A stretch of 64,000 bases of DNA from Christiangramia sediminis (GTDB lineage Bacteria > Bacteroidota > Bacteroidia > Flavobacteriales > Flavobacteriaceae): positions 310,001 to 374,000 of the forward strand of contig NZ_JAJBZG010000005.1 of the NCBI RefSeq assembly GCF_020552705.1. Reading direction: 5' to 3'. Positions 1 through 64,000 of the stretch are shown in pieces. Each line of letters starts with the position of its first letter. Position 1 is the stretch's first letter. Made by a program: the position numbers and the translations under genes. Under the pieces are notes generated by a model. The model saw nothing but the letters and a program-made list of their open reading frames with translations. It searched no databases and had not been told where the DNA came from.

Positions 1-2495
1 TTAAGCGTACGAGTAAGCGGATTTATATCTACAAACCCATTGGCAAAATAATTATGACTAATCCCAAACCACCAGAAATCTGGATCGCGATATTCAAATC
101 CTATTTGTGCAGCAGTTTGAGGGCCTCCTGGTAAGTGATAATTTTTTAGATAGGCTTTGCCATAATCTAAATTTGATTGAAAACCCGCCGAATTTAGAGA
201 TAGGTTTGGATTATTCGCATAGACATATTCTCCTAAGGCCAGCGCTGCTTTTAACTTTATAGTGGAAGTGATCTGAGATTCTGCACCAGCCTCCAGGCCA
301 TAATATTTTTTATTCAATCCACTAAGGACTTCCTGAACAAAAGCTGCCGTAGTTTCCCGTTCAAGACCGGAAAGGCCCTCTGCAAAATAATAAGAAACCT
401 CTGTGATATTATTGATCTCGGTATAATATCCTGTGATCCTGAAATTTAAAAATGAAGATCTATACCTGTAGGAGAGGTCTCCCGTTAAAATCTGTTCACT
501 GGAAAGATCATCCACCAAAAGATCATTTTGCCTGGGATTTATAAATGCATTCCTAAAACCCGTGGCTTTGGTGAAAAATCCTGAATTGATCTCAAGATTC
601 TGCCGCCCTGATATTTTATAGATCGCACCAGATTTTATTCCAAAATTTAAAAATTCAGCATCTTTACTTCTCCCCAGGGAACTTTCAGGAAAAACACCAT
701 TTTTATATTTCCCACTTCTTTGATAACCTACAGCCTCAACATTTCCCGATAAATAGATCTCAAACTTTCTTTCTGTCCATTGTAACTGAGTAAATAACTC
801 GCTTTCCCGGGCTTCAACTTCATAATTATACTTATACCTTTCTCCTTCAGAAACCAGCCTGTTTAAGTTTTGTAAATCACTTTGGGCGGCGAGCCCGGTT
901 ACATCCCCAAATTCATCCTGCACAAAAATATCTATATCTAAAAACTGATTTCCGCCCAACAGATCTTTTATTCTGGCAAAATTTGCACTTTTCAGGCTTT
1001 GATATCTCAAAGAAGAATTCAATTTCAAATTATTACGCAGCTCCCAGCTTAGGTTAGAATTTACAGCAAATTGATTGTCTTTATTAACGTCTTCAGCAAG
1101 CACATATATGGAGTTTCCAGCGCTGGCATTAGCATTGGTATTGGCCAGATATAGAGAATTCCAATCTAATTGTCCATTTTCAGCAATTTCGTTGCGGGCG
1201 CGAAAAGCAGATTCAAAGTTCTGATCATCCTGAAATCTTAGGAAATAGGATGGTAATTTTTGATAATACGAAGGATCTGGATTTGCTCCGCCGCCTATAA
1301 AACTATTTTGAGCATTCGCAACATTCAGGCTGGTTCCTCCATAATCGATCCTGGAATTTGAAATCTCTCCGAACTGATAGGAAATACCGGTATTCAGTTT
1401 TATTTTTTCTGAAAGATCCCAGCTATGGTTAAGCATTAACACAGGTTCCTTAATTTCTCTGATTCTGGAATTACGAATTTCATCATTCTGAAAACCCCAA
1501 TAAGGATTATAAGTTCTGCCCTTAAGATCCAGCACTTCCTCAGTGATCGCCGCAGATCGCCCACGGGTATTCGGCGTATAGATGCCACTGAAATTCAAGA
1601 AATGGTCTTTACCCAGTTTCTTTTCGGCAGAAACAAAAACTGAATTTGCACTATACAAGGTTCCATCGATATAAGCTTCTTCGGCAAAGCGTCTTCCCAA
1701 GGAAACCGCATAATACCAGCCGTTTTGTTGTTCCCCGGAAGCATAGGTAGCCATTATTCGCCCGGTATAACTTCGGTTTGCACTGGCTAAAGAAAGCCTT
1801 CCTCCTTTTTGATATTTAGAAGCTCTCATAATAATATTGGTGGTACCGCCGAGTCCGCCAAACTGAAAATCATTTGCGGCTATTCCATTAGAAAAGATCT
1901 GGTTGCGCTGTACATCATTTAAACCGCCCCAATTAGCCCATAGCGGCCTGCCGTCATACATTTTATTCATTTCAAGGCCGTTTATGAGGATCTTTCCATA
2001 TTCTGACCCTAGACCTCGGGGACGGAAAAAAGTCTGACTAAAATCGAAGGCAGCGGCATTGAGGAATACATCGCGGGATGACTGAAGGATACCAGAAATA
2101 TTATCGAATTCGCTCTCGTCTGAAAGTAGTTCGGCATCAGACAGGCTTATGGTATTTTGATGAGTTAGTTCAAAAGTTGGGTCGGGTTCCAGCAGAATGC
2201 TTTCGAAGGTCTTTTCAGCAGTAGACAAATTAACAGGAATTCGCTTGAGAAGATATCCAGGTTTGTCAATTCTTAAGATATACTCCCCAAAGGTAATATT
2301 ATTCAACTCCAGACTGAATTCACCTTCTGAATTGGAATAAGCTTCGCTAAAAAAACTCTCGATGGAAACTTTTACTTGTGGTAAGGGCACTTCGGTAAAA
2401 GCATCTGCAAATTTACCATTTAAAGTAATTTGCTGGGAATTTCCAGACATGCCTATTAGCATGGCTAGAAAAACCAGAATAAACCTTATGTACAT
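1..2495 (-). CDS. TonB-dependent receptor, C-terminus cut by window edge
   Basis: Outer-membrane active-transport receptor; the reading frame stays open to base 1, so about 831 codons are seen and the C-terminal end of the barrel is missing. The ATG at 2493-2495 is followed by a signal peptide (MYIRFILVFLAMLIGMSGNS), then a CarboxypepD_reg-like beta-sandwich at about residues 22-100, a plug domain with the NGLEMNKMYDGRPLWANWGG stretch, and alternating beta-barrel strands rich in aromatic residues. The substrate is not evident. It is divergent from the secreted phosphoesterase-fold gene at 2609. The 113 bp between them hold both starts. Family assignment is firm; substrate is unknown. Confidence 0.9.
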   Translation of the reverse strand, partial: MYIRFILVFLAMLIGMSGNSQQITLNGKFADAFTEVPLPQVKVSIESFFSEAYSNSEGEFSLELNNITFGEYILRIDKPGYLLKRIPVNLSTAEKTFESILLEPDPTFELTHQNTISLSDAELLSDESEFDNISGILQSSRDVFLNAAAFDFSQTFFRPRGLGSEYGKILINGLEMNKMYDGRPLWANWGGLNDVQRNQIFSNGIAANDFQFGGLGGTTNIIMRASKYQKGGRLSLASANRSYTGRIMATYASGEQQNGWYYAVSLGRRFAEEAYIDGTLYSANSVFVSAEKKLGKDHFLNFSGIYTPNTRGRSAAITEEVLDLKGRTYNPYWGFQNDEIRNSRIREIKEPVLMLNHSWDLSEKIKLNTGISYQFGEISNSRIDYGGTSLNVANAQNSFIGGGANPDPSYYQKLPSYFLRFQDDQNFESAFRARNEIAENGQLDWNSLYLANTNANASAGNSIYVLAEDVNKDNQFAVNSNLSWELRNNLKLNSSLRYQSLKSANFARIKDLLGGNQFLDIDIFVQDEFGDVTGLAAQSDLQNLNRLVSEGERYKYNYEVEARESELFTQLQWTERKFEIYLSGNVEAVGYQRSGKYKNGVFPESSLGRSKDAEFLNFGIKSGAIYKISGRQNLEINSGFFTKATGFRNAFINPRQNDLLVDDLSSEQILTGDLSYRYRSSFLNFRITGYYTEINNITEVSYYFAEGLSGLERETTAAFVQEVLSGLNKKYYGLEAGAESQITSTIKLKAALALGEYVYANNPNLSLNSAGFQSNLDYGKAYLKNYHLPGGPQTAAQIGFEYRDPDFWWFGISHNYFANGFVDINPLTRTL

Positions 2496-2608
2496 TTAAT
2501 TGCCCCAAAATAAATATTAAATTTTCTACCGGTTAAATATATAATAAACTTATATTCAGTACTTTAAAAAAATGATTTATTTTTAAATTCTTTATAAATG
2601 TCTTTCAA

Positions 2609-3667
2609 ATGAATTATAATATTTTTCTGATTCTGAGCATTTATCTGCTTTTTCAGCCCTTATATAGTCAGGAAAAAAAAGAGTATGAAATACAAAGCAT
2701 TGCATTTTATAATGTAGAGAACCTATTTGATATCCATGATAATCCGGAAACATTTGATGATGATAGAACCGAAAGTGGTAAGGACGTCTGGAATGCGGAA
2801 AAATATTCTCAAAAACTCGATAATATTAGCCGGGTGATTTCTGAAATAGGACAAGAGGTAACAAAAGAGCCTCCTACGATTATTGGCCTTTGTGAAATTG
2901 AAAATAGAGCAGTTCTGGAAGATCTAATAAATCATCCAAATTTGAAAGATTATCATTATGGAATAGTTCACTACGAATCCCCGGATGAACGCGGGATCGA
3001 TGTTGCCCTGCTTTTTCGAAAAAAATATTTTCAGCCCTTGGATTCTAAAGCCAGAAAACTTGTAATATATGAAGCGGACAATCCTGGTAACCGGGATTAT
3101 ACCAGGGACCAGCTAGTTGTTTCAGGTCTTTTAAATAAAGAGGAAATTCATTTTATAGTCAACCACTGGCCTTCCCGGGGAGGTGGGGAAGCCCGAAGTG
3201 CTTACAAAAGGGAAAAAGCTGCTTATTTAAATAAGAGGATCATTGATTCGCTGATAAAATTAAATCCTGAAGCCAAGATCATTTCTATGGGAGATTTTAA
3301 TGACGATCCCAGTAATAAAAGTTTTAAAAAGATATTGAATACGAAGGCGGGAAAGAACAATATTCTAAGCACCGAACTTTTTAACCCAATGGAAAATATG
3401 CTTAAACAGGGAAAAGGAAGCCTGGCTTACAGGGATTCCTGGAACCTTTTTGATCAATTTTATATGACCGGAAATCTTGTTTTAGGTAACGATACAGGCT
3501 ATCAATTTTTTAAGGCCGGAATTTTTAACAGACCATACCTAATCACAACTAATGGTCAATTTAAGGGTTATCCCGCGCGCACCTATGGATATTCAGGATA
3601 TGAAGGCGGTTACAGCGATCACTTTCCGGTTTATATTTATTTAATACGAGCTGTAAATCAAAATTAA
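2609..3667 (+). CDS. Secreted endonuclease/exonuclease/phosphatase family protein
   Basis: A 352-residue exported hydrolase of the EEP (DNase I-like) fold. It starts with a signal peptide ending near LFQPLYSQ. The fold motifs appear in order: FYNVENLFD, the catalytic-acid block GLCEIENR, NHWPSRGGGEAR, MGDFNDDP and the terminal SDHFPVY. Family members cleave phosphodiester bonds in nucleic acids or release phosphate from lipids or sugars. The N-terminal export signal points to scavenging outside the cytoplasm, perhaps of extracellular DNA, together with the divergent TonB receptor. That pairing is inference. The ATG at 2609 fits the signal peptide. A rho-independent hairpin follows the stop directly. 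Confidence 0.85.
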   Translation: MNYNIFLILSIYLLFQPLYSQEKKEYEIQSIAFYNVENLFDIHDNPETFDDDRTESGKDVWNAEKYSQKLDNISRVISEIGQEVTKEPPTIIGLCEIENRAVLEDLINHPNLKDYHYGIVHYESPDERGIDVALLFRKKYFQPLDSKARKLVIYEADNPGNRDYTRDQLVVSGLLNKEEIHFIVNHWPSRGGGEARSAYKREKAAYLNKRIIDSLIKLNPEAKIISMGDFNDDPSNKSFKKILNTKAGKNNILSTELFNPMENMLKQGKGSLAYRDSWNLFDQFYMTGNLVLGNDTGYQFFKAGIFNRPYLITTNGQFKGYPARTYGYSGYEGGYSDHFPVYIYLIRAVNQN

Positions 3668-3696
3668 AAAAGCTCTGGAAAATTCAGAGCTTTTTT
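3666..3696 (+). terminator. Rho-independent terminator after EEP gene
   Basis: GCTCTG at 3672-3677 pairs with CAGAGC at 3685-3690, extended by an A-run on the left and a six-T run on the right. It begins within the stop codon of the upstream gene and could act in both directions. Confidence 0.8.
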
Positions 3697-3748
3697 GAAA
3701 GTTATGAGATCATATAGATCCTGTCCTAATTCTTTATTTTTCATAAAT

Positions 3749-3773
3749 CCAAACTTCGACAAGCTCAGTTTGG
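3749..3773. repeat. Short hairpin resembling a dispersed Bacteroidetes repeat
   Basis: CCAAACT at 3749-3755 pairs with AGTTTGG at 3767-3773 around a core reading TTCGACAAGCTC. From memory, this core resembles short intergenic repeats found in many Flavobacteriia genomes. Only one copy lies in this window, so repeat status is inferred, not seen. It sits between two convergent genes. Confidence 0.4.
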
Positions 3774-3798
3774 CATCTATTTTTTAATGATTCTATAA

Positions 3799-4236
3799 TT
3801 AAAACCAGGCGCTCCAAGGAATTCTTGAAAGCATTACCACCAATGCAAAACCATAAAATATGGCCAGCATTTTAAATTTAGGCCTGGAGGTAAGTTTCTT
3901 TTTATGTTTTGAATATCCAATCGTAATTAAAGCGATGGCAATAAGCATCATCAAGGGATGTTCTACATTATATAATCTAAGAACTGAATCTCCCATAACT
4001 CCTCCCATTCCTTCTTGCGCCCACATTTTAAAGTATGGCGTAGTAAAGTATAAAATGATACCTATCAGAAACTGAATGTGAGAAACAATAAGCGTAAAAA
4101 GGGCAATTCTAAAATTTGTTGCTGAGTATTCCTTATTGGCGGCAAAACCAATAATAGCATTAAAACTTGCAATTAAAAGCATGAACAATACCAGATATGC
4201 CCAATAAGAGTGTATAAACTGAATAGTTTCGTACAT
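3799..4236 (-). CDS. Small cytochrome-b-like four-helix membrane protein
   Basis: A 145-residue integral inner-membrane protein with four predicted hydrophobic helices (about residues 12-32, 42-65, 92-108, 122-140). Histidines lie within or beside helices (IHSYWAY near the start, SHIQFLIG in helix 2, EHPLMMLIA in helix 3), which would suit haem ligation. Close relatives in Flavobacteria are usually labelled cytochrome B, but a redox role has not been shown from this sequence. It is monocistronic, converges on the EEP gene, and the TonB receptor terminator lies just upstream. A quinone- or haem-associated function is inference. Confidence 0.65.
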   Translation of the reverse strand: MYETIQFIHSYWAYLVLFMLLIASFNAIIGFAANKEYSATNFRIALFTLIVSHIQFLIGIILYFTTPYFKMWAQEGMGGVMGDSVLRLYNVEHPLMMLIAIALITIGYSKHKKKLTSRPKFKMLAIFYGFALVVMLSRIPWSAWF

Positions 4237-4276
4237 AAATTAGATTTTGGTTAAAGATAAAATAAAATGCATAAAA

Positions 4277-4300
4277 AACGCCCCGAAATATCGGGGCGTT
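4277..4300 (-). terminator. Strong terminator of the TonB receptor gene
   Basis: AACGCCCCGA (4277-4286) and TCGGGGCGTT (4291-4300) form a perfect 10-bp GC-rich stem with an AATA loop. Read on the minus strand, a T-run follows. It lies 24 bp beyond the stop of the receptor gene. Confidence 0.9.
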
Positions 4301-4323
4301 CTTATATAGACTTATAAATTTCT

Positions 4324-7056
4324 TTAGAAATTAAAAGATACACTGGCATTCCAGGTTCTACCCCATCCAAAGAAAACATTATTTCTAGTGTTTACTCCAT
4401 CATAAGTATCATCTCCAGGACCAGCAAGAATATTAGTATTAGATTCAGAAATATAGATATTATCTGTAACGTTATTTACGTTCACTCTAAAGCTTAATCT
4501 GTTTTCTCCAAGATCAAGACCATAAGAAGCACCAAGATCTAAAAGACCAAAAGACGGTACTTCAAAAACCTGGAAATCTGGGTTATTTAAAGCATCTGTA
4601 GCATCAAAATCTGCATAAAGATTGTCTGCATATCTGTAAGTTGCATCTACGCTAAGATTATCAACAATTTGGTAATCTGCACCTAAACTTGCAGTTAACT
4701 GGGCAGCATTTCCAACCTTAACTCCATCAAGGCTAAGAACGGCATCGTCTACACCAGGAATTGGATTCTGGTTTTCATCAAAATATGATGCTCTTACATC
4801 ATCCTTGTACTCCCAGTCACCGATAGAAAGCATACCATTCCATCTAAATTTATCTCCAACTCTACCATAGAAATCGAATTCAAATCCTTTGTGAACCTGA
4901 GTAATTCCAAGAAGGTTTGCAGTACCTCTAAGTTCCTGTGGTGTATCTGCGAAGAAAGTTGCTGTCTCACTTTCAAATCTATCTGCCCATGAAGTTCTAT
5001 AGATATTCACGTTCGCATTGAAATACTGAGAACGGAAACCATATCCTAATTCAAGTCCAAATACCTGCTCATTCGTTAGGTTTGGATTTAGATTGTTTCC
5101 AAAGTTGATATAAACTGCATCAAAAAGTGGCTGCTTAGAGTAGTAACCTACGTTACCAAATACGTTATGCTTTTCATCAATATTAAAGTTCATACCCCCT
5201 TTAATATTTCCTCCAATGATATTTTCCCAATCAGTTTCCTGATTTCCTGGAGCTTCGTTGAAATATTCAACTCTTTTGAATCCTTGATTAGAAATAGACC
5301 CCTGAACAAAAGCTGAAATTTGGTCACCAGCATACTCTAGTTGTCCGAATGCACCAGCCCATCTTACAAGACCATCATTGTTGTAATCAATTTTTTCCTC
5401 ATCATCGATACTTTTAAATACATTTAAAGTATTCCCGATAGTAGGCTCATAAGTTTCATTTAAGAATCTTGTTGGGTTGTTTTGATCTGCAGTTGAAAGA
5501 TATGTATCTGCACCCATCAAGTTTACTAATCTACGGTAATGGAAACCTCTGTAAGATCTTAAGTCTGCACCTACATCTAAAGTAATTTTATCTGTTAGTT
5601 CAGTTTCAAAGTTTGAGATAACACCAAACCAGTTATGAGAGTTTACAGAAGAACGTTGAGATATTCCATTTTCCCCTGTACGATTTCCATTTCCAGTATT
5701 TACAAACTGTCCCTGGTACTGACCTTCGCCAGAATAAGGTTGTCTAGGATCTCCAAAAGCAGGAACATTCTGACCTGAGTTCCATGCAAAAATATCATCC
5801 ATTGGTATTAGACCATCTTCTGTTAATGGTAAAGCAAATGATTGTCTTCCGTTAATTCTACCTATAGATCCTATAGAACCTCCTCGTCCAAAGGAAGCAT
5901 ATGAGGTAGTAGATAATTTTGAAAGACTTGTAATATCCCATTCCCAGCTAAGAGAAGCTACCGGTTTGTGATAGAAGTTTCCAGCAAAGGTGAACTCCTC
6001 ACCGTTTCTATATCCAAAGTCAAGGTTATATTTTTCATTAGGCTCTCCATTTTCACCATATTCAAGGTAACTTGAAAGTGGAGTAAATGCTCCTCTTTGA
6101 TTATGTTGTTGAGGCGCACCGGTTAGCATGAAATTGAACTCATGATCTTCGTTTGCCTGATATCCTACTCCAATAAAGTAGTTATATCCTTCAAATTCAG
6201 TTCCGTTAACGTAACCATCTCCAGAAGTTCTGCTTAAAAGGAAAGATCCAGACCAGCCATTATCGTTAAGTCCAGTATTATAAGAAGCTACTGTTTTTAA
6301 GTAACTATCGTTACCAACACTGGCTTTTACAAAACCACCTTCAGACATTTGTGCTGAACGGGTTACCACGTTAATTGTACCTCCTACAGAAGATACTGCA
6401 AGTTTAGAAGAACCTAAACCTCTTTGTACCTGTACAGCTGAAGCCACATCACTAAGACCAGCCCAGTTACTCCAATACACAGCTCCATTTTCCATATCAT
6501 TTACAGGAATACCGTTAATCATTACCGCAGAGTTTTGAGTATCAAAACCACGAATAGTGATACGGGAATCTCCAAATCCACCACCTTGCTTAGTTGCATA
6601 AATAGAAGGAGTTGTATTAAGAATTTCAGGGAATTCCTGGTTTCCTAATTTCTCCTGAATCTCTGAAGAACGAATAGTAGAAACTGCTACCGGGGTTTGA
6701 CGATCTTTAGCAAGATCTACCACTCCTGTAACAATTACTTCAGATAATGCATTAGCATCAGTAGCAAGGAGTATTTGTCCTAGATCCTGAGTTTGACCAC
6801 CTGTTACATTAAATTTTACCGTTTTTGGTTCATAACCAACAAAGCTGATTCTAATTTGACCTGTAGCGTCTTCAACATCTAAGCTGAAATTTCCGTCGAA
6901 ATCTGTCATAGCTCCCTGTTGAGTTCCCACTACCATCACGTTCGCACCTGGTAATGGTCCATCCATTTCAGAGTCTATTACCGTACCGGTAACAGTTCCT
7001 TGAGCAAAGATTGTAGCAGATGTTAAGAACATTGCTAACAGTAATAATTTCCTCAT
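4324..7056 (-). CDS. TonB-dependent receptor with CarboxypepD_reg-like domain
   Basis: A 910-residue outer-membrane receptor. It has a signal peptide (cleavage near ATIFAQ), a CarboxypepD_reg-like domain at about residues 21-100 (GTVIDSEMDGPLPGANVMV, TDFDGNFSLDV), and a TonB-box-like segment around ALSEVIVTG. A plug domain follows at about 115-235 (ITIRGFDTQNSAVMINGIPV) and then a long barrel ending in the terminal aromatic SVSFNF. No SusD partner is adjacent, so it is not a classic SusCD pair. The gene is monocistronic, with a good terminator after it and a TAnnTTTG element about 110 bp before it, suggesting a long leader. The substrate cannot be read from the sequence. Confidence 0.92.
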   Translation of the reverse strand: MRKLLLLAMFLTSATIFAQGTVTGTVIDSEMDGPLPGANVMVVGTQQGAMTDFDGNFSLDVEDATGQIRISFVGYEPKTVKFNVTGGQTQDLGQILLATDANALSEVIVTGVVDLAKDRQTPVAVSTIRSSEIQEKLGNQEFPEILNTTPSIYATKQGGGFGDSRITIRGFDTQNSAVMINGIPVNDMENGAVYWSNWAGLSDVASAVQVQRGLGSSKLAVSSVGGTINVVTRSAQMSEGGFVKASVGNDSYLKTVASYNTGLNDNGWSGSFLLSRTSGDGYVNGTEFEGYNYFIGVGYQANEDHEFNFMLTGAPQQHNQRGAFTPLSSYLEYGENGEPNEKYNLDFGYRNGEEFTFAGNFYHKPVASLSWEWDITSLSKLSTTSYASFGRGGSIGSIGRINGRQSFALPLTEDGLIPMDDIFAWNSGQNVPAFGDPRQPYSGEGQYQGQFVNTGNGNRTGENGISQRSSVNSHNWFGVISNFETELTDKITLDVGADLRSYRGFHYRRLVNLMGADTYLSTADQNNPTRFLNETYEPTIGNTLNVFKSIDDEEKIDYNNDGLVRWAGAFGQLEYAGDQISAFVQGSISNQGFKRVEYFNEAPGNQETDWENIIGGNIKGGMNFNIDEKHNVFGNVGYYSKQPLFDAVYINFGNNLNPNLTNEQVFGLELGYGFRSQYFNANVNIYRTSWADRFESETATFFADTPQELRGTANLLGITQVHKGFEFDFYGRVGDKFRWNGMLSIGDWEYKDDVRASYFDENQNPIPGVDDAVLSLDGVKVGNAAQLTASLGADYQIVDNLSVDATYRYADNLYADFDATDALNNPDFQVFEVPSFGLLDLGASYGLDLGENRLSFRVNVNNVTDNIYISESNTNILAGPGDDTYDGVNTRNNVFFGWGRTWNASVSFNF

Positions 7057-7167
7057 TTGTTTTAATTGTTTGAGTTTGATTAAAAAATTCGTGGCAAAAA
7101 AAGCTAATTCCTAGCAACTATAGTTTATCCAAATGTTAAGATATTTAACTTTAACATTAAGCCGTCG

Positions 7168-7175
7168 CAAATCTA
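7168..7175 (-). promoter_or_regulatory. Possible -7 element for the TonB receptor gene
   Basis: TAGATTTG on the minus strand fits the Bacteroidetes TAnnTTTG -7 consensus. No clear -33 TTTG is seen because the pgi terminator lies directly upstream. It would give a leader of about 105 nt. Confidence 0.35.
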
Positions 7176-7186
7176 TACAAAAAAAG

Positions 7187-7210
7187 AAAGTGCCTGATAT
7201 AAGGCACTTT
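7187..7210 (-). terminator. Terminator of the DUF3108-to-pgi operon
   Basis: AAAGTGCCT (7187-7195) pairs with AGGCACTTT (7202-7210). On the minus strand the stem is followed by a T-rich run. It lies about 37 bp after the pgi stop. Confidence 0.85.
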
Positions 7211-7246
7211 AAAACTACTAACAGGTTTTTAACAATCTGACTATTA

Positions 7247-8878
7247 TTAACTTAAATAAAATTTTAATAAATTTTTAGTAGAAGAATCGTGGTTATCTAC
7301 CGTTTCTGTTGAGAATTCCGCAAGAATTTTGTTAGCAAGTTGCTTACCTAATTCTACCCCCCATTGATCATAACTAAATATGTTCCAGATAATACCCTGT
7401 ACAAAGATCTTATGCTCATATAAAGAGATAAGTTTACCCATACTTTCAGGTGTTAGCTTTTCAATTAAAATAGTATTTGTGGGATTATTCCCTTTAAAAA
7501 CCTTGAAAGCTTTAATTCTATCTATCTCTTCCTGACTTAAAGCCTTGAATTTTAATTCCCCCTGAACTTCCTCTTCCGTTTTACCATTTAATAATGCTTC
7601 GGTTTGGGCGAAGTAGTTCGCCATTAACTTATCCTGGTGGGATTTATCATTGAAAAGAGAGTATTTAAAACCAATAAAATCTGTCGGTATTAATTTTGTT
7701 CCCTGGTGGATCAACTGAAAAAAGGCGTGCTGAGAATTAGTTCCCGGCTCACCCCAGATAATTGTTCCGGTTTGATACTCTACTTTTTCACCATTTCTAT
7801 CTACACTTTTCCCATTACTTTCCATAATTGCCTGCTGAAGGTAGGACGGGAATTTATCTAAATATTGAGAATAAGGGATCACCGCTTCACTTTCAGCGCC
7901 AAAGAAATTATTATACCAAATACTGATGAGTGCGAGCTGTACAGGAATGTTTTCTTCAAAGGAAGTTTCTTTAAAATGATCGTCCATTTTACGAGCACCT
8001 TCAAGCAAAGATTCGAAATTATCATACCCAATGGCAAGACTTATAGAAAGGCCCACTGCACTCCAAAGAGAAAAACGTCCTCCTACCCAATCCCACATCG
8101 GGAAAATATTTTTTGGATCTATTCCAAAATTTTCAACTTTTTGAAGATTGGTAGAAACAGCAACAAAATGTTTTGAAACTTCTTTTTCAGGAACCGATTT
8201 GAGAAACCACTCTCTAACCGTAGTAGCATTGCTCAAAGTTTCCATGGTAGTGAAGGTCTTGGAAACTATAAGAAATAAAGTAGTTTCTGGATTCAGGTTT
8301 TTGATGGTTTCGTGGACGTGATCTCCATCTACATTAGAAATAAAATGAACATTAAGATGATTCTTATAAAATTTAAGACTCTCTGTTACCATCACTGGTC
8401 CAAGATCTGAACCTCCAATACCAATATTTACAACATCAGTAAAGGCTTCTCCTGTATAGCCTTTGCGTGTGCCGCCAATTATATCGTTACTAAAATCTTT
8501 AATTCTGGCTTTTACCTCCTGAACTTCAGGTACTACATTCTCGCCTTCAACTTTAATATCAGCATTTTTATCAGCCCTCAAAGCCGTGTGCAAAACGGGA
8601 CGATTCTCGGTTTGATTGATCGCCTCTCCCCCAAAGTAACTATTAATGGCTTCTTTTAAATGACACTCTTCGGCAAGCTGAAGCAACAAAGAGCGTGTAT
8701 CTTCAGTAATCCTGTTCTTGCTATAATCTACATAGAAATCTTCCCACTGAATGGTAAATCTATCGGCACGTCTTTCATCATTCCTGAACATATCTCTCAT
8801 ATGCTCATTCTGGATCTTCTTATAATGATGTTCTAATTCCTTCCAGGCGTTCGTGGTGGTTGGATTTATATTTTTCAT
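7247..8878 (-). CDS. pgi: Glucose-6-phosphate isomerase
   Basis: Cytoplasmic enzyme that interconverts glucose 6-phosphate and fructose 6-phosphate in glycolysis and gluconeogenesis. At 543 residues it matches the long bacterial form. Recognisable blocks are [11 protein letters not shown] (phosphate binding), the PGI signature [12 protein letters not shown] at about the middle, the catalytic glutamate region around IMESNGKSV, and the second signature [18 protein letters not shown] near the C-terminus. Its ATG directly abuts the stop of the M23 peptidase gene (no intervening base), so it is the last gene of a four-gene operon and is translationally coupled. The placement with amino-acid and envelope genes looks like genomic convenience, not a pathway. 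Confidence 0.97.
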
Positions 8879-10111
8879 CTAAATATTTTTGTAGGGAATT
8901 TGTTCTAACTCTTCTTTTAATGGCTTTATATAAGCAAAATACTCCTCTTTAAGCCCATCTTCAATATGTTCGGCTGAAGGCAGATTTTGACGATATGGAT
9001 CCACCTGTCGTCCATTTACCCAGAAACGATAGCAAACATGAGGTCCTGTAGCCAGGCCTGTACTCCCCACATAACCAATCACATCTCCCTGTCTTACGGT
9101 TTGCCCGTTTCTTACATTTCTCTTGGTCATGTGTAGATACTGGGTAGTGTACTTGCTATTATGCCTAACTTTTACATAATTCCCGTTTCCTGATGTATAA
9201 CTTGAAGCGATTACCGTACCATTGGCCGTACTTACAATGGGGGTCCCATGGGGTGCAGCATAATCGGTTCCTAAATGAGCTTTCCATCTTTTTTGGACCG
9301 GATGAAAACGTCTTCTGGTAAATCTTGATGAAATCCGGGAATAATTAAGGGGTGCCTTCAAAAAGAAGCTTTGCAATGCCTTAGCTTCTGCATTATAAAA
9401 ACTTGGCTGTCCCGAAATCGTATCGGTCAAATATCTAAAGGCGTAATAGGGCTCATCAGAATGTTTAAATACAGCCGCATCTACCTTTTCTATACCGGCA
9501 AAAATAGTGTCATCAATATACTTTTCCTGGTAGACCATTTTAAACTGATCTCCTTTTTGAAGTTTAAAGAAATCTATACTCCACTGGTATATATTAGACA
9601 ATTCATAGACCAGCAAATTACTTAAGCCCTGCGCCTGCATAGCTTCAGAAAGAGAAGAGGTGATCACCCCTGAAACTTCCCTTCTTTTAATGGTAACGGG
9701 CCTCTTTTTCTTATCAGCATAAATACTATCCCCGAGCGCCAACACCGTATAGTTGATCTTATCATTTTCATAAATAAAATACTGTGGCGTTCTGGCTGAA
9801 TCTTTTGCTCTTAACAGCAAATATTTTTTACCGGCAACAATGCGTGCGGGATTGAAACTGTCTTTTACTGACTCAGTGATCTCAAACACCTTTCCTGGTT
9901 CCACGCCATTTTTATCCATTATAGCTCCAAAAAAATCTCCCGATCTTATCGTATCCCTAACAACCTCGAAATCGTTCAATATAAAGCCGTATTCTTTCTC
10001 GATAGGAGCCAGCTTTTCTTTCTTCACTTCTGTGATTGCCTGATCTTTTTCTTCATCATTGCAGGCTACAAATGCCAGCATCAGTATTAATAGTAAGCCT
10101 AATTTTTTCAA
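8879..10111 (-). CDS. M23 family peptidoglycan DD-metallopeptidase, lipoprotein
   Basis: A 410-residue cell-wall endopeptidase anchored by lipid. The N-terminus is a lipoprotein signal with lipobox VAC (Cys17). The middle part is a substrate-positioning region of mixed alpha/beta type. The C-terminal third carries the complete zinc site of the LytM/M23 fold: HLGTDYAAPHG, then QYLHM and GPHVCYRFW. All metal-binding residues appear present, so it is likely active and cleaves peptide crosslinks in peptidoglycan. It lies 11 bp after the dioxygenase gene and touches pgi. Likely active in the periplasm during growth or division. Confidence 0.9.
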   Translation of the reverse strand: MKKLGLLLILMLAFVACNDEEKDQAITEVKKEKLAPIEKEYGFILNDFEVVRDTIRSGDFFGAIMDKNGVEPGKVFEITESVKDSFNPARIVAGKKYLLLRAKDSARTPQYFIYENDKINYTVLALGDSIYADKKKRPVTIKRREVSGVITSSLSEAMQAQGLSNLLVYELSNIYQWSIDFFKLQKGDQFKMVYQEKYIDDTIFAGIEKVDAAVFKHSDEPYYAFRYLTDTISGQPSFYNAEAKALQSFFLKAPLNYSRISSRFTRRRFHPVQKRWKAHLGTDYAAPHGTPIVSTANGTVIASSYTSGNGNYVKVRHNSKYTTQYLHMTKRNVRNGQTVRQGDVIGYVGSTGLATGPHVCYRFWVNGRQVDPYRQNLPSAEHIEDGLKEEYFAYIKPLKEELEQIPYKNI

Positions 10112-10122
10112 TTTTGTACTTT

Positions 10123-11082
10123 TTATTTTTCTGTATTAAAAGTATGATTCACCCATTGTTTACCCCAATCTTCCTGCTCTTCCCTGCTCCATAGATTAGG
10201 AAAAAAAGTTATTCTCTGAAAGCTTGGTGGAAGGAATTTCTTCCAATTGGTACCACCGGTAGCCTTGATAGTTGTTTTATCTTTACTCAAATAACGATAC
10301 GCAGCCCCCATATGCATTAACAACCAGTTGATATTCACATTTACATCCAGATTTCGCATTGCTTTCACCAGATCTTTGTTGTTTCTATCGTCTTCGTGCA
10401 TTTTAAGATAACGATGATAAATGGTATTTTCATGTACCTCTTTGGCAATACGTAAAAACCGGGGGGTATATCTTTTTTCGAATTGTCTTAAAGTGAGCGT
10501 TTTTTCTCCGGTTTCCAAATCTATCCCACCTTTTTTCCAGTATATATTCTCATAAAGATCTTCCGGACTATTCTCTGCGGAAAAATCTTTGCGTATTTCT
10601 GGTGAAACCAGATGTTCTAGTGGCGTGGAATACAATTCTATCATCCTGAATTGCGCAGACTGAAATCCGCTGGCTGGCAATAATGCCATCCTGAATTTCA
10701 AAAATTGTTCTCTCTCCATCCCTTTGATCATGACATCAAAAGAATCTATAAGTATTCTGAAATAGCGATTTATCCTGTTGAGCTTTTCAGTAAAGAAAGA
10801 CGCGGTAAGCGTGTCGCTTTCTATGATCTGTTTTTGCTCATGAATAATAAGCTTAAAATATAATTCAGTGATCTGGTGATAAGTGATGAAGATCGTTTCA
10901 TCTGGGAAATGTGTATTCGTTTTTTGCAGACTTAGCAGCGTGTCTACCTCAATATAATCCCAATAGGATAAATAACGGTCGTAAAGAAGACCATCCAAAT
11001 AGGACCCCATATCCTGTCCCGAATTCTTAAACTTTTCTTCCAGCTTGACAATTCGTTCCGCGATTTCGGGTTTTATCTCCAT
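10123..11082 (-). CDS. Tryptophan 2,3-dioxygenase family protein
   Basis: A 319-residue haem dioxygenase that opens the indole ring of L-tryptophan to N-formylkynurenine, the first step of the kynurenine route. Family marks are FITYHQITELYFKLIIHEQ (substrate-site His and Phe), FRMALLPASGFQSAQFRMIE, the likely haem-ligand stretch NINWLLMHMGAAYRYL and TGGTNWKKFLPP near the C-terminus. It is longer and more divergent than the short proteobacterial KynA, as is usual for Bacteroidetes. No kynureninase or formamidase gene is beside it, so the rest of the pathway must lie elsewhere. The 2-bp gap to the DUF3108 gene and 11-bp gap to the peptidase gene show one transcript. Confidence 0.85.
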   Translation of the reverse strand: MEIKPEIAERIVKLEEKFKNSGQDMGSYLDGLLYDRYLSYWDYIEVDTLLSLQKTNTHFPDETIFITYHQITELYFKLIIHEQKQIIESDTLTASFFTEKLNRINRYFRILIDSFDVMIKGMEREQFLKFRMALLPASGFQSAQFRMIELYSTPLEHLVSPEIRKDFSAENSPEDLYENIYWKKGGIDLETGEKTLTLRQFEKRYTPRFLRIAKEVHENTIYHRYLKMHEDDRNNKDLVKAMRNLDVNVNINWLLMHMGAAYRYLSKDKTTIKATGGTNWKKFLPPSFQRITFFPNLWSREEQEDWGKQWVNHTFNTEK

Positions 11083-11084
11083 AT

Positions 11085-11864
11085 TTAATTCATTATAATA
11101 CTAAATTGATGCTTTAAACCTTTATATGCTTCAAGGTCTGCATCCAGTGATCCAACGGCAAGATCGGCTTCTATTTTTACCGGAATTTTATTGTTATCAT
11201 CACTTATCCAAAAAGTAAGGCTTTCCTTTTCTTTAAAAACCCGTCCTGCAAGAACATAAGGTCTGAATTTTAAGGTGGCTACTTTTCCGAATTTCGTTTT
11301 AATTACTTCCCTTCCCAGGAATACTAGTTTAAAATCCAGGTTCTCGTCATCGATAAACATATTAACCCTCATTTCATCGCCTGGTTTTAGCTTATCGCCG
11401 TTAATCTGGTTGCGAATATAATAAAATGACGATAACATATCATGCACATTATTTGGTACAGAATAGGATTTTTTCTCCCGGTTTTTTCTATTTAAAACGT
11501 GAGCCTTGTTATTGTTGTGATCAAAATCTATGACCAGATCTTTGGTATATCCCCCCTCATTTATATTTCGGATAAATTTGTAAGGTTTTCCTGTCCTTTT
11601 ATCTATATAGGTTTGATAATCATCATCAACCTTAAAGAATAAACCTAATAATCCGGTGGATTTTCCTCGTCCTTTTATATGGTAAACAGGGGTATTATTG
11701 ATAACAGCTTCATCTACCTCTAAAGTAGCATAGCTGGCATTGAACATCCCGTAATGGATCCTGAATTTGAACCACTCTCCAGATTCAAAAGCTTGCTGAG
11801 CAAAAAGTTGGGAGGTATTAGTTAGGCATAAAATGAAGGTAATTGCAAAAAGTCTTTTTATCAT
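11085..11864 (-). CDS. DUF3108 domain-containing exported protein
   Basis: A 259-residue exported protein of unknown function, first gene of the operon ending in pgi. A signal peptide (cleavage near SQLFAQQ) precedes a beta-rich domain whose motifs (GEWFKFRIHYGMFNASYATLEV, GLLGLFFKVDDDYQTYID) match DUF3108. The lipocalin-like or LolA/LolB-like beta fold proposed for this family would fit handling of a hydrophobic ligand in the periplasm, but that is an inference from family descriptions. A canonical promoter lies 60 bp upstream of the ATG. Confidence 0.75.
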   Translation of the reverse strand: MIKRLFAITFILCLTNTSQLFAQQAFESGEWFKFRIHYGMFNASYATLEVDEAVINNTPVYHIKGRGKSTGLLGLFFKVDDDYQTYIDKRTGKPYKFIRNINEGGYTKDLVIDFDHNNNKAHVLNRKNREKKSYSVPNNVHDMLSSFYYIRNQINGDKLKPGDEMRVNMFIDDENLDFKLVFLGREVIKTKFGKVATLKFRPYVLAGRVFKEKESLTFWISDDNNKIPVKIEADLAVGSLDADLEAYKGLKHQFSIIMN

Positions 11865-11923
11865 AATAAATTTCCTAAGTTTCAGTATATATCTGCTTAA
11901 TACGCTGATTACAATTACTATTC

Positions 11924-11954
11924 CAAAAGTATTAAAACAAAAAACCCCATCAAA
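11924..11954 (-). promoter_or_regulatory. Canonical Bacteroidetes promoter for DUF3108-TDO-M23-pgi operon
   Basis: On the minus strand TTTG (11951-11954), a 19-bp spacer and TACTTTTG (11924-11931) match the TTTG-N19-TAnnTTTG consensus exactly. The -33 box lies inside the terminator hairpin of the upstream hmgA/hppD unit. That would put the operon start about 55 bp before the DUF3108 ATG. Confidence 0.65.
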
Positions 11955-11966
11955 TTAATGACGGGG
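11945..11966 (-). terminator. Terminator downstream of hppD
   Basis: On the minus strand CCCCGTCA and TGATGGGG pair across a TTAATT loop with one G-U pair, followed by six T. It lies almost 200 bp beyond the hppD stop; no gene is visible between. Confidence 0.75.
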
Positions 11967-12161
11967 AATTTTATCTTATTAACCAACTAAAACTTAAATT
12001 ATGAAAAAAATTTAAAACATTTCTGGTAACCACTCCAAAAATGCGGTGCAAAAGTCTTGTATTTCTACCTTACCCGCAACGCTTACATAAACTTTAACTT
12101 ATAATTTACGTGATTATCAGAAAATTGTTTTTTTCAGCTAAATTTTAGCAGTTTTTTAATC

Positions 12162-13304
12162 TTAATTTAATGTACCTCTCAAATCCTGTTCTCTTTCAAT
12201 TGCCTCAAACAGTGCTTTGAAGTTTCCTTTTCCAAAAGATTGAGCTCCTTTTCTTTGAATAATCTCAAAGAACATGGTTGGTCTATCTAAAACGGGTTTG
12301 GTAAAGATCTGAAGAAGATAACCTTCATCATCCCTATCCACCAATACACCCAGCTCTTTTAAAGGTTCGAGTTCCTCATCTATCTCTCCAACCCTGTCCA
12401 GAAGATCGTCATAATAAGTTTCTGGCACATAAAGGAATTCAACTCCCCTGTCTCTTAGCTGGGTTACGGTTTCAATAATATTATCTGTAGCCAGGGCAAT
12501 ATGCTGCACACCAGCTCCATTATAAAAATCGATATATTCTTCGATCTGAGATTTCTTTTTCCCTTTTGCGGGCTCGTTTATTGGAAACTTGATCCGGCCA
12601 TTTCCATTACTCATCACCTTACTCATAAGAGCGGTATAATCTGTAGAAATATCCTTATCATCAAATGATACCAACTGCGCAAATCCCATTACTTTTCCGT
12701 AGAATTCCACCCATTTGTTCATTTCATTCCAACCTACATTACCAACCATATGGTCAATAAATTTCAATCCTGTATCTGCAGATTTTGCTTTTGTAGTATA
12801 GGTTCTGTAACCTGGAAGGAACGGACCATCATATTCTCCCCTTTCCACAAACAAGTGAATAGTTTCTCCATAAGTATGGATACCAGAGATCACAGCTTTG
12901 CCGTTATCATCTTCCAACTCATAAGGTTCAACATAAGATTTGGCTCCTCTTTTCGTAGTTTCTTCATAACTCTTTCTGGCATCATCTACCCAAAGTGCCA
13001 CGAATTTTACACCGTCACCATGCTTATTTATATGTTCATTGATACTGCCATCAGGTTGTAGTGGTGAAGTTAGTACTATTCTAATCTTACCCTGTTGCAT
13101 AACATAGGACACGCTGTCTTTTTTACCAGTTTCTAATCCGGCATAAGCTACCGGCTGAAATCCCCAGGCATGCTGGTAATAATATGCTGCCTGCTTAGCA
13201 TTTCCAACATATATTTCAACGAAATCGGTTCCCAGGATCGGCAAAAAGTCTTCTGCCTCCGGAATTACTTTTTCTAAGTTTAATGATGTATTATCTGTTG
13301 ACAT
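12162..13304 (-). CDS. hppD: 4-hydroxyphenylpyruvate dioxygenase
   Basis: Fe(II) enzyme that converts 4-hydroxyphenylpyruvate from tyrosine to homogentisate. At 380 residues it is full length. Two vicinal-oxygen-chelate domains are visible: the N-terminal one from about residue 25, and the catalytic C-terminal one from about residue 180. The iron ligands fall in FIDHMVGNV (first His), GVQHIALAT (second His) and MFFEIIQRKG (Glu). The C-terminal stretch QSFGKGNFKALFEAIE is typical of the family. The next upstream gene on the same strand is hmgA, which uses the product, separated by 102 bp, so the two steps are probably co-expressed though not tightly overlapped. Confidence 0.96.
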   Translation of the reverse strand: MSTDNTSLNLEKVIPEAEDFLPILGTDFVEIYVGNAKQAAYYYQHAWGFQPVAYAGLETGKKDSVSYVMQQGKIRIVLTSPLQPDGSINEHINKHGDGVKFVALWVDDARKSYEETTKRGAKSYVEPYELEDDNGKAVISGIHTYGETIHLFVERGEYDGPFLPGYRTYTTKAKSADTGLKFIDHMVGNVGWNEMNKWVEFYGKVMGFAQLVSFDDKDISTDYTALMSKVMSNGNGRIKFPINEPAKGKKKSQIEEYIDFYNGAGVQHIALATDNIIETVTQLRDRGVEFLYVPETYYDDLLDRVGEIDEELEPLKELGVLVDRDDEGYLLQIFTKPVLDRPTMFFEIIQRKGAQSFGKGNFKALFEAIEREQDLRGTLN

Positions 13305-13406
13305 TTTATTTTATTTTTTAAGATTATTGATATTGTAAAAAATTGAATTCAGTTTTCAAAACTTTACCACATCGCTCTATCCTGTGCTGATAAATCTTTT
13401 TTCTTT

Positions 13407-14579
13407 TTAATGATCATGTCCGTCTTCCAACCATGATTTATGGTAGGTTTCATCTGCAATTTCCATTGCGTCCTCGGTTAGCATCAATGGTTTAAAAGTA
13501 TCTACCATTACTGCCAGCTCTTCTGTTTCTACCTGACCAATACTTCTTTCTACTGCTCCCGGGTGTGGCCCATGGGGAATTCCTGCGGGGTGAAGTGAAA
13601 TATGACCAGCTTCTATATCATTCCTACTCATAAAATCACCATCTACATAATACAACACCTCATCACTATCTATATTACTGTGACTATAAGGTGCGGGAAT
13701 ACTTTCAGGATGATAATCATATTTTCTAGGGCAAAAACTACAAACCACAAAGGCATCGGTTTCAAAAGTCTGGTGTACCGGCGGTGGTTGATGAATTCTA
13801 CCCGTTATAGGTTCAAAATCATGAATTGAAAATGCATATGGATAATTATACCCATCATATCCAACCACATCGAATGGATGGGTGGCATACACCATATCAA
13901 AAATTTCACCTTTCTTCTTGATCTTGATCAGGAAATCTCCTTTTTCGTCATTGGTTTCCAGTTCATGTGGCTGCCTTAGGTCTCTCTCACAAAATGGAGA
14001 ATGTTCCAGCAATTGGCCAAACCAGTTTCTGTACCTTTTAGGGGTATAAATAGGTCTTCTCGACTCTACGATAAACAATCTGTTATCTTCATCGTCAAAA
14101 TCGATCTTATAAATAGTTCCCCTGGGTATTAAAAGGTAATCTCCATATTTAAAATCCAGGTTCCCCAGATGCGTGCGTAGCTTCCCACTTCCCTTATGAA
14201 TAAAGAGCAATTCATCAGCATCAGAATTCTTGTAGAAATAATCATCGGTAGAACCCTGGGGCGATGCCAGGATAATATCGCAGTCTGAATTCGTCAACAC
14301 CGGCTTACGGCTCTTTAAATAATCTGGATGTGGAGTGATTTGAAAACCTTTAAACCGGTATGATTTAAGATTATTTTCAACAGCAATTTTCGGCTTTACA
14401 TCATAGCTCCCTTTGATCTCTTTTACCTGAGTGGGACGGTGTTCATGATATAAGTTGGAAGACATTCCGTCAAATCCAATGGTACCAAATAATTGCTCGT
14501 AGTATAGACTTCCATCCGGTTTTCTAAAAATCGTATGGCGTTTATGTGGAATTTTACCAAGTTTATGATAAAAAGGCAT
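13407..14579 (-). CDS. hmgA: Homogentisate 1,2-dioxygenase
   Basis: A 390-residue iron enzyme that opens the ring of homogentisate to maleylacetoacetate in tyrosine and phenylalanine breakdown. It has the two-barrel cupin build of the family: an N-terminal sandwich (SSNLYHEHRPTQV), a central cupin with DYLLIPRGTIYKID, and the C-terminal metal site with HPAGIPHGPHPG. Shorter than human HGD (445) but in line with bacterial forms. It precedes hppD on the same strand. The fumarylacetoacetase and maleylacetoacetate isomerase genes are not in the window. The upstream region has a likely promoter and repeated AAATCGA half-sites. Confidence 0.93.
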   Translation of the reverse strand: MPFYHKLGKIPHKRHTIFRKPDGSLYYEQLFGTIGFDGMSSNLYHEHRPTQVKEIKGSYDVKPKIAVENNLKSYRFKGFQITPHPDYLKSRKPVLTNSDCDIILASPQGSTDDYFYKNSDADELLFIHKGSGKLRTHLGNLDFKYGDYLLIPRGTIYKIDFDDEDNRLFIVESRRPIYTPKRYRNWFGQLLEHSPFCERDLRQPHELETNDEKGDFLIKIKKKGEIFDMVYATHPFDVVGYDGYNYPYAFSIHDFEPITGRIHQPPPVHQTFETDAFVVCSFCPRKYDYHPESIPAPYSHSNIDSDEVLYYVDGDFMSRNDIEAGHISLHPAGIPHGPHPGAVERSIGQVETEELAVMVDTFKPLMLTEDAMEIADETYHKSWLEDGHDH

Positions 14580-14593
14580 AATTATATGTTTTT

Positions 14594-14688
14594 AAATCGA
14601 CCTAAAATTCACGAATCTTTAAAAGATCGGGATAAAATCGACTATATTTTTCGATTTATACAAATATCATGAAAATTTAGCGAAACAA
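14594..14688 (-). promoter_or_regulatory. hmgA promoter region with repeated AAATCGA half-sites
   Basis: On the minus strand TTG (14686-14688), 17 bp and GATATTTG (14661-14668) give a near-consensus promoter. Downstream of it AAATCGA occurs at 14635-14641 opposed by TCGATTT at 14651-14657 (perfect 7-bp arms), with a further AAATCGA at 14594-14600. The spacing looks like an operator in the leader of hmgA; the regulator is unknown. Confidence 0.4.
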
Positions 14689-14749
14689 TCTTAAAACTAG
14701 TCTAAAAACAGGGCGCAGAATATAAATTATTGGGACTTAGCAGCCTATG

Positions 14750-16975
14750 TTAAAACCAGAAACCGAGGCTAAAGAACCAGTAACTTTCTTTAATTTCAGG
14801 AGAATAGGTATACTTTACTTCCAGAGGCCCCATAAATGTATCAATCCCATACCCCAATGCATAACCGGTGAAATCTGGGGTTTTAAACCAGTTCCCGGTG
14901 GTGTAGATCCTGTCTTCAACATTGGAAATATTTGCGCTGGCAATGATATGATTCTTTCGGAAGATCTGATAATCCACTTCCAACTGCGCCTTGATATAGC
15001 TATCCCCGGATAGGCTTAGAAAATCATAGCCATAGAAAGGTTTTATATTATTAATAAAATCATTCCCATAGCCCCCTAAAAAGAAATCCAGGACCTCAGT
15101 CCCGTCATTTCCAATCTTAAAACCTGTTTCAGTAGAAATTCGGGTGGTTAGGTTATTAAATGGCGTTACCGCATACCCCAGAGCACCTTTCGCGATAGAA
15201 AATTCAGCGAAATTATCGTTGTAATCTGAAGAATAAAGATAGAGATGAAAATCCCCTGTAAAGCTCACTCCCCGGGTGGGAAAATATTTATTGTCGTAAG
15301 AATCAAATTTCACGTACCCAAATGTGCTGGCATAATGACTGTTATCAAAGATCAACTCATTATTCTGGTTGGCTTCATTGAAAGTAGTACTGCTAAATTT
15401 CAAATATTTATGTTCAAGCCCAGCGCCTATTGAAAAAACCTGCTGAAAAAGGGTCTCAACATATAACTGATTGGTGAAATCTTTAAAATTCACATCCAGG
15501 TTGCGATTCCCCTCAAGCTGATTAATTTCTTCCCCTTTACTTAAGGCATTAAAATCTATATTTCTATCAAAAGTATTATAGCGGGAATTTACCCCAATAC
15601 TCCAGTAATAGCCTTTATCCAGGTAATAGTTAAAATTATATCTAAGATTATCACCAACAATCAGGTCTACAGAAGCTACATCATTGGTAAACAGCAAACT
15701 TTTACGGGTAAGATTCACCAGGGCTGCACTCTTATAAAGTTCATCATAATGTAGTCCCAGTCGCAATAACATTTTATTCTCGCTTTCTTCCATTTGCATA
15801 GCCAAAACGTAATTGCCGTTCCCATCCTCTGGAATTAACTGGTAATTGATCCTTTCAAAATTTCCGGTGGCTGAAAGGTTATTCAGCCCAATATTAAGAT
15901 CGTCAAAATTGTAAGGTTCATCATAATCCAGTTTCAATTTTCCCTGCACATAAGCTCTGGGATAGGTGTTATTTCCCTGAAGGGTAAGCGCGCTAATATT
16001 GAAGGTATCGATCTTTTTTACGGATTCCCGCTCAAATTTTTTATTCTTATTGTAGGGTAGTTTTTGTATTTCTGATAGCTTCTGAAGTGCGGCTACCCTG
16101 CCTGAATCTATGATTGCATTTCCTTCATCAAAAGACATTACCGAAAAAGGGCTAATATCAGGTTTGATATACACATCGGTTAACGGAATCTTTTCCTTCA
16201 TATCATTAATCGTTCGAAAATTGCTTATTTGAGACATGATCTCAAACACATTCCGAAGTTTTTCCCTTTTCACGAGGCTATCCTGCACATCTACTCCAAT
16301 AATAATATCAGCACCTCTTTTTCTCAATTCTTCCACCGGGTAATTATTTGCCACTCCGCCGTCTGTCAAAAGCTGATCATCGATTTTTATAGGACTTAGA
16401 AGTGTGGGAATCGCACCACTTGCTGAAATAGCTTTCGCCAGGGAACCTTCATCAAGAATTACGGCCTCCCCGGTTTCAACATTAGCGGCAACACAAAAAA
16501 ATGGAATGGGAAGCTTGCTGAAATCATTCACATCACTTACATGCATGGTAAGCCTGGACATAAGATTGTAAATATTCTGACCTTTAAAAAGCCCGGTTGG
16601 AAAGGAAATATCAAAATTATCAAAAGGCAGGGTGATGGCATATTTTTCAGCATCCTCCTTTTCGTAAAAAGTTTTTGCGCGCCTGGGCAGGTTGTCCTGA
16701 ATAAGGACATCAAAATTGGTTCCGTTAAAAATAGAATCAAGCTCCTTGGCAGAATATCCCGAGGCATACAAACCTCCGATAATAGCTCCCATACTGGTTC
16801 CGCCAATATAGTCTATCCTAACTCCCTCTTCTTCCAGGACTTTTAGAACTCCAATATGTGCCAGGCCTTTAGCCCCACCTCCACTTAAGACCAGCCCGAT
16901 CTTAGGCTCCTCTTTTTCCTGACTGAAGCCAATTAAAGTGAAACTGAAGAATAAAAAGGCTAGAAATCTATGCAT
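14750..16975 (-). CDS. Patatin-like phospholipase with C-terminal Omp85-type barrel
   Basis: A 741-residue outer-membrane protein fusing a patatin lipase domain to a surface-antigen barrel, like PlpD-type proteins. After the signal peptide, the patatin motifs are GGGAKGLAHIG (oxyanion hole), GTSMG (nucleophile Ser) and DGGVANNYP (catalytic Asp). About residues 320-400 look like a POTRA-type segment, then beta strands run to the terminal aromatic GFWF. Catalytic residues are all present. It probably cleaves an acyl chain from phospholipid, either on secreted passenger or within the envelope. Its ATG abuts the uvrC stop, so the two share a transcript although their functions are unrelated. Confidence 0.88.
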   Translation of the reverse strand: MHRFLAFLFFSFTLIGFSQEKEEPKIGLVLSGGGAKGLAHIGVLKVLEEEGVRIDYIGGTSMGAIIGGLYASGYSAKELDSIFNGTNFDVLIQDNLPRRAKTFYEKEDAEKYAITLPFDNFDISFPTGLFKGQNIYNLMSRLTMHVSDVNDFSKLPIPFFCVAANVETGEAVILDEGSLAKAISASGAIPTLLSPIKIDDQLLTDGGVANNYPVEELRKRGADIIIGVDVQDSLVKREKLRNVFEIMSQISNFRTINDMKEKIPLTDVYIKPDISPFSVMSFDEGNAIIDSGRVAALQKLSEIQKLPYNKNKKFERESVKKIDTFNISALTLQGNNTYPRAYVQGKLKLDYDEPYNFDDLNIGLNNLSATGNFERINYQLIPEDGNGNYVLAMQMEESENKMLLRLGLHYDELYKSAALVNLTRKSLLFTNDVASVDLIVGDNLRYNFNYYLDKGYYWSIGVNSRYNTFDRNIDFNALSKGEEINQLEGNRNLDVNFKDFTNQLYVETLFQQVFSIGAGLEHKYLKFSSTTFNEANQNNELIFDNSHYASTFGYVKFDSYDNKYFPTRGVSFTGDFHLYLYSSDYNDNFAEFSIAKGALGYAVTPFNNLTTRISTETGFKIGNDGTEVLDFFLGGYGNDFINNIKPFYGYDFLSLSGDSYIKAQLEVDYQIFRKNHIIASANISNVEDRIYTTGNWFKTPDFTGYALGYGIDTFMGPLEVKYTYSPEIKESYWFFSLGFWF

Positions 16976-18769
16976 TTATTGTGAATGGTAATAATTAAAT
17001 ACGATTGCAGCTTTAGCAGCTCCCACAACATCGGCCAGTTCTTTCTGCGAAGCTTCTTTAACTCTTTTCAGGGACCTGAAATGTGTCAATAATTCTATAA
17101 CTGTCTTCTCTCCTATCCCTTGGATAGACTCCAACTCTGTATTAAGCGCTGTTTTACTCCTTTTATTGCGATGAAAAGTGATCCCAAATCTATGCGCCTC
17201 ATTTCTTAATTGCTGAATGATCTTTAAAGATTCAGATTTCTTATCAAGGTACAAAGGAATTGAATCTCCGGGATAAAATATTTCTTCCAGGCGCTTTGCA
17301 ATACCGATGATCGCAATCTTTCCGCGTAATCCCAGGGTTTCCAAAGCTTTTACGCCACTGGACAACTGTCCTTTCCCTCCATCTACTATGATTAGTTCCG
17401 GCAGGTCTTCGCCTTCATTTAGTAGCCTGCGATATCTTCTAAAAACGACTTCTTCCATAGAAGCAAAGTCATTAGGGCCTTCTACCGTCTTGATATTAAA
17501 TTTACGATAATCTTTTTTACTGGGTTTTCCATTTTTAAAAACTACACAGGCCGCCACCGGATTACTTCCCTGTATATTTGAATTGTCGAAGCATTCTATA
17601 TGTCTGGGCTCTTTATTAAGTCTCAGGTCTTCTTTCATTTGCGCCATCACACGATTTACATGCCTGTCTGGATCTACAATTTTCATTTGCTTAAATCTTT
17701 CCTGGCGGAAGTATTTGGCATTTCGCTGAGACAACTCCACGATCTTTTTCTTATCACCAAGCTTAGGAACCACAATTTTTAATTCTTCCCCCACATCAAC
17801 TCTAAACGGAACATAAATTTCAGTAGAATTTGAGCTAAAACGCTGTCTTATCTCCACAATGGCAAGCTCTAATAACTCCAGGTCACTCTCATCCAGCTTC
17901 TTTTTCATCTCAATAGTATGTGACCTAATGATCGCTCCATGAGATAACTGAAGAAAATTCACGTATCCATAACCTTCATCACTCACTATAGAAAAGACAT
18001 CTACATTGTTGATCCTGGGATTTACCACCGTAGACTTCGCCTGGTAATTCTCCAGTACTTCTATCTTATTTTTTATCCTCTGGGCATCTTCAAACTCCAT
18101 CTTTTCAGCATGGTTTTTCATTTGATTTCTGAAACGCTGTAGCGAATCCTTGAAATTTCCCTTGACGATCTGCCTTATAGCTTCAATATTACTATTGTAT
18201 TCTTCTTCCGACTGAAGTTCTTCGCAAGGTCCAAGACAATTTCCTAAATGATATTCCAGACATACCTTATATTTTCCATTTCTGATCTTGTCTTCAGCCA
18301 GGTCATAATTACAGGTTCTAAGTTTATAAAGACCTTTAATAAGATCTAATAAAGTGTTTACAGTTTTAAAACTTGTAAAAGGCCCATAATATTCACTCCC
18401 GTCCTTAATAAGTTTCCTGGTGGGAAATACCCGAGGGAATCTTTCATTTTTGATACAGATCCACGGATAGGTTTTATCATCTTTCAGCATCACGTTAAAG
18501 CGTGGCTGATGCTTTTTAATAAGGTTATTTTCAAGAAGAAGCGCATCAGTTTCTGAACTCACCACGATATGTTTGATCTCATGGATCTTTTTTACCATCA
18601 CCCCTATGCGATGACTGTCATGCTTTTTATTAAAATAGGAAGTGACCCTTTTTTTAAGGTTTTTCGCCTTTCCTACATATAATATCTTCCCGTTCTTATC
18701 AAAATACTGATAAACACCGGGACTATTGGGTAAAGTTTTAAGCTGTACTTCCAGAGCAGGTTTTTCCAT
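16976..18769 (-). CDS. uvrC: Excinuclease ABC subunit C
   Basis: Nuclease subunit of UvrABC nucleotide excision repair; it makes both incisions around bulky DNA damage. At 597 residues it is full length. Domains in order: GIY-YIG nuclease (PNSPGVYQYFD, ILYVGKAKNLKKRV), the cysteine cluster near residue 165 (CNYDLAED, CLEYHLGNCLGPC), a UVR helical hairpin around residue 210, the RNase H-like endonuclease domain with ECFDNSNIQG and VDGGKGQL, and a C-terminal helix-hairpin-helix pair (IQGIGEKT). Catalytic residues seem intact. Transcribed just ahead of the patatin gene with no intervening base. Confidence 0.97.
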   Translation of the reverse strand: MEKPALEVQLKTLPNSPGVYQYFDKNGKILYVGKAKNLKKRVTSYFNKKHDSHRIGVMVKKIHEIKHIVVSSETDALLLENNLIKKHQPRFNVMLKDDKTYPWICIKNERFPRVFPTRKLIKDGSEYYGPFTSFKTVNTLLDLIKGLYKLRTCNYDLAEDKIRNGKYKVCLEYHLGNCLGPCEELQSEEEYNSNIEAIRQIVKGNFKDSLQRFRNQMKNHAEKMEFEDAQRIKNKIEVLENYQAKSTVVNPRINNVDVFSIVSDEGYGYVNFLQLSHGAIIRSHTIEMKKKLDESDLELLELAIVEIRQRFSSNSTEIYVPFRVDVGEELKIVVPKLGDKKKIVELSQRNAKYFRQERFKQMKIVDPDRHVNRVMAQMKEDLRLNKEPRHIECFDNSNIQGSNPVAACVVFKNGKPSKKDYRKFNIKTVEGPNDFASMEEVVFRRYRRLLNEGEDLPELIIVDGGKGQLSSGVKALETLGLRGKIAIIGIAKRLEEIFYPGDSIPLYLDKKSESLKIIQQLRNEAHRFGITFHRNKRSKTALNTELESIQGIGEKTVIELLTHFRSLKRVKEASQKELADVVGAAKAAIVFNYYHSQ

Positions 18770-18866
18770 TAGCTCAAATTTAAAATATATATAATCGCCA
18801 GTTAAACATTTACAGGATCAAATTCTGAAATAAATTCGTCATACATCAAAACGAATGATTTTTGTT

Positions 18867-18874
18867 TAATTTTG
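18867..18874 (+). promoter_or_regulatory. -7 element inside the apparent start of the His-rich ORF
   Basis: TAATTTTG matches TAnnTTTG exactly, but the -33 position is weak. Because transcription would begin near 18880, the longest reading-frame start (TTG at 18862) cannot be the real one. The next usable codon is TTG at 18892. Confidence 0.5.
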
Positions 18875-18891
18875 CGCCAAAGATCCATAGC

Positions 18892-19377
18892 TTGAAGGCA
18901 AAGATTTCAAATTTCTTTAAAGTTTATTTTGCCGTTTTTCTTGCATGTCTATATTTACTGGCACCTTTAAATGAAGAAATTTTAAGCTTTTTACACAAAA
19001 GTATACACCAACTAGAGGAGAGACAATCTAATATAGATATTCAATCCCCTTCAGATCATTCAATTTCACATACACACTCGTTTTTCGCTCCCAATGAGCA
19101 CTCACCTAACGAAAATTCTCATCAGCACAAGCATTTGCCATCCCATGACCATCAAATATTAGAATTAATAAACAAGGTTTTTAAGATTTCTCCTGAAAAG
19201 CAGCAATTGCCGGAGGAATATCAGAAAAAAAATTACGACAAACATTTTCCAAAAGATTCTTATCGTCTTTTATATAGCTTTGAGAAAATTGTAGAAAGAA
19301 AAAGGACTTATTTCTTAAAATCATATTTTTTTAAGCTTGAAATTCCTGATCCCCCACCCCAAATACTTCTTACATAA
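18892..19377 (+). CDS. His-rich membrane-anchored protein upstream of TonB receptor
   Basis: I do not recognise this family with certainty. The frame is open from 18862, but no ATG exists in it. The TTG at 18892 is preferred because a promoter -7 box covers the earlier one, giving about 161 residues. The N-terminus has a hydrophobic signal or anchor (VYFAVFLACLYLLAPL). The middle is very rich in histidine (SHTHSF, HQHKHLPSHDHQ), a likely metal-binding stretch, and the C-terminus is basic with a final PDPPPQI. It precedes a TonB receptor by 125 bp on the same strand. A role in binding zinc, copper, nickel or iron at the envelope is inference from composition and context. Confidence 0.6.
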   Translation: MKAKISNFFKVYFAVFLACLYLLAPLNEEILSFLHKSIHQLEERQSNIDIQSPSDHSISHTHSFFAPNEHSPNENSHQHKHLPSHDHQILELINKVFKISPEKQQLPEEYQKKNYDKHFPKDSYRLLYSFEKIVERKRTYFLKSYFFKLEIPDPPPQILLT

Positions 19378-19389
19378 AATTCAACATCA

Positions 19390-19413
19390 GAGTGTTCCAG
19401 AATAGGAATACTC
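19390..19413 (+). promoter_or_regulatory. Hairpin between His-rich gene and TonB receptor
   Basis: GAGTGTTCC pairs with GGAATACTC around an AGAATA loop, with one G-U pair. No T-run follows, so it is a weak terminator at most. It may tune expression between the two genes. Confidence 0.4.
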
Positions 19414-19502
19414 CAGAAAATTATTTAAAAAACCAAAGGCTGTCTCTGTTGGTCAGGTTATGAATTGACTAAACAGAAATAATGCCTTAATTTATCTATA
19501 TA

Positions 19503-21725
19503 ATGAAAAGAATATTATTGATATTCCTCTTCTATGGTACCTGCTTTGCTCAAACTAAAAATTTCGAGGGTAAAATTACTGATGAGGATGGGATTGTTTT
19601 GGAAGATGTTGCGGTGTATAGCAATAATTCAGGATTCCATACACATACCAATGCTTCGGGAGAATTTATTCTCAAGAATGTTTCAGCCGGAGATATTTTT
19701 AAAATCACGTTTTTAGGATACGAGAGCATAGAACATAGGATTCTTCCAGAAGATTTTAACGAAACAGTCGTTTTTCGGCTTAAAGAAAGCACAGTGAATC
19801 TGGAACAGGTAGTACTAAGTGCTAAAAAAAACCCATTAAGCGAAATCGCAAGAATAGACCTTAAAACCAACCCTGTAAAATCCTCTCAGGAGATTCTAAG
19901 AAAAGTACCTGGATTGATTATTGGCCAGCATGCCGGAGGTGGAAAGGCTGAACAAATATTCCTGCGAGGCTTTGATATTGACCACGGAACCGATATTTCC
20001 CTTTCGGTGGACGGAATGCCCGTAAACATGGTTTCCCATGCTCACGGGCAAGGTTATAGTGATCTACATTTCTTGATCCCGGAAACTATAAAAAATATCG
20101 AATTTGGAAAGGGACCTTATTATGGAGAGTATGGAAATTTTACCACCGCCGGGTTTGTGGATTTCAAAACTTTGGATAAACTTGAAAGAAACCAGGTTTC
20201 TTTAGAGCTTGGTCAGTTTAACAGTAAAAGGATGGTGGGCATGTTGAATGTCCTTGAAAAAGAATTCAGCAATGCCTATATCGCCACTTCACTGAATATG
20301 TTTGACGGTCCTTTTGAAAGTCCCCAAAATTTCAACCGTTTCAATATGATGGGTAAATATACCTTTGACATGCCAGGCAAGGAACAGTTAAATCTTAGTA
20401 TTTCACATTTTCAGAGTAAATGGGATGCTTCCGGGCAAATACCTCAGCGGGCTGTAGATAATGGTTCCATATCCAGATTTGGAGCTATTGACGATACGGA
20501 AGGTGGAAATACCAGCAGAACCAATTTACTGGTAAATCATACCAGAGTACTTTCAGATTCAAAAAAATTAAAAACGAGAGCCTTTTATTCTAAATACGAT
20601 TTTGAACTATTTTCTAATTTTACCTTCTTCCTCGAAGATCCGGTTAACGGGGATCAAATTAAACAAAAGGAAGACAGAAATATTCTTGGTGGCGAAACCG
20701 TGTTTGAAAATAATGCACCCGATCTACCCATCGATATGAATTACTCTGCCGGGATTGGTTTTAGATATGACGATAGTAATTTGAATGAACTTTCAAGAAC
20801 AAAAAACCGTGATGAGATATTAGAAAGACTGGCATATGGGAATATTGATGAGACAAACCTATACGGATTTCTGAATACTAGTTTCAATTTCGGAAAACTT
20901 GCCATAAATCCTGCGTTAAGACTGGATTATTTCAAATTTGATTATGAAAACCTTATTACGGAAACCTATGATAACAAAAGTGAAGATGAATTATTCTTAA
21001 GTCCTAAATTAAATTTTATCTATACTGCTTCAGAAAAATTACAGGGATATTTAAAGACAGGTATTGGCTTCCACTCTAACGATAGTCGGGTGGTAGTTGC
21101 AAGAAGCGGGGAAGACATACTTCCTGCAGCTTATGGTGCAGATCTGGGAGTAATATTTAAACCTGAAAGTAACCTGATTTTAAATGCCGCAGCGTGGGTT
21201 CTATTCCTGCAACAGGAATTTGTATATGTTGGGGACGCCGCAATTGTAGAACCAAGTGGGCGTACCAGGAGACTTGGCCTTGATCTGGGTGCACGATTTC
21301 AGGCAACAGACTGGTTGTACTTCTATAGTGATGTGAATTATACTTATGCAAGAGGTACCGAAGAACCTGACGGTGAAAATTATATTCCACTCGCCCCGGA
21401 ATTCACTTCTTCCGGAGGAATTGCGTTGGAAAACTTGAATAGATTTTCAGGAGGAATCTCTTACAGATATTTAAATGACAGGCCAGCCAATGAAGATTTC
21501 AGCCTTACCGCAGATGGATATTTGGTTACCGATCTTAATCTAAACTATAATCTTAAGAATGTTACTTTTGGAGTGATTATCGAAAATCTTTTTGATACAG
21601 AATGGAATGAGACGCAATTCGCGACAGAAAGCCGATTACTCAATGAAGTAGCTCCAGTGGAAGAAATTCATTTTACTCCTGGAACCCCATTTTTTGTTAG
21701 GGGAAAAGTAACTGTCTATTTTTAA
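19503..21725 (+). CDS. TonB-dependent receptor, probable metal or metallophore type
   Basis: A 740-residue outer-membrane receptor: short signal peptide ending FAQT, CarboxypepD_reg-like domain at about residues 20-100 (GKITDEDGIVLEDVAVYSNN), a plug domain from about 115, and a 22-strand-type barrel ending in GKVTVYF. The plug segment DGMPVNMVSHAHGQGYSDLHF holds several histidines and is typical of a receptor group found near metal genes, but no substrate is proven. The upstream His-rich protein supports metal uptake. It is shorter than the polysaccharide receptors of Bacteroidetes and has no SusD-type partner. A hairpin with a T-rich tail follows the stop. Confidence 0.85.
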   Translation: MKRILLIFLFYGTCFAQTKNFEGKITDEDGIVLEDVAVYSNNSGFHTHTNASGEFILKNVSAGDIFKITFLGYESIEHRILPEDFNETVVFRLKESTVNLEQVVLSAKKNPLSEIARIDLKTNPVKSSQEILRKVPGLIIGQHAGGGKAEQIFLRGFDIDHGTDISLSVDGMPVNMVSHAHGQGYSDLHFLIPETIKNIEFGKGPYYGEYGNFTTAGFVDFKTLDKLERNQVSLELGQFNSKRMVGMLNVLEKEFSNAYIATSLNMFDGPFESPQNFNRFNMMGKYTFDMPGKEQLNLSISHFQSKWDASGQIPQRAVDNGSISRFGAIDDTEGGNTSRTNLLVNHTRVLSDSKKLKTRAFYSKYDFELFSNFTFFLEDPVNGDQIKQKEDRNILGGETVFENNAPDLPIDMNYSAGIGFRYDDSNLNELSRTKNRDEILERLAYGNIDETNLYGFLNTSFNFGKLAINPALRLDYFKFDYENLITETYDNKSEDELFLSPKLNFIYTASEKLQGYLKTGIGFHSNDSRVVVARSGEDILPAAYGADLGVIFKPESNLILNAAAWVLFLQQEFVYVGDAAIVEPSGRTRRLGLDLGARFQATDWLYFYSDVNYTYARGTEEPDGENYIPLAPEFTSSGGIALENLNRFSGGISYRYLNDRPANEDFSLTADGYLVTDLNLNYNLKNVTFGVIIENLFDTEWNETQFATESRLLNEVAPVEEIHFTPGTPFFVRGKVTVYF

Positions 21726-21739
21726 TACATTCGATAATT

Positions 21740-21773
21740 CCTTGCAGAAATTTGAATTTTCTGCAGGGAATTT
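21740..21773 (+). terminator. Terminator after the TonB receptor
   Basis: CCTTGCAGAAA (21740-21750) pairs with TTTCTGCAGGG (21758-21768) with one wobble, followed by AATTTTT. Confidence 0.8.
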
Positions 21774-21846
21774 TTAATACGTATTCAAAAGTTTATCATT
21801 TATTTGCAGGCCTTAAGTAAGCGATCACTTTTTAGTATATTGCAAT

Positions 21847-22299
21847 ATGGAGAAAATCGTAATTGGCAGGTTTGATAAGGCTGACTTTCCAGCTTTACAC
21901 CTTAACGATATCGCCGTAAAGATCGATACCGGCGCCTATACTTCATCTATTCATTGTGAAAACATTGTGGAGAAAGACAATATTATTCATTGTACCTTTC
22001 TGGATGAGGAACATCCTCTTTATAACAATAAGAAGTTTGTATTCGAAGATTATGATGTTGTATTTGTACGAAGTAGTAATGGGATTATCCAGAAGCGATA
22101 TATGGTACAGTCCAATATCAAATTATTCAATAAAATATTTAAGATTTCTCTTTCACTTTCAGACAGACAGGAAATGAGATATCCGGTTTTGATCGGAAGA
22201 AAGTTTTTAACCAAAAAATTTATAGTAGACACTGAGCTTATAGACGTGTCTTTTAATCAGAAGTTAGATGAAGATAAGAATTCTATCAAGAAACCCTAA
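21847..22299 (+). CDS. RimB-like retropepsin-type protease (ATP-dependent zinc protease family)
   Basis: A 150-residue soluble protein of the family named putative ATP-dependent zinc protease (PF05618), now seen as retropepsin-like. The key motif is [14 protein letters not shown], with the D-T-G-A catalytic aspartate pattern, and [11 protein letters not shown] is the matching second core block. Family members usually sit beside rimK. Here the gene overlaps the RimK-like ligase by 32 bp, so translation is strongly coupled. A likely job is to cut the peptide product of the ligase, by analogy with RimB/RimK; that is inference. Start ATG follows an AT-rich region with an ATATTGCAATAT palindrome. 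Confidence 0.82.
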
Positions 22300-23140
22300 A
22301 TTATATTCAACTAGCAGACTTGTAGAAGCTGCAAAGAAAAGGCATCATGAAGTTGAAGTGATAGATCCTATAAAATGCGATCTTATCATAGAAAAGAAAA
22401 AGCCAACTATATTTTATAAGGGACACTGGCTTGAAGAAACCGATGCGGTAATTCCAAGAATAGGTGCTTCTGTTACATTTTTCGGAACTGCTGTGGTAAG
22501 GCAATTTGAAATGATGGGGACTTTTACCACCACAGAATCACAGGCGCTGGTAAGAAGCCGGGATAAACTGAGGAGTCTCCAAATACTTTCCAGGGCCCGT
22601 CTTGGTTTACCCAAAACAGTTTTTACTAATTATTCCAAGGATGTTTCAGAAATACTGGAACATGTAGGCGGGGCTCCGGTTATTATCAAACTTCTTGAAG
22701 GTACCCAGGGACTTGGCGTTGTTCTTGCTGAAACTCAAAATGCAGCTGAATCTGTTATCGAAGCCTTTAACGGTTTACAGGCACGAGTGATCGTTCAGGA
22801 ATTTATCAAGGAAGCCGGCGGAGCTGATATTCGTGCTTTTGTAGTAGATGGACAGGTAGTGGGAGCCATGAAAAGACAGGGTAAGGAAGGTGAATTCAGG
22901 TCTAACCTGCACCGAGGCGGTTCTGCTTCTGTAATTCAACTTACCGATGAAGAGGAAAATGCTGCAATTAAGGCGGCAAAAGCAATGTCACTGGGAGTTG
23001 CCGGTGTAGATATGCTACAAAGTAGTCGTGGCCCCTTAATTCTTGAGGTAAATAGTTCGCCGGGTCTTGAAGGGATAGAAGAAGCGACCGGAAAAGATAT
23101 TGCTAAAACCATTATAAGATATATAGAAAGAAACGTCTAA
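22268..23140 (+). CDS. RimK-type ATP-grasp amino-acid ligase
   Basis: A 290-residue ATP-grasp enzyme matching the family of ribosomal protein S6 modification protein RimK. Features are the N-terminal [19 protein letters not shown] region, the ATP-binding loop [12 protein letters not shown] at about 150, [21 protein letters not shown], and the metal-binding [12 protein letters not shown] at the end. RimK adds glutamates to the C-terminus of protein S6. Whether this enzyme does so or makes another oligopeptide cannot be told from sequence. It overlaps the protease gene by 32 bp and is followed at 3 bp by an M14-like deacylase, an arrangement suggesting add-and-remove of an amino-acid tag. Confidence 0.88.
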
Positions 23141-23143
23141 TAT

Positions 23144-24139
23144 ATGCCGCGTATAGACAAGAATAATATTCTTGAAATTTTAGGTGAAAAGGTACACCCG
23201 GGAAAGGGCGCGACCATAAATTTTAATATGGCCAAGCTCTACACTACTACTTCTGTAGAGGTGCCAGTGATCATTGAACGTTCTAAAAAACCGGGGCCGG
23301 TTGTTCTTCTTACCGCCGGGATTCACGGTGACGAGATCAATGGAGTTGAGATCGTTAGACAGATCATATCTAAAGGTATTAACAAACCCAAGTGCGGCAC
23401 CATTATTTGTATTCCTATTGTGAATATTTTCGGGTTTCTAAATATGGCCAGGGAATTTCCTGACGGAAGGGACCTTAACCGGGTTTTTCCAGGCACTAAA
23501 AACGGTTCACTTGCCAGCCGATTTGCTTTTCAATTCGTAAAGAAAATTCTGCCCATTGCCGATTTTTGTCTGGACTTTCATACCGGAGGTGCTTCCAGGT
23601 TCAATGCCCCGCAGATACGAGTAAAAAAAGGGGATGAACAAAGTATTAAATATGCTCGGATCTTTAATGCTCCCTTCACGATACATTCTAAAACCATTAC
23701 CAAATCATTTAGAGAAACCTGTTCCAAACTGGGAATTCCCGTACTTCTTTTTGAAGGTGGAAAATCGCTAAATAGTAATAAGTATATCGCTAAATATGGA
23801 GTGGAAGGCGCTATGCGAATCTTAAGTCATCTGGATATGCTAGCTCCAAAATTTGAATACCCAGATGTTAGAAAAGAAACGGTTCTTATAGAGAACAGTT
23901 CCTGGCTCAGAGCAAAATACAGCGGACTGCTGCATATAAAAATACCCTGTGGGAAACATGTTGAAAAAGGCGAATATATTGCCACCATTACAGATCCTTA
24001 TGGAAAATTCAGGCATAAAATAAAATCCTCCAGCGAGGGTTATGTGATCAACGTAAATGAATCTCCTATTGTCTATCAGGGGGATGCTATTTTTCATATT
24101 TCCACGCAACCAAAAACAGTGGAACATGCGCAAGAGTGA
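23144..24139 (+). CDS. Succinylglutamate desuccinylase/aspartoacylase family deacylase
   Basis: A 331-residue zinc hydrolase of the AstE/AspA group (M14-like fold). Zinc ligands are readable: AGIHGDEINGVEIV (His and Glu) and LDFHTGG (second His). LLFEGGKS carries the likely catalytic glutamate. The last 90 residues form a biotinyl-lipoyl-like beta domain (HIKIPCGKHVEKGEYIATI, IVYQGDAIFHI), common in this subfamily. These enzymes cleave N-acyl amino acids. Being third in the protease-ligase operon suggests it acts on an amide made or exposed by the ligase. The real substrate is unknown. Its end overlaps the next gene by 14 bp. Confidence 0.85.
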   Translation: MPRIDKNNILEILGEKVHPGKGATINFNMAKLYTTTSVEVPVIIERSKKPGPVVLLTAGIHGDEINGVEIVRQIISKGINKPKCGTIICIPIVNIFGFLNMAREFPDGRDLNRVFPGTKNGSLASRFAFQFVKKILPIADFCLDFHTGGASRFNAPQIRVKKGDEQSIKYARIFNAPFTIHSKTITKSFRETCSKLGIPVLLFEGGKSLNSNKYIAKYGVEGAMRILSHLDMLAPKFEYPDVRKETVLIENSSWLRAKYSGLLHIKIPCGKHVEKGEYIATITDPYGKFRHKIKSSSEGYVINVNESPIVYQGDAIFHISTQPKTVEHAQE

Positions 24140-24698
24140 CCTCAGGAAAAAATACAAGGAACTCAGGCTGAAATTAGATAATGCCGAAATTGAAAAGTTA
24201 AGTCTTGAAATTGCAAATAAATCACTGGAATTACCGGTTTGGGATCACAGGTATTACCATATTTTCTTAAGTATTGCTGAACAGAAAGAGGTAGATACTG
24301 AATTCCTACTTCATATCTTACAGGGAAAAGACAAGGAAGTGATCATCCCAAAATCTCATCCTGAAACCGGCGAAATGAGCAATTTTCTGTTAACAGATCA
24401 AACCGTAATCAAAAAGAATAGATGGAATATTCCTGAACCACAGGATGGCATTGAAGTAAAAACAGAGAAAATTGAAGTGGTTTTTATTCCATTGCTCGCT
24501 TTTGACAAAAAAGGCCATAGAATAGGCTACGGAAAAGGATTTTATGATAGGTTTTTAGCCGCCTGCAGACCCGATATTGTGAAGATTGGACTGTCCTTTT
24601 TTGAACCTGTAGAAGAGATCAAAGAACTATTTAGCAGTGACATCCCTTTAAACTATTGTGTGACACCAGATAAGGTTTATAAATTCAAGGCTAAATAA
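24126..24698 (+). CDS. 5-formyltetrahydrofolate cyclo-ligase
   Basis: A 190-residue ATP-dependent enzyme that converts 5-formyl-THF to 5,10-methenyl-THF in one-carbon metabolism. The ATG at 24126 is chosen because the frame's earlier start codons lie well inside the upstream gene; this one gives MRKSDLRKKYKELR, the normal N-terminus of the family. Motifs are IPEPQDG (substrate site) and GYGKGFYDRFL (phosphate-binding loop), both intact. It overlaps the deacylase gene by 14 bp, ending the four-gene operon that starts at 21847. Its link to the ligase pathway is likely only transcriptional. Confidence 0.92.
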   Translation: MRKSDLRKKYKELRLKLDNAEIEKLSLEIANKSLELPVWDHRYYHIFLSIAEQKEVDTEFLLHILQGKDKEVIIPKSHPETGEMSNFLLTDQTVIKKNRWNIPEPQDGIEVKTEKIEVVFIPLLAFDKKGHRIGYGKGFYDRFLAACRPDIVKIGLSFFEPVEEIKELFSSDIPLNYCVTPDKVYKFKAK

Positions 24699-24751
24699 TT
24701 TTTGTAATGATACAGTTTATACGTTATTTTTAACCTGAACAAATCTATTAA

Positions 24752-26209
24752 ATGCTAACCGATCTACAGTTAAACAGCATACTGGAAGATTTTGATATTG
24801 CCTACTGGAAAATAAACCTGTTTTCCAAAGAGATATCATGGTCTGAGCATTTCAACATTCTGGTTGGAAAACCAAAAATTGAAGAAGATAGATTTGAGTT
24901 CTTCATCAACCATATTCTCCATCCCGATTATCGGTATGATTTCCGAATTCACTTTGAAAAACTTGTAAAAGAGGAGGAACCCTTCAGCTTTGAAATAAAA
25001 CTGAAGCTGGAAAATGGCAAATATCGCTGGTTCGAGTGTAAAAATCAGAAGAGCAAAACATCCAGAGAATTCAGAGAAACTGCGGTGTTGCTGTTTGTAA
25101 ATATCCATCAAAGTAAAAGGGATCAATACACGATAGAGGAGAATTTTTTCTATTATCGGGAAACCGCCGAAATGACTTCCACGGGAGGCTGGTATGTTGA
25201 CACGGTTAACAAGAATATTTACTGGGACGATGTGTCTAAAAAGATCATTGATTGTCCCCGTGATTTTCAGCCGGCTTACGAGGATCGCATGAATTTCTAT
25301 GCGCAGGAACATCATAACAGGATGCGCAACGCCTTTGATAAATGTGAAAATTTCGGGATTCCTTTTAAACTGGAACTTAAAATGGTTTCATTTCAGAGCA
25401 GGGAATTCTGGGTGAGACTCACCGGAAAACCGGTTTATAATAATGAACAGGTAGTGATAGGAATTCGCGGTGTTCTTCAGAATATCGATGAAAATAAAAG
25501 CAATGAACTTAATTTACAGAATTCACTGGATATCATTGCGACACAAAATTCGAGACTTTTCAATTTCGCCCATATAGTTTCTCATCATTTAAGATCTCAT
25601 AGTAGCAACTTAAGCCTCATTGTTGAACTATTAAGAGAATCCAAAACCGACCGGGACAAACTGGATCTTCTCCCAAATGTTGAAGATGTGGCCGGCAATC
25701 TGGATTCAGCAATTTCGAGATTAAATGATATCGTAAGTATTCAAACTTCTTTACGTAAAGAAAAGGTGAATATTAAATTTGAGGAGGCACTAGAGATCGT
25801 TCTGTCATCTATTTCTTCCCTCATTAATCGAGAAAATGCAAAAATCGTCGCTGAATTTCAAGATCTGAAAGAAATTCGCTATATCCCTGAGTATCTTGAA
25901 AGTATTTTACTAAATTTAATCACGAATGCAATCCGGTATAGACAACCGGGACGTAAACCAGTCATTTTTATTCAGACCTATATCGAGAACGATAAAGAGT
26001 ATTTAGAGGTTAGCGATAATGGAATGGGAATTGACCTCGACGAGTATGGTGATAAAATGTTTGGTATGTACAAAACATTTCATCAAAGCAATCCCGAGGC
26101 AAAAGGAATTGGTTTATTTATAACTAAAAACCAGGTAGAAGCCCTTGGGGGGACAATATCTGTTAGCAGTACCCTGGATATAGGGACCACATTTAAAATC
26201 AAATTCTAG
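24752..26209 (+). CDS. PAS-domain sensor histidine kinase
   Basis: A 485-residue kinase with no transmembrane segment, so probably cytoplasmic. Two PAS-like domains occupy about residues 1-115 and 130-250. The dimer/phosphoacceptor helix holds the His in FAHIVSHHLRSHSSNLS near residue 275, followed by the ATPase domain: N box LLNLITNAIRYR, G1 VSDNGMGIDLDEYG and G2 AKGIGLFITKNQVEALGG. All kinase boxes are intact. It is followed at 12 bp by a lone receiver domain protein, its probable partner. The signal sensed by the PAS domains is unknown. Monocistronic start at ATG 24752 after a 53-bp gap. Confidence 0.9.
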   Translation: MLTDLQLNSILEDFDIAYWKINLFSKEISWSEHFNILVGKPKIEEDRFEFFINHILHPDYRYDFRIHFEKLVKEEEPFSFEIKLKLENGKYRWFECKNQKSKTSREFRETAVLLFVNIHQSKRDQYTIEENFFYYRETAEMTSTGGWYVDTVNKNIYWDDVSKKIIDCPRDFQPAYEDRMNFYAQEHHNRMRNAFDKCENFGIPFKLELKMVSFQSREFWVRLTGKPVYNNEQVVIGIRGVLQNIDENKSNELNLQNSLDIIATQNSRLFNFAHIVSHHLRSHSSNLSLIVELLRESKTDRDKLDLLPNVEDVAGNLDSAISRLNDIVSIQTSLRKEKVNIKFEEALEIVLSSISSLINRENAKIVAEFQDLKEIRYIPEYLESILLNLITNAIRYRQPGRKPVIFIQTYIENDKEYLEVSDNGMGIDLDEYGDKMFGMYKTFHQSNPEAKGIGLFITKNQVEALGGTISVSSTLDIGTTFKIKF

Positions 26210-26221
26210 ATTCTATTTATT

Positions 26222-26638
26222 ATGGGGCAAAAAGTAGAACTGGCGTGTATCATCGACGATGATAAGATATACGTAAATTTAGTCAAGAAGATCATTGAGA
26301 TCAAAAAGCTTTCAGAGAACTTGCTTATCTATAAAAATGGTAAGGAAGCGCTGGATTATTTTAAGGATATCATGGAAAATGCTACCGATGAAGACAAACT
26401 TCCGGATATCATTTTTCTAGATCTCAATATGCCGGTAATGGATGGCTGGGAATTCCTGAATGAATTTATCAAGATCAAAAACAGCCTGAATAAGAAAATT
26501 ACACTCTATGTAGTGAGTTCTTCTATAGATCCGCGTGACCTGGAAAGAGCAAAGTCTTTTAATCTGGTTACAGACTATCTTATCAAGCCTATCGAATTGA
26601 AAAAGTTCGAGAAGATTTTTGAAAAAACTGCCGCTTAA
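26222..26638 (+). CDS. Single-domain response regulator
   Basis: A 138-residue receiver protein with no output domain. Acid pocket CIIDDDK, phosphorylation-site aspartate in IIFLDLNMPVMDGWEF, the Ser/Thr switch in LYVVSSSIDP, and the conserved lysine in DYLIKPIEL are all present. It pairs with the upstream PAS kinase (12 bp gap, probably one transcript). With no DNA-binding region it must act by protein contact, perhaps as a phosphorelay intermediate. Its stop lies 12 bp from that of the convergent lspA. Confidence 0.92.
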   Translation: MGQKVELACIIDDDKIYVNLVKKIIEIKKLSENLLIYKNGKEALDYFKDIMENATDEDKLPDIIFLDLNMPVMDGWEFLNEFIKIKNSLNKKITLYVVSSSIDPRDLERAKSFNLVTDYLIKPIELKKFEKIFEKTAA

Positions 26639-26650
26639 TTTAGCAACATT

Positions 26651-27262
26651 CTATTCTTCATGCTCGTTTTTAGGAAATGCTCTTTTATTGAATAAAAGCA
26701 GCATCACCACTCCCACACTTATCGCGGAATCTGCGATATTGAATACAGGTTCGAAAAAGGTAAAATACTGCCCACCCCAGAAAGGGATCCAATCAGGCAG
26801 GTAACCGTTCCACAGAGGGAAATACAGCATATCTACGACCTTCCCGTGGAATAAAGAGCTATACCCCCCAGATTCTGGTAAAAAGCTCGCTATATGCCCG
26901 TAACTATCATCAAAGATGATCCCGTAAAATACCGAATCTATTATATTCCCAAAGGCACCCGCAAAAATTAATGAAATAGCGAAAATAAGAATTCTTGATC
27001 CTCCTTTTCTCACAGAATCCCATAACCAGTAACCAATCCCTACTATAGCGACCAAACGGAAAAGAGTTAAGGCAAGTTTACCATATTCTCCAGGAATCTT
27101 AGTTCCCCAGGCCATCCCTTCATTTTCCACAAATAAGATCCTGAACCAGTCGAAAACTTCAATTTCGTCTCCTATGGCAAAATGGGTTTTGATATAAATT
27201 TTGGAAATCTGATCTATTAAAAGAATCAGGATGATAAAGAATCCGGCTTTTTTAAGGGACAT
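26651..27262 (-). CDS. lspA: Lipoprotein signal peptidase
   Basis: Inner-membrane aspartic protease (signal peptidase II) that removes the signal peptide of prolipoproteins. At 203 residues it is slightly longer than the E. coli enzyme, as in other Bacteroidetes. Four hydrophobic helices are visible. The catalytic aspartates lie in FGNIIDSVFYG and VFNIADSAISVG. The window also encodes lipoproteins that need it (M23 peptidase, lipoprotein at 40079). Downstream of the DksA-like and DUF-type genes on the same strand, giving the gene order ileS, dksA-like, adhesin-like, lspA. Confidence 0.95.
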   Translation of the reverse strand: MSLKKAGFFIILILLIDQISKIYIKTHFAIGDEIEVFDWFRILFVENEGMAWGTKIPGEYGKLALTLFRLVAIVGIGYWLWDSVRKGGSRILIFAISLIFAGAFGNIIDSVFYGIIFDDSYGHIASFLPESGGYSSLFHGKVVDMLYFPLWNGYLPDWIPFWGGQYFTFFEPVFNIADSAISVGVVMLLLFNKRAFPKNEHEE

Positions 27263-27305
27263 GAATTGAATTTGTTTGAAAACGGGTCAAAAATACTAAT
27301 ATTAT

Positions 27306-27929
27306 TTAGTTTTTACGTACCATAATATCACCGTCTATACTGGTGAGTCTTAAAGGATTTCGCCCGGGCAGAAATTCCGGCACATCCACCTCGCCATTTC
27401 TGGAACTGGCCTCAATAAGACCGGAAGATGTTTCCACAAGTATATTCCCCGAATACGTATTGATCACTGCAGTTCCCATAAATTCTATAAGCTTGCAATA
27501 ACCCTGCTTTAGATCTGCATACACAGATGTGAAATTTCCTTTAGCCTCTAATGAAGAAATATTAGATTTAATAGAAACCTCCAATCCTTCCGGGACCTCA
27601 ATTTCTACTGCCAGCGAAAAAACCTTGTGAGCACTCAGTTTATCAAATCCCCCGGTTAGTCTTTCAGGATATTGGGTAGTAATGTTTAACTCTTCACCAT
27701 TCACAAACGTTTCGAGCATTATATTATCATAATACTCACCTTCAGAATGGGTTTTAATTCGAATCTTGGAAGTTTTAGTAGAATTGATCTTTAAAAGATA
27801 GACTTCATCGGTATCTATGCTAATCCTTTTAATATTATCAGCATCTATTATTTCACGGGTATCCTTTTGTGAAAAAGATACCGCTGTGATGAATAACGCG
27901 ATCAATAATATTAAGTTCTTCCTCTTCAT
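27306..27929 (-). CDS. Exported beta-helical protein of unknown function
   Basis: A 207-residue protein with a signal peptide (ALFITAVSFSQ). The rest is short beta strands with repeats of the form SIKSNISSLEAKGNFTSV and INTYSGNILVETSSG, resembling a DUF4097/adhesin-type beta-helix. No catalytic motif is visible. It lies between lspA and the dksA-like gene on the same strand, but a terminator separates it from dksA. I do not recognise a closer family; a periplasmic or surface location is likely from the signal peptide. Confidence 0.6.
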   Translation of the reverse strand: MKRKNLILLIALFITAVSFSQKDTREIIDADNIKRISIDTDEVYLLKINSTKTSKIRIKTHSEGEYYDNIMLETFVNGEELNITTQYPERLTGGFDKLSAHKVFSLAVEIEVPEGLEVSIKSNISSLEAKGNFTSVYADLKQGYCKLIEFMGTAVINTYSGNILVETSSGLIEASSRNGEVDVPEFLPGRNPLRLTSIDGDIMVRKN

Positions 27930-27947
27930 TTTATTCTTTAAACCAAA

Positions 27948-27979
27948 AACGTCCAGAACCCTCTTCAGGGCTGGACGTT
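27948..27979 (-). terminator. Terminator after dksA-like gene
   Basis: AACGTCCAG (27948-27956) and CTGGACGTT (27971-27979) pair, with an inner CCCT/AGGG stem. The minus strand then runs into TTTTGG. Confidence 0.85.
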
Positions 27980-28002
27980 AAATATAATGATCATTCAGTT
28001 TT

Positions 28003-28386
28003 TTAACGCTGCATGTTCTTAGCTTCAATACTAAGCGTAGCGTGTGGCACCAGTAACAATCTTTCTTTTGCGATAAGTTTACCGGTCACTCTACAAACAC
28101 CATAGGTTTTATTTTCTATACGCATCAGGGCATTTTTAAGATCCCTGATAAATTTCTCCTGACGGATAGCCAACTGAGAGTTCGCTTCTTTACTCATAGT
28201 TTCACTTCCTTCTTCAAAGGCTTTAAAAGTTGGCGAAGTATCGTCTGTACCGTTATTACCATCATTTTTGTAAGCACTTTGATAATTCTCAAGTTGCTCC
28301 TGAGCCTTTTCAATCTTCTTTTTAATCAGAGTTTTGAACTCTGCCAAATCAGCGTCGCTGTAACGTTCTTTTACTTCTGTAGACAT
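28003..28386 (-). CDS. TraR/DksA family transcription-factor-like protein
   Basis: A 127-residue protein related to DksA/TraR, which bind the RNA polymerase secondary channel. The ATG at 28386 (MSTEVKERYSDADLAEFK) is preferred over an upstream start in the same frame that would overlap ileS. A long coiled-coil segment covers about residues 15-60; the globular end has YGVCRVTGKLIAKERLLLVPHATLS. Only one cysteine of the zinc finger is left (GVC), so zinc binding is doubtful, as in many Bacteroidetes paralogues. Starts 4 bp after the ileS stop, so coupled to it. Confidence 0.88.
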   Translation of the reverse strand: MSTEVKERYSDADLAEFKTLIKKKIEKAQEQLENYQSAYKNDGNNGTDDTSPTFKAFEEGSETMSKEANSQLAIRQEKFIRDLKNALMRIENKTYGVCRVTGKLIAKERLLLVPHATLSIEAKNMQR

Positions 28387-28390
28387 GGCT

Positions 28391-31300
28391 TTAATGTTTT
28401 TTAATAAACAATCTGGTGGCAACATCATCAAATTCAATTTCAGCACCTTCATCTACCACCTCTGCGAATTCGAGTTTCGCAGTCAATGTTTCGTTTTTAA
28501 TATAACTTATATTGTCGTTAACGGCATCCTCGATTATACCGTCCTTTTGTAGGGTTACATCAATCGTATCAGTCACTTCGTAGCCTGAATCCTTGCGGAG
28601 GTTCTGGATCCTGTTAACCAGTTCCCTGGCAACACCTTCCTTTTTCAACTCCGGACTAATACTAACGTCCAGGGCTACTGTTAAGTTCCCACTGCTGGCA
28701 ACTAACCATCCTTCAATGTCCTGAGAAGTGATCTCCACTTCTTCGAGTGACAAATTAACATTTTTTTCGTTTATAACAACATCAATTTCTCCCTCGCGCT
28801 CTATTTGTGCGATCTCATTTGAGGTGAAATCATTTATTTTACTGACAATCAACTTTATATCCTTACCAAATCTGGGGCCAAGAACCCGAAAATTTGGTTT
28901 TATTTGCTTCACCAGAAGTCCTGAGGCATCATCGATCAGTTCAATCTCTTTAACATTTACCTCAGATTTTATAAGATCTTCAACTGCCTGAATCTCTTGC
29001 TTCTGAGTTTCGTCAAGTACCGGAATCATTACTCTTTGCAAAGGTTGACGTACTTTGATCATCTCCTTCTTTCTTAATGAAAGTACCAGCGAAGAGATCG
29101 TCTGGGCTTTTTCCATTTTACGTTCCAAAGATTTATCAACAAATCCCGGTTCATAAACTGGAAATTCAGCAATATGTACAGACTCAGATTTATCTTTTCC
29201 AGAAACTGCATTTAAGTCCATGAATAATCTATCCATAAAGAATGGGGCCACTGGTGCTCCCAGCTTGGCCACAGTTTCCAGGCAGGTATAAAGCGTTTGA
29301 TAGGCAGAGATCTTATCCTGCTCATAATCGCCTTTCCAGAATCTTCTTCTACTTAATCTCACAAACCAGTTACTCAGGTTTTCCTGAACAAATTCAGATA
29401 TTGCCCTGGTAGCTTTTGTAGGCTCGTAATCTGCATAGAATTTATCCACTTTTTCAATAAGTGTATGCAATTCTGAAAGTATCCATCTGTCTATTTCAGG
29501 TCTTTTTTCTAAAGCAACATTCTCTTCAGCATAGCTAAATTCGTCGATGTTTGCATATAGCGTAAAGAACGAATAGGTATTATACAAGGTTCCGAAGAAT
29601 TTACGCTGAACTTCTCCTATCCCTTCAATATCAAATTTTAGATTATCCCATGGATTGGCATTTGAGATCATATACCAACGCGTAGCATCGGGTCCATAAA
29701 CCGAAATGGTTTCAAATGGATCTGCCGCATTACCTAAACGCTTGGACATTTTCTGGCCATTCTTATCTAGAACAAGACCGTTAGAGACCACATTTTTATA
29801 GGCAACATCATCAAAGATCATAGTTGCAATAGCATGAAGCGTATAGAACCAACCACGGGTCTGGTCTACACCTTCAGCTATAAAGTCGGCTTTACGCCAC
29901 TTGTCTTCTACTTTTTCCTTATTCTCGAATGGATAATGCCACTGTGAATAAGGCATGGAACCAGAATCGAACCACACATCTATAAGATCTGCTTCACGCT
30001 TCATCGGTTTTCCAGAATCGGACACCAAAGTGATCGTATCCACTACGTTCTTATGAAGATCTACTTTATCGTAATTCTCTTCACTCATATTGCCAGGTTC
30101 AAATCCTTCAAAAATATCCTTTTCCAGCACCCCGGCCTCCACAGCTTTCGCCATTTCTTCCTTAAGCTGAGCTACAGAGCCCATTACCTTAACTTCGGTT
30201 CCGTCCTCTGTTCTCCAGATAGGCAACGGAATTCCCCAATATCTGCTTCGGCTTAGGTTCCAGTCGTTGGCATTGGCAAGCCAGTTTCCAAAACGCCCCT
30301 CTCCGGTAGATTTAGGTTTCCAGTTGATCGTCTGGTTAAGATCGTGCATTCTGTCTTTGAATTCAGTCACTTTAATAAACCAGGAATCAAGCGGGTAATA
30401 TAATATAGGTTTGTCTGTTCTCCAGCAATTAGGGTAGCTGTGAACATATTTTTCAACTTTAAATGCTCGGTTATCTTCTTTTAGCTTGATCGCTAATTCT
30501 ACATCTACCGATTTTTCCGGAGCCTGCCCGTCATCATAATATTCGTTCTTCACATACTTTCCGGCAAATTCACCCATTTCTGGTCTGAATTTCCCCTGAA
30601 GATCTACGAGAGGCACAAGGTTTCCGTTTTCATCCTTAACTAATAATGGTGGAACTTCGGGAGTTGCCTGTTTAGCAACCATGGCATCATCTGCACCAAA
30701 AGTAGGGGAAGTATGCACGATCCCGGTACCATCTTCAGTAGTCACAAAATCTCCTGAAATTACTCTGAAGGCATTTTCAGGATTATCGTTAGGCTGGGCA
30801 TAGGGCAATAATTGCTCATATTTGATCCCAACAAGATCTTTTCCAGAAAAACTTTCACCTATCAAATAAGGAATTTTCTTATCCTCCTTGGAATAAGAAT
30901 TCAGATCTTCTTCAGATTCTGCCTTTCTGAATTTTTTATCAAATTGCTTCTCAGCAAGCTCCTTCGCCACAATAATTGTAATTGGTTCGAAGGTATATTG
31001 ATTGTAAGTTCTTACGGTAACATAATCGATCTTAGGACCAACGGTTAAGGCAGTATTTGAAGGCAGAGTCCATGGAGTGGTGGTCCAGGCGATTAAATAC
31101 AAATTCGGAATTTCTTTTAGAAAATCCGGAAGTGTTTCTTCTTTTACTTTGAACATTGCCGTAACCGTAGTATCGGTCACGTCCTGATAAGTTCCCGGCT
31201 GGTTCAACTCGTGAGAGCTCAATCCGGTTCCGGCTTTTGGAGAATATGGCTGAATGGTGTAGCCTTTGTAAATAAGATCTTTCTTGTAGATCTGAGAAAG

Positions 31301-31792
31301 CAGCCACCAAACCGTTTCCATGTATTTGGATTTATAGGTGATATACGGATCTTCCATATCTACCCAGTAACCCATCTTTTCAGTAAGATCGTTCCAGACA
31401 TCGGTATAACGCATCACCGCATTCTTACAGGCTTCGTTATACTTTTCAATGCTTATTTTGGTTCCGATATCCTCTTTGGTAATTCCAAGCTCCTTCTCTA
31501 CTCCTAACTCCACAGGAAGTCCGTGTGTATCCCATCCCGCTTTACGCTTTACCTGGAAACCTTTTTGAGTTTTATATCGGCAAAAAATATCCTTAATAGC
31601 TCGTGCCATCACATGGTGAATTCCCGGAAGACCATTTGCTGAAGGCGGACCTTCAAAAAATATGAATGGCTCTTTACCTTCACGGGTAGACACGCTCTTT
31701 TCGAAAATATCATTTTCTTCCCAATAATTGAGGATTTCCTCTGCCACTTTAGGCAGGTCAAGACCTTTGTATTCAGGGAACCTTTTGCTCAT
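28391..31792 (-). CDS. ileS: Isoleucyl-tRNA synthetase
   Basis: Class I synthetase that charges tRNA-Ile, with an editing domain that removes valine. At 1133 residues it belongs to the longer type seen in Bacteroidetes and eukaryotes. Class I marks: the HIGH-type motif in PSANGLPGIHHVMARA, the editing-domain threonine-rich stretch AWTTTPWTLPSN, and the KMSKS loop KNGQKMSKRLGN. The C-terminal portion lacks an obvious zinc knuckle. The dksA-like gene follows at 4 bp. A near-consensus -7 box, TATTTTCG, lies shortly upstream. Confidence 0.97.
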   Translation of the reverse strand: MSKRFPEYKGLDLPKVAEEILNYWEENDIFEKSVSTREGKEPFIFFEGPPSANGLPGIHHVMARAIKDIFCRYKTQKGFQVKRKAGWDTHGLPVELGVEKELGITKEDIGTKISIEKYNEACKNAVMRYTDVWNDLTEKMGYWVDMEDPYITYKSKYMETVWWLLSQIYKKDLIYKGYTIQPYSPKAGTGLSSHELNQPGTYQDVTDTTVTAMFKVKEETLPDFLKEIPNLYLIAWTTTPWTLPSNTALTVGPKIDYVTVRTYNQYTFEPITIIVAKELAEKQFDKKFRKAESEEDLNSYSKEDKKIPYLIGESFSGKDLVGIKYEQLLPYAQPNDNPENAFRVISGDFVTTEDGTGIVHTSPTFGADDAMVAKQATPEVPPLLVKDENGNLVPLVDLQGKFRPEMGEFAGKYVKNEYYDDGQAPEKSVDVELAIKLKEDNRAFKVEKYVHSYPNCWRTDKPILYYPLDSWFIKVTEFKDRMHDLNQTINWKPKSTGEGRFGNWLANANDWNLSRSRYWGIPLPIWRTEDGTEVKVMGSVAQLKEEMAKAVEAGVLEKDIFEGFEPGNMSEENYDKVDLHKNVVDTITLVSDSGKPMKREADLIDVWFDSGSMPYSQWHYPFENKEKVEDKWRKADFIAEGVDQTRGWFYTLHAIATMIFDDVAYKNVVSNGLVLDKNGQKMSKRLGNAADPFETISVYGPDATRWYMISNANPWDNLKFDIEGIGEVQRKFFGTLYNTYSFFTLYANIDEFSYAEENVALEKRPEIDRWILSELHTLIEKVDKFYADYEPTKATRAISEFVQENLSNWFVRLSRRRFWKGDYEQDKISAYQTLYTCLETVAKLGAPVAPFFMDRLFMDLNAVSGKDKSESVHIAEFPVYEPGFVDKSLERKMEKAQTISSLVLSLRKKEMIKVRQPLQRVMIPVLDETQKQEIQAVEDLIKSEVNVKEIELIDDASGLLVKQIKPNFRVLGPRFGKDIKLIVSKINDFTSNEIAQIEREGEIDVVINEKNVNLSLEEVEITSQDIEGWLVASSGNLTVALDVSISPELKKEGVARELVNRIQNLRKDSGYEVTDTIDVTLQKDGIIEDAVNDNISYIKNETLTAKLEFAEVVDEGAEIEFDDVATRLFIKKH

Positions 31793-31899
31793 TTTCTGCT
31801 TTTTTCAAATGATGTGCGAAAATAAGGATTTTTAACAAAAGATGATATTATTATAAGCTAAAATACATATGCAGAAATTCTTATGTAAATACTTAATTA

Positions 31900-31926
31900 G
31901 AGATTCCTCCTATCGTCGGAATGGCA
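31900..31926. repeat. Short inverted motif resembling dispersed flavobacterial repeat
   Basis: A GAGATTCC start and a GGAATGG end flank a short core with CTATCG, so ATTCC opposes GGAAT. From memory it resembles short intergenic repeats of Flavobacteriia genomes. No second copy is in the window. It lies just beyond the stop of the TonB receptor. Confidence 0.35.
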
Positions 31927-31929
31927 TTA

Positions 31930-34329
31930 TTAAAATGTATACGATAAAGCGATAATCAAATTTCTTCCTGCAGCGGCAATACCCGAAGAATAAGTGCGGT
32001 AACGCTGATCTGTAATATTTTCGACGGAAACCGTGGCCAGCCAGTTGGCAGTCATTTCATACTGCCCGGTTAAATTTAGTGTATACCAGGCTGGCGAATA
32101 AGGATTTCCATTTTTATCCAAAGCATACAGGTATGGCTTATCCTGTTCCCCGGGAGCGAGATCTTCAAAATCGAACTGCCCGTTATATTCAGCAAAAAGA
32201 TCAAATTTCAATCTCCTTTTATTCCAGATCAAATGCGTATTTCCAAACATGGGAGCGGCATGTCTTAGTGGTACATATTCTCCACCTTCATTTTCCTCTC
32301 CCTGGGTATAACTAAATTGAGATTTTAACCTCAAAGCAACCGAAAAATCAATTTCTAAACCTGCTTCCACTCCATATACATAGGCATTGGCAACATTTTG
32401 AATCGCCTGCACCCTGCTTGGTTCACTCTGATAATCGATCTCGGTCACTCCATTAAGATCAAAATCGCGACGCACCATAGCATCATCCAAATAAGTATAA
32501 TAACCAGTAAGCCCTAAGCGAATATTATCTGAAAAATTAAAATCGGCACCTAATTCAACATTGTAGGCATATTCCGGTTTCAAGCCGGGATTTGGAACCA
32601 CCACCGAGCCGGGTTCAGAATCAAAGATCTTCCCTACATCATCAATATTTGGAGCGCGAAAGGCCGTTGAAAAACCTAATCTCCATCCAATGAAATCATT
32701 TTGTCGCCAATTTATTCCAAGACTTCCGGTTAAGGCCCCGGTACTGATATCGGCTTTTTCAAAGGGAAAATCATAAAAACGATCATCAAAACTGGCATCT
32801 ACCAGGATATGATTATACCTGATACCCGATTGAAGTGATAAATCCCCCGTTAGTTTCCATTGATAACTTGTATACACCGCCATCGACTGCCAATTGGATC
32901 CATCAGGATATCTACTGTCGGTTTCACCGCTTTCAGAAGTTTCAATATTTCTGAAATTACCTTCAGAATTAATATTATTCAATACATATTCAAAACCGTA
33001 AAATAATTTACTGGTAGATAAATCCTTTTCAAAATCAAGGTTTGCCGAGTACGCATCTACATTTTCTTCAGTACTGAAAAGTATAGGTTCTCCAAAATTC
33101 CGGTCATTCCTGCTTTCAGCAAAAAACTGGTAAGCACCAGTAAATTGCATCTTATCGTAAAGTTGCGAATTGCTTCTATGATTAATATTTAAATTCCCCA
33201 GAAACCAGGTTTGCGGACCGTAATACCACTCTGCAGATCGCAATATGCCATCCCTTTTTCTATAAAGTCGGTCATATCTGGGAAAATCTGAGGTGTTAGA
33301 ATAAACAAGCCCAAGATTAAAATCCCAATCTTTTGAGGGCATATATTTTATTTTCTGCAGCAGGTTTATCTGGTCATATCGAGTTGGTTTCTGAACCAGG
33401 GGATCTTCATTTTTCACCATCACATCTACCCCATTCTGTCTATCGGCATAATCGGGTCTTAAATAATCATCAGGCCCATGCTCCCCCATTCTCAAGTCTC
33501 CAAAATCTGAATAGGTGATCCCGGTTCTAAAAGCCCAGTTTTCCCTACCGATATTCAGATCGGCATGCACCGTATTTTCATTATTCGCTGTGGCAAAACG
33601 GGTATAAATATTCCCAGAAAACGAAGTCCCTTCATCAAAACTGAATTTTGGTTTCAGCGTATAGAAATTTATCACGCCCCCAATCGCATCACTCCCATAC
33701 ACCACAGAACCCGGACCTAAAATAACCTCAGCACTTTCTACCATCATCGGGTCTACCGAGATCACATTCTGAAGATTTCCGCTTCTGAAAATAGCCGAAT
33801 TCATACGCACGCCATCCACCGTTAATAAAAGTCGATTGGTTGCAAATCCACGAATCATGGGACTGCCACCACCCATTTGACTTTTTTGCATATAAACCTG
33901 CCCGGTGCTTTCCAGCAGATCTGCCGAGGTTTGCGGGCTGGTCATTTGAATTTCTGAAGGAGAAATACTGATTATTTTTTGAGGAATTTCATTCTTTTTC
34001 AGCTTGAAACGAGCTACGGAAAGGGTCACCTGGTCCAACTGATTTTCTATAGATTCCAGCAGAACAATATTGTTATTATTTAGGATCTCTCTTTTGCGAC
34101 GGTAGATCTCCACATATGAAACAGATTTGAAAATGATAACTTCTGTATCTGTAAACTGGCTAATATCTGCTTTCCCCGAAGCGTCGGTCACTGCAGAAAC
34201 AGATTTATCTTTATTATAAATTGCAACATTTACAACGGGTTCTCCATTAAGGTTATCTAAAACTGTAATTTCCTGTGCGGAAGAAATTGAAAAAATAAAT
34301 AAGAAGAGCGATAATAATCTTAATTGCAT
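31930..34329 (-). CDS. TonB-dependent receptor of the haem/siderophore-like class
   Basis: A 799-residue outer-membrane receptor: signal peptide ending FSISSAQ, short CarboxypepD_reg-like domain at about residues 18-95, plug at about 120-235 (TNRLLLTVDGVRMNSAIF, AEVILGPGSVVYGSDAIGG), and barrel ending in LIALSYTF. The plug block NLQNVISVDP is shared with haem and colicin/ferrienterochelin receptors, which suggests iron or haem uptake; the substrate is not proven. It abuts recO with no intervening base, so it is cotranscribed with that repair gene by position only. Confidence 0.85.
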   Translation of the reverse strand: MQLRLLSLFLFIFSISSAQEITVLDNLNGEPVVNVAIYNKDKSVSAVTDASGKADISQFTDTEVIIFKSVSYVEIYRRKREILNNNNIVLLESIENQLDQVTLSVARFKLKKNEIPQKIISISPSEIQMTSPQTSADLLESTGQVYMQKSQMGGGSPMIRGFATNRLLLTVDGVRMNSAIFRSGNLQNVISVDPMMVESAEVILGPGSVVYGSDAIGGVINFYTLKPKFSFDEGTSFSGNIYTRFATANNENTVHADLNIGRENWAFRTGITYSDFGDLRMGEHGPDDYLRPDYADRQNGVDVMVKNEDPLVQKPTRYDQINLLQKIKYMPSKDWDFNLGLVYSNTSDFPRYDRLYRKRDGILRSAEWYYGPQTWFLGNLNINHRSNSQLYDKMQFTGAYQFFAESRNDRNFGEPILFSTEENVDAYSANLDFEKDLSTSKLFYGFEYVLNNINSEGNFRNIETSESGETDSRYPDGSNWQSMAVYTSYQWKLTGDLSLQSGIRYNHILVDASFDDRFYDFPFEKADISTGALTGSLGINWRQNDFIGWRLGFSTAFRAPNIDDVGKIFDSEPGSVVVPNPGLKPEYAYNVELGADFNFSDNIRLGLTGYYTYLDDAMVRRDFDLNGVTEIDYQSEPSRVQAIQNVANAYVYGVEAGLEIDFSVALRLKSQFSYTQGEENEGGEYVPLRHAAPMFGNTHLIWNKRRLKFDLFAEYNGQFDFEDLAPGEQDKPYLYALDKNGNPYSPAWYTLNLTGQYEMTANWLATVSVENITDQRYRTYSSGIAAAGRNLIIALSYTF

Positions 34330-35049
34330 TTAACCGAATATTTCATTTAATACGCTAAGTGACTTTGGTTTGCGGAAACCTTCAATATGCAACTCATAAT
34401 AGAGTAAAAGCATATTCAGGAAATCATTCCGGGAGGTCTGATTCATTTTTATAAGTGGTAACGCATCAAAATCAGTGCCCAAAAGACTTTTGAGCAAATC
34501 TACATTTTTACCTTCTATGCAATAATCATTTGATGAAAAATCCTGAAAAACCCCGTCTAAAAGATTGAATACAGGAAGATCTTTATTACCCGTTTCCGGC
34601 TGGAAGCCTAAATACCTGGTGAGATTTAGAAGAAACAGGAGGTGGAAATTGGCAATCTTATCTGTACTGTCCAGAAATTGAAAACTATACTCCAGGTAAT
34701 GAAATAAGGCTTCATTTTTTTCTTCCTCACGAATTGCGTTTCTAAGCATTTCCGCAAGAAACATCACCATGGCCAGTTTCACCGGATGTGTGTGTAAAGT
34801 TTGGTAATTGCCGATAACTTTAGCTTCCCGCAGATATTCCAGTTTACCATCTCCCCGGTGATTGGCAACAATATCCAGCTGGGTAAGACTTTGAAACATG
34901 GAAGCCTTGAATTTACCTTTTCTGGATTTTAGAACCCCTTTAAGCATATAGGTGCAAAGTCCATCAGATAGTGTATAAGCTTTCACTATGAGATCGGCTT
35001 CCCCATATTTTAAGGCACTAATAATGATCGCTTTGGTGTGCACCAGCAT
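34330..35049 (-). CDS. recO: DNA repair protein RecO
   Basis: Recombination mediator that anneals single strands and helps load RecA in the RecFOR route. At 239 residues it matches the usual size. The N-terminal OB-fold carries TKAIIISALKYGEADLIVKAYT and the C-terminal helical part has FHLLFLLNLTRYLGFQP. The zinc-binding cysteines found in some RecO proteins are absent, as is usual in Bacteroidetes. It is transcribed just ahead of the TonB receptor gene and directly abuts it. Confidence 0.92.
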   Translation of the reverse strand: MLVHTKAIIISALKYGEADLIVKAYTLSDGLCTYMLKGVLKSRKGKFKASMFQSLTQLDIVANHRGDGKLEYLREAKVIGNYQTLHTHPVKLAMVMFLAEMLRNAIREEEKNEALFHYLEYSFQFLDSTDKIANFHLLFLLNLTRYLGFQPETGNKDLPVFNLLDGVFQDFSSNDYCIEGKNVDLLKSLLGTDFDALPLIKMNQTSRNDFLNMLLLYYELHIEGFRKPKSLSVLNEIFG

Positions 35050-35080
35050 TCCGGAAAATTTACCGTGAATTTATAAAAAA

Positions 35081-35100
35081 AGCCGCTTTTTCAAGCGGCT
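35081..35100 (-). terminator. Terminator of gdhA
   Basis: AGCCGCTT (35081-35088) and AAGCGGCT (35093-35100) pair with a TTTC loop. A seven-T run follows on the minus strand. It lies 27 bp after the gdhA stop. Confidence 0.88.
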
Positions 35101-35126
35101 CTGTATATTTAAGTAATTATTGATGT

Positions 35127-36536
<1,410 letters not shown>

Positions 36537-36642
36537 TTAAGGATTAAAAGTTTCATTCCAGTATTTCATATAAAATTAACTTTTATCTTTATAGGCCAGT
36601 GTGATACTAAGAATAATAAAATTTCCGTTATTGTAGTTTTGC

Positions 36643-36650
36643 TATATTTG
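36643..36650 (+). promoter_or_regulatory. -7 element of the THC0290_0291-type gene
   Basis: TATATTTG on the plus strand is an exact match, 22 bp before the ATG of the next gene. It is divergent from the gdhA promoter. Confidence 0.5.
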
Positions 36651-36672
36651 CCACTACTGCAAGCCAACACTC

Positions 36673-37449
36673 ATGATTAATACCAGGGCAATCTTTATTT
36701 TAAGTTTGGTTCTCTCGCTTTGGTCGGGCAAGAGTTTTGGTCAATTAAATATCTCTAACGAATTAGGAGTTATTACCGGTCCAGCCGGTTTTTTTACCGA
36801 CTACGGTGAACGCTATAATTTACGGAACAACCTTGACAATGAGGGTTTTGGAGTTGGACTGGTACACTATATGAATTTTGCATTCAGACCTGAATGTAGT
36901 TGTCGTCCCACTAAATTATGGTTTACAAGACACTTTAGGATTCGTAACGAGATCGATTATTTACAATCCAACCTCGATCATTATGGCCCCGTAGCTCAGA
37001 AAAATACTGAGGGGGGAAGACAATTGCGTGCCATGCACGGAAAAACCCAGTTGATACAGGCTGGAACTTCCCTGGAATACCATCTCTTCGGAATAAGGGA
37101 GGCCCGGGATTTTGCAGTTTTATTTGCTCCGTACATCAGTCTCGGGGTGCATTATGTACACTATAAACCCGATGCTTATTCAGAATTAGGGCCCCTTGAT
37201 AGTCCCAAGGTATTGTTCAGGACTTTTGAAAATGGTTTATTTTTAGAGGAAGGCGATACCTTTGCAATTCTTGGTAGCGCTGGTATGCGTTATCGCCTGG
37301 GCAGGTTCAATGACCTGCAAATAGAAGCCCGAGCCATATACTACGATACAGATAAACTGGAAGGCCTTGATGTACAGGGACCTCAGAATAAGTTCAACGA
37401 TTTTGTACTATGGGTGAATATTGGCTACATCTACTATCTGGACTTTTAA
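36673..37449 (+). CDS. THC0290_0291 family outer-membrane protein
   Basis: A 258-residue protein with a signal peptide (SLWSGKSFGQ) and a beta-barrel-like pattern ending in IGYIYYLDF, terminal aromatic. Blocks such as ISNELGVITGPAGFFTDYGER and LQIEARAIYYDTDKLEGLD are typical of a family restricted to Bacteroidetes and named THC0290_0291. The function is unknown. It has its own promoter and its stop overlaps the stop of the convergent pncA by 2 bp. Confidence 0.7.
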   Translation: MINTRAIFILSLVLSLWSGKSFGQLNISNELGVITGPAGFFTDYGERYNLRNNLDNEGFGVGLVHYMNFAFRPECSCRPTKLWFTRHFRIRNEIDYLQSNLDHYGPVAQKNTEGGRQLRAMHGKTQLIQAGTSLEYHLFGIREARDFAVLFAPYISLGVHYVHYKPDAYSELGPLDSPKVLFRTFENGLFLEEGDTFAILGSAGMRYRLGRFNDLQIEARAIYYDTDKLEGLDVQGPQNKFNDFVLWVNIGYIYYLDF

Positions 37450-38057
37450 ATTATCAGTTCTCCGGAAGTTATAATCTTTCCTCCTTTTCTTAAAATAGCA
37501 ATTTTGGCCTTTTCAAATTCTTCATTATTCAGCGCCCTTGTGGCATCTTCTATTAAAGTAGCCTGAAAACCTTCCGCCAAAGCATCCAGGATTGAAAAAT
37601 ACACACAGTATTCTGCCGCAAGACCTGCAAAATAAAGTTCGCCAGCGCCTTTTTCCTTTAAGTATCCGGAAAGACCGGTAGATTTTTGGTGGGCATTATC
37701 ATAGAAACCGCTGTAACTATCAATTTTTATATCTGTACCTTTTCTAAAAATCGCTTCGATCTTAGAGGTTTTGAGCTTTGGATGAAAATTTGCACCTTTC
37801 GTATTTTGAATACAATGGTCTGGCCATAACACCTGGTCTATCCCATCCAGTTTTATGACCTCAAATTCTTCTGAATTTTCATGAGAACTGGCAAAACTGG
37901 CATGTCGCGGTGGATGCCAATCCTGGGTTGCAATTACCAGATCAAATTTATCTTGAAGATCATTCACCAGAGGCACAATTTGGTCGCCTTCAGGAACTGC
38001 TAAAGCTCCACCCGGCATAAAATCGTTTTGGACATCGATGAGCACTAAAGTTTTCAT
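37446..38057 (-). CDS. pncA: Nicotinamidase
   Basis: A 203-residue isochorismatase-fold hydrolase that turns nicotinamide into nicotinate for NAD salvage. Marks are DVQNDFMPGGAL (catalytic Asp and flanking), TQDWHPPRHASF (metal-binding Asp/His), the lysine in FRKGTD, and the nucleophilic Cys in AAEYCVYFS. All are present, so it should be active. Its ATG overlaps the pncB stop (ATGA), so the two genes are coupled and the product feeds directly to PncB. Confidence 0.94.
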   Translation of the reverse strand: MKTLVLIDVQNDFMPGGALAVPEGDQIVPLVNDLQDKFDLVIATQDWHPPRHASFASSHENSEEFEVIKLDGIDQVLWPDHCIQNTKGANFHPKLKTSKIEAIFRKGTDIKIDSYSGFYDNAHQKSTGLSGYLKEKGAGELYFAGLAAEYCVYFSILDALAEGFQATLIEDATRALNNEEFEKAKIAILRKGGKIITSGELII

Positions 38058-39466
38058 TTCAGTTTCTGTTTAGATGATTTTATTAATTTCTCACGTTCCT
38101 CCCGCAACAGCTCGCTAACCCCAATTTTATAGATATGCGGATTATTGAAACGCTTATATTCTATAGGTAATTCAGAAAGCCTGGTAAGACTATATTCTGA
38201 AATCTCTTTCAAATTTCTTTTATTGATAAGATTCTCCCCATTTTCCATCACTTTATTGAGAATTGCTTCCTGATGATATTTTTCCAGATTCATGGATTTA
38301 TAAGGCTCAAAGGGATGATACATCTCTTCCACTCTTTTTTCGTGGTAAAGGCTAATGGCATCTGCTCCAATACATTTACCATGATCATCTTTCATTCTAA
38401 ACACCTGCTTTTTATGCGGAAGCGTTACTTTGAAAATACTTTCTGAAATTTTTATCCGGGGTTGACCATTCGAATATGCCAGTTTATAAACTCCATCCAG
38501 TGAACCGTCGGGATTCCCGGTAACAAGGTTGGTCCCCACTCCAAAAATATCAATTGGTGCCTGCTGCTCCAATAAACTTTTTATTACATATTCATCCAAC
38601 TGGTTAGAGGCTGCAATTTTCACATAATCGAGCCCGGCATCATCAAGTAATTTCCGACTCTCTTTAGCAAAGTATGAAAGATCACCACTGTCAAGACGAA
38701 TTGCCAGTAACTTATCTCCCCGCGATTCCATTTCTTTAGCAACCCTAATAGCATTGGGAACCCCGCTTTTTAAAGTATTATAAGTATCTACCAGAAGCAC
38801 ACAATCCTGCGGTCTGCCCTTGGCAAAATCCCTGAAAGCTTCCAACTCATCATCATAACTTTGAATAAACGAATGAGCCATGGTACCCGAGACCTTAATA
38901 TCAAATTTTTTTGCTGCTGCTACATTACTGGTTCCATCAAATCCACCGATCATTGCTGCCCGTGTTGCAAAATACCCCCCGGTTGCCTGGGCTCTGCGAA
39001 GTCCGAAATCCAATAATCCGGCATCTCCGGCCACCAGCCTGATCCTACTTGCCTTTGTGGCTATAAGAGTTTGAAAATTAAGTAAATTCAGCAGAATAGT
39101 TTCAATGATCTGAGCTTCGATAATAGTTGCTTCCACCTGCAAGATTGGCCGGGTGGGAAAAACGATATCACCTTCTGAAGCCGAATAAATCTTTCCGGTA
39201 AACCTGAATTCTTTGAGATATTTTAAAAATTTATCTTCAAATCCCTGTGCTTTTAAGAATGCTATATCATCTTCTTTAAATCTAATTTCAGCAAGAATCT
39301 CAAGAAGGTCTTCCAGACCCGCAAAGACAGCATAACCTCCGTTAAAAGGTAATTTCCTGAAATAATAATCGAATATCGCCTGGTGATCTTTGTGCCCCTT
39401 ATTAAAATATATCTGAGCCATGGCCAGCTGATACTGGTCTGTATAAATAGCGGAGAAGTTATTCAT
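38054..39466 (-). CDS. pncB: Nicotinate phosphoribosyltransferase
   Basis: A 470-residue enzyme of the type II phosphoribosyltransferase fold that makes nicotinate mononucleotide from nicotinate and PRPP. Recognisable parts are the N-terminal YTDQYQLAMAQIYF, FGLRRAQATGGYFATRAAMIG, the conserved GTMAHSFIQ block (phosphorylated His) and VDTYNTLKSGV. The length and order match the longer Bacteroidetes enzyme. It lies 14 bp after the macrodomain gene and overlaps pncA by 4 bp, so NAD salvage and ADP-ribose handling share one transcript. Confidence 0.94.
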   Translation of the reverse strand: MNNFSAIYTDQYQLAMAQIYFNKGHKDHQAIFDYYFRKLPFNGGYAVFAGLEDLLEILAEIRFKEDDIAFLKAQGFEDKFLKYLKEFRFTGKIYSASEGDIVFPTRPILQVEATIIEAQIIETILLNLLNFQTLIATKASRIRLVAGDAGLLDFGLRRAQATGGYFATRAAMIGGFDGTSNVAAAKKFDIKVSGTMAHSFIQSYDDELEAFRDFAKGRPQDCVLLVDTYNTLKSGVPNAIRVAKEMESRGDKLLAIRLDSGDLSYFAKESRKLLDDAGLDYVKIAASNQLDEYVIKSLLEQQAPIDIFGVGTNLVTGNPDGSLDGVYKLAYSNGQPRIKISESIFKVTLPHKKQVFRMKDDHGKCIGADAISLYHEKRVEEMYHPFEPYKSMNLEKYHQEAILNKVMENGENLINKRNLKEISEYSLTRLSELPIEYKRFNNPHIYKIGVSELLREEREKLIKSSKQKLK

Positions 39467-39480
39467 GGAATCTAATTTGG

Positions 39481-40017
39481 TTAGCCAACGCTAATTTTCT
39501 TCAATTGAGTCTCATATAGATGAAGATCTTTATCGCTGAATAGCACAAATTTAATCTTTTTGATTTTTTCAATTCCTGATAACTCTGCTAAAACTGTATT
39601 AAATACAACGTCTACCGCCAATTCTGCCGGGTAACCGAAAATACCAGTTGATATGGCCGGAAATCCCAAGGAAGTGATCTCCATTTCTTCTGCAATTTTG
39701 AGGGTATTTCTATAACAGGCAGCTAAGAGCTCACTTTCAGGTTTATCCTGTCCATATACTGGGCCTAAACAATGAATCACATATTTATTGGGCAATTGAT
39801 ATGCGTTGGTAAGTACCGCTTCTCCGGGCTGAATGGGTGCAAGGGGTTTACATTCTTTATAGAGATCTGGACCAGCTGCTTTATGTATGGCTCCCGCAAC
39901 CCCACCTCCGGGTGAAAGTTCTGCATTGGCAGCATTAACCACTGCTTCTAGCCCAGGTTGAGCTGTAATATCTCCCTTGACAACTTCGAATTCTATATTC
40001 TGAATAGTAAGCTTCAT
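39481..40017 (-). CDS. Macrodomain protein, probable O-acetyl-ADP-ribose deacetylase
   Basis: A 178-residue macrodomain. The ATG at 40017 is used (MKLTIQNIEFEVVKGDIT). A longer same-frame start would extend into the lipoprotein gene. Key motif VVNAANAELSPGGGVAGAIH holds the Asn that binds ADP-ribose and the GGG loop. ISTGIFGYPAELA closes the pocket. Relatives (MacroD, YmdB) hydrolyse O-acetyl-ADP-ribose or ADP-ribosyl-aspartate/glutamate. The genome context with pncB and pncA supports a role in recycling NAD-derived ADP-ribose; that link is inferred. Confidence 0.9.
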   Translation of the reverse strand: MKLTIQNIEFEVVKGDITAQPGLEAVVNAANAELSPGGGVAGAIHKAAGPDLYKECKPLAPIQPGEAVLTNAYQLPNKYVIHCLGPVYGQDKPESELLAACYRNTLKIAEEMEITSLGFPAISTGIFGYPAELAVDVVFNTVLAELSGIEKIKKIKFVLFSDKDLHLYETQLKKISVG

Positions 40018-40078
40018 CCTTTTTAAGGATAATTTACAAAATAATAGAGGTCGATAAAAGTAAGTATGGGATTTGCAT

Positions 40079-40576
40079 TTAATTTTCAAGATCATCCGAA
40101 ATAGACACCTGATAGGCTCCATCTTCCGCAGGCAAAAGTCTTGAGCTTTGTAATTCTATAGTATTTCCATTCTGTATCCAGGGGATTTCTTCAGAAGCAT
40201 TTTCTGCATCATATCCCGTAAACCAAGCGAAATCTATATCCTGATAATAGGAAGTTATTTTAAGTTCATACACCTCTCCTTTTTTGGCCCACTCGATCAA
40301 ATACTCGCTGTCATTAGGGATAGGCTCGGCGGTTTCAGGATCTCCATTGTCTGATATATAAATAGTATTCATATCTCCCGGTTTAAACCATAGATAGGTA
40401 TTTTCCCATTTTTCGCCGTATGTATCTGGATTTACGAGTGCAATGGGGTTACAACTGGTAAAACCGGTGATAATAAGAGCTACTAAAAATAGTTTAAATT
40501 TTGGGCTGGAAAATAAGCCTCTAAAGCATGTTGGGGTAGTCGTGTATTTAGGGAATACACTCTTTAAAAATGTCAT
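40079..40576 (-). CDS. Hypothetical lipoprotein
   Basis: A 165-residue protein I cannot assign to a family. A lipobox (ITGFTSC, Cys42) shows lipid attachment, but about 27 residues precede the hydrophobic stretch, which is long, so a later non-ATG start is possible. The body has short beta strands and acidic turns (YLWFKPGDMNTIYISDNG, GNTIELQSSRLLPAEDG), suggesting a small beta-sandwich. It stands 61 bp upstream of the macrodomain gene on the same strand and may share its transcript. Confidence 0.55.
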   Translation of the reverse strand: MTFLKSVFPKYTTTPTCFRGLFSSPKFKLFLVALIITGFTSCNPIALVNPDTYGEKWENTYLWFKPGDMNTIYISDNGDPETAEPIPNDSEYLIEWAKKGEVYELKITSYYQDIDFAWFTGYDAENASEEIPWIQNGNTIELQSSRLLPAEDGAYQVSISDDLEN

Positions 40577-40810
40577 ATAAATGTTTCGATTCAGTAGGTG
40601 CTGTATCGAAGTAGAATAATGGGGCGCGGCGAAAATATATTTAATTATAAGCCTGCAAAAGCAAATACATGCATCTAACTTAACTTTATGATTATTCAGT
40701 CAGTTGATTCTACTAAATTCAAATTAAGCCGATTAACGGCTTTCTAGATTGTGGATATCCGTAAGAAATCTTACAAGTTTATATCTCTTAACAAATTGAA
40801 TTCATAAAAA

Positions 40811-40833
40811 AAGCCACTTCAAGGAAGTGGCTT
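40811..40833 (-). terminator. Terminator after the Pit transporter gene
   Basis: AAGCCACTTC (40811-40820) pairs with GAAGTGGCTT (40824-40833). Both flanks are A-rich or T-rich, so it can work in either direction. It lies 24 bp after the Pit gene stop. Confidence 0.88.
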
Positions 40834-40856
40834 TTTCAGCTTATTAAGCAATCTAA

Positions 40857-43100
40857 TTATACTTTTTTATAACTTGAATTGTATTCTTGCATTAAGTTCA
40901 TGATCGCATTCATCAGGTCTTTAGTTTCCAATAATAAGTTGAAATATAAAGTTGTATTCTTAGGACTAGATTCTTCTGTCCTGGTTCTTGAAACCTGTTT
41001 TTCGATTTTTTCAGAAATACTATTTAATATCTCATCTCTGGAAGCGACAATAGCACTAATGTCCTCAAATTTCTTTTCTGTAAAGATGCGGTCTATTTGA
41101 GTTAATAAATCGCTTAGCGTATCATCTATCTCCTTTAGATCTGTGATTTGATTATACCTAAGAGGTTTGTGGTTGTTATTGACGTGCTTGAAACTCTTCT
41201 TGGAAATATATTCCAGGGATTGAGCGATATCTGTTAAATACCCAAGAATGGTAATATAAAAGCTACTTCCCCTCACACTGGTCTCATCCAGGCTCTTAAT
41301 AAAGAAGAAAATATGATCTCTTAAATCTTCAATTTCAGCTTCGAGTTTAGCAACCCCTTTCTTGCTCTTTTTAAGTTTTTTCTTATCCTGCTTGGAAAGT
41401 CCTGTGAACACATCAGAAAAGATCTTATTTGATCTTGAAACTACATTGGAGATGTTATCTGCACTTTCAGAAATAATTCCCTGAACAGTTTTACTCTCAG
41501 ATTTTTTAAGTCCTGACTTATCAGCTTTCGCAATTGCTTTATTCTTATGAGAAATATAATTTCTAACAAGAAGACCTATGGCCAGTAACAATAAGATCGC
41601 GATTGCCGGACCTTTTCCGAGAAAAATAATATAGGTTAAAATACCTGCTGCTGCAAAAGCGCTAAATGCGGTAAAGAACCATCCTCCAATTACATTTAAC
41701 ACCCCTGCTACCCTGTATACTGCACTTTCTCTTCCCCAGGCTTTATCTGCCAGCGAAGTTCCCATTGCAACCATAAAAGTTACGTAAGTAGTAGATAAGG
41801 GTAATTTATAAGAAGTTGCTATGGAAATTAATACCCCGGCAACAGTAAGATTTATAGCCGCCCTTATCATATCGAAAGCCGGCTGTTCTTCAGCTTTGTC
41901 TCCGACTAGAATTTCTTCGGGCTTTTCAAAACTCTTATTGATTCTTCTTTTAGTTCCCATGGGAAGAATATATCGTAACCCATCAGCAAGTTTTGTACTT
42001 CCTGCAACCACGGCTCTGGACAGCATATTGGGATCAAACTTTTCGGTTCCATGTCCCTGTCTTGATAAACCAATTTCAGTTTCAGCAACACTTCTTGCTT
42101 TTTTAGAGAACCAAAGTGTAAGCACCATGATCCCTCCAGAAATAAATAACAAAATAGGCTCAGCAGGAACTTCGTCTTTTAAGACTTCCATAGAAAAGGC
42201 TGATGCAGCCTGTCCTGATGCAGCCCACGCCTCATAAGAATGATAAGCAGCCATAGGAACTCCAATAAAGTTTACAAGGTCATTCCCGGAGAATGCCAAC
42301 GCCAAACCAAAGGTTCCAATTGCTATTACAATAATTAAGATACTTCTTTTGAAGATCTTCATGAATAACCATGAAAATAAGGTCCAGAAAACCAGACTCA
42401 CTCCTACAACCCAAACTACCTGACTGGAAAGCACATCCTTAAAACTGTCATAATAAGGAGTTCCTTTTAATCCTTTGAAGAAAATAAAGTATCCAATTGC
42501 AGTTAAACAAACACCTCCAAAAAGAGCTCCAAAATTTTTGATCTTCTTCTCATATTCAAAAGAAAACACCAGTCTTGAGAGCCATTGTACCAAAGCACCA
42601 ATTGTAAATGCAATAATAACCGAGAGGAATATACCGGAAATAATCTCTGTTGCTTTCTCTGTATTAATATAACTTGACAGGTTCGCCAGAGTTTCTGAAT
42701 CTGATGCACTTACTTTTATCAATGCCATAACCACGGCAGCTCCCAGTAATTCAAATACAATAGAAACTGTAGTTGAAGTAGGCATTCCCAGGGTATTAAA
42801 GAAATCCAGCAGCAGAATATCTGTGATCATCACGGCCATAAAGATGATCATGATCTCATCAAAATAGAACTGACCGGGCATGAAAATACCTTTACGGGCA
42901 ACTTCCATCATCCCACTTGAAAAAACTGCTCCTATAAAAATACCTAAACTGGCAACGATCATAATAGTTTTAAAGGAGATCGCCTTTGAGCCAATAGCGG
43001 AATTTAAAAAGTTTACAGCGTCATTACTAACTCCAACCACCAAATCTGCGATGGCTAGAACCACTAATGCAACTAACATTAATAAGTAAATATTTTCCAT
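40857..43100 (-). CDS. Inorganic phosphate transporter with C-terminal PhoU-like domain
   Basis: A 747-residue inner-membrane Pit-type carrier. The N-terminal 550 residues have the two PHO4 repeats, with VVGVSNDAVNFLNSAIGSKA and GNDLVNFIGVPMAAYHSYE as signature blocks. At least ten helices are visible. The last 170 residues (about 575 on) are soluble and helical, resembling the PhoU/DUF47 domain that often regulates Pit proteins from a separate gene. Here both are fused. It follows the phosphate-type porin at 72 bp, so the porin and pump probably form one uptake path. Confidence 0.88.
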   Translation of the reverse strand: MENIYLLMLVALVVLAIADLVVGVSNDAVNFLNSAIGSKAISFKTIMIVASLGIFIGAVFSSGMMEVARKGIFMPGQFYFDEIMIIFMAVMITDILLLDFFNTLGMPTSTTVSIVFELLGAAVVMALIKVSASDSETLANLSSYINTEKATEIISGIFLSVIIAFTIGALVQWLSRLVFSFEYEKKIKNFGALFGGVCLTAIGYFIFFKGLKGTPYYDSFKDVLSSQVVWVVGVSLVFWTLFSWLFMKIFKRSILIIVIAIGTFGLALAFSGNDLVNFIGVPMAAYHSYEAWAASGQAASAFSMEVLKDEVPAEPILLFISGGIMVLTLWFSKKARSVAETEIGLSRQGHGTEKFDPNMLSRAVVAGSTKLADGLRYILPMGTKRRINKSFEKPEEILVGDKAEEQPAFDMIRAAINLTVAGVLISIATSYKLPLSTTYVTFMVAMGTSLADKAWGRESAVYRVAGVLNVIGGWFFTAFSAFAAAGILTYIIFLGKGPAIAILLLLAIGLLVRNYISHKNKAIAKADKSGLKKSESKTVQGIISESADNISNVVSRSNKIFSDVFTGLSKQDKKKLKKSKKGVAKLEAEIEDLRDHIFFFIKSLDETSVRGSSFYITILGYLTDIAQSLEYISKKSFKHVNNNHKPLRYNQITDLKEIDDTLSDLLTQIDRIFTEKKFEDISAIVASRDEILNSISEKIEKQVSRTRTEESSPKNTTLYFNLLLETKDLMNAIMNLMQEYNSSYKKV

Positions 43101-43172
43101 TTAATCTTGTTTAAAAACGGTGCAAGTATCCTATGAAATTAGGAATTTACTGTTACCAAATTGTTATCATTT

Positions 43173-44378
43173 TTAAAAATGAAAATCAAAACCACATCTA
43201 AAGGCAATATAGTCATTAACATCATCCTGCTTAGCGTAATTTAGATCTGCCTGTATTTTTAATTTATGCCCTACTATATATTTTGAGGCTCCAATAGTAT
43301 ATTCTTCTCTTCCCAACAAATTTGTTATTTCATTAAATTCGTTGAAGGAGTAACGCGCGGCAATCTCGTAATTATTATCGAATAAATATCCCGCCTGTAC
43401 ATTAAAAGCATCTCCTTCAGCAACTATGAAGTCGGGCAAATTGGTTTCGCCGGTGCGTATTGCCAGGGGATCCTCTGCTTCTCTGTTGGCATATTCCGCC
43501 ATAAAGGAAATCCCATTATATTTGAATACTGCATCAAAAAAGATAGTAGATATATCGGTTTCATAGATAGTTCCATCTTCCAGGATCATAAAATCACCCA
43601 TATTACTCCTGGTTTTGACCGCATTATCGTTAAAGTCATAAACAGCTCCAAGCATTAATTTTGGATCTTGCTCTCTTTCAAGATCAGATTGAAAATAGTC
43701 TCCTTTATTTTCAAATTCACCAAATGGTAAAAACTCAATTCTTCCGGTATATTGAAGTCCACCTATATTGCCTACGGTAATATTTCTCCCTTCACCCTGA
43801 GAAAGAGCCATTTTCTCTTTGATCACAAAGTTTTCTCCCAGATTGATTTTGTGATGAAGTTGAAGACCTATATCACGATCAATATTAAAGCGGCTATTAA
43901 GAATAGAGCGATCTATAAACTGAAGGTTTGCAGAAGAAATAACGCGTTCCACATTTCCAGGAAGTTTGGTCTGGCCGGCCCATAATTCAAAATTCTCGTA
44001 GAAATTCCATTTCAGGACTGCGTCCAGAATATATCTTGGAGCATTGCCTGTATAAATACTGGCACCAGCAATATCATTATTAGAAAGTCCTAATTCTATT
44101 TTATATTTCAGTTTTGGAGTAAGCGCCCAACCATCGAATTTTAAGCGGGCTCTTCTTATTAAAAAAGCCTGTTCAGGATCTTCGTAGTTCTCACCATCGT
44201 AATCCCAGGAAGTATAAGAGCGGAATTGAATTCTGGGAGCGAACTTCACACTAAAAGAGCTGTCTTTAGCTGTAAAATTTACCAAACCCTTTCCGAATTT
44301 GGTATCACTTATTTCCTGTGAATATAGATTTGAATTAAAAAGCAAGCACGCAATTATTGCGTATATAGCATTTTTCAT
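43173..44378 (-). CDS. Phosphate-selective porin O/P-like protein
   Basis: A 401-residue outer-membrane beta-barrel of the OprO/OprP family. A signal peptide ends near NLYSQE. The barrel is shown by IQFRSYTSWDYDGENYE, RARLKFDGWALTPKLKYKIELG and RDIGLQLHHKINLG, and it ends in FRCGFDFHF. The gene is the first of the two-gene phosphate unit with the Pit transporter. A possible -7 box (TTTCTTTG) is one mismatch from consensus and not listed separately. Confidence 0.82.
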   Translation of the reverse strand: MKNAIYAIIACLLFNSNLYSQEISDTKFGKGLVNFTAKDSSFSVKFAPRIQFRSYTSWDYDGENYEDPEQAFLIRRARLKFDGWALTPKLKYKIELGLSNNDIAGASIYTGNAPRYILDAVLKWNFYENFELWAGQTKLPGNVERVISSANLQFIDRSILNSRFNIDRDIGLQLHHKINLGENFVIKEKMALSQGEGRNITVGNIGGLQYTGRIEFLPFGEFENKGDYFQSDLEREQDPKLMLGAVYDFNDNAVKTRSNMGDFMILEDGTIYETDISTIFFDAVFKYNGISFMAEYANREAEDPLAIRTGETNLPDFIVAEGDAFNVQAGYLFDNNYEIAARYSFNEFNEITNLLGREEYTIGASKYIVGHKLKIQADLNYAKQDDVNDYIAFRCGFDFHF

Positions 44379-44474
44379 AGAAATCGTTTAAAAGTTTTTG
44401 TCGCCGGCAAAGAAACAAAACCAAGGTTAACTTAATGTTTCCTAAGAGTTAAGGCTAAACCATTTTTTTTAAAC

Positions 44475-44565
44475 AAAAAAGGCTACCTGGAATGGTAGCC
44501 TTACACACAGTTTGAATCTAGTCGACAAAAACTATAACGATTTCATGTGTGCATCTTTGAATACA
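44475..44565 (-). ncRNA. Candidate small RNA next to tRNA-Asn attachment site
   Basis: A minus-strand promoter-like pair precedes it: TTGACA at 44594-44599 and TAGCTTTT at 44571-44578, spaced 18 bp. It ends in a strong terminator with TTTTTT. No reading frame longer than five codons is visible between, and the transcript folds locally (ACACA/TGTGT). It is about 90 nt. No known family is recognised; it could also be a relic of another unit. Confidence 0.35.
44481..44500 (-). terminator. Terminator of the candidate sRNA
   Basis: GGCTACC (44481-44487) and GGTAGCC (44494-44500) pair; the minus strand runs into TTTTTTGTTT. Confidence 0.85.
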
Positions 44566-44673
44566 CAAATAAAAGCTACCTGTTTAACCTTATTGTCAAG
44601 CTTATATTAAATAAAAATTAAAAAGTTGGAGATTATCTGAATTTCAGGGATTTTCTGAAACCTATAGAAACAA

Positions 44674-44700
44674 AAAAGCCGTTCAAAATGAACGGCTTTT
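44674..44700 (-). terminator. Terminator behind the displaced tRNA-Asn 3' end
   Basis: AAAAGCCGTTCA (44674-44685) and TGAACGGCTTTT (44689-44700) form a 12-bp stem with an AAA loop and a T-run on the minus strand. It lies directly after attL, so it was probably the host terminator of tRNA-Asn before the element inserted. Confidence 0.85.
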
Positions 44701-44703
44701 GTT

Positions 44704-44746
44704 GCTCCTCCTCTTGGGCTCGAACCAAGGACCCTCTGATTAACAG
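44704..44746. repeat. attL: displaced tRNA-Asn 3' fragment
   Basis: Exact 43-bp copy of 60190-60232. It covers the anticodon loop through the acceptor end, starting at the first base of the loop. That start places the crossover at or within the anticodon loop, as for many tRNA-targeting tyrosine recombinases. Confidence 0.93.
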
Positions 44747-44789
44747 CCGCGAAAATGGTGTTTCAGATAATTTCATTTAGCTTCTTATG

Positions 44790-44804
44790 TATTGATAATC
44801 AATA
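44790..44804. promoter_or_regulatory. Palindrome upstream of the integrase
   Basis: TATTGAT and ATCAATA flank a single A. It is a possible operator for the integrase or excisionase promoter. Confidence 0.35.
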
Positions 44805-44858
44805 TTTTACAACTTTTTCCTTGTCATTTAGTTTTACAATATTTACCTTTATTTGCCC

Positions 44859-44883
44859 ATTTGTTGTACCTATGTTGTACCCA
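44859..44883. repeat. Left arm-type repeat of the integrase
   Basis: 25-bp exact direct repeat shared with 60117-60141. It holds two tandem TGTTGTACC units. It lies in the leader of the integrase gene, so integrase binding may also repress its own promoter (TTG at 44821 and TACCTTTA at 44844). Confidence 0.7.
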
Positions 44884-44894
44884 ATTTAAGCCGC

Positions 44895-46103
44895 ATGATT
44901 ACTATAAAAATTGTACAGAGAACAAAGAAATTAACCGATGGGTTGTACCCAATTTTCTTGCGTGTGACCAAAGATCGACAAACTAAATATTACAAAACCC
45001 CATTTAGTTCGGAGATTTCCGAATGGTCAGCTTCAACAGGAACCTTTAACAAAAAGCTGAAAAATCATTTTCAGTATAATCGGTTACTGGTAAAAATTAA
45101 GGATCGGGCTTACCAGGTAGCAGCGGAAATTGAAATTCAAAACCCCGATTATACACTGGAAGATTTTGATAAGCTTTATAGAGTTACCTTCAATCCAGTT
45201 AAAAATGATGTCTTTGCCTTTTTTGATGAAATAGTAGAGGAAATGACTTACGCCGGTCGTGTAGGAAACGCAAAGTCCTATAAAGACACTAAAACATCGG
45301 TGCAAATTTTTCATAAGAGCAAAAAACTTAGTTTTCGGGAAGTTAACTCTACTTTTTTAAGTAAATATGATGCTTTCTTAAGGTCCAGAGGTGGAACCGA
45401 CGGAGGGGTTGGAGTAAAGATGAGAGCCATAAGGGCATTGTTCAACAAAGCCATAGAACGCGGAATTGTGAAAGAAAGTTTATACCCCTTTAAGAAATAT
45501 AAAATTTCAGGCTTAAGAGGCAAAGGTTTTAAACGTGCCCTGGATTTTGAAGAAATAATGCGCATTGTTAATGTAGATTTGAGTAATCATTCGCATTTAG
45601 TTGATACCAGAAACTACTTTGTTTTTAGTTTCTATACTAGGGGAATGAACTTTGCCGACATGATGGGTCTCGAATGGAAAGATGTGGAAAAAAATGCTAT
45701 TTATTACACCCGGGCTAAAACCAAAGGAAATTTCTCAATTGCCATAATGCCCCCTGTAAGAGAAATTCTTGACCATTACCGAATTAATGGGTATGGAAAT
45801 AAATATGTATTTCCATTACTGTATCGTGAAAACTATACTCCTACCCAACTTGCAGATCGAAAACATAAAATGCTAGGGATCTATAACAAAAATCTAAAGG
45901 AACTGGCTACAATATGTGAGATCACAAAAAACGTTAGCAGTTATGTGGCCAGGCATAGTTTTGCTAATTGCCTTAAACAAAAAGGGGTTGCAACTGATGT
46001 GATTAGCGAATCTTTAGGACATCAAAACCTAACTGTAACCCAGGCATATTTAAAAGAATTAGATACTCAGGTTGTGGATAAAGCGCTGGAAGTATTGTTG
46101 TAA
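44895..46103 (+). CDS. Tyrosine recombinase/integrase
   Basis: A 402-residue integrase that joins attP and attB. The ATG at 44895 (MITIKIVQRTKKLTDGLYP) is chosen. A TTG further upstream in the same frame lies inside the arm-site repeat. The N-terminal part (SAM-like core-binding, about 90-190) precedes the catalytic domain, with Arg in FYTRGMNFADMMGLEW, the H-x-x-R in ARHSFANCL, His in GHQNLT and the nucleophile Tyr in TQAYLKEL. All of these are present, so it should be active. The transcription direction points into the element. Confidence 0.93.
   Translation: MITIKIVQRTKKLTDGLYPIFLRVTKDRQTKYYKTPFSSEISEWSASTGTFNKKLKNHFQYNRLLVKIKDRAYQVAAEIEIQNPDYTLEDFDKLYRVTFNPVKNDVFAFFDEIVEEMTYAGRVGNAKSYKDTKTSVQIFHKSKKLSFREVNSTFLSKYDAFLRSRGGTDGGVGVKMRAIRALFNKAIERGIVKESLYPFKKYKISGLRGKGFKRALDFEEIMRIVNVDLSNHSHLVDTRNYFVFSFYTRGMNFADMMGLEWKDVEKNAIYYTRAKTKGNFSIAIMPPVREILDHYRINGYGNKYVFPLLYRENYTPTQLADRKHKMLGIYNKNLKELATICEITKNVSSYVARHSFANCLKQKGVATDVISESLGHQNLTVTQAYLKELDTQVVDKALEVLL
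44942..44955. repeat. Third arm-like site within the integrase gene
   Basis: A 14-bp copy, GTTGTACCCAATTT, of the left arm repeat tail (44874-44887). It sits inside the integrase coding region (codons for GLYPIF). Confidence 0.55.
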
Positions 46104-46242
46104 TTATTCTACTTTAGGGTTGAAGTCTGATTATTTCCTTAAACGATCTTCAATTTCAAAGTCATAAACTCTTTTTAATTCGAATTTTCTCAAAGTCCTG
46201 ATGTAAAACTTTGATTACATTAATTACCTAATTGGTATTTTA

Positions 46243-47352
46243 TTAATTAATACTAAATACTTCCAATTTAGCCTCCCTACCTTTAAGAGTTCTAAATCCT
46301 AGGGAGGATACCTTGTATTTTTTATCTACCATTGTTTTTTTTATTAGTGCGCCTGAAAAAAGTACAGATCTATCTAATTCTTTACACAATCCTTCTAATC
46401 TTGCAGTCACATTTAAAGTGTCTCCATGGTAGGCAAGATTTCTTTTTATATTTCCTACCTCAACTCTGGTAACTACACCGACGTGAGCCCCGGCTTTAAA
46501 GGACGGAGTAACACCAAATTTATCCGTGTAATATTTTGAACGCTCCTGTAAAAGTGCCATAACCCCAAAGAAGAATTCTATATACACATATTCTTTCATG
46601 CCCTCCAAGGGCCAACTTACAACAATTTCGTCTCCCACGTATTGATATATTTCAGCATTATATTTTTTTACCATCTTATTAATATCAAGAAAGCATTCCT
46701 GTATAAGATTACTGTAGGCAATGTGACCCAATTGTTCAGCCATTCTTGTAGAGTTAGAAAGATCCAGGAACATAAAAATGCGTTCTTCTTCTCTCGGATA
46801 TCTAAACCAGCCCAATAAAATAGGAAGTAGGTAGCCAGGACCAAGTATTTTTTCAATTTGGCTGATAAAACTGATTATTAAGGTCATAAACAAGGTGTAG
46901 ACGAGTAGGATAGCATAATGATATATCCAGTTACCTCTTAAAATCACCTCTACAAAACCTATATCCATATGTAATAATTCCAATACCCAAAAGATGATAA
47001 GTCTTGTTAAACTTATCAAACCCATAATTGTTATGAAATAAGCAAAGCTTCCTATAAGTATTGTGAGACCTAAGCTGTTATTTAAATTGGATTTTTTATT
47101 TAAGAAGTATTCAAAAATACCTAGGATGATTCCATTCATAAAACCAAATATTAATACTGTTAGTATTAACATTGCTACACTTAGGGTAAATGGGGAATTC
47201 GTGCCTTCAAAAATTGAAAGACTTGAAAAATATAATATAAAGCCCAGCACTCCGTAAGCTATGATCCAAAAAATTACCTGTTTGATAATAATAGTTAGTA
47301 ATGGAAATCTATAACTTAAACGAATAATCTCATATAAGTAATTTTGTTTCAT
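46243..47352 (-). CDS. Membrane-bound class III nucleotidyl cyclase
   Basis: A 369-residue protein with about five or six transmembrane helices (residues 17-185) and a C-terminal class III cyclase domain. The two metal-binding aspartates are Asp197 (FMFLDLSNST) and Asp241 (YVGDEIVVSW), with the transition-state residues in GDTLNVTARLE (Asn314, Arg318). All catalytic residues appear present, so it should make cyclic AMP or GMP. No cyclic-nucleotide effector is seen in the element. Its gene follows the ACP-like gene on the same strand by 71 bp. Signal and target are unknown. It is probably cargo. Confidence 0.85.
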   Translation of the reverse strand: MKQNYLYEIIRLSYRFPLLTIIIKQVIFWIIAYGVLGFILYFSSLSIFEGTNSPFTLSVAMLILTVLIFGFMNGIILGIFEYFLNKKSNLNNSLGLTILIGSFAYFITIMGLISLTRLIIFWVLELLHMDIGFVEVILRGNWIYHYAILLVYTLFMTLIISFISQIEKILGPGYLLPILLGWFRYPREEERIFMFLDLSNSTRMAEQLGHIAYSNLIQECFLDINKMVKKYNAEIYQYVGDEIVVSWPLEGMKEYVYIEFFFGVMALLQERSKYYTDKFGVTPSFKAGAHVGVVTRVEVGNIKRNLAYHGDTLNVTARLEGLCKELDRSVLFSGALIKKTMVDKKYKVSSLGFRTLKGREAKLEVFSIN

Positions 47353-47423
47353 TAAAAATGTTCTTTAAGCTTTCTAATTAATAGACGGAGAAGGAATCTG
47401 ACAGAAATTTTAGTAGCGGAGGG

Positions 47424-47702
47424 TTAAGGCCAAGGTGTTAACTTAAATCTTTTAAAAGAAGGTGTCATTTTAGGCCTGGATTCTATCCAATCTATAAATT
47501 CCTTTATGGTGGTAAAATCCTGGCGGGTTTTATCAGATTCTACTAAATTTATTAAAAATGCGTTCTCTAAAAGCATAAGTATTTCTATAAAATCAACATC
47601 ACATTGACAGATACTATCTAAATCATCTTCAATCTTAACCGGATATCCTGACCAGAGGCTTAGCTTTTTTTCATAAATTAAATTTTTTTCGTAGCGCTTC
47701 AT
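47424..47702 (-). CDS. Acyl-carrier-protein-like small protein without attachment serine
   Basis: A 92-residue protein whose pattern fits an acyl carrier fold: acidic helix 1, a loop with the DSL-type site, helix 2 (DFIEILMLLENAF), and the TTIKEFIDWI end typical of helix 4. At the site where carriers have D-S-L, this protein reads C34-D-V36-D, so no serine can hold phosphopantetheine. It could be a regulatory or degenerate carrier, or a DUF1493-like protein. I see no ketosynthase or thioesterase partner in the element. It is transcribed upstream of the cyclase, so the two may act together. Confidence 0.5.
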   Translation of the reverse strand: MKRYEKNLIYEKKLSLWSGYPVKIEDDLDSICQCDVDFIEILMLLENAFLINLVESDKTRQDFTTIKEFIDWIESRPKMTPSFKRFKLTPWP

Positions 47703-47831
47703 AAGTATGGTATTTAGTAATGAGCTGTGTATTAGTAATCAAAAACAAGAATGATAATTTTCAGTGAAGAAGTATTGCTGAAATTTTTCCAGAGCAGTAT
47801 TTTTTCTAAAACATTTAATTCCAGATAGGGG

Positions 47832-48440
47832 TTATAATTTTTTTATTTCAAGACCTCTCATTACTTCTTTGCCCTTTTCGGTGGTAATTGCATTCATATA
47901 GAATAAGAGAGCTTCCTCCTGATACCTGGACCTGCTTATCTCTTGGTTATCCAGATAAGGGGTGTTATCATAGCTCATAGTCATTTGGAAAAATAATTTC
48001 GAATAAAAATAGGCATCAAAATCTTTTCGGTATAAGCCTTGACTTCTTCCTCTTTCAACATTATGCATAAGTATTTCCGAAAGTTTTCCGGAAAAATATA
48101 GCATATGTTTATTGAAGATCTGGGGATAATACTTCAGGAGTTGACGAAGAAAGATGGAATCATTGGTTCTTGATGCCTTTTCAATTTCTGTATCTCTGGC
48201 AAACATTCTTTCTATGGCATTCTCGATTGTTTCATCCAGGTCATTCAATTTTTCCAGGACTTTCTCTAAACTGTAACTTAACACCTCCTCAAGAAGTATA
48301 TCTTTATTTTGATACTTTTCATAAAGTGTCTTTTTAGAAACCCGAAGTTCCCTTGCAATCTCGTCCATGGTCACAGTCTTGGCACCATTCTTTAGAAAAA
48401 TCTGGGAAACCTTACTTAATAATTCTGTATCTTTTTCCAT
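47832..48440 (-). CDS. TetR/AcrR family regulator of the efflux operon
   Basis: A 202-residue repressor. The DNA-binding region at residues 10-55 reads MDEIARELRVSKKTLYEKYQ, typical of TetR. The ligand-binding helices follow. It is located just after the RND pump, 110 bp away, on the same strand. A matched inverted repeat in the promoter of the tolC-like gene (54155-54210) is the likely operator. Repression would be relieved by a pump substrate. The reading of it as regulator is inference from position. Confidence 0.88.
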   Translation of the reverse strand: MEKDTELLSKVSQIFLKNGAKTVTMDEIARELRVSKKTLYEKYQNKDILLEEVLSYSLEKVLEKLNDLDETIENAIERMFARDTEIEKASRTNDSIFLRQLLKYYPQIFNKHMLYFSGKLSEILMHNVERGRSQGLYRKDFDAYFYSKLFFQMTMSYDNTPYLDNQEISRSRYQEEALLFYMNAITTEKGKEVMRGLEIKKL

Positions 48441-48510
48441 ATCTCTTAAATTTTTTGCTACTTCTTCAAAGATCTACATTTAATAGAAGTATCGAAATAT
48501 TAGATTAATA

Positions 48511-48539
48511 AATCTGGTTACTTAATCAGTAACCAGATT
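48511..48539 (-). terminator. Palindrome between RND pump and tetR
   Basis: AATCTGGTTACT and AGTAACCAGATT form perfect 12-bp arms around TAATC. On the minus strand it is followed by ATTTATTAA. It may end or attenuate the efflux transcript, or bind a regulator before tetR. Confidence 0.55.
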
Positions 48540-48550
48540 CTATTGATCTA

Positions 48551-51500
48551 CTAGAATTCAAGCTCACTCTTTGGATTGAGGTGCTCGTATTCTGCATGCA
48601 TTAATTTATCATAATCTTGTTTTTCTTTAGAAGAGAATTTCTCTTCAAGCCGAACAAAGATCAGGTAAACCACCGGTACAATGACTAGGGTAAGGAATAA
48701 CGAGGATAATAGGCCTCCAATAATAACGATGGCTAAACCATTGTTCATTTCCGCTGCTGCGCCAGATGCCAGAGCAATTGGTAGCATTCCAAAAACCATT
48801 GCAATTGTGGTCATCAAAATAGGACGAAGCCTGGCGTGGTTTGCCTGGATTAAAGCTGTTCTTATCTTTTCTCCATGGTCTAACCTATGATTAGCAAAAT
48901 CAACCAGCAAAATGGCATTTTTCGCCACCAGGCCTATTAACATAATGATACCAAGAATGGTAAAAATATTCAAACTCTGATCAGTTAAAGCCAGTGCCCA
49001 CAATGCACCTATAAATGAAAGCGGAATGGAAAACAATACAATAAATGGTTTAATAAAATCATCATACAGCACCACCATAATCATATATACCAACATAATA
49101 GCAGCCAATAGCGCAATTCCTAAGGTTCCAAAACCTTCACTTTGATTTTCCATGTTTCCACCCCAGGTCCATTCCACACCTTTTGGCCGCTCAATATTTG
49201 CTAGTTTTTCTTCCCATTCCTGCGCTACTGCTCCCAAGGTTTTCCCTACGGTTTGGGCAGAAATAGTTACAGAAGGAGACCTATCATAACGCTCTAATAA
49301 GGAAGGACCTGATTCATAACTAATATCAGCGAACTGTGCCAGGTTTATTAATTCTCCATTGTTATTGGTGAACTGGATGTTTTGCACGTCTTCTATATTG
49401 TTTCTTGAGGCTTCATCAAAAATAATATTGATATCATATTCATTATTTCCAGTTCGAAATTTATTGTCGGTATTTCCACTAAAAGCTGTACGCATTGTTT
49501 GACCAACTGTAGCAACATTTAATCCCAGGGAAGTCATTTTATCTCTGTTTACATTTACAGAAATCTCAGGATTTCCTTCCTCAACACTACTTTCAATTTC
49601 GGTTGCTCCTTCTACAGTTGTTAATGCTTGTTCAGCAGCTTTTGCATAAGCTAAAGCTTCCTCAAAAGAGTTCCCTGTTATGGTCATTTGAAGAGGTGCA
49701 GCTTCAACTCCAACCAATCCAACAGAAACAGTAGTAACATCGGCTGCAACTAATTTTTGTTCCAGATCTCGTTTTATCCTCGCAGCTATAACGCTAGTTT
49801 TTTCCTCTCTTTCAGATTGATCCACCAGGGTAACCGATACTTCTGATTTGTTATTGGTTGCCTGTGCACCTCCCATACCTCCACTACTGGATTGCCCCAC
49901 AGTGGTAATTAGTCTTTCTACTTCAGGAATTTGTGAAAGGTAATTCTCTGCTTTTTGAGTGATAAAATTTGTCTCTTCAATGGAGGCGTCTTTATCTATT
50001 TCCAATTGAACTAAAAATTCGCCCCTATCGGTTGAAGGAAAAAAGTTGGAACCAATATAACCCATTGCCACTAGGGCGATTGAACTTATGAAGAGCCCAG
50101 CTACAACTACAAAGGTTTTTACTTTATTATCTAAAGACCATTTCAGGATTTTTGTTACTTCCTCTGTAAACCAGGTCAAACCTTTTTCAAACTTATGGAT
50201 GATTTTTCCAAAGAATGATTTATTGCTTATAAGCTCCAATTTTCCAAATCTTGAAAATAACCAAGGCACTACGGTAAAGGAAACCAATAAAGACAGTAAA
50301 GTTGCTATAACTACAGTTACACAGAATTGTCTAATAATGTCGGCCACTAGACCGTCACTTAATGCAATTGGTAAAAATACTACTACAATCACCAGAGTGA
50401 TCGCCGTTACTGTAAATCCAATTTCTGAAGCACCATCGTAGGCGGCACGTACTTTGTTCTTACCCATCTCCATATGACGGTGAATGTTTTCAATAACCAC
50501 AATGGCATCATCTACAAGGATACCTACAACCAATGAAAGTGCAAGCAAACTCATTAGGTTAAGACTGTATCCCAATAACCACATCCCTATAAAGGTTGCA
50601 ATTAACGATGTTGGAATTGCTACCATTACAATAAGAGCATTCCTGTAACTATGCAGGAAAAATAACATTACGAAAGCCACAAGACCTATTGCGATGAAAA
50701 GGTCTTTTATTACTGAGTTTGCTGCTTCCAACGTAAAGACAGAATTGTCATTGGCAATATTTATATCCACACCCTGATCAGCATACTGCTGTTCAATTTC
50801 ACTGATATTTTCCTGTACAAGTTCACTTACGGCCACTGCATTTGCATCAGTTTGCTTTTGAACCTGGAGCAGGATCGTATTATCACGATTTATACGTGCA
50901 ATCTTTTCAACTTCTTTTTGAGTATCCTGAATTTCAGCAATATCAGAAAGTTTAATGTTCTGCCCGTTTTGTGAAGCTATGGTAAGGTTTCTAAGCTTAT
51001 CTACAGACTGTATTTTTCCCGCAAGACGAATAAGTGTAGTATTCTCTCTAGTTTTTAAATTTCCAGTCGGAAAATCCAGGTTTGACGCAGTGATTATTTG
51101 CTGTACCATTGGTACAGTAAGCCCATAACCCTGAAGCCTGTTAGGATCTAAATTCACCCTAATTTCTCTTTCCTGGCCACCTACAAGGTTTACCTGAGCA
51201 ACCCCTGTAAGACGTGAAAAAGCAGGTTGAATTTTTTGATCAATTAAATCATATAATTCATTTTCTGAAAGATCTGCAGTAACTCCCAGACTCATTATAG
51301 GCATATCAGAAACCGAAACCTGCGAGAGGGAAGGTTCGTCAATATCATCCGGAAGATCTGAACGAATAGCGTTTATGCTTCTTTGTGCTTCATTCAACGC
51401 AAAATCTACATCAGCTTCATTATTAAATTGAATGGTTACTACCGACAGACTTTCAAAGGAACTTGTCTGTATTTTTTTAATATTCTCAAGAGAAGAAACA

Positions 51501-51709
51501 GCATCTTCGATCTTGCGGGATACCGTATTTTCCACCTCGGCAGGTGAAGCCCCGGGATAAACCGTCATAACGGTTACTACCTTTACTTCGAATTTTGGAA
51601 TCAACTCATAGTTTAATTGACTATAGCTGAAAAGACCTCCAATAATAAGTAATGCAAGCATCACGATTACAAGACTGGGCCTTTTTATAGATACTTCTGC
51701 TAATTTCAT
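48551..51709 (-). CDS. RND efflux permease (HAE1-type)
   Basis: A 1052-residue inner-membrane pump that uses the proton gradient to export drugs, bile-like or lipid compounds. Two halves with 12 helices. Fourth-helix aspartate pair in LVVGILVDDAIVVIENIH, fifth-helix residues in GEKIRTALIQANHARLRPI and the docking blocks are present. The large periplasmic loops have PGASPAEVENTVSRKIEDAV. It follows the MFP by 16 bp. Substrate is unknown: the HAE1 label comes from overall sequence pattern, not from a binding site. Confidence 0.92.
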   Translation of the reverse strand: MKLAEVSIKRPSLVIVMLALLIIGGLFSYSQLNYELIPKFEVKVVTVMTVYPGASPAEVENTVSRKIEDAVSSLENIKKIQTSSFESLSVVTIQFNNEADVDFALNEAQRSINAIRSDLPDDIDEPSLSQVSVSDMPIMSLGVTADLSENELYDLIDQKIQPAFSRLTGVAQVNLVGGQEREIRVNLDPNRLQGYGLTVPMVQQIITASNLDFPTGNLKTRENTTLIRLAGKIQSVDKLRNLTIASQNGQNIKLSDIAEIQDTQKEVEKIARINRDNTILLQVQKQTDANAVAVSELVQENISEIEQQYADQGVDINIANDNSVFTLEAANSVIKDLFIAIGLVAFVMLFFLHSYRNALIVMVAIPTSLIATFIGMWLLGYSLNLMSLLALSLVVGILVDDAIVVIENIHRHMEMGKNKVRAAYDGASEIGFTVTAITLVIVVVFLPIALSDGLVADIIRQFCVTVVIATLLSLLVSFTVVPWLFSRFGKLELISNKSFFGKIIHKFEKGLTWFTEEVTKILKWSLDNKVKTFVVVAGLFISSIALVAMGYIGSNFFPSTDRGEFLVQLEIDKDASIEETNFITQKAENYLSQIPEVERLITTVGQSSSGGMGGAQATNNKSEVSVTLVDQSEREEKTSVIAARIKRDLEQKLVAADVTTVSVGLVGVEAAPLQMTITGNSFEEALAYAKAAEQALTTVEGATEIESSVEEGNPEISVNVNRDKMTSLGLNVATVGQTMRTAFSGNTDNKFRTGNNEYDINIIFDEASRNNIEDVQNIQFTNNNGELINLAQFADISYESGPSLLERYDRSPSVTISAQTVGKTLGAVAQEWEEKLANIERPKGVEWTWGGNMENQSEGFGTLGIALLAAIMLVYMIMVVLYDDFIKPFIVLFSIPLSFIGALWALALTDQSLNIFTILGIIMLIGLVAKNAILLVDFANHRLDHGEKIRTALIQANHARLRPILMTTIAMVFGMLPIALASGAAAEMNNGLAIVIIGGLLSSLFLTLVIVPVVYLIFVRLEEKFSSKEKQDYDKLMHAEYEHLNPKSELEF

Positions 51710-51725
51710 TTTCTTTTCTTCTCTA

Positions 51726-52781
51726 TTATTTAATCACTTTTACTGCAGTATTATCTGTCAGGTTAATCTGCCCGCTGGTTACCACTACATCTCCTTCATT
51801 AAGCCCATTGTTTACTTGCACCTTGTTTCCGTAATTAATACCGGTACTAATTTCTGTGAGGTATGCAATACCTTCTTTTATAACGAAAACCCGGTTGTCG
51901 CTCACGCTTCCCACGAAAGCTTCCCGGGGTATTACAAGTACATTATTCTCTCCTTTTTGGTTAAACATTGCCGTAGCATACATTCCTGCTCTTAAGTTTG
52001 TTTGGGAATTATCTACAGAAATTTCTACAGGAAATTTTAAGGCTCCATTAGAGGCCGGAGCGATAAAAGTTATCCTACCGTCAATGGTTTTTTTGGTAGC
52101 ACTTGGAGTTACTTTAACTGAATCTCCAAGCTTAAGTTGACTTACGAGAGATTCGTCTACTTCTACTTTTAAGTCTAACAAAGAAATGTCTACTACTTCT
52201 ATTATTGATGTTCCCGGAGCTACGACCATTCCAACTTCAACCATTTTTTTATTTACCACTCCACTCATCTTTGAGCGTACATTGGTGTCGCCGGAATTTA
52301 GTTGGGCAGATTGATACTGCGCCCGTGCATTTTCTACCTGTAGTTTTGCCTGGTCAAGCTGTGAGGCAGTTACTCCCCCCGTTTTGTAAGCAGCCTCGTA
52401 TCTGTTTAGGTTAGACACAGCGTTATCAAGATTGGCTTTTGCATTCTCCATATTGACATTTGCTTTATCTCCAATTAGTTTCGCTATTACCTGACCTTTC
52501 TTTACCTCATCGCCTTCTTCGACATAAATAGCTCCTATTTGTCCTGAGATCTCCGCAGAAATATTTGCTGTAGCTGTGGGTAAAAAAGTACCGTTTACCG
52601 TAAACATGGAACCAATTCTTTCTTTTTGTGCAATTGCAGTGTTCACTGCTACTTCTGTATTTTCCTGTGTTACAATACTTAATTCTCTTTCGTTCTCTTT
52701 TTTATTGTTTTGTAGGATAAAATAAAACGCTACGGCTACGCCTAATAGCAATACTATTGTGATGATTGTCTTTTTTTTCAT
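51726..52781 (-). CDS. RND efflux membrane fusion protein
   Basis: A 351-residue adaptor that links pump and TolC channel in the periplasm. An N-terminal helix (IITIVLLLGVAVAFYFILQ) anchors it. The lipoyl-like half-domains (GQIGAIYVEEGDEVKKGQVI, VRSKMSGVVNKKMVEVGMVV) flank a short coiled-coil hairpin, then the barrel. It begins 1 bp after the tolC-like stop, so coupled. Being short, the hairpin suits an adaptor that contacts TolC tip to tip. Confidence 0.92.
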   Translation of the reverse strand: MKKKTIITIVLLLGVAVAFYFILQNNKKENERELSIVTQENTEVAVNTAIAQKERIGSMFTVNGTFLPTATANISAEISGQIGAIYVEEGDEVKKGQVIAKLIGDKANVNMENAKANLDNAVSNLNRYEAAYKTGGVTASQLDQAKLQVENARAQYQSAQLNSGDTNVRSKMSGVVNKKMVEVGMVVAPGTSIIEVVDISLLDLKVEVDESLVSQLKLGDSVKVTPSATKKTIDGRITFIAPASNGALKFPVEISVDNSQTNLRAGMYATAMFNQKGENNVLVIPREAFVGSVSDNRVFVIKEGIAYLTEISTGINYGNKVQVNNGLNEGDVVVTSGQINLTDNTAVKVIK

Positions 52782-52782
52782 T

Positions 52783-54123
52783 TTAAAGGTTATTTTCGTT
52801 TAATGTGTCTAATTTTCCCTGGGATTTTAAAAGCTCCACTTCTGCTAGTTTATAATCTAACCTGGCATTGGTTAAACTGTTTTTAGCATCAGCAAGTTCT
52901 CTTTCAACATCCAGCATTTCGTTAAGAGTAGCTAAACCCAACTCATAATTATTCTGAGTGTCTTCCAATACTTTTTGAGCAAGCTCCACATTTTGTTCTT
53001 GTGTTTGAATGGAAATAAAACTGTTTTCTAATTGTGAGATCGCATTTTCGTAGGCAAGCTGTAGAGCTAGTTCAGTTTCTTGAAGATCCTCTTCAGCTTT
53101 CTCTATCTCTACTTGGTTCTGCTTCACCTTTGCCCGGGTAGCACCTCCATTAAAAATAGGGATACTGATATTTAATCCTATAGCGCTGAAATCTGACCAG
53201 AAAGCACCTTCGTTTTTTCCATTCCATAGAGGAACAACATCTCCCTGTCCCAGCCAGCCATAGTTAGCTATCAATGAAACTGAAGGATAATATTCAGCCA
53301 GGGTTGATTTTTTCTGAAAATTTAAAAGTTCAATTTGCTTATTAAGTAATTCTAGTTCCGTACGACTGGAAAATTCAAGCTCTATTCCTGGTAAAAATTC
53401 CGGTTGGAAATTTTGTTGTGGCAATCTTATTTCTTGAGAAATGGACATTCCTATCATAAATTTTAATGCATTCTCACTTAATTCTACTGCATTAATGGCT
53501 TGCTGTTTATTACTTTTCAAATTATTTAGTGCTACCATGCTCCGGTCATAATCAATCTTTTTTGCAAGTCCGTTCTCGTATAACCCCTTAACGATACCTA
53601 CCGTTCTTTCTGTGAGTTCTAAATTATTCTGAAGGTTTTCCAGAATCTGCTTTGATTGGAACACCTGATAGTAAGCAACTGCTACTTTTTCAATTATTTC
53701 TTCGTTGGTAAGCTGTGCATTAAGCTTATAAAATTCTTTTGTAGATTTTGCAGCTTTCAAACCCACAAAGACGGCCTGATTGAATATGGTTTGGGAAAGC
53801 TGTGCATTGGCTGTGGAATTCCATTTCCTTCCAAAAGCTACCGCAATACTTTCTCCGGGAGCCCCAAAAATTTCTCCGGGTAATATATTTTCCTGCAAAA
53901 GGGCATTATAGGTAGTTCCCGCATTAGCCGATAAGTTCGGTAAAGCTTTGGCCCTGACCTCAGAGATTTGTGCATCGGCGTTAGTAATATCTAGCCTGGC
54001 CTTAGCTGCATCTGCCTTATGCTCTAAGGCATACGAAACAGCATCTGAAAGTTTGAGCTCCAAGGGTTCCTGACCAAAGGTAATCCCATATACAAAGAGA
54101 AAACCAATTATCATTTTTTTCAT
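52783..54123 (-). CDS. TolC family outer-membrane channel
   Basis: A 446-residue channel of the outer-membrane efflux family. Signal peptide ending FVYGITFGQ, then two repeats of long helices with the pattern LSDAVSYALEHKADAAKARLDI and ISIPIFNGGATRAKVKQNQ, the usual OEP marks. First gene of the efflux operon. The promoter is a textbook TTG-N19-TATATTTG, and a TetR-like operator covers it. Confidence 0.92.
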   Translation of the reverse strand: MKKMIIGFLFVYGITFGQEPLELKLSDAVSYALEHKADAAKARLDITNADAQISEVRAKALPNLSANAGTTYNALLQENILPGEIFGAPGESIAVAFGRKWNSTANAQLSQTIFNQAVFVGLKAAKSTKEFYKLNAQLTNEEIIEKVAVAYYQVFQSKQILENLQNNLELTERTVGIVKGLYENGLAKKIDYDRSMVALNNLKSNKQQAINAVELSENALKFMIGMSISQEIRLPQQNFQPEFLPGIELEFSSRTELELLNKQIELLNFQKKSTLAEYYPSVSLIANYGWLGQGDVVPLWNGKNEGAFWSDFSAIGLNISIPIFNGGATRAKVKQNQVEIEKAEEDLQETELALQLAYENAISQLENSFISIQTQEQNVELAQKVLEDTQNNYELGLATLNEMLDVERELADAKNSLTNARLDYKLAEVELLKSQGKLDTLNENNL

Positions 54124-54154
54124 ATTAGGTACAATTTTTTTGTGATTTAGAATG

Positions 54155-54210
54155 CAAATATAAAACTAAAAAACTATAAAACAATAAAAGTTTTTTTGTT
54201 TTTTAGTTTT
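54155..54210 (-). promoter_or_regulatory. Efflux promoter with overlapping inverted-repeat operator
   Basis: On the minus strand TTG (54182-54184), 19 bp, TATATTTG (54155-54162). AAAACTAAAAAAC (54162-54174) and its exact complement (54198-54210) straddle the promoter; AAAAAACT and AGTTTTTT form an inner pair. Binding there would block both boxes. The likely ligand is the TetR protein encoded in the operon. Confidence 0.7.
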
Positions 54211-54640
54211 TGATATCTGGGTAGGAGGTATATTTAGCTTCCTTATTTTTATCTTGAATCAGAATTTATTTTCAAAATTGTGGAGGCTCCTTAGTAAGAT
54301 GAGAAATGAGGATTTAAGACGATAATTCTATTAAATTGAGAGTAAATCGAAACATGTTAAACTTAATTTCTAATTAGTTTTCTTGAGCCTTTTAATATTT
54401 TATTGAATCTATTGATAGAACTACAATTAACTTGCATTCGCATTTTATCGAAATAGAATATTGACCTTTGGGAGGCTATTAAATAACTTCGGAAGTCAAA
54501 TTGAAATATTTAATAAAACTTTTGTAGTAAGGAAAATACCTTAATAGCATCAGCCGTGGCATAACCCCAGAGCTTAGATTCCAAAGAATTCGTTTTCCTA
54601 CTTTTTACTAAATCTCCCGCCCCAATATCTGCCATAATCT
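54211..54640. other. AT-rich spacer, no gene seen
   Basis: About 430 bp between the efflux promoter and the putative oriT region. I see no convincing open frame, RNA gene or repeat. It separates the cargo part from the mobilisation module. Confidence 0.5.
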
Positions 54641-54655
54641 TGCGCGTGGTTCCTG

Positions 54656-54724
54656 TGCTGTTTTTATAGTGTACGGGAAGTTAAGCGTGAGTAAAAACAG
54701 CATAGGGCGCATACCACTTATGCG
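54656..54724 (-). other. Candidate oriT: hairpin next to TGCGCCCT
   Basis: CGCATA (54708-54713) and TATGCG (54719-54724) form a hairpin. On the minus strand its 3' arm reads straight into CCCT, giving TGCGCCCT (54704-54711), the core that follows the inverted repeat in RSF1010/pSC101-type nick regions. A second inverted repeat, TGCTGTTTTTA (54656-54666) with TAAAAACAGCA (54692-54702), follows. It lies just beyond the mob operon. The similarity is eight bases plus the hairpin; a functional nick is inferred. Confidence 0.5.
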
Positions 54725-54728
54725 ACAA

Positions 54729-54783
54729 TATTTACTGTAAATAATTACCTGTTTATAAGGCTTCCCAAAGTATTTACTGTAAA
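54729..54783. repeat. Paired direct repeat TATTTACTGTAAA
   Basis: Identical 13-bp units at 54729-54741 and 54771-54783, 42 bp apart. Each holds the palindrome TTTAC-T-GTAAA. They could be binding sites for a mobilisation or control protein next to the oriT candidate. Confidence 0.55.
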
Positions 54784-54809
54784 AATTAGGATAATTTGCG
54801 ACAAGTAAA

Positions 54810-54821
54810 TTGTCATGACAA
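54810..54821. repeat. Palindrome TTGTCATGACAA, left copy
   Basis: Perfect 12-bp palindrome, 3 bp beyond the stop of the last mob-operon gene. TTTGCGAC (54795-54802) lies beside it. The same pairing recurs at 56466-56504, upstream of mobC. Confidence 0.6.
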
Positions 54822-54824
54822 ATG

Positions 54825-55271
54825 CTACTTATTTGCTTCCAGCCACTGGTAATATTCGTTCTTGATTTCAGGATTTTCTGAAAGATAATTTTTAAAGAGT
54901 TCACTTTCAGATTTAATCATCTGGTACATTTCAAACTTTTCATCCCCAGCTTTCGTGGCGGAAGATTTAAAATATCCTAATAAGCTTAACATCAGTATTC
55001 CGAAAATACAGAATAGGAAGAGCATATAATTAGGCATGAGCCGGGCATTCTTCAGTTTCTGGTCAATGCTTTTAAGTATGTCATCCTTCAACCGATCATT
55101 CTCTTCCTGCTTTTCCAGGAAAGCGTTCAGGTTTTTATCCAATGCCTCAGTACTTATGGGAATACTCATTTGCTCAATTTCTCCGGAAAGCTCCTGCAGC
55201 TTTAGAATAGCCAGCTTGAAATCGGCCATTTCATCGGTCATCAATTCCATGATCTCATCTAGTTTTTTCAT
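54825..55271 (-). CDS. Mobilisation-module accessory membrane protein
   Basis: A 148-residue protein with no family I recognise. Residues 1-75 are coiled-coil-like (EIMELMTDEMADFKLAILKL, LEKQEENDRLKDDILKSI). A single membrane helix follows (YMLFLFCIFGILMLSLLGYF) and then a charged end. It lies 19 bp after the relaxase gene on the same strand, so it belongs to the mob operon. A role in linking the relaxase complex to a membrane coupling protein would fit, but is inference. Confidence 0.6.
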   Translation of the reverse strand: MKKLDEIMELMTDEMADFKLAILKLQELSGEIEQMSIPISTEALDKNLNAFLEKQEENDRLKDDILKSIDQKLKNARLMPNYMLFLFCIFGILMLSLLGYFKSSATKAGDEKFEMYQMIKSESELFKNYLSENPEIKNEYYQWLEANK

Positions 55272-55290
55272 AATTTATAAAGTTTTAATA

Positions 55291-56157
55291 TCATATTCCA
55301 ATTCCGGTATCCAGCGCCTTTTTTATCACCTGTTTCACCAGGTCTTTGGCTATTTTAGTGGCCATATTAGAGCTGATTTGTACAGTCTTATCTAACAGCT
55401 TTAAGCTTTGAGGGATTTCCTTCAGTCTGGAATAACTTGTGTTTTGACTGATTTCTCCAATTAGTCGGCCACCGGTCATCGAACGGTGCACCTCACTGCC
55501 TTTTAGATTGGCTCCTTTATATTCAAACCGAAAGCCCTGCAACTGGTTAGACTTATTGATGCAGGGGATTACCTTTACCTGGCAGTCCTTCATTTTACCG
55601 ATATATTCATCCAAAGATTTAGGCCTGGATTCCAGTACCCGGTCGTTAATATATTTGATGGCCAGTCGCTGCACTTTCAATTCCTGCAATCTCTCCTGCT
55701 GTACTTCACATACTCGTTTTAGCCCTAATTCTTTGGCCACATTATCTGCTGCGATCTGGCTTCTTTTACCTATAAAGCTATCTTTATAGACTTCTCCTTT
55801 TAGACTTATCCGGTTGGCGTAAATATGAACATGGGTATGAGCTTTATCCCGATGTACAAAGCCAATGGCCTGGTTATTTTGCAGGTTCATCTCCTTTATA
55901 AATCTTTTAGCGATATCTTCAAGCTCTCTTTTGGTCAGCTCCTTTCCATCTTCGATGGTGGGGCTGACCACAAAACTCAGGGTGTTGTTAATGCAGCGTT
56001 CGTTTTGAGATTGAATGATCTTAAACTCTTCAGTAATTTCTTTGGGATTTTCCCCCGCCAGGTATTCCTTAAGCACTACCTCGGCATTCTTCTCCTGGTT
56101 CCAGCCATATGCTATGGAGGCCCCGGTACTTGCTATGGCATGTCCTTTCCCTATCAT
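55291..56157 (-). CDS. Relaxase/mobilization nuclease
   Basis: A 288-residue relaxase that nicks one strand at oriT and leads it into a recipient. The three-histidine metal motif is HTHVHIYANRI. The Tyr for cleavage is probably in IASTGASIAYGWNQ near the start. The C-terminal region is short, with no helicase or primase part, so this is a small mobilisation type. It overlaps the MobC-like gene by 4 bp. The class matches PF03432. Donor transfer would need a helper plasmid or ICE. Confidence 0.88.
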   Translation of the reverse strand: MIGKGHAIASTGASIAYGWNQEKNAEVVLKEYLAGENPKEITEEFKIIQSQNERCINNTLSFVVSPTIEDGKELTKRELEDIAKRFIKEMNLQNNQAIGFVHRDKAHTHVHIYANRISLKGEVYKDSFIGKRSQIAADNVAKELGLKRVCEVQQERLQELKVQRLAIKYINDRVLESRPKSLDEYIGKMKDCQVKVIPCINKSNQLQGFRFEYKGANLKGSEVHRSMTGGRLIGEISQNTSYSRLKEIPQSLKLLDKTVQISSNMATKIAKDLVKQVIKKALDTGIGI

Positions 56158-56450
56158 TTTCTGAAATTTCTTAAGTGCATCCTGATCTCTTCTGCGAGCT
56201 CCGCCACATCTTTGGCTAGCTTAGGGTTCCCTTTTTTAAACATATTGGCAATACGGGCAAAGTTGTTTTTGTATTGTATCAGCATCTGATAGCTTTCCAG
56301 TTGTTCCGGGGTTATACGTTCTACAATATTTCTCTCAAAGGCGGTGGATCGCAAGTATTCGGAAAGGGAAATTCCAGCCCTGGCCGCTCTTTTTTTGAGC
56401 AGCTTTTTCTCGTAGGTCGAGCAGCGTATCTGGATATATTCCCTTTTCAT
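56154..56450 (-). CDS. MobC-like relaxosome accessory protein
   Basis: A 98-residue DNA-binding protein: N-terminal ribbon-helix-helix (REYIQIRCSTYEKKLLKKRA, GISLSEYLRSTAF) and a helical tail with NNFARIANMFKKGN. This is the MobC pattern of plasmids and mobilisable elements. Such proteins bind oriT and help the relaxase. Its stop codon region overlaps the relaxase start. A large inverted repeat 34 bp upstream may be its target or part of its control. Confidence 0.88.
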   Translation of the reverse strand: MKREYIQIRCSTYEKKLLKKRAARAGISLSEYLRSTAFERNIVERITPEQLESYQMLIQYKNNFARIANMFKKGNPKLAKDVAELAEEIRMHLRNFRK

Positions 56451-56457
56451 TTTTCTT

Positions 56458-56619
56458 TTAAAATCTTTGCGACCTGCGGGAGTAAAGCAAGATTGTCATG
56501 ACAATGACACATCTTGCTTTCCCTTCCGCAACTGCGATTGGTCCTCCTGAACCTACCCAAGCTAAATCATCAGATTCAGTATAAGATTCAGTAGCCAATA
56601 CTGTTTTCACTTTTTGCAT
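56458..56619 (-). CDS. Possible 53-residue small ORF before mobC
   Basis: ATG at 56619 to TAA at 56458. It starts inside the last codons of the toprim gene (13-bp overlap, other frame) and reads through the cruciform sequence. The product begins MQKVKTVLATESYTESDD and has a central WVGSGGP. I know no family. It could be spurious and the region purely structural. Confidence 0.3.
   Translation of the reverse strand: MQKVKTVLATESYTESDDLAWVGSGGPIAVAEGKARCVIVMTILLYSRRSQRF
56484..56520. promoter_or_regulatory. Cruciform upstream of mobC with TTGTCATGACAA palindrome
   Basis: AAAGCAAGA (56484-56492) and TCTTGCTTT (56512-56520) enclose the palindrome ATTGTCATGACAAT (56492-56505). The left copy of its 12-bp core is at 54810. 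TTTGCGAC at 56466 is shared with the left copy. It is an alternative oriT or an operator of the mob operon. Confidence 0.55.
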
Positions 56620-57470
56620 TGCATTAATTTTTCATTGAGGTCTTTATAGTTTTTGAAGGAATTCCGTTCATCGGTAGCACTCCTAAATAGTTTTAAAATC
56701 TTCGCTGTAGCTTGATCTCCCGCGGGATCATTATCGAGATATAGACGAATGTTCTCATAATTAGTAAGATGTCCCGTAATTTTATTGGTAAAGGCCAGAG
56801 AATTCAGGATGATAATATCTGATGCCTTTACCAGGTCTTCCTCCAATATTGCCAGAGATAAAAAATCAAACATGCCTTCAGTAATTAATAAAGTTTTAGA
56901 TTTCCTTTTGATATAGGTATAGGATTTTGGAGAGCTGGACCCCTTGAAGTAGCTGTTTCGCAGTTCCCAGCCGCCTAGGGGGTTCTCTAATCCTATAGCG
57001 AAGTATTCCTTGCCGCTATAGCTAAACCAGACCTCTTTGCAATAAGGCTGGGCTATTTTTACAGGGATCTCTCTTTTTGCCAGATACTGGGTCAAGGCCT
57101 CATGTTCGATTTCTCTAGTCCTTAAAACTTCAATTTTAGAAGCAGTTCTCTTTTTTAAAATGGGCTGCTGAAAAGAAAAAGAGTCACAATTGTCTTCTAG
57201 AAACTCCAGAGCCTGTTTAACAGAAAAGTTCTTTATCGCTACGATTAAATCTAGCCCATTTCCGCCCTTTCCAAGCCCATGGTCATACCAACGGTTCAAT
57301 TTTAAAGAAACCTTGAAAGAGGCCTGTGTTTCTGACCGTAGGGGACTCAGAAACCAGGCTTCTTTCTCCGCTATCCTGCTTGGAAAGTGCCCTAGTTTTG
57401 CGAGTATTTTCACGATGCAAATACTACGGGCTCTTTCGCAGGTCACACCAATCTCTTTTTCTTTTTTCAT
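56607..57470 (-). CDS. Toprim-domain primase-like protein
   Basis: A 287-residue protein with a DNA-primase-like N-terminal part and a toprim domain. The N-terminal region (SPLRSETQASFKVSLKLNRW, GKGGNGLDLI) matches CHC2-type primases but has lost the zinc-binding cysteines. The toprim core has LLITEGMFDFLSLA (catalytic Glu) and LYLDNDPAGDQAT (Asp pair). It probably primes replication of the excised circle, with the primase-helicase just before it. Its start follows an intergenic stretch with a 43-residue small ORF. Confidence 0.82.
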   Translation of the reverse strand: MKKEKEIGVTCERARSICIVKILAKLGHFPSRIAEKEAWFLSPLRSETQASFKVSLKLNRWYDHGLGKGGNGLDLIVAIKNFSVKQALEFLEDNCDSFSFQQPILKKRTASKIEVLRTREIEHEALTQYLAKREIPVKIAQPYCKEVWFSYSGKEYFAIGLENPLGGWELRNSYFKGSSSPKSYTYIKRKSKTLLITEGMFDFLSLAILEEDLVKASDIIILNSLAFTNKITGHLTNYENIRLYLDNDPAGDQATAKILKLFRSATDERNSFKNYKDLNEKLMQCKK

Positions 57471-57589
57471 TAGCCTGTTTTTAATATTAAATGACTATAA
57501 ATCATTATACTTCTGCGCATCATTTTTTTTGATGACAAAACGATGCGAAAGTGATGACCCTCCAAAAGCGTTGTTATCACTGGTCTTAT

Positions 57590-57721
57590 TTATATTTCCT
57601 CATCATTCATCAAAAAAAAGAAATACCTAAGGCTGCTTTCTTTGGTGATATCCTCCGAATTACCCGGAATGATGATTTTCCTGGCGGAAAGATCTTTAAA
57701 CCGGTCATTCAGCAGGTTCAT
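57590..57721 (-). CDS. 43-residue small ORF between primase-helicase and toprim genes
   Basis: ATG at 57721, only 3 bp after the stop of the primase-helicase (TAATTGATG), to TAA at 57590. The product MNLLNDRFKDLSARKIIIPG and on is charged, with a YFFF stretch over an eight-T run. Tight spacing favours translation, but there is no known family. The following 120 bp to the toprim start carry no clear gene. Confidence 0.4.
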   Translation of the reverse strand: MNLLNDRFKDLSARKIIIPGNSEDITKESSLRYFFFLMNDEEI

Positions 57722-57724
57722 CAA

Positions 57725-58942
57725 TTATGCATCACTTTTCTGTTCCTCACTAAAATACCGCAGCAGAAAAGATTTGGTAATAGTATAATAACGTCCCTTA
57801 GCAGGAGTTAATCCCAGACCTCCTTCCTGCCACATGATCATCTTCTGATAGTTTAGGGAGTTATCCTGGTTACTCAGTTTCCAGTCTTTTTTTAAGATCT
57901 GCCGCAATTGCGTTAAATCCGTTTTAATACGGGTTCTGTTTAAAACCTGTAAGGCATCCGTGGGGCAAACATTTATTTCGTCCACTTCACAAGTTTCCAT
58001 TAGACTGAAGAGCATGCTAGCCAGTTCCTTTTCCACACGATTTCGGTTATTCTGCATCAAATTTGTCAAAGCATCCGTACTTATCTCTTTAGGGCTAAAC
58101 CACATCCTGGTGCTGTGTTTAGTGATCAACTGACGCTGATCCAAAAAATATAGAAATGCCGGAATTTCTGCTTTAAGATCTTCTAAAAAATGTGTTTCTT
58201 CTTTTTTTAGGCTAGGGACTTTCAGCACCCAAAAGCGTGTTTCCTCACTATCGATTTTAATGAAGTTATCTTCATTGTTACTGCAAAGAATAAACTTGCT
58301 AAAGAACTCCACCTCGCGCTTATCCTTGCCTTTAGCTTCCAGTTTATTAAAATCGGTGGTGCTTAAATATTTGATCCGTTCGGTAAGCTCTTCTTTGTTG
58401 AACAACACTTCATCAATACAGATAAGAAGTTTGTTGGCCCAATCGGCATTAAACTGGCTGCTGAAATTGTCATTGGTTAGATAGGTCAGGTTGTTATCAA
58501 AAATGGCTTTAAGCCATTTTAGAAAGGTGGTCTTACCGGTAACCCTCTCTTTGGATACTAAACATAGAATAGGTAACATCTGCAGCGGTTTCGAATATAG
58601 TAGCTGCAAATAGTCAAGCCCAAGCTCCATCTGGCTTCCGAAAATATGTTCAATGAATCGCAGTGACATTTCGGTCTTACCTTCCTGCGGGATATGCGGT
58701 AAAGGAGAATAGGTGTTGTAAAATCCGTAACAATCCTGTTTAAATTCCTTATGTCCGGGAAGGCAGGTAAAGCCATCATACTTTTTTATGGTTCCAATAA
58801 ATGCCTTTCCGTGATCATTGCGAAGGGTTTCTATATTCCAGGGAACCAAAGTCTCATTAAAATTTCCGGTAGTGGTGGGTATTTGTACTATTTTATAGTA
58901 ACAGGTACCCACCCTGATATAGGATATCTTTTTCATCTTCAA
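57725..58942 (-). CDS. Primase-helicase family protein (virulence-associated E/DUF5906 type)
   Basis: A 405-residue helicase of superfamily 3-like type, common in phages and integrative elements. Walker A is in KERVTGKTTFLKWLKAIF and Walker B in LLICIDEVLFN. The arginine-finger-type region is FSKFILCSNNEDNF. Upstream lies the HTH gene at 26 bp. Function is inferred to be unwinding and starting replication of the excised element, which mobile elements of this kind use to persist. Confidence 0.8.
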   Translation of the reverse strand: MKMKKISYIRVGTCYYKIVQIPTTTGNFNETLVPWNIETLRNDHGKAFIGTIKKYDGFTCLPGHKEFKQDCYGFYNTYSPLPHIPQEGKTEMSLRFIEHIFGSQMELGLDYLQLLYSKPLQMLPILCLVSKERVTGKTTFLKWLKAIFDNNLTYLTNDNFSSQFNADWANKLLICIDEVLFNKEELTERIKYLSTTDFNKLEAKGKDKREVEFFSKFILCSNNEDNFIKIDSEETRFWVLKVPSLKKEETHFLEDLKAEIPAFLYFLDQRQLITKHSTRMWFSPKEISTDALTNLMQNNRNRVEKELASMLFSLMETCEVDEINVCPTDALQVLNRTRIKTDLTQLRQILKKDWKLSNQDNSLNYQKMIMWQEGGLGLTPAKGRYYTITKSFLLRYFSEEQKSDA

Positions 58943-58968
58943 AAAATTTAGGATTAATACTTAATAAC

Positions 58969-59259
58969 CTACTTCCGGTTCTTTAGCAATTTTTGATTAA
59001 ACTGCTGCTCCAGGAATTCATCGGACACATCCGGCTCACCCAATAACCAGGCATCTATCTTATCCTTATCAAAAAACTTCTGACGGATGTTAGGATTATT
59101 GCCGGTTGGTATAAGCTTTAAATGGGTAAGCTTATAGATCTTGCTTTTGGAAAGTCCGGTATATTGAGCCAGATCCTCCACATTCATTACTTTTTTGGTG
59201 TGGGAAAGTAAGACTTTAATATCTTCCAATAAACCCACTACTTCTCTTTGCTCATTCAT
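58969..59259 (-). CDS. Helix-turn-helix protein, excisionase-like
   Basis: A 96-residue DNA-binding protein. The winged-helix pattern VEDLAQYTGLSKSKIYKLTHLKLIP with FDKDKIDAWLL is that of the excisionase/MerR-like family (HTH_17). In such elements it either directs excision with the integrase or controls the replication genes. It is the first gene of the replication/mobilisation operon, with a palindrome and a promoter right upstream. Confidence 0.85.
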   Translation of the reverse strand: MNEQREVVGLLEDIKVLLSHTKKVMNVEDLAQYTGLSKSKIYKLTHLKLIPTGNNPNIRQKFFDKDKIDAWLLGEPDVSDEFLEQQFNQKLLKNRK

Positions 59260-59285
59260 AACGATAGCATTAAAATTAAAAATGA

Positions 59286-59346
59286 GTAAAAGGCCTTTTA
59301 CATTTTGTACAGGACAAACTTAGGAAAGTAAATACCTATAAATCAA
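59286..59346 (-). promoter_or_regulatory. Promoter and palindromic operator of the replication/mob operon
   Basis: On the minus strand TTG (59344-59346), 21 bp and TAAGTTTG (59315-59322) form the promoter. A perfect 16-bp palindrome GTAAAAGGCCTTTTAC (59286-59301) lies 7-22 nt after the expected start of transcription, like an operator in the leader. The HTH protein encoded next may bind it. Confidence 0.6.
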
Positions 59347-59382
59347 TAGGATAACACAGATAGGAAAGAAATCACGCTTTAA

Positions 59383-60057
59383 TTACTCTTTTGCCAGGAC
59401 CTGCCTGATCAATTTTCGCTGATTCCGGGAATTGATTTTTTCCTGTTCGTTTTTCCAGGCGGAAAAACTAGTCTTTAAGGTGTTTTCTTTGAGCGGTTCA
59501 TGATTCATTAAAAATGAATTCATCAGCAAATTGAAAAAGCTACTTTTTCGTTCTCCGGTGAGATCCTGGATCCCTCCTACAAATAATTCATCAAACAAAA
59601 CAAAGAGGACACGGTGATTGGCAGAGTCGCCGCTTTTATTCCCCATGGTAAAATTGATTTTTTCTTTAACCCGCCTTCCATTAATCAACCTAACAAATTG
59701 TTTCTGAGACTCCCGGTCGAGATTGATCAATTCGAAACGTATCCTGGACGTTTTAAGGGGTTCTACCCGGAAATCATGCCGATCTGTTTCAAGATGTTTA
59801 TTTGATTCGTGAAAAATGGCCAGCCAGATCAGAATCAAAAGCATGATACCAAAAAGGATCAGAAAAATGAGGGAGTTCTCAATAATAGAACGAATACCAA
59901 AGAAAAGGCTGAAGCTTAAAACAAAGACAGCGTAAGTAGATAGGATAAAAAGAATTAGGTTTAAAGGTTTCCCTTGTACTTTCTCCTCCAGGAAATAATC
60001 TATTCCTGATCTCCACCTCGCGAGTGCTTTACCGGCGTTAAGAATAAATTTTTCCAT
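59383..60057 (-). CDS. Membrane protein of unknown function at the element end
   Basis: A 224-residue protein I cannot assign. Two or three hydrophobic segments (LNLILFILSTYAVFVLSFSL, LIFLILFGIMLLILIWLAIF) are followed by a soluble domain of about 135 residues with many charged positions and the block HRVLFVLFDELFVGG. It lies between the replication operon and the right end, on the same strand. Unlike the mob genes it has its own intergenic space. A role as element maintenance or entry-exclusion factor is only a guess from position. Confidence 0.55.
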   Translation of the reverse strand: MEKFILNAGKALARWRSGIDYFLEEKVQGKPLNLILFILSTYAVFVLSFSLFFGIRSIIENSLIFLILFGIMLLILIWLAIFHESNKHLETDRHDFRVEPLKTSRIRFELINLDRESQKQFVRLINGRRVKEKINFTMGNKSGDSANHRVLFVLFDELFVGGIQDLTGERKSSFFNLLMNSFLMNHEPLKENTLKTSFSAWKNEQEKINSRNQRKLIRQVLAKE

Positions 60058-60116
60058 GGCAACAACTGCTTCAACCTATTAAATATAGCCAAAAGAAAAA
60101 TAAAGAAAGAGATTTA

Positions 60117-60141
60117 ATTTGTTGTACCTATGTTGTACCCA
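60117..60141. repeat. Right arm-type repeat
   Basis: 25-bp exact repeat of 44859-44883, same direction, 48 bp inside the right end, beside the tRNA terminator. Confidence 0.75.
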
Positions 60142-60144
60142 CAA

Positions 60145-60178
60145 AAAAAAGAAAGCCACTCAATTTCTTGAATGGCTT
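60145..60178 (-). terminator. Terminator of the intact tRNA-Asn, carried by the element
   Basis: AAGCCACTCAA (60153-60163) and TTGAATGGCTT (60168-60178) pair with one mismatch; an eight-T run follows on the minus strand. It differs from the terminator at attL, so the element seems to bring its own. Confidence 0.8.
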
Positions 60179-60189
60179 GTCTTTACTAA

Positions 60190-60232
60190 GCTCCTCCTCT
60201 TGGGCTCGAACCAAGGACCCTCTGATTAACAG
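60190..60232. repeat. attR: tRNA-Asn 3' end, right copy of 43-bp repeat
   Basis: Exact copy of 44704-44746. It forms the 3' part of the intact tRNA, so insertion keeps the tRNA working. Confidence 0.93.
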
Positions 60233-60264
60233 TCAGATGCTCTAACCAACTGAGCTAAGGAGGA
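60191..60264 (-). tRNA. tRNA-Asn (GTT)
   Basis: 74 nt with full cloverleaf: acceptor TCCTCCT/AGGAGGA, D stem GCTC/GAGC, anticodon stem TCTGA/TCAGA with loop CTGTTAA (anticodon GTT, Asn), T stem CTTGG/CCAAG and loop TTCGAGC. CCA is not encoded. The 3' 42 nt lie within the attR repeat. Confidence 0.97.
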
Positions 60265-60383
60265 ATGTTTTGCTTTGAAAGCGGTTGCAAATATAAATCA
60301 AATTTTAAATGCTGTCAAAAGATTTTTTCGATTTTTTTTGAAGAAATTTCAAAGGATTTTGAATCTTCCGGATACTCAATAAA

Positions 60384-62201
60384 TTAGGGAGCTTCGAGAC
60401 CTTGTTTTTCTTTATATACCAGATAATTTCCAAGAACCAATAGATCCATTTCTGTTTTTAAAAAACATTCAACTGCTTCCTGCGGAGAACAGACGATGGG
60501 CTCATCTTTTATATTGAAACTCGTATTTATCACTATTCCGTCTCCGGTTTGTTCTTTTAATGCGTTTAACAATTTCCAGTATCTCAAATTTGTTTTTTTG
60601 GAAACTGTTTGAATTCTTGCCGTATAATCCACATGGGTAACGGCAGGGATGTTAGATCTTTTCTCATCCAGTCTTTCTATAAAGTTTTTTTGCTTCTCAA
60701 AAGTTTCAGACTTAAATACATCTTTCACTTTCTTTACCAAAAGCATATATGGAGAAACTCCATCCAGCTGAAAATATTTAGATACATCTTCCTCGAGAAC
60801 ACTTGGCGCGAAGGGCCGGAAACTTTCCCTAAATTTAATCTTCTGATTGATCTTTCGTTGCATGTCAGGATTTCTCGCATCTCCAAGTATACTACGATTC
60901 CCCAGCGCACGCGGTCCAAATTCCATTCTTCCCTGAAACCAACCAACTACCAATCCAGAGCTAATTGCTTTTGCCGTCTCTCTTAAAAGTGAAACTTCTT
61001 CAAAATATTGAAAATTAAGATCAGAATATTTTCTAATCATAGACGCAATTCTTTCGTTGCTATATCCAGGCCCCAGATAGGCTCCCTGCATAGAATCTTC
61101 AAGCTCTGGTGTTCTTTCTTTATTCAAGCTAATATACCATGTTGCTAAAGCAGCTCCCAGCGCTCCTCCAGAATCTCCCGCTGCGGGTTGTATCCAAACT
61201 TTTTTTAAAGCCTCAAGTTCCATGATTTTAGCATTAGCAACTCCATTAAGAGCTACTCCACCAGCTAAAGCCAGGTTTTTAGAACCTGTTAAATCAAGGG
61301 CAGTTTTGGCAAGCTTCAGTACAATTTTTTCCAGTACTTGCTGAGCAGCAAAAGCGAAATTTGCATGTTTCTGGTTGAGCTCATCTTTATTTTCCCTTCT
61401 GGATAAATTAAAAAGCTGTTTCCACTTTCTGTCATTTGTCATCGTTAAATGAGTAGCGAACCGAAAGTATTCCATATTCAGGAGAAAAGAACCGTCTTCT
61501 CTTATATCAATAATTTCTTCTGAAATCTTCTTTATGAAACTTTTGGTTTCTTCAGCTTCAGCCTCTCCATAAGCGGCCAGTCCCATGACTTTATATTCCC
61601 CGCTATTCACTTCAAATCCTAAAAAATAAGTAACTGCTGAATAGAACAAACCTAAAGAATGTGGAAACTGTTGCTCTTTGATGATTTTAATCTGATTGCC
61701 AGAGCCATAACTAATGGTCATATTTGCCCATTCCCCTACTCCATCTATGGTTAGAATTGCCGCTTCCTTGAAAGGAGAGGGATAAAAAGCACTCGCGGCA
61801 TGAGAAAGATGGTGCTCCGGAAATAGCAATTTTGAATGAGGAAAACCAAGTTTCTTCAATTCAGAGTTTATCATTCTTCTGAAAAACAGCTTGTCTTTTA
61901 GCCATACCGGCATGGCTTTCATAAAGCTTTTTAGCCCTATGGGAGCGAAAGCATGATATGTTTCAAGAAGCCTTTCAAATTTTAGTAAAGGTTTTTCATA
62001 AAATGCGATCTGGGTAACTTCTGTTGGAAGAACTCCGGCTTCCTTCAATACATATTCTATCGCATTTGCTGGAAAGACAGGATCATTCTTAATACGACTA
62101 AAACGTTCCTCCTGTGCCGCGGCGACTATTTTTCCATCTACGATTAAAGCGGCGGCGCTATCATGAAAAAAAGCAGAGATCCCTAAAATTACTTCAGCCA
62201 T
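60384..62201 (-). CDS. NodU-type carbamoyltransferase
   Basis: A 605-residue enzyme that transfers a carbamoyl group from carbamoyl phosphate, via ATP, to a hydroxyl acceptor. N-terminal actin-like/Kae1-type domain: ILGISAFFHDSAAALIVDG, EHHLSHAASAFYPS and TIDGVGEWANM. The second domain has the metal-binding and ATP part GGVALNGVANAKI, then EFGPRALGNRSILGD and the C-terminal VINTSFNIKDEPIVCSP. The acceptor is unknown: a surface glycan, lipid or natural product. It lies 1 bp after the SxtJ-like gene, so they are coupled. Confidence 0.92.
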   Translation of the reverse strand: MAEVILGISAFFHDSAAALIVDGKIVAAAQEERFSRIKNDPVFPANAIEYVLKEAGVLPTEVTQIAFYEKPLLKFERLLETYHAFAPIGLKSFMKAMPVWLKDKLFFRRMINSELKKLGFPHSKLLFPEHHLSHAASAFYPSPFKEAAILTIDGVGEWANMTISYGSGNQIKIIKEQQFPHSLGLFYSAVTYFLGFEVNSGEYKVMGLAAYGEAEAEETKSFIKKISEEIIDIREDGSFLLNMEYFRFATHLTMTNDRKWKQLFNLSRRENKDELNQKHANFAFAAQQVLEKIVLKLAKTALDLTGSKNLALAGGVALNGVANAKIMELEALKKVWIQPAAGDSGGALGAALATWYISLNKERTPELEDSMQGAYLGPGYSNERIASMIRKYSDLNFQYFEEVSLLRETAKAISSGLVVGWFQGRMEFGPRALGNRSILGDARNPDMQRKINQKIKFRESFRPFAPSVLEEDVSKYFQLDGVSPYMLLVKKVKDVFKSETFEKQKNFIERLDEKRSNIPAVTHVDYTARIQTVSKKTNLRYWKLLNALKEQTGDGIVINTSFNIKDEPIVCSPQEAVECFLKTEMDLLVLGNYLVYKEKQGLEAP

Positions 62202-62202
62202 G

Positions 62203-62580
62203 CTAAAACGGATTTTTTAGATCTGAAGGATTAAATATGTGATTTCGTTCCAGCAGCACAGAATTTGAAGATCTTTTGAAATTTTTTAATTTTAATGAAT
62301 CTTTACCCAGTATTTTTCTAAAAAGCCCAACAGGTGTTACTAAAAGAAAAAACAATAGAATGAGAAGAAGATTGGAGGTAATAAAACTAAGGAGCTTTCC
62401 CAATCCAAACCATAAAAATGCCAGAGGCTTGAACACAACCGGAATAATTAAAGAAACCAATAGAACAGCTGCTCCAATTATGGGAAATTTCCAATCTTCA
62501 ATGTACCAGCCATACATGATAAATCCCATAGCCAGCAAAATGCCGGTTTCCATAGATTGTCTCCTGCTTAGATCGAGCAT
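62203..62580 (-). CDS. SxtJ-like small membrane protein
   Basis: A 125-residue protein with about three hydrophobic segments (ILLAMGFIMYGWYI, FPIIGAAVLLVSLIIPVVF, LLSFITSNLLLILLFFLLVT). The ATG at 62580 is used: an upstream TTG gives only two more residues. It resembles SxtJ, a small membrane protein found beside carbamoyltransferases in saxitoxin and other clusters. The function is not known. It sits 6 bp after the DUF5989-like gene. Confidence 0.75.
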   Translation of the reverse strand: MLDLSRRQSMETGILLAMGFIMYGWYIEDWKFPIIGAAVLLVSLIIPVVFKPLAFLWFGLGKLLSFITSNLLLILLFFLLVTPVGLFRKILGKDSLKLKNFKRSSNSVLLERNHIFNPSDLKNPF

Positions 62581-62586
62581 ATTCAA

Positions 62587-62736
62587 TTAAAAAAGGGAGT
62601 AAATAAAGGGTGCGAGCGCTGAACCCGCTGTGAGTACAATAAGAAAACTAATAAGTAAAAGCATTACCAGAATTGGGATCATCCAGTATTTTTTCCTGGA
62701 TCTTAAAAACAACCAAAACTCTTTTAAAGTTTCCAT
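62587..62736 (-). CDS. DUF5989-like small membrane protein
   Basis: A 49-residue protein below usual length cut-offs: METLKEFWLFLRSRKKYWMI start, then one hydrophobic helix (PILVMLLLISFLIVL) and a GSALAPFIYSLF tail. The W-F-LR-R-KYW pattern and its place before SxtJ match DUF5989. Its stop is 6 bp before the SxtJ ATG. It probably acts with SxtJ and the carbamoyltransferase in the membrane; mechanism unknown. Confidence 0.75.
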   Translation of the reverse strand: METLKEFWLFLRSRKKYWMIPILVMLLLISFLIVLTAGSALAPFIYSLF

Positions 62737-62745
62737 AGATTCAAA

Positions 62746-64000
62746 TTACAATTTTTTAAGCAAATTTTCCGCTTCAATATTGCCAGGATTTGTTTGTAAA
62801 AACTCATTCAGCAACTTTTTGGCCTTTGCATCCTGTCCCACCTGGTAATAAACTTCGGCCAACTTCAGTTTTCTGTTGGCAATTGAATCACTTTCCAAAA
62901 CAGTTAGGTCTAACATCAACTTTTTGCTCATAATATCCCGTACATCCTTGCTTTCAATATATTCCAGGTAAGAGATTGCCTCGGTAAACTGCTCATTCTT
63001 TATCAGGTTCACCGTGATCTTTCTTGCAATTGCTACCGAAGCCTCTAACTTAAAAGCTTTCTTGTAGATAGAAATCGCCTTTTCATAATCATCAATTTGT
63101 GCGGCAAGATCGCCTGCCTTTATATAAAATTGCGGTTCGTTTGGATACTCCAGTATTATGGATTCAGAAATTTTTAAAGCAGATTCCAGATCTTTCCTGT
63201 TGTTATAATAACCGTAAAGAGATTCCATGGCCTGTTCCCAGCTAATTTTTCTCAAAGCCAACTGTCCCGCAATTTTTTCGGGGATACTAAGGTTACTACT
63301 GTCAAATTGCAATTTTTCATAATACGGCCAGCCCTGTTTTAGCATCATCACCTCATAAGCACCCTGCAAAGAATCAAGTTCTGTAATGGGCATTTTTTCT
63401 CTTAATTCCTTTAAAGTCCAGGAATTTTCCCATTTAAGATCCAGAACATTTTTCTTTTCAAAAGCCTTATAAAACTTATAGGCGATCAGGGAATAGCCTT
63501 GCAAATTAGGATGTACATGTTCTACAAGTAATTCATTTCCAATGCTCAAATGCGGGGACTGTTTGATAAATTCAGCCTCTGTTTCTACGAGGTGGACATT
63601 ATTGAATTTTTCAAAAGATCTTATAATTTCGTTGATCTCAGATGGCGCTCTAAAACGTAGCATATCCATTTCTTTCGCCTTAATAAAATTGGTTTTTGCC
63701 TTTTGATATTCGCCTTCTGAATAAGCTTTTTTGGCAATCTCAAAATAGGCCTGGGCAGATTTTTCGGCTGAAGTAGTGTCACTAACAAATGGCTGAATAT
63801 CTTTTTCATTGCTGGCGATCGTACTCAGAAATACCGGAATCTCATTTTCAGCTAAACCTTCCAGAAGACTTTCAAAATTGAACCTGAATTGCTCAATTCC
63901 ATCTTTATAAGTTTCAGAATTTAAAGGAATTGCCTGCTCTGCAACCATTTTTTTCATCAGGGTTTCCTCCTCTTGCTTTTCAGAATTAAAAATCCCCTGA
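62746..64000 (-). CDS. SGNH-hydrolase-type protein with TPR tail, N-terminus missing
   Basis: The frame is open to the window end, so more than 418 residues are encoded and the nucleophile-bearing N-terminus is not visible. The visible part holds the SGNH-like third block, EHVHPNLQGYSLIAYKFYKAF (His of the catalytic pair), then TPR-like helical repeats from about the middle of the window fragment (SAQAYFEIAKKAYSEGEYQK, EPQFYIKAGDLAAQIDDYEK, AEVYYQVGQDAKAKKLLNEF). It is transcribed just ahead of the DUF5989-like gene. It could deacylate or acylate the product of the carbamoyltransferase; the reaction is not known. Confidence 0.75.
   Translation of the reverse strand, partial: QGIFNSEKQEEETLMKKMVAEQAIPLNSETYKDGIEQFRFNFESLLEGLAENEIPVFLSTIASNEKDIQPFVSDTTSAEKSAQAYFEIAKKAYSEGEYQKAKTNFIKAKEMDMLRFRAPSEINEIIRSFEKFNNVHLVETEAEFIKQSPHLSIGNELLVEHVHPNLQGYSLIAYKFYKAFEKKNVLDLKWENSWTLKELREKMPITELDSLQGAYEVMMLKQGWPYYEKLQFDSSNLSIPEKIAGQLALRKISWEQAMESLYGYYNNRKDLESALKISESIILEYPNEPQFYIKAGDLAAQIDDYEKAISIYKKAFKLEASVAIARKITVNLIKNEQFTEAISYLEYIESKDVRDIMSKKLMLDLTVLESDSIANRKLKLAEVYYQVGQDAKAKKLLNEFLQTNPGNIEAENLLKKL

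Follow-up and report, generated by a model that had tools for sequence, protein, structure and literature searches.

NBU1, NBU2, Tn4555 and Tn4399 of Bacteroides are MobP integrative mobilizable elements (IMEs), and all four are mobilized by ICEs that provide a VirD4 coupling protein and an MPF-B pore (PMC5704250). In NBU1 and NBU2, as well as in Tn6031 of Sphingobacterium, a tyrosine integrase is combined with insertion at the 3' end of a tRNA gene (PMC5704250). Salmonella genomic island 1 and its relatives are helper-dependent resistance islands inserted at the 3' end of trmE (PMC8409611). For the most part, RND pumps are regarded as intrinsic genes that are inherited vertically (PMC3564043). 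A 2025 paper on Christiangramia sp. OXR-203 lists an island, GI1, of 15.2 kb and 16 genes with a multidrug efflux transporter, TolC and a recombinase, and its account of the islands predicts a transfer event for every one of them without giving a mechanism (PMC12016528).

The locus described here was found in the window, that is, the whole stretch of 64,000 nucleotides of Christiangramia sediminis DNA that was analysed. It belongs to a kind that is already known, the MobP IMEs, and it carries a tripartite RND efflux operon.

Structure of the element

The element comprises 15,486 bp (44704-60189) and is inserted in tRNA-Asn (Table 1). The initial annotation had claimed exact 43-bp ends at this tRNA gene. 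Indeed, exact repeats were found at 44704-44746 and 60190-60232, and the right one coincides with the 3' end of an intact tRNA-Asn(GTT) identified with ARAGORN. In the whole 3.25-Mb genome, the 43-mer is present in just these two att copies when up to 3 mismatches are allowed, and a uniform random sequence of 64 kb would be expected to contain about 3e-17 exact 43-mer pairs; together, these figures rule out repeats that arose by chance. The 25-nt candidate arm-type sites near the two ends are both exact in the copy of the element in G008, a genome of the same genus; in G013, one is exact and the other is present as a TTGTACC pair. The terminator-like site beyond the distal end is read as the displaced terminator of the host.

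All 14 ORFs of the element were checked against Pfam. The integrase, primase and helicase that had been annotated initially were matched as tyrosine integrase domains, Toprim_2 and a DUF5906/VapE-like protein, respectively. The integrase residues K275, R353, H376 and Y385 were invariant among 10 aligned integrases, and the ATG at 44895 is more likely to be the start codon than the listed TTG at 44853. An IME is expected to have an integrase gene and att sites in direct repeat at a defined target, and the locus has both. The HTH_17 protein is a candidate excisionase on the basis of weak matches: phrog_66 was hit with 5e-5 and ranked below two PHROGs families of unknown function. For the 224-aa protein next to the att site, no match was obtained in Pfam, NCBIfam, PADLOC or PHROGs; its predicted structure is all helical and of low confidence (mean pLDDT 61.6).

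Table 1. Features of the element and its borders, in window positions
Feature	Position	Strand	Basis
Terminator-like site, far side, outside the element	44674..44700	-	Consensus scan
Distal attachment site, 43-nt copy of tRNA-Asn 3' end	44704..44746	.	Exact direct repeat; relatives with an empty site have one copy
Candidate arm-type site of the integrase, a pair of TTGTACC words 11 bp apart	44859..44883	+	Exact 25-nt repeat near both ends
Tyrosine integrase, 402 aa	44895..46103	+	PF17293, PF13102, PF00589
Nucleotide cyclase-like protein, 369 aa, cargo	46243..47352	-	PF00211 1.5e-8; weak PycC match
92-aa protein, cargo, weakly acyl-carrier-protein-like	47424..47702	-	PHROGs acyl carrier protein 0.0003
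TetR-family regulator, cargo	47832..48440	-	PF00440
RND efflux permease, 1052 aa, cargo	48551..51709	-	PF00873 2e-261
Membrane fusion protein (adaptor), cargo	51726..52781	-	PF16576, HlyD_D23; TIGR01730 above cut-off
Tract containing 42 of the 56 bases at which the G008 copy differs	52506..53296	.	
TolC-family outer-membrane protein, cargo	52783..54123	-	PF02321 (OEP) 2.6e-54
Inverted repeat upstream of tolC, weak candidate for a TetR operator	54162..54210	.	
DUF6730 protein, 148 aa, encoded where mbpC would lie	54825..55271	-	PF20503
MbpB-like MOBP relaxase	55291..56157	-	PF03432 2.6e-28; NF041420 1.7e-25, under its cut-off
MbpA relaxosome protein	56154..56450	-	NF041418 above cut-off; PF21983 NikA-like
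Candidate oriT, hairpin then conserved GCTTT-CTCCC-GGTCGCAAA box	56466..56520	-	Motif conservation, DNA fold
Primase-like protein, Toprim_2	56607..57470	-	PF13155; PHROGs DNA primase
DUF5906/VapE-like helicase, ORF listed from TTG start	57725..58942	-	PF19263; PHROGs primase families
HTH_17 protein, candidate excisionase	58969..59259	-	PF12728; PHROGs excisionase family phrog_66
224-aa protein adjoining att site	59383..60057	-	Homologues with 57-71% identity in 9 further loci
Second copy of the candidate arm-type site, oriented like the first	60117..60141	+	Exact 25-nt repeat
Terminator-like site supplied by the element just past the tRNA	60153..60178	-	Consensus scan
tRNA-proximal attachment site, tRNA-Asn 3' end	60190..60232	.	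Exact direct repeat inside tRNA
Target gene, intact tRNA-Asn(GTT), 3' end restored by the element	60190..60264	-	ARAGORN

Efflux pump and other cargo

The TolC-MFP-RND-TetR block named in the initial annotation was recovered with matches to the Pfam families OEP, HlyD_D23, ACR_tran and TetR_N, and the genes for the outer-membrane, adaptor and permease components of a tripartite RND system lie in one operon-like block. The inverted repeat upstream of tolC was considered as a conserved TetR operator, but the full palindrome was not found in a second, likewise mobile, efflux lineage, and this assignment is weak. The cyclase-like gene is 45% identical to a cyclase-like gene of that second lineage. 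On inspection, an N-terminal membrane part was suspected in the cyclase-like protein. The ORF of the 92-aa protein, for which no Pfam match was found, stays open in the other two copies of the element; its predicted structure is of low confidence (mean pLDDT 48.6).

What the pump transports bears on the cargo only. In both of the mobile lineages examined, the pump has a cyclase-like gene nearby, and the hosts are marine; both observations would fit a pump that exports a native metabolite or a membrane component, perhaps controlled by the cyclase, rather than drugs or toxic compounds. However, the best PDB match of the permease was MdtB (1.3e-135), the multidrug models NF033617 and TIGR00915 outscored the heavy-metal model TIGR00914, although all three scored under their cut-offs, and no match to the cyclase was found in the available stretches around 9 related operons, which leaves the cyclase as a general partner of the pump unsupported outside the two mobile lineages. 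We consider export of a native substrate possible but rather doubtful.

Mobilization genes and candidate oriT

The element encodes a relaxase of its own, as expected for an IME. The claimed HxHxY motif is present in the PF03432 protein as HTHVHIY, and Y17, H102, D104, H107, H109, H111 and N115 were invariant among 12 aligned relaxases. With the MbpB equivalog model NF041420, the relaxase scored 90.1 bits, under the cut-off of 400, and by this comparison it is a relative and not an equivalog. MbpA passed the corresponding test with NF041418 (113.8 bits; cut-off, 90). The DUF6730 gene was present in 73 of 80 related loci. Of the 80 best-matching loci, 79 contain a single match to the candidate oriT (the motif is missing from L060); the DNA fold of the candidate had a z of -4.7, and two stem forms with compensated pairs were observed across the loci. 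Judged by this conservation, it is a strong candidate with a putative role in nicking.

No type IV secretion or coupling protein was matched in Pfam among the 14 ORFs; accordingly, no mating-pair formation genes of its own were detected, as is typical of an IME, and the initial statement that no transfer pore is encoded was borne out. ICE tra genes of the helper type are present in the same genome. Among 24 genomes of the genus, a CTnDOT-type TraG was found in 12 of the 12 that have the relaxase family and in 3 of the 12 that do not, in counts that are uncorrected for kinship and genome size. The Gillisia MAG UBA3175 (G061) has a size of 2.6 Mb and may be incomplete. It contains three relaxase loci (L018, L022 and L024), yet no TraG match was found in it, which counts against the helper idea.

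Occupied and empty sites in relatives

The initial annotation had proposed that an efflux phenotype can move between flavobacteria in this way and had named two findings that would speak against it, namely, the absence of relatives with an empty tRNA-Asn and the same gene order as a stable backbone in all relatives. Neither was observed. In G022, the site is empty, with one 43-mer and contiguous flanks. Among the 19 same-genus genomes in which the flanking porin was found, 10 have a complete tRNA-Asn within 0.3 to 1.4 kb of the porin (exact 43-mer in 8; 2 or 4 mismatches in 2); of the other 9, 3 are occupied, 1 is split between contigs and 5 are without the 43-mer in the stretch examined. Thus, both empty and occupied sites exist among the relatives, as expected for an IME, and the empty sites rule out a stable backbone. 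Moreover, the same island was found in the same tRNA gene of two other species, one of them of another genus, whose rpoB and alignable flanks are far more diverged than the island: the copy in G008 differs at 56 of 15,561 bases, with no gaps, and that in Gillisia sp. CAL575 differs at 53 of 14,971 bases. The rpoB identity to the window host is 91.1% for G008 and 82.2% for CAL575; for comparison, the window host is 90.1% identical to C. bathymodioli and 82 to 84% identical to four Gillisia genomes, and on these values Gillisia was discarded as its genus. The comparisons between hosts support movement of the genes.

Outside a 791-bp tract (Table 1), only 14 of 14,770 positions differ from G008. 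The tract, which lies in the adaptor and tolC genes, probably arose by allelic exchange; a donor was not found. Ordinary homologous exchange of this sort would also be compatible with a remnant island that was formerly mobile, is now fixed and has retained its mobility genes by chance, but 14 of 14 ORFs are full length in G008 (13 by ORF check, tolC by full-length tblastn), the two species are nearly identical outside the tract, and a copy is present in a second genus, so that a remnant is quite improbable.

In favour of a spread of the whole chromosomal region by homologous recombination after transformation or transduction, rather than by site-specific integration, the target tRNA is the same in all three hosts, and identity with G008 extends 36 bp outside the distal att and, on the other side, to 60351, 87 bp beyond the tRNA. 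However, further out, the porin-side flank of G008 aligned only in pieces at 73% and 82%, and no alignment (E 1e-10) was obtained for its other flank or for the tRNA-side flank of CAL575, the sole flank compared. In addition, the site in G013 is occupied by a different element, whose integrase is 97% identical and whose cargo differs. Such a spread is very improbable. The genes for the VapE-like helicase, the primase and the HTH protein are similar to the replication modules of phage satellites and, like the integrase gene, had PHROGs matches, as expected of genes shared with phages, but movement by packaging is scarcely credible in view of the relaxase, MbpA and the conserved oriT candidate, the lack of any capsid, terminase or packaging family (Pfam, 14 ORFs; PHROGs, 8 ORFs) and the IMG/VR search, in which nothing matched the oriT pattern or the RND protein.

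Proposed mechanism of transfer

We consider it very likely that the island is a mobilizable element that is integrated and excised, nicked at an oriT and exported through the pore of an ICE, with the pump as cargo. The integrase would bind the TTGTACC-pair arm sites that flank a core identical to the final 43 nt of tRNA-Asn. Insertion of the circle at this gene would restore the 3' end of the tRNA and supply it with a terminator. Excision would yield a circle, probably with the HTH_17 protein as the directionality factor, and the hairpin oriT that lies immediately upstream of mbpA may be nicked in it by MbpA and the MbpB-like relaxase. A CTnDOT-type ICE in the same cell would then provide the coupling protein and pore for export of the DNA, and the primase and helicase would probably aid in copying the single strand or the circle. 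As its cargo, the element would carry the predicted TolC-MFP-RND pump with its TetR regulator and the nucleotide cyclase.

The complete pump and its regulator are nearly unchanged across hosts with rpoB identities of 82% and 91%, at the same tRNA, and this points to a helper-dependent mobile element as the means by which marine bacteria acquire whole pumps from one another. With some confidence, we propose that integrated elements across the Flavobacteriaceae form a family of shared carriers in the sea, which have one relaxase type and a structurally conserved oriT in common, swap integrases (for many tRNA sites, perhaps also mnmE) and cargo, and take complete tripartite RND pumps, together with a partner cyclase, from one genus to another. 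If this is true, pumps usually regarded as core behave as mobile cargo. The spread of efflux operons among environmental Bacteroidota becomes a testable question, and the candidate oriT, found once per locus, would be a simple marker for such elements.

Comparison with known systems

The MbpA-MbpB-MbpC mobilization region was reportedly first described on pLV22a. The element shares with the Bacteroides plasmid NZ_CP103146 the order mbpA-mbpB-third gene, the overlap of mbpA and mbpB and a CAAGA-type hairpin upstream of mbpA, but its relaxase is only 30.5% identical to that of the plasmid MbpA-MbpB-MbpC system, the third gene is a DUF6730 gene, and the element is integrated.

The exact arrangement was not named in the titles or abstract openings found by literature search. 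The initial annotation knew of no description; this needs to be qualified, since GI1 of OXR-203 is very probably an earlier listing of this island, although not as a mobilizable element: for GI1, section 16 of PMC12016528 does not mention a tRNA, an att site, a relaxase or mobilization. As for Salmonella genomic island 1, the 3' end of trmE is also suspected as a site for the second efflux lineage, but hosts and helpers (IncA and IncC plasmids for the Salmonella island; PMC8409611) are unrelated.

With NBU1, NBU2, Tn4555 and Tn4399, the element has the MobP relaxase in common, and like NBU1, NBU2 and Tn6031, it encodes a tyrosine integrase and is inserted at the 3' end of a tRNA gene. However, the tRNA genes of the latter three are those for Leu, Ser and Pro; the element lies in tRNA-Asn and thus does not share the tRNA-Leu site of the NBU1 family (PMC5704250). 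The likeness to NBU1 is in mechanism only. What sets the element apart from the Bacteroides IMEs is its MbpA/MbpB-type pair, a whole RND pump as cargo and a host among the marine Flavobacteriaceae.

Ends and gene content of the element

The initial annotation placed an element with exact 43-bp ends in a tRNA-Asn gene. Indeed, the two end repeats are identical, and the right copy is the 3' end of tRNA-Asn(GTT). No further copy was found in the whole genome (3.25 Mb, 5 contigs) with up to 3 mismatches allowed; therefore, integration without restoring the tRNA 3' end would mean the loss of tRNA-Asn. The 25-nt repeats are both exact in G008, a genome of the same genus, and in another, G013, one is exact and the other end carries the TTGTACC pair; judging from the sequence, they would be the arm sites of the integrase. 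Beside its empty tRNA-Asn site, G001 has four copies, 111 bp apart, of a 24-nt segment that matches the beginning of the att region (L099, ~3080-3436).

Features of the element and its target site (window coordinates)
Feature	Position	Strand or orientation	Remark
43-nt direct repeat, distal copy	44704-44746		exact repeat
43-nt direct repeat, right copy	60190-60232		exact repeat; 3' end of tRNA-Asn(GTT)
tRNA-Asn(GTT), complete	60190-60264
25-nt repeat	44859-44883 and 60117-60141	same orientation	two TTGTACC words 11 bp apart, just inside both element ends
Terminator-like site, after restored tRNA	60178-60153	minus	supplied by the element
Terminator-like site beyond distal repeat	44700-44674		far side of the element
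Cyclase-like gene	46243-47352
92-aa ORF	47424-47702		weak match to PHROGs acyl carrier protein family (0.0003)
224-aa protein	59383-60057		adjoins att site

From the distal end, the element encodes a tyrosine integrase and, on the opposite strand, a nucleotide cyclase-like protein, a 92-aa protein, TetR, an RND permease, an adaptor, TolC, DUF6730, an MbpB-like relaxase, MbpA, a primase, a DUF5906/VapE-like helicase, an HTH_17 protein, and a 224-aa protein. Gene calls and profile matches bore out the integrase, relaxase, primase, and helicase genes and the TolC-MFP-RND-TetR block noted initially. The statement that no transfer pore is encoded also held, since Pfam gave no match to a secretion or coupling gene among the 14 ORFs of the element. 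Of these ORFs, 8 were also searched against PHROGs, which recognized the integrase and the primase and, weakly, an excisionase (HTH protein) and an acyl carrier protein (92-aa protein), with no match to capsid or packaging families among these 8. On inspection, the 92-aa ORF seemingly lacks the usual acyl carrier serine, and its predicted structure is of low confidence. K275, R353, H376, and Y385 are invariant in 10 aligned integrases, as are Y17, H102, D104, H107, H109, H111, and N115 in 12 aligned relaxases; we take these residues to be catalytic. The 224-aa protein, an uncharacterized product of these elements, recurs in nine other loci with 57 to 71% identity in an alignment without gap columns, has no family match in four libraries, and is predicted, with low confidence, to be helical.

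Empty and occupied sites

The porin adjoining the distal end was located in 19 of the 24 genomes examined from the genus. A complete tRNA-Asn gene lies 0.3 to 1.4 kb from it in 10 of the 19, with the exact 43-mer at 8 (G001, G005, G006, G007, G011, G016, G019, and G022) and a mismatched one in G015 (4 mismatches) and G004 (2 mismatches); at some of these 10, e.g., in G001 and G006, other sequence, about 1 kb at most, separates tRNA-Asn and porin. The site is occupied in three (the window genome, G008, and G013), and in five (G002, G012, G014, G020, and G021) the 43-mer was not within the stretch fetched near the porin. Same-genus relatives with the tRNA-Asn near the porin and without the element, whose existence the initial annotation had left to be checked, were thus found. 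G022 is a clean case: its flanks align with those of the window (79.3% and 80.4% identity) and join at a single 43-nt copy, without excess on either side. When the flanks of the window are brought together at one att copy, they are 98.0% identical to G022 over 197 nt spanning the junction. In G017, a metagenome-assembled genome, the tRNA side and the porin side end two contigs at the tRNA-Asn in the empty form (end of L006 and start of L146), with an exact 55-bp overlap of the sort that assemblers produce at branch points; empty and occupied sites may have coexisted in the population sampled.

Near-identical copies in two genera

In G008, the complete element occupies the same tRNA gene, beside the porin of that genome, with 56 substitutions in 15,561 bp and no gaps. 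Identity to the window spans 44668-60351; outside these limits, the porin-side flank aligns in two pieces (82% and 73%), and the other flank does not align. The element is also in tRNA-Asn in Gillisia sp. CAL575 (L014), with 53 differences in the 14,971 bp compared, the distal end and porin-side flank lying outside the comparison; the tRNA-side flank there does not align with the window and is 72% identical to that of G008 over 1.4 kb. The rpoB identity to the window host, whose genus includes Christiangramia bathymodioli (G015) and Christiangramia sp. PW1 (G017), is 91.1% for G008 and 82.2% for CAL575, which groups with three other Gillisia genomes (93.6 to 95.8%). Since a near-identical element occurs in CAL575 despite this rpoB distance and grouping, the sequences suggest that the element passed between genera.

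A 791-bp tract in the adaptor and tolC genes (52506-53296) holds 42 of the 56 differences between window and G008; divergence is 5.3% within its sharp edges and 14 in 14,770 elsewhere. We suspect that a related pump operon of this type exchanged alleles with the element here; a donor was looked for but not found.

Modularity of the relaxase family

A relaxase scan with one genome per GTDB species gave 160 relatives, and the best 80 were studied. At a coverage of at least 40%, these 80 loci hold DUF6730 in at least 73, the primase in at least 54, the HTH gene in at least 50, the helicase in at least 34, and the 224-aa gene in at least 12, all lower bounds because the stretches reach at most 10 kb from the relaxase. 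A pump like that of the window is present in at least four of them (L014, L027, L028, and L030). Among those with both ends in the stretch, the 3' ends of Met, Leu, Ala, and Ser tRNA genes were found repeated across the relaxase.

At the site used in the window, G013 has an integrase of 97% identity, but its relaxase is 73% identical and its cargo differs (SulP and MFS transporters, a methyltransferase, and AAA/DUF4143 and PAS-kinase genes). A second lineage (L027, L028, L030, and G013) combines a relaxase of 75 to 77% identity with a pump of 86 to 87% RND identity; in G060 (L030), it begins with a different integrase, which follows what we take to be an mnmE-like gene, and a second RND set lies further on. 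A larger element in L027, L028, L030, and L166 to L169, with two RND sets and seemingly behind mnmE, is 96 to 98% identical between one Gillisia and several Christiangramia-group genomes. The cyclase-like gene lies near the pump in both mobile lineages (45% identity; second copy in G060:C3, ORF 27225-28382 of the joined stretch), and the stretches searched around nine related pump operons of other genomes gave no cyclase match; a regulatory or signalling link with the pump is possible.

An RND permease of at least 83% identity is present in 6 of the 24 genus genomes, with a relaxase of the element's family 3.6 to 4.3 kb away in all but G004. At E 1e-200, RND was found in 10 of 199 family genomes including the window's, the others having 44 to 64% identity (three candidates scored per genome). 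At E 1e-60, the relaxase was found in 21 genomes, which include none of these nine; outside the window's group, then, pump and relaxase are not linked. In L195 (G186:C6:1-15000, at 9665-10798), a more distant pump operon of the same kind (62% RND identity) has a tyrosine-integrase relative beside its TetR gene, perhaps a third mobile setting.

Candidate oriT and possible helper

The 156-nt gap between primase and mbpA contains a hairpin (CAAGAT-G-TGTCAT-TGTC-ATGACA-ATCTTG) followed by the box GCTTTACTCCCGCAGGTCGCAAA. A search of both strands of the best 80 of the 160 loci (1.55 Mb) gave 79 matches to the box with at most one mismatch. In the window and in 79 of these 80 loci (exception, L060), the box is no more than 170 nt upstream of mbpA; its start is 30 to 128 nt from mbpA, within 50 nt in 71 of the 80. 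Among 81 sequences, 57 have one form of the hairpin and 23 a second form, in which one pair is T-A in 14, C-G in 7, and mismatched as C-A in 2. Stems of at least 6 pairs with a 4-nt loop were found in 78 of 80 motif-bearing sequences versus 13 of 1,620 simple shuffles, and DNA folding of the window stretch gave a z of -4.7; because related sequences are not independent, these counts express conservation, not a probability.

In the window genome, a CTnDOT-type TraG scored above the cutoff, and adjoining TraK, TraM, and TraN matches scored below theirs; an IS110-family transposase lies near these ICE tra genes (L181:3155-4210). TraG is present in 12 of 12 genus genomes with the relaxase versus 3 of 12 without it (two-sided Fisher P = 0.0003, or 0.0007 minus two incomplete genomes, both ignoring kinship and genome size). 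A counterexample is the Gillisia MAG UBA3175 (G061), with three relaxase loci and no TraG match.

Comparison with known systems

Elements of this kind, MobP IMEs, are already known. For four Bacteroidetes MobP elements, a review of IMEs reports mobilization by ICEs that have a VirD4 coupling protein and an MPF-B pore (PMC5704250). Upstream of mbpA, a Bacteroides mbpABC plasmid carries a hairpin resembling the one in the oriT candidate, but the box is not matched there at up to 4 mismatches; in a Myroides plasmid, the box is present with a single mismatch. The initial annotation knew of no description of this exact arrangement; this probably holds only in part. In all likelihood, the island corresponds to GI1 of Christiangramia sp. 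OXR-203, which we infer from gene content, among other features, to be G008. Section 16 of that report gives GI1 15.2 kb and 16 genes, including an efflux transporter, TolC, and a recombinase; the paper predicts a transfer event for each island, names mobile-element genes in GI5, GI6, and GI9 only, uses "mobilizable" once, of plasmids, and does not list GI1 as a mobilizable element (PMC12016528). As far as the literature searched shows, the att sites, the empty sites, the spread between genera, the oriT candidate, and the helper association are new.
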